A stretch of 31,586 nucleotides of DNA from a virus (IMGVR_UViG_3300008266_000572:1-31586); one strand, 5' to 3'. Positions 1-31,586 are shown, counted from the first letter of the stretch. Notes: generated by a model from the sequence alone, not told the origin. Translations and numbers: made by a program.

Positions 1-34
1 CAAAAGTTAGCTAATAAAAATATTATAAAAAAAT

Positions 35-1099
35 ATGTCATTTAAAACATTAGACCCCCAAGATTTCTTAGTTAGTGCTGATAGTATAACAGCTCCATGT
101 TGGACTAATTATGTTACTCCGATAATTGCTTTATATACTTCATCTGTACAAGTTGCTGGAACATCTGGTAATTACTACCTAAATGTGTATAATTCTAACC
201 CATCTACAGATGCTTCATCTGAAATACAATTTAATATTGCTTACGGTAATGGGTATGGATCTGGATCATTGTTATATGATGCGGGTATAAACGGGTTATC
301 TCCTTCTAGAACAGTATATGGTCAATTCCGTAATCTGATCTATGGTGATGAAAATACACAATTCTCATTTTCAACCATTACACCATCACAACAAGATTTT
401 TATGCTGTAACAGTTGATAGAGCAAGATTTAAAGAATCATTATTCCCAGGATCACTAACTCTAACCTTATACTCAGCATCAAGACAAATAGTATTAACAG
501 ATGATAGTTTAACCACTACAACTGTTTCTTACTGTGACGCAGGACGAGTATATAATATCATCTCAGGAAGTGCAGGAGTAGCCACAGCTACTAACGCTCT
601 AGGAGCCATAAACACGGGCATGACAGTATCAGGATCATATGGTTTATTCTTACCAGATATTGGAACTATAATATTAAATGCTGCTGCTTTAGATTTACCA
701 CACGCTAGTGGAGGTATTGCTTTAAACACCCAAAGAGCATCAAATACCAATAACCAAAATCCACTTCGCCTATTTTCAACCGCATCTGGTAGAATAGGGT
801 TAACAACGGGTTCAATTACAAGTAGCTTTGCTTTAAATAGTAATGAAACAATAACATCTGACTTTGTATTCTGTAGAGCAAGAAATGCTGAATTCAACTA
901 CACTGAAAACCCAAGTTTTATATCAGGTAGTACAGGAGCTGTATTATATGATTTATTTATTAATAGCCCAACTACTTATATTACAACAGTAGGGATGTAT
1001 AATGACCAAAATGAATTATTAGCAGTAGCTAAATTATCAAAACCACTTAAGAAAGACTTCACAAAAGAGGCATTAATACGTGTTAAATTAGACTTTTAA
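35..1099 (+). CDS. putative virion structural protein A (354 aa)
   Basis: No enzymatic motif is visible. The protein is rich in Ser, Thr, Asn, Tyr and Gly with alternating hydrophobic residues, as in beta-rich phage structural proteins. The last 70 or so residues contain a motif reading NPSFISGSTG, then YITTVG, YNDQNELLAVAKL and a final VKLDF. The next gene has a closely related C-terminal segment, so the two are paralogous at least there. From memory, segments of this type occur in virion proteins of marine T4-like phages, so I infer a tail, baseplate or fibre-associated component. The ATG at 35 follows an A/T-only leader with no Shine-Dalgarno sequence. The 34 bases to its left are probably the tail of an upstream gene. 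Confidence 0.6.
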   Translation: MSFKTLDPQDFLVSADSITAPCWTNYVTPIIALYTSSVQVAGTSGNYYLNVYNSNPSTDASSEIQFNIAYGNGYGSGSLLYDAGINGLSPSRTVYGQFRNLIYGDENTQFSFSTITPSQQDFYAVTVDRARFKESLFPGSLTLTLYSASRQIVLTDDSLTTTTVSYCDAGRVYNIISGSAGVATATNALGAINTGMTVSGSYGLFLPDIGTIILNAAALDLPHASGGIALNTQRASNTNNQNPLRLFSTASGRIGLTTGSITSSFALNSNETITSDFVFCRARNAEFNYTENPSFISGSTGAVLYDLFINSPTTYITTVGMYNDQNELLAVAKLSKPLKKDFTKEALIRVKLDF

Positions 1100-1102
1100 T
1101 GA

Positions 1103-2032
1103 ATGGGTGCTTACAAACAATTTCTAAGCACGGATGTCATTGTATCTCCGTTAGTTGTTAACAAAAGTTTTTCTTTTGAGGGAAGTGCATCTTTTACTAC
1201 TAATGGAATAGGAATATATTTGGGGACGAATTATACGTCCTCAAATTTATCTTCTTCATCATTAGAATATGATCAAAGATTAAAATATAACTCTATAAAA
1301 CAGTTATATTATACTAATTATATTCCTAACCCCATAAGCGGTTCCCCATATATTACTAATTACTTAGGACAAGTAGTTGAAGATGATTCATTAACAAATG
1401 TTTATAGTAGATTTTACAATTATGAATCTACAACATTATTCCAAACTAACTCTTATCTTTACTCATCTAACTATGGGTATGAAAGATTTTTCCCAACTGG
1501 ATCAAATACACAAATAGGTATAATATCTGTACCTAAAAATTTATTTGGTGATTATATAAATCCAAATACTTTTAGATATAAATTTTTATATAATGGTTTA
1601 AGTGAACTTGAATTATTTGACAATGGAGAAGGCATAATAGTAGACAGTGGTAAAAGCGCATATGGTATTATTAATTATCAACATGGTACAATTGTTATAA
1701 CAGATACATATACCATAGACCCAAGTTATTTTACTTCATCTGCTTCATCTCCTACTTGCAGCTTTCAAAGCTCAAGAACAATCTATGAAACACAATATAA
1801 GTGCACTATACGACCTGAGGAATTTAACTTTAGCCTAAACCCATCATTAATATCAGGTTCAACAGAAGGTACAGTATATGGTTTTGTAACTGGTTCATAT
1901 TTTAGTCCTTATGTTACAACAGTAGGATTTTATAATGAAGCACAAGAATTACTAATGGTAGCTAAATTAGGTCAACCACTTCCAACAAGTCGAACAACCG
2001 ATACAACTATATTAGTTAATATAGATAAATAA
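1103..2032 (+). CDS. putative virion structural protein B, C-terminal paralogue of A (309 aa)
   Basis: It begins 3 nt after the previous stop, so it is almost certainly co-transcribed. Composition is Ser/Tyr/Asn/Thr-rich and beta-like. Its last 70 residues carry NPSLISGSTEG, YVTTVGFYNE, QELLMVAKLGQPLP and a terminal hydrophobic strand ending VNIDK. These match the C-terminus of the preceding protein in order and spacing, while the N-terminal parts differ. I read this as two structural subunits sharing a docking or assembly domain. There are no transmembrane segments and no catalytic motif. The exact virion role is unknown; a tail or baseplate accessory protein is the likeliest guess from T4-like neighbourhoods. 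Confidence 0.58.
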   Translation: MGAYKQFLSTDVIVSPLVVNKSFSFEGSASFTTNGIGIYLGTNYTSSNLSSSSLEYDQRLKYNSIKQLYYTNYIPNPISGSPYITNYLGQVVEDDSLTNVYSRFYNYESTTLFQTNSYLYSSNYGYERFFPTGSNTQIGIISVPKNLFGDYINPNTFRYKFLYNGLSELELFDNGEGIIVDSGKSAYGIINYQHGTIVITDTYTIDPSYFTSSASSPTCSFQSSRTIYETQYKCTIRPEEFNFSLNPSLISGSTEGTVYGFVTGSYFSPYVTTVGFYNEAQELLMVAKLGQPLPTSRTTDTTILVNIDK

Positions 2033-2036
2033 GATT

Positions 2037-2504
2037 ATGGTAAATTGGTTATATAAAGGTAATAAAATTGAAAATGTAGAAGATTTTGGTGAACAAACTC
2101 CATTTGGGTTTGTTTATCTTATTTCTAACACTATTGATGGTAGAATATACATTGGTAAAAAATTTCTACAACATAAGAAGACTAAAAAATTAGGTAAAAA
2201 AGCCATAGCGGAACAAACTGGCCCTGGTCGTAAGAAAACTAAAGAAGTATCATATGCTGAGTCAGATTGGAAAACGTATTGGGGTAGTTGTAAACCATTA
2301 TTAGAAGACGTAACGCGCTTAGGTGAAGATAAATTCTATAGAGAAATACTAGACCTAGCATGGTCACCAAAACACCTATCCTACCTCGAAGCCAAATACC
2401 AGTTCGTAACATGTTGTTTAGAAACAAATAGTTATAACGATAATATACAAGGACGATATTTTAAGAAAGATTTGGCAGCCCCAAGCTCTATTATTATATT
2501 GTAA
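2037..2504 (+). CDS. GIY-YIG family nuclease
   Basis: Residues 24-42 contain the two hallmark strands, FVY (25-27, the GIY element) and YIG (38-40), separated by the usual short loop. A basic stretch at 45-70 is followed by a conserved-looking core: SDWKTYWGS near 76-84, R102, and E118 in YLEAKYQ, a plausible metal-binding glutamate. The protein (155 aa) has only the nuclease core and no obvious extra DNA-binding domain. GIY-YIG proteins in T4-like phages include Seg homing endonucleases and freestanding single-strand-cutting enzymes. It sits 3 nt before the primase gene, so it may be a homing element or part of the replication block. Family assignment is firm; biological role is inferred. 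Confidence 0.82.
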   Translation: MVNWLYKGNKIENVEDFGEQTPFGFVYLISNTIDGRIYIGKKFLQHKKTKKLGKKAIAEQTGPGRKKTKEVSYAESDWKTYWGSCKPLLEDVTRLGEDKFYREILDLAWSPKHLSYLEAKYQFVTCCLETNSYNDNIQGRYFKKDLAAPSSIIIL

Positions 2505-2506
2505 GT

Positions 2507-3439
2507 ATGATAAATCAAGCTCTAGTTGCTACACTAAATTCGGTTTTAGGTACTGGTAAATCCACTGCTCGTGGTAATTTTGCTTATCATTGTCCTTTTT
2601 GTAATCATCACAAACCTAAATTAGAGGTTAACTTAACCGAAAATCCTAAAGGTGAACATCCTTGGAATTGTTGGGTATGCAATAAAAAAGGTAAAAAGTT
2701 ATCTAACCTACTTAAGGCTATAGATGCACCTGCTGATAAAATTAAAGAAGCCAAATCACTAGAGAAATTTACATCCGGTAACTTTGAAATAACAGTAACC
2801 GAGAAAAAAGTAGAATTACCTAAAGAATTCAAACCGCTATCAAACCAATACAATAGCATCGAATATAAGCACGCAATCAGCTATTTAAAACGCAGACAAA
2901 TCACGCCTGACGACATTATTAAATACAATATAGGTTATTGTGAATCTGGCAAGTATAATAACTGCATTGTAATACCATCATATGATAAAGATGGGATCCT
3001 AAATTATTTTACCGCTCGTAGCTTTGATAAAAATTCATCCTTAAAATACAAAAACCCAGATGTATCTCGTGATATAATACCGTTTGAGTTGTTTATTAAC
3101 TGGAATATACCAATTATATTATGTGAGGGACCATTTGATGCACTTGCTATTAAACGCAATGTTATTCCACTATTAGGTAAAAATATCCAACAAAGTTTAA
3201 GAAAAAAATTAGTTACTTCTAAAGTACAAAAAATATATATAGCATTAGATAAAGATGCTATTAAACAAGCCCTATCATTCTGTGAAGAGCTAATCAATGA
3301 AGGTAAAGAGGTATATTTGGTAGATATGCAAGATAAAGATCCTGGTGAAATGGGATTTGAAAGTTTTACAAATCTAATCCAACATACTATTCCATTAACA
3401 TTCTCAAGTTTATTTGAGAAAAAATTGCAATTAATATGA
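2507..3439 (+). CDS. 61: DNA primase, T4 gp61-like (zinc finger plus TOPRIM)
   Basis: This is a 310-residue DnaG-type primase. The N-terminal zinc-binding module has C29-x2-C32 and C55-x2-C58 with neighbouring histidines. A middle region (about 110-190) corresponds to the RNA-polymerase N-terminal part. The TOPRIM core follows, with the acidic LCEGPFDAL (E207) and ALDKDA (D248, D250) metal sites. T4 gp61 primes lagging-strand synthesis with the gp41 helicase; here the gene sits between two nuclease genes in a virion-gene context. The next gene starts within its stop codon (ATGA overlap at 3436), implying translational coupling. Length is close to that of phage gp61 proteins. Confidence 0.86.
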   Translation: MINQALVATLNSVLGTGKSTARGNFAYHCPFCNHHKPKLEVNLTENPKGEHPWNCWVCNKKGKKLSNLLKAIDAPADKIKEAKSLEKFTSGNFEITVTEKKVELPKEFKPLSNQYNSIEYKHAISYLKRRQITPDDIIKYNIGYCESGKYNNCIVIPSYDKDGILNYFTARSFDKNSSLKYKNPDVSRDIIPFELFINWNIPIILCEGPFDALAIKRNVIPLLGKNIQQSLRKKLVTSKVQKIYIALDKDAIKQALSFCEELINEGKEVYLVDMQDKDPGEMGFESFTNLIQHTIPLTFSSLFEKKLQLI

Positions 3440-4248
3440 TTGAAAAGAACGTAAGTATCCATAAAAAGAGTGTTACTCGTATACTCCATATGGACCCAAC
3501 TTCAAAACGAGTAAATATTAACGATAACCGATTTTATAGTAGAAATGATGATTATTACCCATCTGTAACAAGTATATTACAATTTTTACCTAAAGGTAAA
3601 TTTTTTGAAACATGGTTAAAAGATGTAGGTCATAATGCTGATATTATAGTTAAAAAAGCAGCTGACGAAGGTACTCAAGTACACGATGCTATCGAACGTT
3701 ATTTACTAGGTGAAAAGATTGAATGGTTAAATAAAGACGGATATTCTAACTATTCATTAGATGTATGGAGAATGATTTTAAAATTCCATGAATTTTGGAC
3801 TAACTTCAAACCAGTACTAATTGAAAGCGAAATGCACCTATTTTCAGATAAACATAAATTTGCGGGCACCTGTGATTTAGTAGTTGAAATAGATGGTGTA
3901 AGATGGTTATTAGATCTTAAAACCTCAAACTCATTACACACAGCTATGGATTTGCAATTAGCAGCATATGCTGAGGCATGGAATGAAACATTTGAGGAAA
4001 AGATAGAACGAGTAGGGATTGTTTGGTTAAAATCATCTAAACGCGGTGAGGATAAAAAAGGTAAAACAATGCAGGGTAAAGGATGGGAAGTATATGAACC
4101 AACACGCTCAATTGAAGATAATTTTAAATTATTTGAACATGTACATGAATTGTTTAAACTAGAAAACCCTGATCCAAAACCAAACAGTGATCAATACCCT
4201 ATCGAAATTCAATTAGATCCTAATATTTATGACAAAATTGAAGAATGA
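3436..4248 (+). CDS. PD-(D/E)XK nuclease (Cas4/RecB-like exonuclease fold)
   Basis: The 270-residue protein carries the ordered motifs of the PD-(D/E)XK superfamily: PSVTSIL near the N-terminus, GTQVHDAIE (H83), the GTCDLV motif (D147), DLKTS (D160-x-K162) and QLAAYAEAW (Q174). No Cys cluster for an iron-sulphur centre is present, so it is not a typical Cas4. Such phage enzymes usually act as DNA exonucleases or in recombination and end processing. It overlaps the primase stop by 4 nt and its own stop overlaps the next start by 4 nt, so the primase, nuclease and metalloprotease-like genes form one coupled unit. Confidence 0.82.
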   Translation: MIEKNVSIHKKSVTRILHMDPTSKRVNINDNRFYSRNDDYYPSVTSILQFLPKGKFFETWLKDVGHNADIIVKKAADEGTQVHDAIERYLLGEKIEWLNKDGYSNYSLDVWRMILKFHEFWTNFKPVLIESEMHLFSDKHKFAGTCDLVVEIDGVRWLLDLKTSNSLHTAMDLQLAAYAEAWNETFEEKIERVGIVWLKSSKRGEDKKGKTMQGKGWEVYEPTRSIEDNFKLFEHVHELFKLENPDPKPNSDQYPIEIQLDPNIYDKIEE

Positions 4249-5441
4249 TACCATCAGTAAGGGATCTTATAACACCATTTTTAACTAAAGAAGAATTAAC
4301 TAGAGTTGAACATTTAGTTGAAGGCACTCCTAAAATAACAGAAGTATTTGAAAAATTAACAGATGCTTACCCCTTCAAAGCAAAATCAGCATCTTTATAT
4401 TCTTTTAAATCAGTTGGAGAACCATATATTGTAGATATATACCAATATGATAATAGGATAGGAGTAGACTTTGGAGTAGGCACCAAATATGATAACATGA
4501 CCTACCCAGAAACAAATGCTGGGGATTTATATCGAATAATAGCTACTGTTATTGCTATTACTAAAGATTATATTAGTAAACATTCTGATGTTGATATAGT
4601 TAGTTGGTCGTCTATAGAAAAACAAGGCCAACCTAAAACAGGAGAAACCCAAAGAGATAGAGTATATAAAACTGTTGTTAAAAAACAATTTGGTATAGGT
4701 GATAAAGATATTGTAGACAGAGGAGATGGTACGTATTGGGCTTATATAAAAGGACGTAACGATATATCTGAAGAGATTCAAGGTGATAGCATAGTTTGCG
4801 ATAGCTGTGGATGGACATGGAAAATTAAAGATGGAGGTGATGATTTATTTATATGTCATAAATGTGGACATGATAATACTCCTAAAGAAGAAACAAACAA
4901 TTTTTTTGAACCATTACAGAACCAACATATAGACTTAAATATATCTTCTGAACCAACCCGAGTTGAGTATTACAAAGACTATTATAAAAATTTATCTCCA
5001 TCTGATTTTAAAATTGATAAAGATAAAGATAAAATAGTAATATCTAATATTAATAAAAATGGATTAGAGCATAACCTAGAATTTAAGGAATTATTAGTGT
5101 CATTAACAATGTATATGATGGATCATATTGATATTGAACCATTACCTGATCTAATATTCATTGAGGACGACGTTAAAAATGCTAAGGATTTACTAGGCAA
5201 AACAGCATATTATGATCCGAATAATAAATCAATTACTTTATATACTTTAAACAGACACCCAAAAGACATATTACGTTCATATGCTCATGAGATGATTCAT
5301 CATAAACAAAATCTTGAAGGTAGATTAACAAACATTCAAGGACATAATATAAATGAAGATGATTATTTAAAAGAAATAGAATTAGAAGCATATAAGCATG
5401 GAAATGGTGAAATGTTTAGGGGATGGGAAAATACACAATAA
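4245..5441 (+). CDS. zinc-ribbon and HExxH metallopeptidase-like protein
   Basis: Three parts are visible in 398 residues. Residues 1-180 form an N-terminal domain I do not recognise. A zinc ribbon lies at about 185-207 (C185-x2-C188 and C204-x2-C207). The C-terminal region (about 300-398) resembles a zincin: H348-E349-x2-H352 in AHEMIHHKQ, followed 25-30 residues later by an acidic helix around E377-E381 that could supply the third ligand. I infer a zinc-dependent protease or a derivative of one. The target cannot be read from sequence; a virion, host-defence or DNA-bound target is possible. It begins inside the stop codon of the nuclease gene. Confidence 0.68.
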   Translation: MIPSVRDLITPFLTKEELTRVEHLVEGTPKITEVFEKLTDAYPFKAKSASLYSFKSVGEPYIVDIYQYDNRIGVDFGVGTKYDNMTYPETNAGDLYRIIATVIAITKDYISKHSDVDIVSWSSIEKQGQPKTGETQRDRVYKTVVKKQFGIGDKDIVDRGDGTYWAYIKGRNDISEEIQGDSIVCDSCGWTWKIKDGGDDLFICHKCGHDNTPKEETNNFFEPLQNQHIDLNISSEPTRVEYYKDYYKNLSPSDFKIDKDKDKIVISNINKNGLEHNLEFKELLVSLTMYMMDHIDIEPLPDLIFIEDDVKNAKDLLGKTAYYDPNNKSITLYTLNRHPKDILRSYAHEMIHHKQNLEGRLTNIQGHNINEDDYLKEIELEAYKHGNGEMFRGWENTQ

Positions 5442-5450
5442 AATTAAGTT

Positions 5451-6020
5451 ATGGCAGAAAATGTTTTAAAAAAAGAATTTAAAGAAAAAGATGTACAACG
5501 TCTTCGCAACTTAGTCCAAGGTAAATATGGTGAGAAAGCTACTGTAGGTACTGGTTATACTAAACAACATGAACATCATGAAGAAGGTGACGTATGGGAA
5601 GAAGATGATCGCACCTGGACTATTAGAAATGGTGTTAAACAAAACATCACTAAGTTAGACGCTGCTAAAAAAGAAATCAACTTACCATTATTCTGCCCAT
5701 GTTGCTCTAATGTAATGAAGCCACACCTAGATAAGCGCTTTTACCTACAATACAAAAGATGCTTTAATTGCCAAGTAGACTTTGAAACAGAACTACGAAT
5801 CAAAGGATTATGGCCTGAGTATGAAAAACACATCATCAACTCAGACATTGATAGCATGATAAATGAATTTAATATTTGGATAGATGAAGAAATCAACACT
5901 AAAAATGAATCATATATGACCGAAGCTGGTGATATGGAACGTTGGGTTGGTAATGCTAAACAAAAACTTCTTGAAAGTAAAGAAGAAACCATTAAGTATC
6001 TTGAGAGCTTGAAGAAATAG
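5451..6020 (+). CDS. zinc-ribbon protein, T4-like phage conserved unknown (189 aa)
   Basis: The centre holds a four-cysteine ribbon: C82-P-C84-C85 and C104-x2-C107, separated by a basic/aromatic stretch. Upstream is a charged region with HEHHEEGDVWEEDDRTW, and downstream a helical, Glu/Lys-rich tail. The spacing suggests one structural zinc. Proteins of this shape are common in marine T4-like phages without an assigned role. The gene follows 9 nt after the previous stop and is the last of its block: a TATTTATA-bearing gap follows. Confidence 0.55.
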   Translation: MAENVLKKEFKEKDVQRLRNLVQGKYGEKATVGTGYTKQHEHHEEGDVWEEDDRTWTIRNGVKQNITKLDAAKKEINLPLFCPCCSNVMKPHLDKRFYLQYKRCFNCQVDFETELRIKGLWPEYEKHIINSDIDSMINEFNIWIDEEINTKNESYMTEAGDMERWVGNAKQKLLESKEETIKYLESLKK

Positions 6021-6024
6021 CCAA

Positions 6025-6032
6025 TATTTATA
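6025..6032 (+). promoter_or_regulatory. TATTTATA intergenic element
   Basis: An exact TATTTATA lies right after the stop of the zinc-ribbon gene and 14 nt before the next ATG. It is one of a set of identical octamers in short gaps of this window. Promoter -10 function is inferred, not shown. Confidence 0.4.
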
Positions 6033-6046
6033 TATAAAAATTAGAC

Positions 6047-6409
6047 ATGGATTTTGCTAAATTAATATCATATTTATTCCATTCAAGAACCCAAACTCAT
6101 ATATTCCATCTACAGACACAGTCATTTGCTGAACATATGGCTTTAAATGTATACTACGATGGTATAGTACCATTAATTGATGCTTTAGTTGAATCATATC
6201 AAGGTAAATATGGTATTGTAAAAGGATATTCTAATTTTAATTTAATGGAATATAACAATGGGCAACAAGTAATTGCATACCTAGAAGCATTAAGTAAAAC
6301 AGTTTGCGATGTGTATAACAGCATTACTGATACTAATATTCAAAATTTATTAGATGGCATTACAGATTTAATCCGTTCTACTATCTATAAACTTCAAAAC
6401 TTACACTAA
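6047..6409 (+). CDS. Dps/ferritin-like helical small phage protein (120 aa)
   Basis: The all-helical sequence has a pattern H-x3-H-L-x3-S-F-A-x-H-x-A-L near residues 19-33, followed by YYDGIVPLIDALVESYQG and KYG. That arrangement of His, Asp and Glu on helices resembles the Dps/ferritin-like bundle, and I recall similar proteins in T4-like phages filed under a domain of unknown function (possibly DUF5856). Whether metal is bound is unclear. It follows a TATTTATA element, and its stop shares one base with the next start (TAATG), so the pair is coupled. Confidence 0.55.
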   Translation: MDFAKLISYLFHSRTQTHIFHLQTQSFAEHMALNVYYDGIVPLIDALVESYQGKYGIVKGYSNFNLMEYNNGQQVIAYLEALSKTVCDVYNSITDTNIQNLLDGITDLIRSTIYKLQNLH

Positions 6410-6993
6410 TGGATTATCTTGAAATAATTAATGACCTTTTAGAGCGTTACCCTAAGTATAAAAATGATGTTGAAATTAAAATCAAAGGTGGTGAAACCCC
6501 AGACGAATTAAGACGCAAATATCTTCGTTTACAAGATGCTATTCGCACTAATGCAAAACCATGGATTGACCCAAAGGATAGAGTATACGAAAATGATGAT
6601 ATTTATAATAAAAATACAATGAATACTAGAGCAAAAGAATTAATAAATAGATTAGTTCAAGAAGAAATATCTTTACTTGAAAAAAAGAAAAAAGATGAAT
6701 TACCACCTGTTGAAGACATCGAAATAGATGAACCAATAGATGATGAAGCATCTTTAGATATAGACATAGCACCTGCTGAAGAAGCACCTATTGCAGACAT
6801 GGGGGGTGATATGAATATGGATATGAGTGGTGGAGATGCTAGTGAAAAAGCAATCGGACAAGGTTTACAAATGGCCTTAGACGCTGCAAAACAATTACCT
6901 GATGGTGAGACTAAAGATAAGCTAATCAGACAAATCGGAAATACAGCTTTGTTCTTCTTGAAGACACAAATACCTACAAGTGGACAAGCATAA
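6409..6993 (+). CDS. conserved unknown with acidic linker (194 aa)
   Basis: The N-terminal 75 residues are helical and basic/acidic, with KAKPWIDPKDRVYEND-like aromatic segments. A helix at about 70-85 (RAKELINRLVQEEISLLEK) has the same look as the N-terminal tags found elsewhere in the window. Residues 95-140 are a low-complexity Asp/Glu/Pro/Met linker. The C-terminus is a compact helical domain ending near LFFLKTQIPTSGQA. No enzymatic motif is seen. Acidic, protease-site-rich proteins of this kind occur among phage prohead-core components, but that role is only a guess here. One-base overlap with the upstream gene indicates coupling. Confidence 0.5.
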   Translation: MDYLEIINDLLERYPKYKNDVEIKIKGGETPDELRRKYLRLQDAIRTNAKPWIDPKDRVYENDDIYNKNTMNTRAKELINRLVQEEISLLEKKKKDELPPVEDIEIDEPIDDEASLDIDIAPAEEAPIADMGGDMNMDMSGGDASEKAIGQGLQMALDAAKQLPDGETKDKLIRQIGNTALFFLKTQIPTSGQA

Positions 6994-7019
6994 TATAAAC
7001 AAATAAATAAATAAAATCT

Positions 7020-7193
7020 ATGAACAGTCAAGAGTTATTAGAAAAGTTACATGGTTTACTAGAAGAACTAACAGCAGAACACGCTAAAGGATCTAAAGCA
7101 GCACAAGGACGTGCCCGCAAGGTTGCAGGCGAGGTTAAAAAAGCAGCTAACGAGTATCGTAAAGCTTCAGTTGCTGAAGGAAAAGCAAAGTAA
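7020..7193 (+). CDS. histone H1-like (Hc1-type) small DNA-binding protein
   Basis: This 57-residue ORF has Lys/Arg/Ala-rich helices. A short N-terminal helix (SQELLEKLHGLLEEL) is followed by KGSKAAQGRARK, then GEVKKAANEYRKASVAEGKAK. The pattern K-G-x-K-A-A-x-x-R-x-R and the later Y-R-K-x-S match the conserved core of bacterial histone-H1-like proteins (chlamydial Hc1 and the short Bacteroidota H1 proteins). Those bind DNA non-specifically and condense it. The gene stands alone between an A/T-rich leader and a terminator hairpin, so it is probably expressed as its own transcript. Likely roles are packing of phage DNA or remodelling of the host nucleoid. The ATG at 7020 has no Shine-Dalgarno sequence. 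Confidence 0.72.
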   Translation: MNSQELLEKLHGLLEELTAEHAKGSKAAQGRARKVAGEVKKAANEYRKASVAEGKAK

Positions 7194-7210
7194 AACATTA
7201 AAACGGTTAT

Positions 7211-7230
7211 AGGGGAGCTTGGCTCCCCCT
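7211..7230 (+). terminator. intrinsic terminator-like hairpin after the H1-like gene
   Basis: GGGGAGC (7212-7218) pairs with GCTCCCC (7222-7228) around a TTG loop, with one extra C at the foot of the stem. The following sequence (AACTATTTTAAATT) is A/T-rich but not a clean T-tract, so termination may be partial. Confidence 0.65.
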
Positions 7231-7253
7231 AACTATTTTAAATTAAAACACAC

Positions 7254-7808
7254 ATGGTATCAAACGCAATATTAGATAGAGCAGAAGGTATTTACCAAGC
7301 AATGAAAGGTAATAAGAAAAACTTTATCAAAAAATATAAAAGAGAAGCAGAAAATGTAATGCGTGGTCGTGCAATGAATATAGCTAAATCCCAAGTACAA
7401 ACTATGAACGAAGAAAGATTAAAAGAGTTAATTAAAAAAAGCTTATCAACACCTCCAACTAAAGAATCATTTTCTAAAGAATATGATAATGATCCTGCTT
7501 TAAAAGGTAGACAAAAGAAATTACCTGATGAACTTCAAAAATCAATCATTGACAAAAAGTCAATGAAAGAAATGGTTGACTATGAAGGTGAAATGGCTAA
7601 ATCTGAGCTACGCAATGTAATTCAAAACGCCCAAGAAGTATTTAATATGTTAGATGAAGACACCCAACTAGAAGCATGGGTGCAAAGTAAATTAACTAAA
7701 GCTAACGAATACTTAGACTCAGTAACACAGTACCTAAAATACCAGTCACTATCTAATCCTATATCTATGGATGAAGAAAAAAGAGAAGTGTACTACTTAA
7801 ACAAATAA
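7254..7808 (+). CDS. conserved helical phage protein (184 aa)
   Basis: The protein is almost entirely helical and highly charged. The C-terminal third contains a pattern EMAKSELRN, then QLEAWVQSKLTKANEYLDSV and a terminal YLNK. I recall this module in many T4-like marine phages, usually as a small protein of unknown role. An internal stretch NEERLKELIKKSL resembles the N-terminal tags seen on other proteins here. No catalytic motif, signal peptide or membrane segment is visible. Its start follows the H1 terminator by about 25 nt, so this begins a new unit continuing through 9096. Confidence 0.55.
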   Translation: MVSNAILDRAEGIYQAMKGNKKNFIKKYKREAENVMRGRAMNIAKSQVQTMNEERLKELIKKSLSTPPTKESFSKEYDNDPALKGRQKKLPDELQKSIIDKKSMKEMVDYEGEMAKSELRNVIQNAQEVFNMLDEDTQLEAWVQSKLTKANEYLDSVTQYLKYQSLSNPISMDEEKREVYYLNK

Positions 7809-7809
7809 G

Positions 7810-8388
7810 ATGGCTAGTAGAAAAGAATTAGTAGATAAAATACAAGCTATAGCTAAACGTGTTTACGCAGCTAAAACTGGGGGTGAAACTTCAATAGAAG
7901 CTCAAGAAGACACACTTGGTGTAACACCTGAGGACGTTAATTTTGATAACGAATTATTCCCTGTTTTAACCCAATTCCCATCATTAAAAGGTGTTGTAGC
8001 TGACTTACTCACAGACCAATATGAAGATTTTATATCTGATATATGGTGGGTAGCTCCTCGTCCTACTACATTTAAGATTATATTAGCTAATGATCAATTC
8101 TTTTACTTAATATACACTGAACGTTCTTGGATTGCTAAAATAGAAGGTAAAAAATATTACTTAAGTAATTTAAATGAAGAAGAACGCGCTGCCGCATCTA
8201 TTGCTCGCATATTAGTATATGGTGGTGGAGCAGAACCTGAAAAAGAAGAAGCTGGTGAAACACCAATGGGTGAAATACCTACAGGAGGAGAAATGCCTGC
8301 TGATGAAACAGTACCTGAGCCCGGGGCAGAAACACCATTCCCTGAAACACCAGCAGCCGAAGAACCAGAAGAAACACTCCCAGCATAA
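7810..8388 (+). CDS. unknown protein with acidic Pro-rich tail (192 aa)
   Basis: Residues 1-135 look folded. They include a helical N-terminus and a strand-rich segment RPTTFKIILANDQFFYLIY followed by SWIAKIEGKKYYLSNL. Residues 140-192 are low-complexity, built from Pro, Glu, Gly, Ala and Thr. No family is recognised. The gene starts 1 nt after the upstream stop, and its stop shares a base with the next ATG (TAATG at 8386-8390). Its position just before two membrane genes may be coincidental. Confidence 0.5.
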   Translation: MASRKELVDKIQAIAKRVYAAKTGGETSIEAQEDTLGVTPEDVNFDNELFPVLTQFPSLKGVVADLLTDQYEDFISDIWWVAPRPTTFKIILANDQFFYLIYTERSWIAKIEGKKYYLSNLNEEERAAASIARILVYGGGAEPEKEEAGETPMGEIPTGGEMPADETVPEPGAETPFPETPAAEEPEETLPA

Positions 8389-8720
8389 TGAAAACATTAA
8401 TTGAGTTTATAAAGAAAAATTGGCATATTATATTACCTTGGTTTTTTGCTATAGCATTTTTTGTCCATATAGTAATAAAACATACTAAACCAGTAAGACC
8501 AGTAATACCCCCTGTAGATAATCGTATTGATAGTCTTAGTCATATTGTAGATTCATTAAACGCATCATACACTAAACTAAAACAAGACTATGATAGTGCT
8601 CAAGCAAATGTAAAAACAGAAATCCAATATATCCAAATCAAAAATGCTAAAGACATTTCTAATATCCGTAATTTTACTCTTGACCAGCGTGATAGCATGT
8701 GGTCAACACTTAACCCCTAA
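8388..8720 (+). CDS. single-pass membrane protein, inner-spanin (Rz)-like
   Basis: There is an N-terminal transmembrane helix at about 13-30 (HIILPWFFAIAFFVHIVI) after a short basic cytoplasmic segment. It is followed by an 80-residue extracytoplasmic region with heptad-like DSLSHIVDSLNASYTKL, consistent with a coiled coil. This N-in/C-out topology and size fit an inner-membrane spanin (Rz type) that helps disrupt the outer membrane at lysis. The last 77 nt overlap the next gene in another frame, as Rz/Rz1 pairs often do. No lysin or holin is visible nearby, so the lysis role is inferred from architecture alone. Confidence 0.55.
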   Translation: MKTLIEFIKKNWHIILPWFFAIAFFVHIVIKHTKPVRPVIPPVDNRIDSLSHIVDSLNASYTKLKQDYDSAQANVKTEIQYIQIKNAKDISNIRNFTLDQRDSMWSTLNP

Positions 8721-9096
8721 ACGCATTGTTTTTAGTGGTGATACAGGTATATTTTTTACTAATAAACAAGAAATTGAGTTATTAGTGAAATTTAAACAAT
8801 TTGAAGGTTGTAAACTTGAAGTTGAAAAATGGAAGAAATACGCGATGGATGCTGATCAACAGATAGATAGAGAAAGAGAAGCATATGATCATTTAAATAG
8901 AGAATATGAAAGTCTATTAGCTGTTTCTAAAGATTTTCAAAATAAATATAATAATGAGTATACTGCTCATGAAAATACTAAGATTAAATTAACAGATATG
9001 ACTGATAAAAAGAATAAATGGGTTAAGGCAACGTTTATTACAGGTGGAGTATCGTTAATTATCATCACGCCTTTGGTTTATTTACTGGCTCATTAA
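8644..9096 (+). CDS. lipoprotein with C-terminal TM helix, u-spanin-like architecture
   Basis: The N-terminus is a short lipoprotein signal peptide: M-L-K then a hydrophobic core and a lipobox V16-I17-A18-C19. The middle (about 45-120) is a charged coiled-coil helix. Residues 127-150 form a second hydrophobic helix (TGGVSLIIITPLVYLLA). A lipid-anchored N-terminus plus a C-terminal membrane helix is the layout of unimolecular spanins such as phage T1 gp11, which join outer and inner membranes. Alternatively it is the outer partner of the upstream gene. The ATG at 8644 lies inside that gene, a 77-nt out-of-frame overlap. A TATTTATC element follows the stop. Confidence 0.58.
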   Translation: MLKTFLISVILLLTSVIACGQHLTPKRIVFSGDTGIFFTNKQEIELLVKFKQFEGCKLEVEKWKKYAMDADQQIDREREAYDHLNREYESLLAVSKDFQNKYNNEYTAHENTKIKLTDMTDKKNKWVKATFITGGVSLIIITPLVYLLAH

Positions 9097-9097
9097 A

Positions 9098-9105
9098 TAT
9101 TTATC
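9098..9105 (+). promoter_or_regulatory. TATTTATC variant of the intergenic element
   Basis: A 7-of-8 match to TATTTATA directly after the spanin-like gene stop and 4 nt before the ATG at 9110 (13 nt before the ATG at 9119). Confidence 0.3.
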
Positions 9106-9109
9106 GGAA

Positions 9110-9745
9110 ATGATACCGATGAAGAAAAAATGTGATTGTGGGTGTGATGCTTGCGATAAAGCACCCATGTTAAATGAATCAAAACAATATATCGCTCCCA
9201 TATCTGAGGGGATGCGATATCATTTGAATAATCAAATTCAATTACACGAAAATATATTCCGTCCTGGTTCTAAATCTCATGTTGATTTAATCCACGAAGC
9301 TCGCATACTTTGGAAACAGGGTATTATTGAGCTTCAAGGTATTGATAAATTTTTATTCGAAAACACAGACTTAGGTCGTTTTGGGATGTATGAAGGTAAG
9401 ATGGTGCCTTTAGATTTACCATTAATGGAAATCGAAACATTAATAGAAGCTGAATTAGAAGAAGAAAAGAAAAATCCACCAATAGGAAAACCAAAACGTG
9501 GTGGATCTAAAAAATTCTATGTTTATGTTAAAGATCCTAAAACCAAACGTATTAAAAAAGTATCATTTGGTGATACAACTGGATTACGTGCTAAACTAAA
9601 TAACCCTAAAGCACGCAAAGCATTCTCAGCTCGCCACAATTGCCCACAAAAGAAAGATAGAACTAAAGCATCATATTGGTCATGCCGTTTACCACGTTAC
9701 GCTAAATTACTAGGATTCAAAACAACATTCTCAGGATACTGGTAA
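9110..9745 (+). CDS. conserved T4-like phage protein, Cys-rich N-terminus and basic C-terminal domain (211 aa)
   Basis: The N-terminus holds four cysteines in KCDCGCDACDKAP, a likely metal site. The middle contains ENIFRPGSKSH and TDLGRFGMYEGKMVPLDLP, patterns I recall from many T4-like phages. The C-terminal 75 residues are strongly basic: KFYVYVKDPKTKRIKKVSFG, then DTTGLRAKLNNPKARKAF, ARHNCP and SYWSCRLPRYAK. The role is unknown; a small DNA- or RNA-binding or virion protein fits the charge. An alternative start is the ATG at 9119, three codons in, which would leave more room after the upstream TATTTATC element. Confidence 0.6.
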   Translation: MIPMKKKCDCGCDACDKAPMLNESKQYIAPISEGMRYHLNNQIQLHENIFRPGSKSHVDLIHEARILWKQGIIELQGIDKFLFENTDLGRFGMYEGKMVPLDLPLMEIETLIEAELEEEKKNPPIGKPKRGGSKKFYVYVKDPKTKRIKKVSFGDTTGLRAKLNNPKARKAFSARHNCPQKKDRTKASYWSCRLPRYAKLLGFKTTFSGYW

Positions 9746-9746
9746 T

Positions 9747-10214
9747 ATGAAATTGCAACAATTAATAGAACAAATTGTTCTAGAAGAAAAGAAAAAAAGT
9801 GATCGCTGTAAGCGGATTGCTGATCGCAAATATGACAAACCATCTGCTTATAAATCAGGTGCTATTGTTAGATGCCGTAAAGGTAAAATTTGGAAGAATT
9901 TAAAAGAAAATCTAGACCCTAACACATTTGAGGACACAGGATTAGCTGGCAAATATGGATCAGGATATGCTAGATTAAAAGAAATTATTCAACAAAAACT
10001 TGAAGAAAAAGAAACACTTCGTACCTGGTTCAAACGTAAAGGTGCTCCTGGTAAAGAAGGTGGATGGGTAGATTGTAATACTTGCAGAAATGGTAAATGT
10101 AAACCTTGTGGACGCAAAAAAGGTGAAAAACGAGCTAAATATCCATCATGTCGTCCTACACCGGCTCAATGTAAATCACCTGGTAAAGGTAAAAAATGGG
10201 GGAAAACAAAATGA
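9747..10214 (+). CDS. tagged basic Cys-rich phage protein (155 aa)
   Basis: It starts with the tag-like helix MKLQQLIEQIVLEEK. A basic repeat-like region follows (CKRIADRKYDKPSAYKSGAI, then VRCRKGKIWK). The C-terminal domain has a Cys-x2-Cys pattern (CNTCRNGKCKPCGRKKG) ending in KYPSCRPTPAQCKSPGKGK. Cys spacing suggests one or two zinc sites, and the net charge suggests nucleic-acid contact. Similar sequences are common in marine T4-like phages with no known role (a DUF5872-type assignment is possible but from memory). It begins 1 nt after its neighbour and its stop overlaps the next ATG. Confidence 0.6.
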   Translation: MKLQQLIEQIVLEEKKKSDRCKRIADRKYDKPSAYKSGAIVRCRKGKIWKNLKENLDPNTFEDTGLAGKYGSGYARLKEIIQQKLEEKETLRTWFKRKGAPGKEGGWVDCNTCRNGKCKPCGRKKGEKRAKYPSCRPTPAQCKSPGKGKKWGKTK

Positions 10215-10636
10215 TTAAATTAGTAGACATCTTAAATGAAGCAGATATAGATAAATGTCCTGCTGCTACACAAAATATAGAATTAAATCTTCAAAATAGA
10301 CAAAAAGCTATTAAAGATCAAGGATATGGTCCTTTAAATCCAAATGAACCAAATGAAAAATTTTGGCAAGCTAAAGCAGATATGTGGCAACTTGACTCTA
10401 TAGAAGAAGCTAAAACCTCATTATGTGGTAACTGTGCTGCATTTGATCTTACAGAAAAAACATTAAATTGTATAGCTAAAGGTATAGGTGATGATGAAGG
10501 ATCAGAAGATCCATTTGATGTAATAGATGCTGGTAAATTAGGATATTGTAGATTTTTAAAATTTAAGTGCGCCGCAGCTCGAACTTGTGATGCTTGGGTT
10601 GTAGGAGGTCCATTGGTTGATAAAACTGAAGAATAA
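10211..10636 (+). CDS. conserved CGNCAAF cysteine-rich phage protein (141 aa)
   Basis: I choose the ATG at 10211, which overlaps the upstream stop as ATGA. It gives an N-terminus MIKLVDILNEADI that matches the tag style of other proteins here, better than the in-frame ATG at 10196. The body carries YGPLNPNEPNEKFWQAKA, CGNCAAFDLTEKTLNC, GYCRFLKFKCAAARTC and DAWVVGGP: at least six cysteines in a fixed pattern, probably metal-binding. Proteins with this signature recur in T4-like phages with no assigned function. Confidence 0.62.
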   Translation: MIKLVDILNEADIDKCPAATQNIELNLQNRQKAIKDQGYGPLNPNEPNEKFWQAKADMWQLDSIEEAKTSLCGNCAAFDLTEKTLNCIAKGIGDDEGSEDPFDVIDAGKLGYCRFLKFKCAAARTCDAWVVGGPLVDKTEE

Positions 10637-10643
10637 TTACCCA

Positions 10644-10651
10644 TATTTATA
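10644..10651 (+). promoter_or_regulatory. TATTTATA intergenic element
   Basis: Exact octamer in the 34-nt gap after the CGNCAAF gene, 19 nt before the ATG of the 916-residue protein. Confidence 0.42.
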
Positions 10652-10670
10652 ATAAATCTGATTTTTGGGA

Positions 10671-13418
10671 ATGAGCAATATACATAAGTTTATAGAATAC
10701 GTTGTTAATAATTGGCCTACTATCTTACATGAGGTGTCTTATGGAAAAGACATGCTTAAAAGAATTATAGATGGCTTCAAAGAAGATATTGAAACATATG
10801 GTGGAGAATATAACAATATTACAGATGAGCAGTTACTTAAATATATAGAAGCATTTGATAACTTCCGAAAATCTGGAGCAATCCAAAAAACAGACATATT
10901 ACAGTATAATCTCCCTGAATTAATTAGAACCGTAACCAGCAAAAAGCAATTTAAAGACGAAGCTGAGCCTGATCCAACAGTATCAGAGGTAGTTTATGAT
11001 GACGGTAACATAACAGTATGGAGCGGTGCTAGACAAGAATATTGTGTACGCCATGGAGTAGATCAACCTGAACGTGAAAGCGAAAGATGGTGTATTACTC
11101 GTCCTGGTGGCTCATATTGGGGGCAATATAGATATGGTGCGTCAAGTGGTTATCCTACATTCTATTTAATTAAAAATAGGAGTTTACCTATATCGGATAA
11201 GTTAAGCTTTGTCTCTGTTCAAATATTACAAAACGGGGATTACAAATACACCAACAGAAAAAACTCACCAGGAATGTCCCAAGAAATGAGTTGGGGACAA
11301 TTAATTAATGAAGTACCATGGTTATCTGAAATACCTAATTTAAGAAACCTAATCAGGTGGATCCCATTTACTCCTGAAGAGAAAAGAGCACAAAATATAC
11401 AAGCTAAAAAGATGTCATATGAGAACTGGTTGTCTATCCCTATATCAAAAAGAATAGATTATCTTATGATTTATAGTAAGGATGAAAAGCCATTTGCTGA
11501 CTTAAGTATGGATAACTTTTTATCTAAAAAATTACCTAAAGAAGAACTAAAAGACACAGCCAGAGAGATAGCAAGTACTTACGGTGTTATAAATCTAAAT
11601 TCACTACTAAGTAACCTAGAATCATTTACCCCCGCAAACCAAAAATCTATATTACATCAATTAACTAGTAGAGAAGGAGGGCAAGTAAGACAAAAAATAA
11701 AAACTAATCTTCTTTCATCTCCTAACCTTAGTTTTGCAATCAAAAAACTTATAACAACCCAAGACATATGGGATAAAGAAGATAATGAAGCCATATACCT
11801 TGCTACAGATAGTAGAGGACAAGAAGCAATTGTAGAATTATCTATATCACCTGCTGGAGGCGCATCCATGGCTGTATATCAAGATGGGTATAGTTTCCCA
11901 TCTGTAGCCCTAAATAAAAAAACATCTCCATTACTATTAGCATATCCTGATTTGGATAAGATGCCCCTTAAAATATTATTAGATTTACTTTCTAAAGGTG
12001 CTATAAGTCGAGGAGTTATAGATAAAATAATTAAAAAAGGACAAGAAGACCCCAATTCTGCTATCATAGTCAAAGCTGTAGAAGATGGAAAAATAATACT
12101 AGATACAAATTCATTTACAGCATATAAACTTGTAGGAGATGAAATATCTAAAATAGCATTTGATACCCCAGAAGTACAACAAATTCTTAATCAAGAAACT
12201 GATAACACAGGGTTACAACAAAACGCACTTGCATTAGTTGCTGATAAAGACGATATACCTGATTATATTGATAAAACTTCATTTCTTAGTATTCTAAACT
12301 CTATGCCATATGACCAAAGAAAACCTAGAGATTTAGACGCTGTATTAATGATAGCCCCAGACCTGGATATGTCCATATTTGCGGTCCCAGCTAATTTGGT
12401 ATTAACTCAACCTTATTCTGAGTACACGTATGGTGGTAGAAATCCAAACTGGAGAAGATATACAGGCTATGAGCCCATATTGGAAGAGGCAGCATGGGCT
12501 ATATATTTTACCTACTTAAGAAGTAAAAATCGTTCATATGATGATCAATCATTAAGGGCACTCTTAGATTCACAATCATATGGAGGAAGAACAACTCTCA
12601 AAATTAACTTTATTAAAGCCAATCCACCACTGGATTCTAACAATCGATATCGCCCGTTTGTGGTTACAGTAGATGGTGAAGAAAAAGCACTTTTACTAAA
12701 CAGAACCAACCCAGCAGATAGCTTAGTAGTAGGTAAAAGAGGTAGCCTTATCAGATCAAATGTTAAAGCATCAACTGCACAACAATTACTAAGAGCTAAT
12801 CCATTACCTGGCGCTCCTGCCGAAGAAGAACCAGCGGCACCTGCAGCCGCAGCTGCAATGGGAGCAGGACAAGCTGTAGCAGCACCTCTAAGAAGAAGAG
12901 GAAGACCAGCCGCTGGGGCACAAATACGACCTGTAGTTCAACAACCTAATGCGGGTGCAGGTATAACCATTGCCCAATATTTTGCTCAATTACCTCAAGG
13001 AGCTGAGTTACAAACTGCATTTAATGCATTACCAAACGGCCTTCGAAATCCGTTTGTGCTTGTAACTTCAAGTCCATTAGTCGGAGATAGAGGAGCATCA
13101 CGTCGTACTAATCTGCTACCTGGAGATGGTAGGGTAGTAAGAGTACTTAATTCTACTACTAGCCCAAGTAAAATGTATATAATACAATTAGACAGTGGAC
13201 TAATGATAGCATCTATCGTTATTCAACCTGGTAATTTACATTATATAATGAGACAAAATGGTCCCGTTATACGATTAGCTGACCCATCTGCTTTAGCAAC
13301 AGCTTTACAACAAAATAACTTAAACGAGGAATTAACTGGAGCTGTTACTAGATTACATATAGCACATAATCCATCAATACTTAAAGAAAAACTAAAACAA
13401 AAACAAAATGAAAGCTAA
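10671..13418 (+). CDS. large conserved unknown with AT-hook-like linker (915-916 aa)
   Basis: The largest protein of the window. I start it at the ATG at 10671; a TTG at 10665 would add two residues. Residues about 110-220 hold a Trp/Tyr/Cys-rich module (VWSGARQEYCVRHG, then RWCITRPGGSYWGQYRYG and PTFYLIKN) seen in other T4-like phage proteins. Residues about 225-700 are helical, in short charged blocks. An Ala/Pro/Glu linker (about 715-740) is followed by R741-R-R-G-R-P746, an AT-hook core, then more Ala/Gly. The C-terminal 140 residues look beta-rich. No enzyme motif was identified. Large size, DNA-binding linker and location near tagged proteins are compatible with an internal virion or ejection protein, but this is a guess. 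Its 3' end overlaps the next gene by 11 nt. Confidence 0.55.
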   Translation: MSNIHKFIEYVVNNWPTILHEVSYGKDMLKRIIDGFKEDIETYGGEYNNITDEQLLKYIEAFDNFRKSGAIQKTDILQYNLPELIRTVTSKKQFKDEAEPDPTVSEVVYDDGNITVWSGARQEYCVRHGVDQPERESERWCITRPGGSYWGQYRYGASSGYPTFYLIKNRSLPISDKLSFVSVQILQNGDYKYTNRKNSPGMSQEMSWGQLINEVPWLSEIPNLRNLIRWIPFTPEEKRAQNIQAKKMSYENWLSIPISKRIDYLMIYSKDEKPFADLSMDNFLSKKLPKEELKDTAREIASTYGVINLNSLLSNLESFTPANQKSILHQLTSREGGQVRQKIKTNLLSSPNLSFAIKKLITTQDIWDKEDNEAIYLATDSRGQEAIVELSISPAGGASMAVYQDGYSFPSVALNKKTSPLLLAYPDLDKMPLKILLDLLSKGAISRGVIDKIIKKGQEDPNSAIIVKAVEDGKIILDTNSFTAYKLVGDEISKIAFDTPEVQQILNQETDNTGLQQNALALVADKDDIPDYIDKTSFLSILNSMPYDQRKPRDLDAVLMIAPDLDMSIFAVPANLVLTQPYSEYTYGGRNPNWRRYTGYEPILEEAAWAIYFTYLRSKNRSYDDQSLRALLDSQSYGGRTTLKINFIKANPPLDSNNRYRPFVVTVDGEEKALLLNRTNPADSLVVGKRGSLIRSNVKASTAQQLLRANPLPGAPAEEEPAAPAAAAAMGAGQAVAAPLRRRGRPAAGAQIRPVVQQPNAGAGITIAQYFAQLPQGAELQTAFNALPNGLRNPFVLVTSSPLVGDRGASRRTNLLPGDGRVVRVLNSTTSPSKMYIIQLDSGLMIASIVIQPGNLHYIMRQNGPVIRLADPSALATALQQNNLNEELTGAVTRLHIAHNPSILKEKLKQKQNES

Positions 13419-13674
13419 AGACCTAAAACGTATAATTAAAGAAGAACTATTAGCAATACTAGCTGAAAACGCTCCTGCTCCTACTACTGCACCACCTAAA
13501 ACCACACCTAAAACAAGACCAGGTAACCCAGGATTAACCCCAACACCAGGTAAAACTCCAAAAGAAAGACCAGCTAAAGCTGTAAAAAAGAATGAAAAGG
13601 ATGAGGTTAAAGAAGATAAAGCAGCTACATTAGTAAAAGGAATCATGAATAAGTATAAAAAACTAAAAAAATGA
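13408..13674 (+). CDS. tagged Pro/Lys-rich small basic protein (88 aa)
   Basis: The N-terminus is the clearest example of the recurring tag: MKAKDLKRIIKEELLAILAE. The rest is low-complexity Pro/Thr/Lys (TTPKTRPGNPGLTPTPGKTP) ending in a basic helix MNKYKKLKK. A short targeting helix with a likely gp21 cut site (IIKE/E), followed by a basic, probably disordered body, resembles T4 internal proteins packaged with DNA. That is inference from architecture. It overlaps the upstream gene by 11 nt and the downstream one by 4 nt. Confidence 0.6.
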   Translation: MKAKDLKRIIKEELLAILAENAPAPTTAPPKTTPKTRPGNPGLTPTPGKTPKERPAKAVKKNEKDEVKEDKAATLVKGIMNKYKKLKK

Positions 13675-15065
13675 AAAAACTCCACGAAATGAAGTATAGC
13701 GATATCTTCAAAGACCCAGACACATTGCCTGGTATTAAAGGAAGAAATGCTGAAACTCGAGCTAAATTATTAGGCAATGACTCACTAAGAGCCATAATGC
13801 AAAAATCAGGTGTATTAATTAGTCAACTAATACAGGCCGAAGCACCATACAAAACCGAATTAGAGAATTTGGCTGTAGAAATGGTTAAAAAAATGTATCC
13901 TATTATTGATGAATACAATATTGAAATTGAAGTATCATTAGGATTAGGTGAATTACCTCCTCAAGATGAAGATGAAGATGAAGAGGAAGAAGAAGAGGGA
14001 ATTGAATTACCCCCACTCCCTGACCTAGACCAACCTGATCTTAAAAGTGATGATGTAGCTAAAAGACGCCTTATTAATGCTATTACACAAGGAGCCTCGA
14101 TTCACGGTTCATTAGAAAAACCATTTGTAGATTTCTTAGATGATGTTGATGATAACTTACTACAACGATACAGTGCTGTATTAACAAACCTTGACAACTC
14201 AGTCTCAAAATATGGTGAATCATTAAAGAAAGTATTTGGTATATTTTATGATGAAGAAGCAGTAGCTATGTTATTAGCTATGTTAGCTGGAAACCAAAAC
14301 CAACCCCAAGCATCTGGAAAAGGTGGAGAATCTGAAGCTGATTTTGACGATGATGGTAACCTACGAATCAGAGCAGCAGGTTTAATATTCCCATTTTTAA
14401 TACACGAAATTATAAAAGGATTGTATGAAATAGTTTCACTCCAAGGATTTACTAAAGATGCTATAACCAACCAAGATGTAGTAGCAGCCGCAGATAAACT
14501 AGAGCACGAACCAGAAGATTTTGGTACTGGTACTCACATATTAGGTGATTTAAGAGCATTACACAACGGTGCTAATGTTCGTGACAAGATATCATTTGAA
14601 TTATTTTTAGCTAATATATATAGAGAAGACGATGCTAAAGCATTTGTTGAATTTATTGAAAATTTGTTAAATAATAAACTAACATCTGCTCAAAAACGTT
14701 GGGCTGAGGAACATATGGAACCAACCCCTGACATTGAAGATGAGGGTGGAGATGATGACGATGTAGATGATATTACTTTACCCGACTTTGGTTTAAATGA
14801 AAATAAAAAGCCATATCGTGACCTGAAAGTAACAAACAAGTACATTATACGCGAGTTTAACGCGAATATTGACCCAATTGAATTGAAATGGCATCGTGAT
14901 AGAGAAGATCGTATTGTAGAAATCGTAGGTAATACTGATTGGAAAATACAATTAGAAAACCAATTACCAACTTCTATAAATGAATCAATATTTATACCAA
15001 AAGGACAATGGCATCGTGTTATCAAAGGTAACGGTACGTTGACTTTGAAAATAAACAAAAAGTGA
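13671..15065 (+). CDS. acidic conserved phage protein with C-terminal WHRD/HRVIKG domain (464 aa)
   Basis: Starts in the upstream stop (ATGA). Residues 1-95 are helical. An Asp/Glu-only run lies at about 98-110. Residues 120-345 are helical, with LRIRAAGLIFPFLIHEIIKG as a hydrophobic centre. A second acidic run follows at about 354-365. The last 80 residues form a separate compact domain: EFNANIDPIELKWHRDREDR, then TDWKIQLENQLP and GQWHRVIKGNG. I recall this C-terminal module at the ends of unrelated T4-like phage proteins; the His/Glu/His pattern suggests a small beta-barrel, perhaps cupin-like. Function unknown; a structural or prohead-associated role is possible. Confidence 0.55.
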   Translation: MKKLHEMKYSDIFKDPDTLPGIKGRNAETRAKLLGNDSLRAIMQKSGVLISQLIQAEAPYKTELENLAVEMVKKMYPIIDEYNIEIEVSLGLGELPPQDEDEDEEEEEEGIELPPLPDLDQPDLKSDDVAKRRLINAITQGASIHGSLEKPFVDFLDDVDDNLLQRYSAVLTNLDNSVSKYGESLKKVFGIFYDEEAVAMLLAMLAGNQNQPQASGKGGESEADFDDDGNLRIRAAGLIFPFLIHEIIKGLYEIVSLQGFTKDAITNQDVVAAADKLEHEPEDFGTGTHILGDLRALHNGANVRDKISFELFLANIYREDDAKAFVEFIENLLNNKLTSAQKRWAEEHMEPTPDIEDEGGDDDDVDDITLPDFGLNENKKPYRDLKVTNKYIIREFNANIDPIELKWHRDREDRIVEIVGNTDWKIQLENQLPTSINESIFIPKGQWHRVIKGNGTLTLKINKK

Positions 15066-15439
15066 AAAAATCTGAATTAATACAACTTATTAAAGAAGAA
15101 TTAAGTAATATTCTGAATGAAGAGTCTACTCAATATAACGTTGAGGGACTTCTTCAAACAGATACTACATCTCGCCCTCAAAAAGATATACTATCTGACA
15201 TTAGATCTCTACCAGGCATAACAATTGTATCTACAAAAGATTATGAACTACAAGGACCAGAAGTATTAGCATTTAACAACCCAAATTATTACACAGTTCT
15301 TCGTATTAAAATCGACCCACATCCCTACCCAGCAGGATTTAAGGATGAGGATTTACAAAATTTGTTTGATGACATTAGGTCTATTGAAGGTGTTAGAAAC
15401 TTTAAGTTAAGCAAGTCTGTAGAAAAGAAAACTGTGTAA
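15062..15439 (+). CDS. tagged small protein with ferredoxin-like domain (125 aa)
   Basis: The start is GTG at 15062, overlapping the upstream TGA (GTGA); no ATG gives the tag. The N-terminus reads MKKSELIQLIKEELSNILNE, the consensus tag with a likely LIKE/E gp21 site. The body has an order of strand-helix-strand elements: ILSDIRSLPGITIV, then YTVLRIKIDPHPY, LQNLFDDIRSIEG and VRNFKL. The repeated DIRS-x-(P/E)-G half suggests a ferredoxin-like alpha/beta fold. Role unknown. A hairpin follows the stop. Confidence 0.6.
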   Translation: MKKSELIQLIKEELSNILNEESTQYNVEGLLQTDTTSRPQKDILSDIRSLPGITIVSTKDYELQGPEVLAFNNPNYYTVLRIKIDPHPYPAGFKDEDLQNLFDDIRSIEGVRNFKLSKSVEKKTV

Positions 15440-15457
15440 AGTAGGTAGGCTTTACAC
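15434..15457 (+). terminator. hairpin across the stop of the ferredoxin-like gene
   Basis: GTGTAAAG (15434-15441) pairs perfectly with CTTTACAC (15450-15457) around an 8-nt loop. The left arm includes the TAA stop. There is no T-tract, so it may be an RNA-processing or stabilising hairpin rather than a terminator. Confidence 0.4.
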
Positions 15458-15498
15458 TATATGTGTTATACATTTAATAAAAAAACAACTCTAGTTTT

Positions 15499-16281
15499 AT
15501 GAGTAAAATAAAAAGATTATTCTTTGACATCGAAACAAGCCCAAACATTGGATTGTTTTGGGCAGCAGGTTATAAAAAGAATATTAGCCCTGACAATATA
15601 ATTAAAGAAAGGGCTATTATTTGTATAGCATATAAATGGGCAGATGACGACCAAACTTATGTTTTAACATGGGATAAAAATCAAAACGATAAAACATTAC
15701 TAGAAAAATTCATTAAAATTGCTAACGAAGCAGATGAATTAATAGGACACAATGGTGACAGATTTGACCTAGCCTGGATCAGAACACGTTGCCTATACCA
15801 CCGAATCCCAGTATTCCCAAATTATACAACATTAGATACACTTAAAAATGCTAGATCTAAATTTTACTTTAATAGTAATAAATTAGATTATATAGCTAAA
15901 TTCTTAGGAGTAGGAGAAAAAATACACACAGGCTACGACTTGTGGAAAAATATAGTTTTAAATAAAGACGCAGCGGCATTAAAAGAAATGTCTGAGTATT
16001 GCAAAAATGACGTTGTTATACTTGAAAAAGTATATAACGAACTTGCAAATTACCTTCCAAGCAAAACACATCATGGTGTTGCTATGGGTGGGGAAAAGTG
16101 CTCATGTCCTGAATGTGGTTCTATGAATATGGCTTATTCTAAAAAGCGTTTATCTGCTTTAGGAACAGCTCGAATTCAAATGCAATGTCAAGATTGCGGT
16201 AAATATCATACCGTGTCTGAAAGAGTATACCAACAATATTTACAAACTAAAGAAGAAAATGAAAACGAATTACTTCCTTAA
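15499..16281 (+). CDS. DEDD-family 3'-5' exonuclease with zinc ribbon
   Basis: RNase H-like exonuclease motifs appear in order: FFDIETSP (D10, E12), GHNGDRFDLAW (D87 or D90) and YCKNDVVIL (Y167, D171), the ExoIII-type Y-x3-D. The C-terminal 65 residues form a zinc ribbon with C201/C203/C206 and C230-x2-C233. Such proteins degrade DNA or RNA 3'-5' using two metals, and the ribbon likely helps substrate binding. They recur in T4-like phages as a stand-alone RNase H-like nuclease. It starts after the hairpin gap, so it may head its own unit; the next gene overlaps it by 23 nt. Confidence 0.8.
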   Translation: MSKIKRLFFDIETSPNIGLFWAAGYKKNISPDNIIKERAIICIAYKWADDDQTYVLTWDKNQNDKTLLEKFIKIANEADELIGHNGDRFDLAWIRTRCLYHRIPVFPNYTTLDTLKNARSKFYFNSNKLDYIAKFLGVGEKIHTGYDLWKNIVLNKDAAALKEMSEYCKNDVVILEKVYNELANYLPSKTHHGVAMGGEKCSCPECGSMNMAYSKKRLSALGTARIQMQCQDCGKYHTVSERVYQQYLQTKEENENELLP

Positions 16282-16651
16282 ATCGTTAGTCCTTGAAGAA
16301 GACAACACAGAAACCCCTCTGCCCTCACCGGGCACTATTAGCAAGGAAGAGGCTGCAAGGTTAATTAAACACACTGGAGTTAAAAAAATAAATGACCAAC
16401 CAAACCCAGACTATGGTAAATTTTTTACTGTTACTTTTATTAAAAAAGATGGAAGTGTAAGAGTAATGAATGCTCGTCTAGGTGTTGAAGTGTATTTAAA
16501 GGGAGGCCAATTAGCATATGATGCTGAATCTAAAGGACTAATACCAGTACGTGACATGCAAGCCCCTGATAAAACCAGAGGATATCGTATGATAAACATA
16601 AATACTATCACTCATTTAAAAATAGGTGGAAACGAATACGACGTAGAATAA
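16259..16651 (+). CDS. conserved small phage protein (130 aa)
   Basis: Overlaps the exonuclease by 23 nt in another frame. Residues 1-45 are variable, with an N-terminal FLKSLVLEED that loosely resembles the tag motif. The folded part contains VTFIKKDGSVRVMNARLGVE, then YLKGGQLAYD, KGLIPVRDMQ and GYRMININTI. I recall this module (a small beta-rich domain) from many T4-like phages and prophages, always without a known role. No catalytic residues stand out. Confidence 0.58.
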   Translation: MKTNYFLKSLVLEEDNTETPLPSPGTISKEEAARLIKHTGVKKINDQPNPDYGKFFTVTFIKKDGSVRVMNARLGVEVYLKGGQLAYDAESKGLIPVRDMQAPDKTRGYRMININTITHLKIGGNEYDVE

Positions 16652-16659
16652 AACACATA

Positions 16660-16667
16660 TATTTATA
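16660..16667 (+). promoter_or_regulatory. TATTTATA intergenic element
   Basis: Exact octamer in the 31-nt gap, 15 nt before the ATG of the doubly tagged coiled-coil gene. Confidence 0.42.
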
Positions 16668-16682
16668 ATAAAATACAAACCA

Positions 16683-17168
16683 ATGAAAGTAGAAAATTTA
16701 CGCTCACTTATACGTGAATCAATTAACGATTATATTAGAGGAATTGATGAAGCAGGAAACAAAGCAGCTTTAAATGCTAAAATAACTGCAACTCAAGAAG
16801 CAATCGAACTTCGTAAGAAGAAAATGAATATGGATGGCTTAGATGAGGCATACCATGACATGCTTGATAAGGGTAAAGTTAAAGAATTAGGCGGTGAAGT
16901 TAAAGCACTAGAGAGAAATTTAACCAAATTGCAAAAACAATTAAGTAAACTTACTTCAAAATCTGAGCCTAAAGCTGAAGTAGTATCTGACGGTGAATTA
17001 CCCGCAGACGAAGCATCTGTTGAAGAATTAAATATTACTAGTGAGATAGAATTAGAAGAAACTCGCTCTAGAAAAGGAAAAGACGCTAAAAAGGTAGTTA
17101 AGAAAGATGAGGAAGTGTTAAACGAATCATTTATCAAAATGCAAAAATTAGCTGGTATCATTAAATAA
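16683..17168 (+). CDS. coiled-coil protein with N-terminal tag and scaffold-like C-terminal tag (161 aa)
   Basis: The N-terminus (MKVENLRSLIRESINDYI) fits the recurrent tag. Residues 30-100 are a charged coiled coil (ELRKKKMNMDGL, then KALERNLTKLQKQLSKL). The last 15 residues read NESFIKMQKLAGIIK, matching the final 15 residues of the scaffold (NDAFARMQRLAGLRK) at 8 identical positions and at the same distance from the C-terminus. I infer a prohead-core or scaffold-associated protein sharing an assembly signal with gp22. A strong terminator follows, so this gene forms a short unit of its own between a TATTTATA element and that hairpin. Confidence 0.62.
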   Translation: MKVENLRSLIRESINDYIRGIDEAGNKAALNAKITATQEAIELRKKKMNMDGLDEAYHDMLDKGKVKELGGEVKALERNLTKLQKQLSKLTSKSEPKAEVVSDGELPADEASVEELNITSEIELEETRSRKGKDAKKVVKKDEEVLNESFIKMQKLAGIIK

Positions 17169-17192
17169 TACCCAAAAATATATTTTAAATTA

Positions 17193-17216
17193 GGCTCACA
17201 ATAGTGAGCCTTTTTT
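17193..17216 (+). terminator. intrinsic terminator, perfect 7-bp stem and T6 tract
   Basis: GGCTCAC (17193-17199) pairs with GTGAGCC (17204-17210) around an AATA loop and is followed directly by six T residues. Confidence 0.9.
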
Positions 17217-17218
17217 AA

Positions 17219-17226
17219 TATTTATA
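17219..17226 (+). promoter_or_regulatory. TATTTATA element directly after the terminator
   Basis: Exact octamer between a terminator and the ATG at 17230, leaving only 3 nt. If it is a -10 box, the transcript must be nearly leaderless. Confidence 0.4.
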
Positions 17227-17229
17227 AGT

Positions 17230-18240
17230 ATGAAATTAATTAGTATATTAAAAAATATAGTTGAAGGAGTAAGTCAACGTAATGGTAAAATAAGTGTACA
17301 TCCTTATAATAACCCTGACGACTTACTTCTTACAGCCGATTACAATGCTGTTAGAAAAGGTAATACTGTAAACTATACTTTTGAATATAACCCCAAATAC
17401 GAAAACCCAGAAGAAATTAAAGATGTAGCTGATAAACTTAAAGCACTAGACTCGTCAATTGATCAATCTAAATTAGAAGAAACAATACGAACATCTTTAA
17501 AATCACTATTTAAGCAAAACTTTACCCCGGATGTGGTTTATTATTTAGGATCATCTAAAGGGTTAGCTGAATTTATAGCAAAAGTAATACAAAAAGAATA
17601 CCCGGATGTAGAGGTTTTACCTTTAAATAAAAAAACATTTCCATCATGGGAAAACATGTTGGTAGATAACTACAAGGAATTAATTAAAACTCCTGAGTTA
17701 TTAAAATTAGTACAATCTACCGCCCAAAAAATGTGGTATGAAGAAAAAGGCAAAATCAAAAGCTCAGGGTACCTTACTAAGGTAAGAGATTATTTTAAAC
17801 CTAAGTATGAACTAGAAAAGATAATAGCAAGAGAAAATATGCTGTTTGTAGATGACAATACACAATATGGTAAAGATTTTGCATTCATCAAACAACATCT
17901 CCCAGACACTAAAAACATAATGTTTTATGCTACTATATTGCTTCCATTAAGTGGAGCAACTACAACCAAAGCTAGTACTCAAATTAAAAAACCTTTTATA
18001 TTTACTACTGTAGACCCAAAATACTTTAAGACTGTTAAAGACGCTTCTGGAAACCGAGTGTTTATGGTATCATCAGAACATCCTCAAATTAGTGCCCTTA
18101 AAAAAGAATTAAAAATAGATGATATACCTCTAAAATTACCTATGGGGCAGTATTATAAATTTAAACCTAATGCTGGTATTAATAGCATTGAAGACTTAAA
18201 AACAAAAGACACTAGTAGTAAATACAATGTACAAAGTTAA
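17230..18240 (+). CDS. phosphoribosyltransferase-like protein (336 aa)
   Basis: Two features suggest a type I phosphoribosyltransferase-like fold. VVYYLGSSKGLAEFIA (G107-G111) resembles the loop that contacts pyrophosphate. MLFVDDNTQYGKDF (D208-D209, G214) resembles the PRPP-binding loop, although the usual Thr before Gly is Tyr, so activity is uncertain. The N-terminus MKLISILKNIVEG has the length and amphipathic pattern of the tag on other proteins. The C-terminal 90 residues are unrecognised. The gene is flanked by terminators and so is expressed alone. A tagged, possibly nucleotide-modifying protein could act inside the virion or the infected cell; that is speculative. Confidence 0.6.
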   Translation: MKLISILKNIVEGVSQRNGKISVHPYNNPDDLLLTADYNAVRKGNTVNYTFEYNPKYENPEEIKDVADKLKALDSSIDQSKLEETIRTSLKSLFKQNFTPDVVYYLGSSKGLAEFIAKVIQKEYPDVEVLPLNKKTFPSWENMLVDNYKELIKTPELLKLVQSTAQKMWYEEKGKIKSSGYLTKVRDYFKPKYELEKIIARENMLFVDDNTQYGKDFAFIKQHLPDTKNIMFYATILLPLSGATTTKASTQIKKPFIFTTVDPKYFKTVKDASGNRVFMVSSEHPQISALKKELKIDDIPLKLPMGQYYKFKPNAGINSIEDLKTKDTSSKYNVQS

Positions 18241-18298
18241 AAATAAATAACATATAGACAGATTCATAGCCTGTCGACTTAACAAAAAAATTATTAGG

Positions 18299-18335
18299 AA
18301 GCTGTGGCTCCATTTTGGAAGCTACAGCTTTTTTT
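18299..18335 (+). terminator. intrinsic terminator with long stem and T-tract
   Basis: AAGCTGT (18299-18305) pairs with ACAGCTT (18324-18330). The stem continues inward through GGCT/AGCT-type pairs, with one wobble and a bulge, to a small T-rich loop. A run of seven T residues ends at 18335. Confidence 0.87.
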
Positions 18336-18338
18336 ATT

Positions 18339-18346
18339 ATATTTAC
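18339..18346 (+). promoter_or_regulatory. TATTTACA-like element before the dehydrogenase gene
   Basis: The gap between the terminator and the ATG at 18350 contains ATATTTACA, one mismatch from the recurring octamer and at the same kind of position. Confidence 0.28.
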
Positions 18347-18349
18347 AAC

Positions 18350-19639
18350 ATGAACAAGAAAATAGTAATTATAGGTGCAGGAGTAGCAGGTATAAATGCT
18401 GCAACCAAATTAGTCGACAACGGCTACCCAGGTGAATTGATCACCATTATAGACAAAGGAAATGATCCCCATAATCGTTTACCTGAAGAGGTAATGACTG
18501 GCATGTTAGGTGCTGGTGGATGGAGTGATGGTAAATTAACATACCATACTGCGATTGGAGGTGTATTATCTAAGTATTGTGGTGAAGACAAAGCAATGGA
18601 ATTGATGGATCAAGTTATTAGTAACTTTAGACGTTTCCACCCTAAACCAGAGGAAATATTTTGTTCTGACCCACAAGCAGAACCTGATTTCATTAAACCA
18701 TATTTCGGATTACGTTTATTCCCAGTATGGCATATTGGTTCAAATTATCTACATGAGATTGCTAAAGCATGGTATTCATATTTAGTTGATAAAGGTGTTA
18801 AATTTGAATGGAAAACTGAAGTAGACGATATTGATTTTAAAAACAATAAAATCTATACACATAATGCTACATTAAAATATGATACTCTTATTTTTGCTGT
18901 AGGTAAGTCAGGCATCGATTTTGGTAAACAATTAGCAGACTGCTATAACCTACCAACAGAACCAAAATCAGTTCAAATTGGAGTACGTTTTGAAGCACCA
19001 CAAAAATACTTCCAGAAACTAATCGATGTTAGTTATGATTTTAAACTATATCAAAAGTTTGATAATGTATCATTACGCTCATTCTGCACTAATAATAATG
19101 CCGCTTATGTAGCAGTAGAAGAAACATATGGTGATATTAGTTATAATGGTCATGCTAAAAAAGGTGAAGAATTTAGAAATGATATGACCAATTTTGGTAT
19201 TCTAATGGAAATCAAAGGTATTGAAAATCCATTTGAATGGTCAAGAAATGTAGTTGAAAAATGCCAAGTTAATGGTAAAGGATTATTTTACTCACCAGGT
19301 TATACTAGACAACCTAGTTTAACATCTGAAGGGAATGAAGTATCTGCTGTACCTATTAGTTGGTTAAATTTAATAGGAGTAATGGAGGCGTTTGAAGGAT
19401 ATTTTGAACATATTGTTAACTTTATCGACCAAATGAATAAAGTATTTGAATTTGGTGATGATTATGGAATGTATATCCCTGAAGTAAAGTATTTAAGTCC
19501 TGAGCCATTAGTAGACTATAAAAACTTAGCGTTAAATGATTACCCTAACGTGCACTTTGTAGGAGATGCTTTATCGGCTCGTGGTATTACAGTAAGTGGA
19601 GCACAAGGAATTTATGTAGCAGAATCATTAATAAAATAA
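18350..19639 (+). CDS. FAD-dependent dehydrogenase (COG2509-like)
   Basis: The N-terminus is a Rossmann dinucleotide fold: IVIIGAGVAGINAA with G9-x-G11-x2-G14, ending in the acidic residue of IIDKG. GAGGWSDGKLTYH (about 55-67) is characteristic of uncharacterised FAD-utilising dehydrogenases of the COG2509 type. TLIFAVGKSG is the second nucleotide-contact strand, and the C-terminus has VHFVGDALSARGITVSGAQG, the terminal FAD-binding motif. At 429 residues it looks complete. The substrate is unknown. It opens a cassette with a glycosyltransferase and a kinase just after a terminator. A flavoenzyme amid T4-like structural genes is unusual and fits an auxiliary metabolic gene. Confidence 0.82.
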   Translation: MNKKIVIIGAGVAGINAATKLVDNGYPGELITIIDKGNDPHNRLPEEVMTGMLGAGGWSDGKLTYHTAIGGVLSKYCGEDKAMELMDQVISNFRRFHPKPEEIFCSDPQAEPDFIKPYFGLRLFPVWHIGSNYLHEIAKAWYSYLVDKGVKFEWKTEVDDIDFKNNKIYTHNATLKYDTLIFAVGKSGIDFGKQLADCYNLPTEPKSVQIGVRFEAPQKYFQKLIDVSYDFKLYQKFDNVSLRSFCTNNNAAYVAVEETYGDISYNGHAKKGEEFRNDMTNFGILMEIKGIENPFEWSRNVVEKCQVNGKGLFYSPGYTRQPSLTSEGNEVSAVPISWLNLIGVMEAFEGYFEHIVNFIDQMNKVFEFGDDYGMYIPEVKYLSPEPLVDYKNLALNDYPNVHFVGDALSARGITVSGAQGIYVAESLIK

Positions 19640-19643
19640 AAAT

Positions 19644-19880
19644 ATGGGAATAGATCCAACGTTTCAAACTAAAAAAATTACATCACCCGATGGAACAATT
19701 CGCCACATTAAAGATGGTAAGCTACATAACTGGGAAGGACCAGCATTAATTACACCTGAGGGTACAGAAGAGTATTATATTAATGGCACTTTACACACTA
19801 AAGACAGCTGGAAAAAAGCTAGAAAAGATGGTGTGGGCTTACCATGGTACAAGTCAGGTGTTGCTAAATCAAGATTTTAA
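19644..19880 (+). CDS. MORN-like repeat small protein (78 aa)
   Basis: The sequence alternates short motifs of the type D-G-T-x-x-H/Y then N-G/D-G-K-L-H and E-G-P-A: SPDGTIRHIKDGKLHNWEGP, then TPEGTEEYYINGTLH. This gives about two beta-hairpin repeats resembling MORN-like GPA repeats found in many phage small proteins. It starts 4 nt after the dehydrogenase stop and ends immediately before the glycosyltransferase ATG, so it is co-expressed. Function unknown; protein-protein contact is the usual guess for such repeats. Confidence 0.55.
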   Translation: MGIDPTFQTKKITSPDGTIRHIKDGKLHNWEGPALITPEGTEEYYINGTLHTKDSWKKARKDGVGLPWYKSGVAKSRF

Positions 19881-20435
19881 ATGAAAATAGGTTTTATCCT
19901 CCCAGGGCGGGAGTTCTCAGAAAAATTTCTAAATAGTTGGACAAGTATGTTGAAGTCAATCCCTAATAAATGGGATTGGTTTCACATTACTGGGTATGTT
20001 CCAAATGTATTCTATAATAGACAAGCACTACTTGATCGAGCCAAGATGCTAAGACCAACTCACTATATGTGGATTGATAGTGACCAAGTATTTAATTTTA
20101 GTATGCTTGAAAAACTAGTAAACCATAATCTACCTATAGTATCAGGAATATATAAGAAAACACCAGATATATTTGCGTGTTGTGGGTTAGATGGTCGAAC
20201 ATTGACTACTAATGATATTGAAGGCCAAACAGATTTAATTGAGGTTAAGGCGAATGGAATGGGATTTATGCTAGTTAAACGTGAGGTATTAGATTACATA
20301 ATAGATCCGTTTGAACCAATTGATCCTGACCAATGGGAAGATTTCACTTTCCAAGAAAAAGCTAGGCAGAAAGGATATAAGTCGTATATTGATCCTACAA
20401 TTATAGTAGGACACGAAAAAAAGATAGTATTATGA
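19881..20435 (+). CDS. GT-A fold glycosyltransferase-like protein
   Basis: The gene abuts the previous stop. The N-terminus MKIGFILPGREFSEKF resembles a nucleotide-sugar-binding fold. HYMWIDSDQVF has D66-S-D68, the metal-binding D-x-D. Later motifs, VKANGMGFMLVKREVLD and EDFTFQEKARQKGYKSYIDP, match the acceptor side of family-2-like enzymes. At 184 residues it is a minimal catalytic domain. Phage enzymes of this type modify phage DNA bases or virion or host surface glycans; the target is unknown here. The next gene overlaps its stop by 4 nt. Confidence 0.7.
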   Translation: MKIGFILPGREFSEKFLNSWTSMLKSIPNKWDWFHITGYVPNVFYNRQALLDRAKMLRPTHYMWIDSDQVFNFSMLEKLVNHNLPIVSGIYKKTPDIFACCGLDGRTLTTNDIEGQTDLIEVKANGMGFMLVKREVLDYIIDPFEPIDPDQWEDFTFQEKARQKGYKSYIDPTIIVGHEKKIVL

Positions 20436-20962
20436 AAATAGGATTTTGCGGAACAATGAGTGTAGGTAAGTCTACATTAGTAAATGCATTAAAGGAATTA
20501 CCTGAATTTAAAGATTATTATTTTGCTACTGAACGTAGCAAATATTTACGTGATTTAGGTATTCCATTAAACACTGATAGTACATTAAAAGGACAAACAA
20601 TATTCTTAGCTGAACGTTGTTCTGAATTAATGAGAGAAAATGTTATTACTGATAGAACAGTTATTGATGTAATGTCATTTGCTAAATGTGCTGAGTCAAT
20701 TTGTAATGAAGATAAAGTAGCATTTACTAAATATGCTGCTCCATTTATTTGGGATTATGACTATATATTTTATGTATCACCTGCTGGTGTAGACATTGAA
20801 GATAATGGTGTTAGAGAAACAGATGCTGAGTACCGTAAATTAATTGATATGGCTATTAAAAATACTATATTTGAGAATCTACACCACATTAAAAGTATAG
20901 GTATTATTTCGGGTACAACAGAGCAAAGAATCGAACAGATTAAATCTTATATGGGTCTTTGA
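20432..20962 (+). CDS. P-loop NTPase/kinase, AAA_28 or NadR-kinase-like
   Basis: Walker A is FCGTMSVGKST (G7, G12-K13-S14). DRTVIDVMSF (about 75-84) gives the second acidic motif, and VRETDAEYR resembles the lid region of small-molecule kinases such as the NadR nicotinamide-riboside kinase domain or deoxynucleoside kinases. Size (176 aa) suits a single-domain kinase. The substrate is unproven. It shares a 4-nt overlap with the glycosyltransferase gene, consistent with a three-enzyme cassette, and a TATTTATA gap ends the block. Confidence 0.72.
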   Translation: MKIGFCGTMSVGKSTLVNALKELPEFKDYYFATERSKYLRDLGIPLNTDSTLKGQTIFLAERCSELMRENVITDRTVIDVMSFAKCAESICNEDKVAFTKYAAPFIWDYDYIFYVSPAGVDIEDNGVRETDAEYRKLIDMAIKNTIFENLHHIKSIGIISGTTEQRIEQIKSYMGL

Positions 20963-20970
20963 TATTTATA
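20963..20970 (+). promoter_or_regulatory. TATTTATA intergenic element
   Basis: Exact octamer just after the kinase stop and 14 nt before the ATG of the next gene. Confidence 0.42.
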
Positions 20971-20984
20971 CATAAACCTACATA

Positions 20985-21206
20985 ATGAAACGATCTGAAT
21001 TAAAATCAAAAATAGAGGAAATTATTACTGAATTATTAGATGAAAATAACGACCCAAGACCTTATGGAGTTGATTCTGCTTCTAAAACCGCAACAATCAA
21101 AGACCTAGAAAAAGACTCAGATTTTAAAAAATTACCTGCTAAAGTACAAACAGATACAAAAAACGCTGTCAAAACTGACCCAGACGGGGGAGTAATTAAA
21201 ATCTAA
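20985..21206 (+). CDS. tagged small protein (73 aa)
   Basis: The N-terminus MKRSELKSKIEEIITELLDE is a helix of the recurrent tag type. The remainder, NNDPRPYGVDSASKTATIKD and a Lys/Asp-rich tail, is short and probably loosely folded. It sits directly upstream of the large terminase, where T4 has the small terminase gp16. However, it is far shorter than gp16 and lacks a recognisable DNA-binding helix-turn-helix, so I do not assign gp16. Confidence 0.5.
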   Translation: MKRSELKSKIEEIITELLDENNDPRPYGVDSASKTATIKDLEKDSDFKKLPAKVQTDTKNAVKTDPDGGVIKI

Positions 21207-21220
21207 TTTTTTAAAAGGTT

Positions 21221-22618
21221 ATGGCTCAAGATTTAAAACAAATAATCCGAGAGGAATATCTTAAGTGTGCTCAAGACCCAGCACACTTCATGAAAAAATA
21301 CTGCCACATCCAGCACCCGCAACGTGGCCGAATTATTTTCAACCTATACCCATTTCAAGAAAAAGTATTACATCTATGGAGAGATAATCCATACGATATA
21401 ATACTTAAATCAAGACAGTTAGGTATATCTACATTAGTAGCAGGTTACTCATTGTGGTTAATGCTGTTTCAAAAAGATAAAAACATCTTATGTATAGCAA
21501 CTAAGCAAGAAACAGCTAAAAACATGGTAACGAAAGTTAAATTCATGTTTGAAAACTTACCTTCTTGGTTAAAAATCACAGCTGAAGGAGGTGCAATTGT
21601 ATTATCTACCCCATATGGTACGGGTAATTGGTTTCACCAAACATGGGTCAAAGCCGAATCAGGCGAGAACCAATTCTTACCTATTAAACTACCATGGTAT
21701 GTTCATCCTGAACGAGATGAGACTTGGAGAAAACGACAAGATGAATTATTAGGTGATCCTAGAATGGCAGCACAAGAATGTGACTGCGACTTTAACACTT
21801 CAGGTGACGTTGTATTCTACCCTGAATATATTGATTTTATTACTTCAACATACGTTAAAGAACCATTAGAAAGACGAGGTGCCGACCAAAACCTGTGGAT
21901 ATGGGAACCAGCCGATTATACCCGCAGTTACATGGTAATAGCCGACGTTGCTCGTGGTGATGGTAAAGACTTTTCCGCATTCCATATTATAGATGTTGAA
22001 ACCAATACTCAAGTAGGTGAATATAAAGGACAATTATCACCCAAAGAATTTGGTTATTTTCTAGTAGGTATAGCAACTGAATATAATGAAGCACTATTAG
22101 TAGTAGAAAATGCAAATATAGGATGGTCAACAATTGATGCCGTTCAAGAACGAGGATATAGAAATTTATATTATTCACCTAAAAGTGAAACAATAAATGC
22201 TGATTCATATCTAGATAAGTTTGAAGACCCATCTAAAATGACACCCGGCTTTACTATGTCTTTAAAATCAAGACCCCTTGTCATTAATAAATTTCGTGAG
22301 TATATTGGCGACAAGAGTGTAGTAATACAATCTAAAAGATTAGTTGAAGAAATGAAAGTGTTTGTGTGGAAAAATGGAAGAGCAGAAGCACAATCAGGAT
22401 ACAACGATGATCTAGTAATGAGTTTTGGCATTGCAATGTATGTTAGAGACACAGCCCTTAAATTTAAAACACAAGGAATGGATCTAACCCGCGCAATGCT
22501 TAGTAACATTGTTAGTGTTAAACCTAACCAACAAGGAGCATATGTTGCTAATAAATACAACAATCCGTACAATATGGACTTTGGTCAAGGACCTGAGGAC
22601 ATAAGCTGGTTACTATAA
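21221..22618 (+). CDS. 17: large terminase subunit gp17, apparently lacking an internal ATPase segment
   Basis: This is the packaging motor ATPase/nuclease. The N-terminus MAQDLKQIIREEYLKC precedes a Walker-A-like ILKSRQLGIST (S64-T71). The nuclease domain shows VIADVARGDGKDFSAF (D242), VVENANIGW (E296) and GYNDDLVMSF (D396/D397), the three acidic sites of T4 gp17-type nucleases. At 465 residues it is short. LPSWLK (to K118) runs straight into EGGAIVLSTPYGTG (from E122), whereas relatives I recall carry roughly 55-65 more residues there, including the Walker B D-E. That region is absent here (see findings). gp17 drives DNA into proheads at the portal, encoded by the next gene. Confidence 0.9.
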   Translation: MAQDLKQIIREEYLKCAQDPAHFMKKYCHIQHPQRGRIIFNLYPFQEKVLHLWRDNPYDIILKSRQLGISTLVAGYSLWLMLFQKDKNILCIATKQETAKNMVTKVKFMFENLPSWLKITAEGGAIVLSTPYGTGNWFHQTWVKAESGENQFLPIKLPWYVHPERDETWRKRQDELLGDPRMAAQECDCDFNTSGDVVFYPEYIDFITSTYVKEPLERRGADQNLWIWEPADYTRSYMVIADVARGDGKDFSAFHIIDVETNTQVGEYKGQLSPKEFGYFLVGIATEYNEALLVVENANIGWSTIDAVQERGYRNLYYSPKSETINADSYLDKFEDPSKMTPGFTMSLKSRPLVINKFREYIGDKSVVIQSKRLVEEMKVFVWKNGRAEAQSGYNDDLVMSFGIAMYVRDTALKFKTQGMDLTRAMLSNIVSVKPNQQGAYVANKYNNPYNMDFGQGPEDISWLL

Positions 22619-22626
22619 TATTTATA
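22619..22626 (+). promoter_or_regulatory. TATTTATA element before the portal gene
   Basis: Exact octamer overlapping the end of the terminase stop region, 18 nt before the portal ATG at 22645. Confidence 0.42.
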
Positions 22627-22644
22627 TACATAATTTAATATAAA

Positions 22645-24528
22645 ATGGCAGATAAAGGTCTATTCCCCAGACTACAAAGATTATTTTCAACTGATGTAAT
22701 AATCCGAAACGCTGGAGGCAATGAATTAAAAGTAATGGATGTTAATAGCATTCAAACAACTGGTGAATACCAAACTAATTCGCTTATAGATAGATACAGT
22801 CGTATTTACTCTAATAATAGTACCTCTTTATACGGTGCTCAATTAAATCTTAACTGGAGATATCTACGTACTCAAATCTATTCGGATTATGATGCTATGG
22901 ATACTGACGCTATTATCGCGTCTGCTTTGGATATAATCGCAGATGAATGTACTCTCAAGAACGATATGGGTGAGGTACTTCAAATTAGAAGTAGCGACGA
23001 AGATATACAAAAAATATTATACAACTTATTTTATGATGTACTAAACATTGAATTTAATTTATGGTCTTGGATTCGCCAAATGTGTAAGTATGGTGATTTT
23101 TTCTTAAAATTAGAAATAGCAGAAAAATTCGGTGTGTATAATGTTATACCTTATACTGCTTACCACATTGCACGTGAAGAAAACTACGATCCTAAAAAAC
23201 CATCTGAGGTAAGATTTGCATTTAGTGCTGATGGATACTCAGGAGGAACCGGGTACTATGGGGTAACAGGACAAGGTAACTATTCTTCTAACAAACAAGA
23301 CAACAAGGTATACTTTGACAACTATGAAATGGCTCATTTCAGATTAATTACTGATGTGAACTATTTACCCTATGGCCGCTCTTACTTAGAACCAGCACGT
23401 AAGTTGTTTAAGCAATATATTTTGATGGAAGATGCAATGTTAATCCATCGTATTTGTCGCGCCCCAGAAAAACGTATTTTCTATATTAATGTTGGTTCTA
23501 TTCCTCCAAATGAAGTAGAAAACTTCATGCAGAAGACTATCAACACAATGAAGAAAACTCCATTAGTTGATCCTCAAACAGGTGAGTATAATTTAAAATA
23601 TAACCAACAGAATATGTTGGAAGACTTTTACATACCAGTTAGAGGTAATGATTCATCTACTAAGATTGAACCTACTAAAGGAATGGATTATAATGGTATT
23701 GAAGACGTAGCATACTTAAGAGATAAGTTATTTGCTGCTTTAAAAGTACCTAAAGCGTTTATGGGTTATGAAAAAGACTTAACTGGTAAAGCAACTTTAG
23801 CAGCAGAAGATATTCGTTTCGCTCGTACAATTGATCGTATCCAACGTATCATTCTATCAGAATTAAATAAAATAGCGTTAGTTCATTTATATACTCAAGG
23901 ATATAGAAACGAAGGCTTAACAAACTTTGAATTAGACTTAACTACTCCTTCTATCATATATGATCAAGAAAGAATAGCATTAATGAAGGAAAAAGTAGAT
24001 TTAGCTCGTAATATTATTGAGACTAAAATATTACCTACTGATTGGGTTTATGATAATATATTCCACTTAAGCCAAGATCAATTTGATGAGTATCGTGATT
24101 TGATCGCTGAAGACCAAAAACGTATCTTTAGATTAAAACAAATTGAAAACGAAGGCAACGACCCATTAGAATCAGGTAAATCATACGGTACACCTCACGA
24201 TTTAGCAGCACTATATGGTGCTAGTAGGTATGGCGAAGTACCTGATGGATATGATGAAGATTTAACCTTAGGTCGCCCTAAAGAAAAAGTATCCAATATT
24301 GGTACCCAAGATAATATATTTGGTAAAGATAGATTAGGTAATGTAGGTATGAAAAATGGTGATGATACTGGTGAAGATAAATCATTAAGAAATAACTTTA
24401 AAGGCGGTTCACCACTAGCATTAGAAACTACGTTGAAAAATAAATCACTTATTGAATCTTTAGATAAAAAGCTTTCAATGAAGAAAGATGATTCCTCGCT
24501 ATTAGATGAATCCCAAATACGAGAATAA
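22645..24528 (+). CDS. 20: portal vertex protein gp20
   Basis: The sequence is a T4-type portal of 627 residues. Diagnostic stretches include YGRSYLEPARKLFKQYILME, EDAMLIHRICRAPEKRIFYI and DVGSIPP-like NVGSIPPNEVENFM. Also present are NLKYNQQNMLEDFYIPVRG, YLRDKLFAALKVPKAFMGYE and LTGKATLAAEDIRFARTIDR. gp20 forms the dodecameric ring at one vertex, nucleates scaffold assembly and docks the terminase. The C-terminal 90 residues are charged and low-complexity. It directly follows gp17, so tail sheath gp18 and tube gp19, which lie between these genes in T4, are elsewhere. Confidence 0.94.
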   Translation: MADKGLFPRLQRLFSTDVIIRNAGGNELKVMDVNSIQTTGEYQTNSLIDRYSRIYSNNSTSLYGAQLNLNWRYLRTQIYSDYDAMDTDAIIASALDIIADECTLKNDMGEVLQIRSSDEDIQKILYNLFYDVLNIEFNLWSWIRQMCKYGDFFLKLEIAEKFGVYNVIPYTAYHIAREENYDPKKPSEVRFAFSADGYSGGTGYYGVTGQGNYSSNKQDNKVYFDNYEMAHFRLITDVNYLPYGRSYLEPARKLFKQYILMEDAMLIHRICRAPEKRIFYINVGSIPPNEVENFMQKTINTMKKTPLVDPQTGEYNLKYNQQNMLEDFYIPVRGNDSSTKIEPTKGMDYNGIEDVAYLRDKLFAALKVPKAFMGYEKDLTGKATLAAEDIRFARTIDRIQRIILSELNKIALVHLYTQGYRNEGLTNFELDLTTPSIIYDQERIALMKEKVDLARNIIETKILPTDWVYDNIFHLSQDQFDEYRDLIAEDQKRIFRLKQIENEGNDPLESGKSYGTPHDLAALYGASRYGEVPDGYDEDLTLGRPKEKVSNIGTQDNIFGKDRLGNVGMKNGDDTGEDKSLRNNFKGGSPLALETTLKNKSLIESLDKKLSMKKDDSSLLDESQIRE

Positions 24529-24540
24529 AAAACCTTCATA

Positions 24541-24548
24541 TATTTATA
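24541..24548 (+). promoter_or_regulatory. TATTTATA intergenic element
   Basis: Exact octamer in the gap after the portal gene, 20 nt before the ATG at 24569. Confidence 0.42.
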
Positions 24549-24568
24549 GATAAAAATATACTCATAGA

Positions 24569-25426
24569 ATGACTATTAAACATTCAAAGTACAAAAATAC
24601 AGGCATCCTCTTTGAACTTCTTGTAAGACAAATTACAGCGGACACCTTATCAGGTACTGAATCAAAAGCAGCAAATATTTTAAAGAAATATTTTACTAAA
24701 ACTGAATTAGGACGAGAGTATAAGTTATACGAGAACCTATTTAAGTACGTAAACGTTAGTGAGGCTAAGGCCGATATGGTGGTTACTACCCTAATCGAAA
24801 GCTCAAAACAACTAAACCGCTCAGCCCTTAAAAGACAAAAATATAATTTGATTAAGGAAATTAAGGCTAACTACAATGTTGAAGAATTTTTCAAAACAAA
24901 GTTACCTAATTATAAGGCACAGGCTGCATTGTATACTTTATTAGAAGTATACAACAGTGAAAATTTGTCAAATCCAAATCAAATTATTGAGAATAAAACA
25001 GCTCTTTTAGAACATTTAACTCAATCAACTATTGATAAACAAGGTGTTCAAAATAGTACATTAGAAGAATTTAGAAATCAAGATAAAGATATTCGTATGT
25101 TAACATACAAAGTATTACTTGAAAAATTCAATAATAAGTATGCTAATCTAAATGAGAACCAAAAATCAGTTTTAAAAGAATTTATTAACAGTGTTGATAA
25201 TACCCCCAAATTAAAGGAGTTTTACAATGGTAAAGTAAATGAAATTAAAACATATCTAGCTAGATTAAATGCTTCTGTCACTGATAAGGCTGTGCAGATC
25301 AAAATTAATGAAGTGATTAATATGTTATCACCATTAAGCAAAAATGATAAGGCATCAGACGACAATTTAGTAAACTTGTTACAATATTATCAATTAGTTG
25401 AGGAATTAGAAACAATAGCTAAATGA
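24569..25426 (+). CDS. conserved protein in the prohead-core position (285 aa)
   Basis: A helical, charged protein with an N-terminal signature HSKYKNTGILFELLVRQITA and ILKKYFTKTELGREYKLYE, which I recall from other T4-like phages downstream of the portal. No enzymatic motif, signal peptide or membrane helix. The lysine/glutamate-rich helices, many with L-x-E or I-x-E sites, fit a component assembled inside the prohead and trimmed by gp21. In T4 this interval encodes gp67 and gp68; there is no clear sequence match to those. It overlaps the next gene by 4 nt. Confidence 0.55.
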   Translation: MTIKHSKYKNTGILFELLVRQITADTLSGTESKAANILKKYFTKTELGREYKLYENLFKYVNVSEAKADMVVTTLIESSKQLNRSALKRQKYNLIKEIKANYNVEEFFKTKLPNYKAQAALYTLLEVYNSENLSNPNQIIENKTALLEHLTQSTIDKQGVQNSTLEEFRNQDKDIRMLTYKVLLEKFNNKYANLNENQKSVLKEFINSVDNTPKLKEFYNGKVNEIKTYLARLNASVTDKAVQIKINEVINMLSPLSKNDKASDDNLVNLLQYYQLVEELETIAK

Positions 25427-25896
25427 GCAAACTAGACAGAATACGAGATATAATTAAAAAACGCCTAGAAGAAGAAAATGCTACAGGCACTGGTGCTTCT
25501 TTTAATCCAGGTGATGGTGGAGAAAATTACTCTATGCCTGTAGCTGGTAAAGCTAAAAATTATTATGTAGATAAATTAGGGTATAAACTTGTTAAACCTA
25601 CAAAATCTAAAGCTTTTGACCAAAAACAATTGTGGGAAGAACAAACTGCATTTGATCTTGAATCATACATTTCCGCCCTACCCACAGATGATGAGAAATT
25701 AAAAAAATACATTGCTGGTCATATGGGTGATTATAATACTATATCTAGCAAATTAAAAGAACTTATTCAACTAGTAGGGGATGCTAAAAAGGATGATATA
25801 AACACATACCGAAAAGATCCTCAATTTAGATCAAACTATAGCACAGACTTAGCAATTGAACTTTTAAACGACTTAATAGACTTTTTTACAAAATAA
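25423..25896 (+). CDS. tagged protein with a capsid-N-terminus-like segment (157 aa)
   Basis: MSKLDRIRDIIKKRLEEEN is a tag-like N-terminal helix with possible gp21 sites. It is followed by TGTGASFNPGDGGENYS, which parallels TGTSATFNSGTSGENWA just after the predicted cleavage site of the major capsid protein. The rest is helical with a conserved-looking LWEEQTAFDLESYISALP. I infer a prohead-associated, proteolytically matured protein. Starts inside the upstream stop (ATGA). Confidence 0.57.
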   Translation: MSKLDRIRDIIKKRLEEENATGTGASFNPGDGGENYSMPVAGKAKNYYVDKLGYKLVKPTKSKAFDQKQLWEEQTAFDLESYISALPTDDEKLKKYIAGHMGDYNTISSKLKELIQLVGDAKKDDINTYRKDPQFRSNYSTDLAIELLNDLIDFFTK

Positions 25897-25899
25897 AAC

Positions 25900-27060
25900 A
25901 TGGAACAAACACTACAATCACAATATAACCTTATTAAAGAAGGTAAAGGAAATAAAGCCTATTTCCTAAAATCAGCATATCGTCTATTCCCAGATATGTT
26001 ATCACCTGTTAACACATTTGAGGATACAGTTGCTATCCTTAAAAATAGAAGTATCATAAGTGAAGGTATTGGTGGATTAGTTACATCTGGTAAAAAACAA
26101 GATTGGCATTCTATCTTTAATGAGAATATGAATAAGCTTAAAGAAAATAGTGAGGAAGAAAAAATCCAAAAACTAAAAGATATAATGGCTAAGGCTGAAA
26201 AAGGAGACACTCAAGCTACCCAAACTTTAGCTATGATGATGGCTGATATACCTGGTTTAAAAGAAGGAGAAGATGAAGAAGAAGATGGCGAATATGATGA
26301 AATGATCAAACGTCACGAAGAAGAAGAAGATGCTAAACACACTTTACCTAACTATCGTCGTGGTCTTAAAGAAGCTAAAGAAAAAGAACCATCTAAAGAA
26401 GTATTAGATAATCAAAAACATAACTTTGATTACAAAGATGATAAAAACTATGACAACTTGTTTGGTCAAGAATTTTTAGATGGATACTACACAGAAATGA
26501 AAGACCCAGCTAATGCTGATAAAGATGTTGAAGAATTAAGAGCTATTGTTGCTAAAAACTTAGCTAAAGACAAACAATACTACCTTAAAAACGGACAATT
26601 TGGAGTTAAAGGATTAGGATATACTACTGAAGCCCCAGGATTAGGCGAACCAAAAGAACCTAAAGGTAAATTTGCATCATCAGGATATGGTGATATACCA
26701 AAAACTAAAGATCTAAAAGAATCGGTATTACGTTCTCAAATTCATCTTTTAATTAAAGAAGTATTAGACGAACTTCAACAAGACCCAAAGGCATATGCTG
26801 ATGAGGAAGAGTTTAGCACTAGATTACTTAGTAAAATAAAAAGTAACATACACGGTAAAAACAAACACCACGCTGCTAAGTATGGTGAACCAGATGTAAA
26901 TGTAGAATATTATCTAGAATTTGCTGAAAAAAATATGCAAAACATCATCGATAAATTCTTTGACCATACTAAACCAGAAGGTGGAGTAGGCGATGCTGTA
27001 AAACATGTTTTAGCTAAAGTAGACTCTAGTGTGCTTCATGAAGCTAAGAAGAAAAAATAA
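25900..27060 (+). CDS. putative prohead-core protein (386 aa)
   Basis: The N-terminal segment SQYNLIKEGKGNKAYFLKSA and RLFPDMLSPVNTFEDTV is conserved-looking. A glutamate-rich linker occupies about 125-150. Residues about 155-235 include FGQEFLDGYYTEMKDP. An internal helix SVLRSQIHLLIKEVLDELQ (about residues 276-294) looks like the N-terminal tags elsewhere. The tail is basic (HEAKKKK). Charge, low complexity and location between portal and protease all fit a scaffold/core component. No enzyme motif. Its TAA shares a base with the next ATG. Confidence 0.55.
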   Translation: MEQTLQSQYNLIKEGKGNKAYFLKSAYRLFPDMLSPVNTFEDTVAILKNRSIISEGIGGLVTSGKKQDWHSIFNENMNKLKENSEEEKIQKLKDIMAKAEKGDTQATQTLAMMMADIPGLKEGEDEEEDGEYDEMIKRHEEEEDAKHTLPNYRRGLKEAKEKEPSKEVLDNQKHNFDYKDDKNYDNLFGQEFLDGYYTEMKDPANADKDVEELRAIVAKNLAKDKQYYLKNGQFGVKGLGYTTEAPGLGEPKEPKGKFASSGYGDIPKTKDLKESVLRSQIHLLIKEVLDELQQDPKAYADEEEFSTRLLSKIKSNIHGKNKHHAAKYGEPDVNVEYYLEFAEKNMQNIIDKFFDHTKPEGGVGDAVKHVLAKVDSSVLHEAKKKK

Positions 27061-27284
27061 TGATTAAGCTAGTAGATCTACTATTTGAAGATAAAGAAGT
27101 TAGTAATATTGATTATTACCAACAAGTACTTAACATAAGTAACGGCATATCTCCATCTAGTAGAAAATACTTTCAATCTGTAATTGATTCGGTTAAAAAA
27201 CGAGGTAACAAAGCTACCCCAAAACAATACGATATACTAGAAAGAATACGAAAAGGAGATTTTTCTTACCACCCAAGAAACTAA
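27060..27284 (+). CDS. small conserved phage protein (74 aa)
   Basis: The N-terminus MIKLVDLLFEDKE is similar to that of the 10211 gene (MIKLVDILNEADI). The body has YFQSVIDSVKKRGNKATPKQ followed by YDILERIRKGDFSYHP, a pattern I recall in T4-like phages with no known function. One-base overlap with the upstream gene (TAATG) indicates coupling. Confidence 0.5.
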   Translation: MIKLVDLLFEDKEVSNIDYYQQVLNISNGISPSSRKYFQSVIDSVKKRGNKATPKQYDILERIRKGDFSYHPRN

Positions 27285-27285
27285 T

Positions 27286-27774
27286 ATGAAAAAATCTGAT
27301 TTATTAAAATTAATTAAAGAAGAATATAAGGCTATATTAGAAGCTAAAATGTTTGATGATCCAAATGATTTACTTTCTGGTGTGGATAATTACATATCTG
27401 AGTTACCTATTAAGATGACTGGTTGGAGAAAACAATTAGTTGAAATACTTGAAAAGGATACTGGGTATCAAAACATGGCTAACATGTTAACAAATTTTAC
27501 TGAAGTAGTTAAGAAAGAATTAGCTACAATAGAAAATTTTAAAGATGATGTAAGCGAACATATTCGAGAATATAATGAAATATATTCAAAAAGTGAACAA
27601 CTAAGTCCTGAGGACGAAAAAATGTTTGATGAATTAGAAAATCTAGATTATAAATTAACAGATGTATCTAACCAACTAGAAGAATACACTGATGGGCTAG
27701 AAAAAATAACCGAAAGCTACAACACACTATCAGACACAGTACGATATATAGTTAAATTTGATTTAAAAGCATGA
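27286..27774 (+). CDS. tagged helical protein (162 aa)
   Basis: MKKSDLLKLIKEEYKAILEAK is nearly the same tag as on the 15062 and 13408 proteins, with a probable LIKE/E cut site. The body is a long, acidic helical bundle or coiled coil (ELATIENFKDDVSEHIREYN, then EDEKMFDELENLDYKLTDVS). It lies immediately before the protease gene, whose ATG overlaps its stop by 4 nt, as expected for a prohead-core substrate made alongside gp21. Confidence 0.58.
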   Translation: MKKSDLLKLIKEEYKAILEAKMFDDPNDLLSGVDNYISELPIKMTGWRKQLVEILEKDTGYQNMANMLTNFTEVVKKELATIENFKDDVSEHIREYNEIYSKSEQLSPEDEKMFDELENLDYKLTDVSNQLEEYTDGLEKITESYNTLSDTVRYIVKFDLKA

Positions 27775-28382
27775 AACAAGTATTAATAGAAACAAGAGCA
27801 TTTGCCGCTAGCCCGGTATCACTCACTGAAGGAAAAAGTGAAACAGGAAATTTACTTGTTAAAGGTATTTTAGCTACAGCTGAGGTAAAAAACGGCAATG
27901 GTCGCTACTACTCAAGAGACTTATGGGAGCGTGAAATAGACAAGTACATGGAAAATGTTAATGCTAATAGAGCATTAGGCGAACTAGACCACCCAGACTC
28001 ATCTATTATCAATTTAAAAAATGTTTCTCATAATATTAAGAAAATATTTTGGGAAGGAGATAACGTAATGGGTATAATTGAATTATTACCTACTCCATCT
28101 GGTAACATTTTAACATCGTTGTTTGAAAACAAAATACCAGTAGGTGTATCATCACGTGGTATGGGCTCATTAAAACAAATGGGTGAATTAATGGAAGTAC
28201 AAGACGATTTTGAATTATTATGTTGGGATTTCGTCTCTACACCTTCAAATCCTGGTTCGTATATGAAAGAATTAGGTGTAATGAATGAGTCTAAAACACC
28301 CCAACAGTATAACAAGTACCAAAAAGTAAACTCAATTATCACAGATATACTTTGTGCTAATGGATCTTGCCCTATATTCTAA
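27771..28382 (+). CDS. 21: prohead core protease gp21
   Basis: The 203-residue protein matches T4 gp21-type serine proteases. Sequence landmarks are KNGNGRYYSRDLWEREIDKY, the catalytic His region GELDHPDSSIINLKNVSH (H74) and the nucleophile region IPVGVSSRGMGSL (S127/S128). It ends with DFVSTPSNPGSYM. It cleaves scaffold, core proteins and the capsid precursor after L/I-x-E type sites during head maturation. The size is close to T4 gp21 (about 212 aa). It starts in the stop codon of the tagged gene before it. Confidence 0.92.
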   Translation: MKQVLIETRAFAASPVSLTEGKSETGNLLVKGILATAEVKNGNGRYYSRDLWEREIDKYMENVNANRALGELDHPDSSIINLKNVSHNIKKIFWEGDNVMGIIELLPTPSGNILTSLFENKIPVGVSSRGMGSLKQMGELMEVQDDFELLCWDFVSTPSNPGSYMKELGVMNESKTPQQYNKYQKVNSIITDILCANGSCPIF

Positions 28383-28386
28383 TACT

Positions 28387-28695
28387 ATGGATAAAAATAA
28401 GTTAAAACAACTAATCCAAAAAATAGTAATCCAAGAAATTAAAGTAAACCGAAACCCAACGCTTCGTTATGCAGCATTTGGTAAAAAAATGGACCAACTT
28501 GGTATAGACGACAGTAGCATCGAAATAGATGGAATAGATATGCGTGATGCTCCTGAATTTGTAGATGCATATATTTCATATGCTGAGTGGGAGGATGGTG
28601 CTGAATTAACTGATGATGAATTAGAAATGCTTAATGATACATCTGAGTATCAAGCACTAGCCCAAGAAAAAGCATTTGAAAAAGCATTTATGTGA
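28387..28695 (+). CDS. tagged small acidic protein (102 aa)
   Basis: I start it at the ATG at 28387, 4 nt after the protease stop; an upstream in-frame extension to 28354 lies inside gp21 and lacks the tag at its start. The N-terminus MDKNKLKQLIQKIVIQEIKV is a tag-like helix. The second half is acidic with APEFVDAYISYAEWEDGAEL and TDDELEMLNDTSEY, a module I recall in other T4-like phages. Role unknown; placement between gp21 and gp22 favours a head-assembly connection. Confidence 0.57.
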   Translation: MDKNKLKQLIQKIVIQEIKVNRNPTLRYAAFGKKMDQLGIDDSSIEIDGIDMRDAPEFVDAYISYAEWEDGAELTDDELEMLNDTSEYQALAQEKAFEKAFM

Positions 28696-28724
28696 CCCCC
28701 TCCTATAATAGTATTTTAGGACCG

Positions 28725-28755
28725 ACCCTACAGAAATGTAGGGTTTCTTTTTTTT
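28725..28755 (+). terminator. intrinsic terminator with GAAA tetraloop
   Basis: ACCCTACA (28725-28732) pairs perfectly with TGTAGGGT (28737-28744) around a GAAA loop, followed by TTCTTTTTTTT. It separates the core genes from gp22-gp23. Confidence 0.92.
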
Positions 28756-28765
28756 CTATACATAA

Positions 28766-28882
28766 ATGCGACTTTACATATTTCTATATATATGTATGCT
28801 CAAATATGCTATCTTCTATATAGCATTTATTATAACAAATCTATTACGTTTCTATATTAAACGTATTTCCAAAACAATTTAA
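28766..28882 (+). CDS. possible 38-aa hydrophobic leader ORF
   Basis: An ATG at 28766 opens a 38-codon frame ending 11 nt before the gp22 ATG. The product would be hydrophobic and basic at the end: MRLYIFLYICMLKYAIFYIA, then further Ile/Leu/Phe and RFYIKRISKTI. It looks like a single-pass membrane peptide. It also coincides with the hairpin array of this leader, and AT-rich DNA tends to encode such residues, so it may be chance. There is no Shine-Dalgarno sequence. Confidence 0.28.
   Translation: MRLYIFLYICMLKYAIFYIAFIITNLLRFYIKRISKTI
28775..28865 (+). promoter_or_regulatory. array of three hairpins with a shared TCTATAT-type loop
   Basis: Three inverted repeats follow each other in the gp22 leader. 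TACATAT/ATATGTA spans 28775-28796 with loop TTCTATAT. ATGCTAT/ATAGCAT spans 28806-28826 with loop CTTCTAT. TACGTTT/AAACGTA spans 28845-28865 with loop CTATATT. Stems differ but each has 7 perfect pairs, and each loop contains CTATAT or CTAT. A fourth TTCTATA lies at 28754-28760. They could be mRNA structures or protein-binding sites controlling scaffold and capsid expression. Confidence 0.6.
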
Positions 28883-28884
28883 TT

Positions 28885-28889
28885 GAGGA
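28885..28889 (+). promoter_or_regulatory. Shine-Dalgarno GAGGA of gp22
   Basis: GAGGA lies 4 nt upstream of the gp22 ATG at 28894. It is the only well-placed Shine-Dalgarno sequence I found in the window. Confidence 0.65.
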
Positions 28890-28893
28890 CAAA

Positions 28894-30030
28894 ATGAACA
28901 GAGAAATGCTCAAAGAAGCAATCGCTGAAGCTAAGACCATTAAGGAAACTGCTATCGCGAGTGCAAAAGCTGCTCTTGAGGAAGCATTCGCTCCACAACT
29001 TACAGCAATGTTTGCTGAAAGGTTGAACGAGATGGATGAAGAAGAAAGAGTAGAAGAAAATGATTATTCAGACGAGGAATTTAGCTTAGAAGATATTTTA
29101 GCTGAGTTAGGAAAGGCTGAAGATGATTCTGAAATGAAAGATGAAGGTATGTATGAAAACTTAGATGAAGATCTAGTGTTAGAAGACATGTCTGACGAAG
29201 ACATCGAAGAATTAGTAACATCAGTTATTGACGACATGATCGCATCTGGTAAGCTTATGGCTGGTGAAGAATCAGAAGAAGAAATGGATATGGACGACAT
29301 GGAAGACATGGGTGACATGGAAGACATGGATATGGACATAGACATGGAAGACGGTGAAGAAGAAATCGAAGACGAAGATGAAATCAAAATCGACGAAATC
29401 TTAGCTGAAATCTTAGGTGAAGAGAAAAAAGAAGTAGAAGAAGGAGCTGACATTCCTGCTGACGAGTATGTTACTGGAACTCAGGGTGGTGGAGTTGCTT
29501 TAGGTCTAGCTGCTGGAGTTGCTGCTTTAGCTTGGAGTTCTTTAGATAAAAAACAAAGAGAAGAACTTACAACTAATGCCAAAGCTGCTTTACAAAGATA
29601 CGGAGATGATTTAGCTGGTGCCGCTGAATGGGTAAAAAATAAGTCTAAAGGTATCCTTGGAATAAAAGAAACAGCTGACGTTAAAGAAATGGAAGACACT
29701 ATCAATGAGTTAAGAAACGAACTTAATGAAGTTAATCTATTAAACGCTAAACTTCTTTACACTAACAAAATCTTCAAAGCAAAGAATCTTACCGAATCTG
29801 AAAAAGTAAAGGTTTTAAACACATTTGACAAAGCAGAAACTGTAAAAGAAGTTAAACTAGTATTCGAAACATTAGCTGAATCTTTCAAAACAACAAACAA
29901 GAAAGCAGCAATTAAAGAATCATTAGGATCGGCTTCTAGAAGCATCGCACCTGCTACCCCAAAACAACCAATTATTGAAGTAAACGATGCATTTGCTCGT
30001 ATGCAGAGATTAGCTGGTTTAAGAAAATAA
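28894..30030 (+). CDS. 22: prohead scaffold protein gp22
   Basis: Identified by position (after gp21, before gp23), by the N-terminal MNREMLKEAIAEAKTIKET resembling T4 gp22 (which begins MLKEQLIAEAQ), by high acidity, and by a conserved-looking helix NEVNLLNAKLLYTNKIFKAK and LTESEKVKVLNTFDKA. An acidic Asp/Met repeat occupies about 130-150. Residues about 190-260 are an unusual insert with a Gly-rich hydrophobic helix (V201-L217). The C-terminus NDAFARMQRLAGLRK matches that of the 16683 protein. gp22 forms the core on which gp23 assembles and is then degraded by gp21; many L-x-E and I-x-E sites are visible. Length (378 aa) exceeds T4 gp22. Confidence 0.88.
   Translation: MNREMLKEAIAEAKTIKETAIASAKAALEEAFAPQLTAMFAERLNEMDEEERVEENDYSDEEFSLEDILAELGKAEDDSEMKDEGMYENLDEDLVLEDMSDEDIEELVTSVIDDMIASGKLMAGEESEEEMDMDDMEDMGDMEDMDMDIDMEDGEEEIEDEDEIKIDEILAEILGEEKKEVEEGADIPADEYVTGTQGGGVALGLAAGVAALAWSSLDKKQREELTTNAKAALQRYGDDLAGAAEWVKNKSKGILGIKETADVKEMEDTINELRNELNEVNLLNAKLLYTNKIFKAKNLTESEKVKVLNTFDKAETVKEVKLVFETLAESFKTTNKKAAIKESLGSASRSIAPATPKQPIIEVNDAFARMQRLAGLRK
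29281..29352 (+). repeat. in-gene GACATGGAA-type repeat in gp22
   Basis: Imperfect short repeats of GA(C/A)ATGGA(A/T) encode a Met/Asp/Glu-only tract. It is a low-complexity acidic segment of the scaffold and a likely site of length variation. Confidence 0.65.
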
Positions 30031-30061
30031 AATTAATAATAACCAATTCGATTTAAAAAAA

Positions 30062-31586
30062 ATGGAAACAATTCAAACATTAGTCGAGTCTGCTAACCCA
30101 TGGAGATCACTACAAGGTGATGCTGCTAAATTAGCAAACAAATGGTCTAAAACCGGTCTTTTAGAAGGTTTAGGCGAAGACGTAAACAAAAACAACATGG
30201 CTTTGATGTTGGAAAACCAAGCAAAGCAATTAGTAGTTGAGAGCTCTCAAACAGGTACCTCTGCTACATTTAACTCTGGCACATCTGGTGAGAACTGGGC
30301 TGGAATCGCATTACCATTAGTACGTAAGGTATTTGGTCAAATCGCAGCGAAAGAATTCGTTAGCGTTCAACCAATGAACTTACCTTCTGGTCTTGTATTC
30401 TTCTTATCCTTCTAGTGCTACCCCATTCGCTACCCCAGATCCTGTAGGTGGTTTGTATGGTGCTGGTCGTTTTACTTACTCTACTAACCAATTCTCAGCT
30501 TCTGCTGCGGTTGTAACTACTGCTTCAGGTTTCGTATCTGCATCAACTACTGCTGCAAAAGATACTCAATGGGCTGCTTTAGGATACAACTCTGATTTAT
30601 CATCTTCTGTTGTTGCTGGTCGTATCTACACATTGACACTTACTGGATTCGGTGCTACTTCTGCATCATTTGATCTAGATGGTATCCGTGGATTCGTAGC
30701 TTCTGGTTCTACTGGAGTTCAAATGATCCCAGGCCAATTATTAGCTGCTTACACTAATTACGCTGTAGCTCCTTCAACTGGAACAACTATTACTATGTAC
30801 TACTCTGCAAGTGCTGCTGAAGCTACTGCTGGTAACATTACTCCAATATTGTTCTACAACAAAGCAACTGCTGACAACGCTCGTGGTGACTTTGAAGATG
30901 GTAGCGTAAACGCAGTTCCTAACTCATTATCTCCATCTGGTGGAAGCATTGGATCTGCAATTCCTGAGATTAACATCTCTATGCAATCTCAAGCGATCAC
31001 TGCTAAGACTAAAAAGTTAAAAGCTGCATGGACGCCTGAATTCGCACAAGATTTGAACGCTTACCAAAACTTAGATGCTGAAGCTGAATTAACTAACATC
31101 ATGAGCGAGTACATCTCTTTAGAGATTGATCTTGAAATTCTTGATATGTTAATTGAAGATGCTCCAGCTGCAAACACTGAGTACTGGTCAGCTGTTAACA
31201 ACGTTACTGCTACTGCAACTTCAGCTCCAACTCAATCTTTAGGATTCTTCAACACTCAAGGTGCTTGGTTCCAAACTTTAGGTACTAAAATCAACAAGAT
31301 TAGCAACCGTATCCACCAGTTAACTCTTCGTGGTGGTGCTAACTTCATGGTAGTATCTCCTACAGTATCAACTATCTTAGAGTCAATCCCAGGATTCGCT
31401 GCTAATGCTAGCGGTACTGAAGATATGGAATATGCATTCGGTGTACAAAAATCTGGTGCTTTCAATAGCCGCTACACTGTTTATAAGAACCCTTACATGA
31501 CTGAAAATACTATCTTAGTAGGTTTCCGTGGTAAGCAGTTCCTAGAGGCAGGTGCTGTATTCGCTCCATACATTCCGTTGATCATG
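30062..31586 (+). CDS. 23: major capsid protein gp23 precursor, frame-disrupted and truncated by the window edge
   Basis: From 30062 the frame gives a typical gp23 N-terminus: PWRSLQGDAAKLANKWSKTG, then ENQAKQLVVE/SSQTG with a likely gp21 cut after E60, close to the T4 site. It continues to MNLPSGLVFFLSF and stops at 30413-30415. The rest of gp23 continues without interruption in the next frame from about 30405 to the window end (about 392 codons), including AIPEINISMQSQAITAKTKK, FAQDLNAYQNLDAEAELTN and AGAVFAPYIPLIM. The two halves are plainly one gene split by a +1 shift. The 3' end lies outside the window. Confidence 0.93.

Follow-up and report, generated by a model that had tools for sequence, protein, structure and literature searches.

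Introduction

In phage T4, gp67 and gp68 are assembly-core proteins, and Alt is an ADP-ribosyltransferase that is packaged, cleaved by gp21, and injected. Capsid targeting sequences are already known in this phage: the internal proteins IPI, IPII, and IPIII carry the peptide MKTYQEFIAE/A (Mullaney and Black 1996, as quoted in PMC9026906; a slash before the last residues marks the end of a tag here and below), in which residues 4 and 7 serve targeting and residues 8 and 10 processing, and T4 gp21 cleaves after L/I-x-E (PMC9026906). The internal proteins (Ips) of T-even phages have also been found through such a common signal sequence, at least 10 of them having been reported according to the account of Repoila 1994 given in PMC12373910, and Ip1-3 block GmrSD restriction enzymes (PMC12373910). 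Elsewhere, the giant phages phiKZ and SPN3US have N-terminal propeptides with S/A-x-E sites that are removed by a gp21-like protease, and in P1 an N-terminal signal directs DarB into the head (PMC9024508), the Dar proteins having no common consensus. For the giant phages and P1, no short tag that recurs and can be swapped was reported in the papers we found. The localization of core proteins in T4-like heads has been called mysterious (PMC9958956).

Here, we analyzed a 31.6-kb stretch of viral DNA (the window), which comes from a T4-like phage genome and contains terminase, portal, protease, scaffold, and capsid genes (Table 1). Its closest cultured relative is Flavobacterium phage immuto, many IMG/VR contigs being closer still. 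As in T4, a short N-terminal peptide with an L/I-x-E end stands on unrelated small proteins and a gp21-type protease is encoded. One class of these tags (class D) follows the T4 layout position by position, with hydrophobic residues at 4 and 7, L/I at 8, and E at 10, whereas A, B, and C differ from it in sequence. Unlike T4, the phages studied here have several unrelated and interchangeable tag classes of up to 20 residues, one of which (class C) is common to cargo and the scaffold tail, and about 8-17 tagged genes per genome, against the three internal proteins plus Alt of T4. The T-even Ip loci differ from the present case in the kind of tag, in the number of bodies, which here exceeds a hundred clusters, and in the phages themselves, which here belong to a Bacteroidota-linked clade. 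In the literature searched, we found no multi-class swappable tag system with a scaffold-tail class and more than 100 body families, and a search for the tag strings themselves returned nothing relevant.

Results

Short N-terminal tags recur in the window and its relatives

A sequence-only reading of the window had named twelve open reading frames (ORFs) whose products would share one amphipathic N-terminal motif in front of unrelated bodies. The named ORFs (12/12) indeed begin where this reading placed them, the one at 15062 with GTG. A first iterated profile drifted onto one redundant family (the orthologues of 25900, TLQEQYNLIKEGKG); it was replaced by a cluster-weighted profile and then by a leave-homologues-out profile trained, against circularity, on the relatives minus every protein cluster holding a window protein. 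ORFs of the relatives were called with a simple ORF caller, tags were called from profiles and regular expressions, and the samples were retrieved through head genes or through the tag itself, and are thus biased. With the leave-homologues-out profile, 8 of the 41 window genes reached p ≤ 0.005, where 0.4 were expected; of the 12 named N-termini, 10 had p ≤ 0.0075. Among the relatives, class A tags stood on 67 of 950 body clusters, where shuffles predicted 1.9 and internal segments matched at a rate of 0.24%, the excess over both being about twenty-fold or greater. The recurrence of tags on unrelated bodies was confirmed.

Table 1. Tagged proteins and head genes of the window, with the tag or site of each and the p value of its N-terminus.
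Feature	Coordinates	Strand	Tag or site	Tag coordinates	p
Basic Cys-rich protein	9747..10214	+	candidate tag MKLQQLIEQIVLEE, weak alone	9747-9788	0.07
Cys-rich protein	10211..10636	+	class D, MIKLVDILNE/A	10211-10240	0.0005
Pro/Lys-rich 88-aa protein	13408..13674	+	class A, MKAKDLKRIIKEELLAILAE/N	13408-13467	0.0005
125-aa protein	15062..15439	+	class A, MKKSELIQLIKEELSNILNE/E, GTG start	15062-15121	0.0005
Coiled-coil protein	16683..17168	+	class A	16683-16751	0.0005
C-terminal tail of the 16683 protein		+	class C, SFIKMQKLAGIIK, then stop	17127-17165	
336-aa orphan	17230..18240	+	doubtful class D-like start, MKLISILKNIVE/G		0.03
73-aa protein just upstream of terminase	20985..21206	+	class A, MKRSELKSKIEEIITELLDE/N	20985-21044	0.0005
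Terminase large subunit	21221..22618	+	untagged		0.14
Portal (gp20)	22645..24528	+	62% identical to the immuto portal		
157-aa head-cassette protein	25423..25896	+	class A-like, MSKLDRIRDIIKKRLEEE	25423-25476	0.0025
74-aa protein	27060..27284	+	class D, MIKLVDLLFE/D	27060-27089	0.001
162-aa coiled-coil protein	27286..27774	+	class A, MKKSDLLKLIKEEYKAILE/A	27286-27342	0.0005
gp21-type prohead protease	27771..28382	+	Pfam Peptidase_S77, E = 1.5e-28		
102-aa protein	28387..28695	+	class A, MDKNKLKQLIQKIVIQE/I	28387-28437	0.0075
Scaffold (gp22)	28894..30030	+	N-terminus MNREMLKEAIAE/A		0.007
C-terminal tail of the scaffold		+	class C, FARMQRLAGLRK, then stop	29992-30027	
Major capsid protein (gp23)	30062..31586	+	conserved site QLVVE/SS	30227-30241	

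Instead of the single motif that had been described, we recovered two classes on the dozen, class A (13408, 15062, 16683, 20985, 25423, 27286, and 28387) and class D (10211 and 27060). The N-terminus of 9747 is backed by its family: the orthologues have class A/D-like tags with an LSE or LEE end, followed by a conserved RCxRIADRKxDKPSAYKSG body, and the tag of the orthologue in G002 is clear (MNTSELQQLIREILSE). The start of 17230 is doubtful, and this protein had no relative among the viral contigs searched and no convincing Pfam match. The terminase N-terminus, which had been thought to fit the motif, can be ruled out by its p value and because it is ordinary terminase sequence, residues 11 onward aligning to T4 gp17 residues 108 onward. 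As for the scaffold N-terminus, its proposed resemblance to the tag comes down to a weak class A fit, and we discarded it as a model of the tag; the strong common element is the scaffold C-terminus.

Tag classes and their exchange between bodies

We distinguished at least four tag classes. Class A (MKxSELxxIIKEEIxxxLNE) ends at about residue 20 and was found N-terminally on 73 bodies from 48 loci, and class B (FDLKKFLVENKLT, FDLKKFLVENKLTxxS in consensus) is rarer. Class C (FxRMQKLAGIITE(S)) was N-terminal in 86 proteins belonging to 53 body clusters and 80 loci. Class D (MIKLxDILNEA or MIKLxDILxEA) was listed for 53 clusters, but signal peptides are among them, so that the true class D count is below 53. 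Over a hundred unrelated bodies bear tags across a broad T4-like clade. When the bare tag peptides were compared with annotated phages by tblastn, class C matched only immuto and class A had no match; in 257 Gb of bacterial genomes, class C matched twice, both times on phage contigs binned with bacteria.

C-terminal copies of class C were found as well. A tail of the form [RK][M/aromatic]xx[LI]A[GF] closed 98/98 scaffolds of the relatives, class C lacking the cleavage site in this position. In the window, both the scaffold and the coiled-coil protein at 16683 end in class C, which the sequence-only reading had overlooked, and an 805-aa protein of one relative has class C at both ends. Since class C is the conserved scaffold tail, cargo with this tag seems to imitate the scaffold. 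The KLAG scaffold tail was considered as a general T4-like trait and rejected as such, being absent from T4, the cyanophage S-CAM9, the Aeromonas phage Aswh_1, and the Rhizobium phage RHph_I1_18; it is present in Mel-JY01.

Homologous bodies were found with different classes, indicating that the tags are interchangeable. Class D is exchanged for class C between G003:103667 and L240:593 (58% identical, E = 3e-59), A for C between G005:136730 and L208:2366 (E = 2e-26), and B for A between G002:75131 and L102:6188 (E = 2e-16), which belong to the family of 28387, where L286 has class B as well. Further homologous bodies exhibited A/D and B/C swaps. The orthologue of 10211 at L257:8491 has the same body with a class B tag, and bodies homologous to 15062 have class D in L276 and no tag in L233 and L214. 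The bodies of 27060 and 27286 are fused under one class D tag in L011, L092, and L095, the 27286 tag being missing at the junction of the fused orthologues, while the separate genes each have their own tag. One tag per polypeptide, be it fused or separate, is what would be predicted for a per-polypeptide address label.

In the family of 20985 (L003-L050), the class A tag is kept and the following segment is strongly variable, the 30-60 residues behind the tag being replaced by different cassettes even among close relatives.

The tags end at a putative prohead protease site

The junction between tag and body was best seen in a family resembling ADP-ribosyltransferases (ART-like), in which 33 aligned proteins carry 30 different tags of 6-20 residues. 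P1 was E in 33/33, P3 was I or L in 32/33, and P1' was G, A, or S in 33/33. One ART-like homologue starts with MKTFKELIE, near the MKTFKEF of T4 IPI. For class A, a second L/I-x-E lay just behind the profile in 28 of the 44 clusters tested (shuffled sequences: 9.9, with a maximum of 19 in 2000 runs), and E occupied residue 20 in 23 cases. In a second sample, partly query-biased, 61/81 tags ended exactly at residue 20, as does the window tag at 13408, terminated there by L-A-E; a minority of class A tags have no residue-20 site. Class C tags had [ILV]xE within 5 residues in 98/104 cases.

The capsid protein of the clade carries the matching site QLVxE, which aligns in the relatives as QAKQ[LI]VxE. 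We presume that the protease at 27771 is the tag-removing enzyme. Peptidase_S77 was present in 12 of the 13 tag-bearing contigs of at least 100 kb, a proportion that has no base rate from random large phages beside it, and the one contig lacking it ends inside the portal gene.

In 25423, the residues past the tag E (NATGTGASFNPG) are those that the capsid protein has just past its own site. This SATGTGASFTxG arm is common to the 25423 family and the capsid protein and was found in no other family among 1.2 million residues. The post-tag residues of 25423 thus mimic the mature N-terminal arm of the capsid protein (30062-30415), which suggests a role of this family as minor capsid or vertex protein.

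Distribution of the tagged genes

In seven near-complete genomes, tags were present on 0/206 known cytoplasmic enzymes, 0/132 known tail or shell proteins, and 77/1149 other genes (p = 4e-6), the NT5C and kinase genes, which are the only recognizable cytoplasmic-type enzymes with tags, being counted among the others. The sequence-only reading had held that a motif equally common on clearly cytoplasmic enzymes would refute its interpretation; the count on the known enzymes of this kind was zero. Tagged genes were concentrated in the head region, defined as the 20 kb upstream of terminase up to the capsid gene (39/233, against 38/1254 elsewhere; odds ratio 6.4, p = 1e-13). About half of them lie outside this region, some among early genes, and may therefore not be made at the time of prohead formation.

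Class A genes also occur in tandem arrays of 3-6 consecutive genes with unrelated bodies, at L369 230-3199 (six tagged genes in a row), L388 7021-8713, and L383 3522-9381, the latter array flanking a protease gene.

Cargo bodies

Most tagged bodies have no known domain. Those that could be recognized include zeta-toxin-type kinases (down to E = 3e-16), NT5C nucleotidases, LRR proteins, and the ART-like proteins. In L239, L241, L219, L265, L251, and G004 (55476-56300), the domain of a zeta-toxin-type P-loop kinase directly follows a class D tag. The ART-like family matched Tox-ART-HYD1 of Pfam in 10/33 members (best 1.3e-6) and was weakly similar to DarT1 (E = 0.29). Its members (L287-L338) have invariant YH, R, GDK.S, and ExE-type residues, with some 30 tags before the body. 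As with T4 Alt, a family with ART-like features would be routed by a tag, although it is a small family different from Alt; it is a possible analogue of this packaged T4 protein.

Discussion

Proposed role of the tags

We consider it very probable that the tags are removable capsid-targeting propeptides. The routing to the prohead put forward by the sequence-only reading is well supported at the sequence level by the tag swaps, the L/I-x-E junction, the scaffold-tail class C, the proximity to head genes, and the untagged enzymes; the literature searched yielded no virion proteome from this clade. From these data we infer a succession of core docking, cleavage, packaging, and injection. Late in infection, the N-terminal amphipathic peptide would draw the tagged protein into the scaffold core while the prohead grows, and there the gp21-type protease would cut after L/I-x-E at the tag end and free the body inside the head. 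Many of the freed bodies would probably be ejected into the next host, like the T4 internal proteins and Alt. All four tag classes would do the same job and be swapped among cargo genes. Since class C copies the scaffold C-terminal tail, class-C cargo probably docks on the binding partner of that tail, which provides a concrete and testable docking hypothesis.

With less confidence, we lean toward a broader interpretation, a modular cargo-loading code in which non-homologous and interchangeable tags, one of them copying the scaffold C-terminal tail, would load dozens of effectors (such as the ART-like proteins and zeta-type kinases) for injection, and in which any tag could recruit new cargo.

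Alternative explanations

The most serious alternative, which we regard as unlikely but worth retaining, accepts the targeting to the prohead and sees the tagged proteins mainly as assembly-core helpers that are degraded or kept in the head, few being injected. The position of 25423, 27060, 27286, and 28387 between the portal and capsid genes, which is the place of core proteins in T4, agrees with this explanation, and so do the several coiled coils, among them 16683 with its additional scaffold tail. However, the majority of the tagged bodies resemble the T4 internal proteins in their small size, poor conservation, and accessory nature, and the zeta-toxin-type kinases, NT5C nucleotidases, and ART-like proteins seem better suited to delivery. 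Some of the tagged proteins may nonetheless be core proteins that are destroyed rather than cargo.

It is improbable that the N-terminal helices serve to dock the proteins on another intracellular phage complex, with an incidental L/I-x-E, even if such an explanation would accommodate the half of the tagged genes located outside the late head region. The E of the ART-like junction is invariant over 30 different tags and the I/L at P3 nearly so, class C is the scaffold tail, 25423 has the post-cleavage arm of the capsid protein, and core cytoplasmic enzymes are never tagged, all of which argue against this explanation.

We give very little credit to the tags being a translated DNA- or RNA-level feature, such as a recombination seam or a translation enhancer. 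The genomes are AT-rich, many tags begin with MKK, and tagged genes are at times in tandem (L369, L388), as such a feature might entail, but the codons of class C contradict it: identity at third positions was 0.59, against 0.63 for random codons, whereas positions 1 and 2 were conserved. Third codons thus vary like random codon choice, indicating selection on the peptide, and class C moreover occurs at C-termini. Finally, chance resemblance or composition of short amphipathic helices, to which the individual weakness of 9747 and 17230 could be attributed, is contradicted by the excess over shuffles and internal segments and by the leave-homologues-out replication, and is the least credible explanation of all.

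Implications

As capsid-targeting propeptides, the tags may point to many hitherto hidden proteins that are injected into bacteria, and through them hundreds of phage proteins without annotation could be searched as candidate injected effectors. Since the three internal proteins of T4 all counter restriction (PMC12373910), the tagged bodies are good candidates for novel anti-defense functions.

Additional observations on the window and its relatives

A frameshift near 30400 interrupts the reading frame of the window capsid gene; it is probably an error of metagenome assembly or sequencing, the relatives being intact. Very large proteins lie near the 917-aa protein of the window or are related to it (window 10671-13418, G006 82104-84521, and G003 9992-12790), and two of those in relatives have class C at one end or at both. 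In L341 (407-3160), a phage contig binned as bacterial, the terminase gene is split by an intron- or intein-like reading frame.
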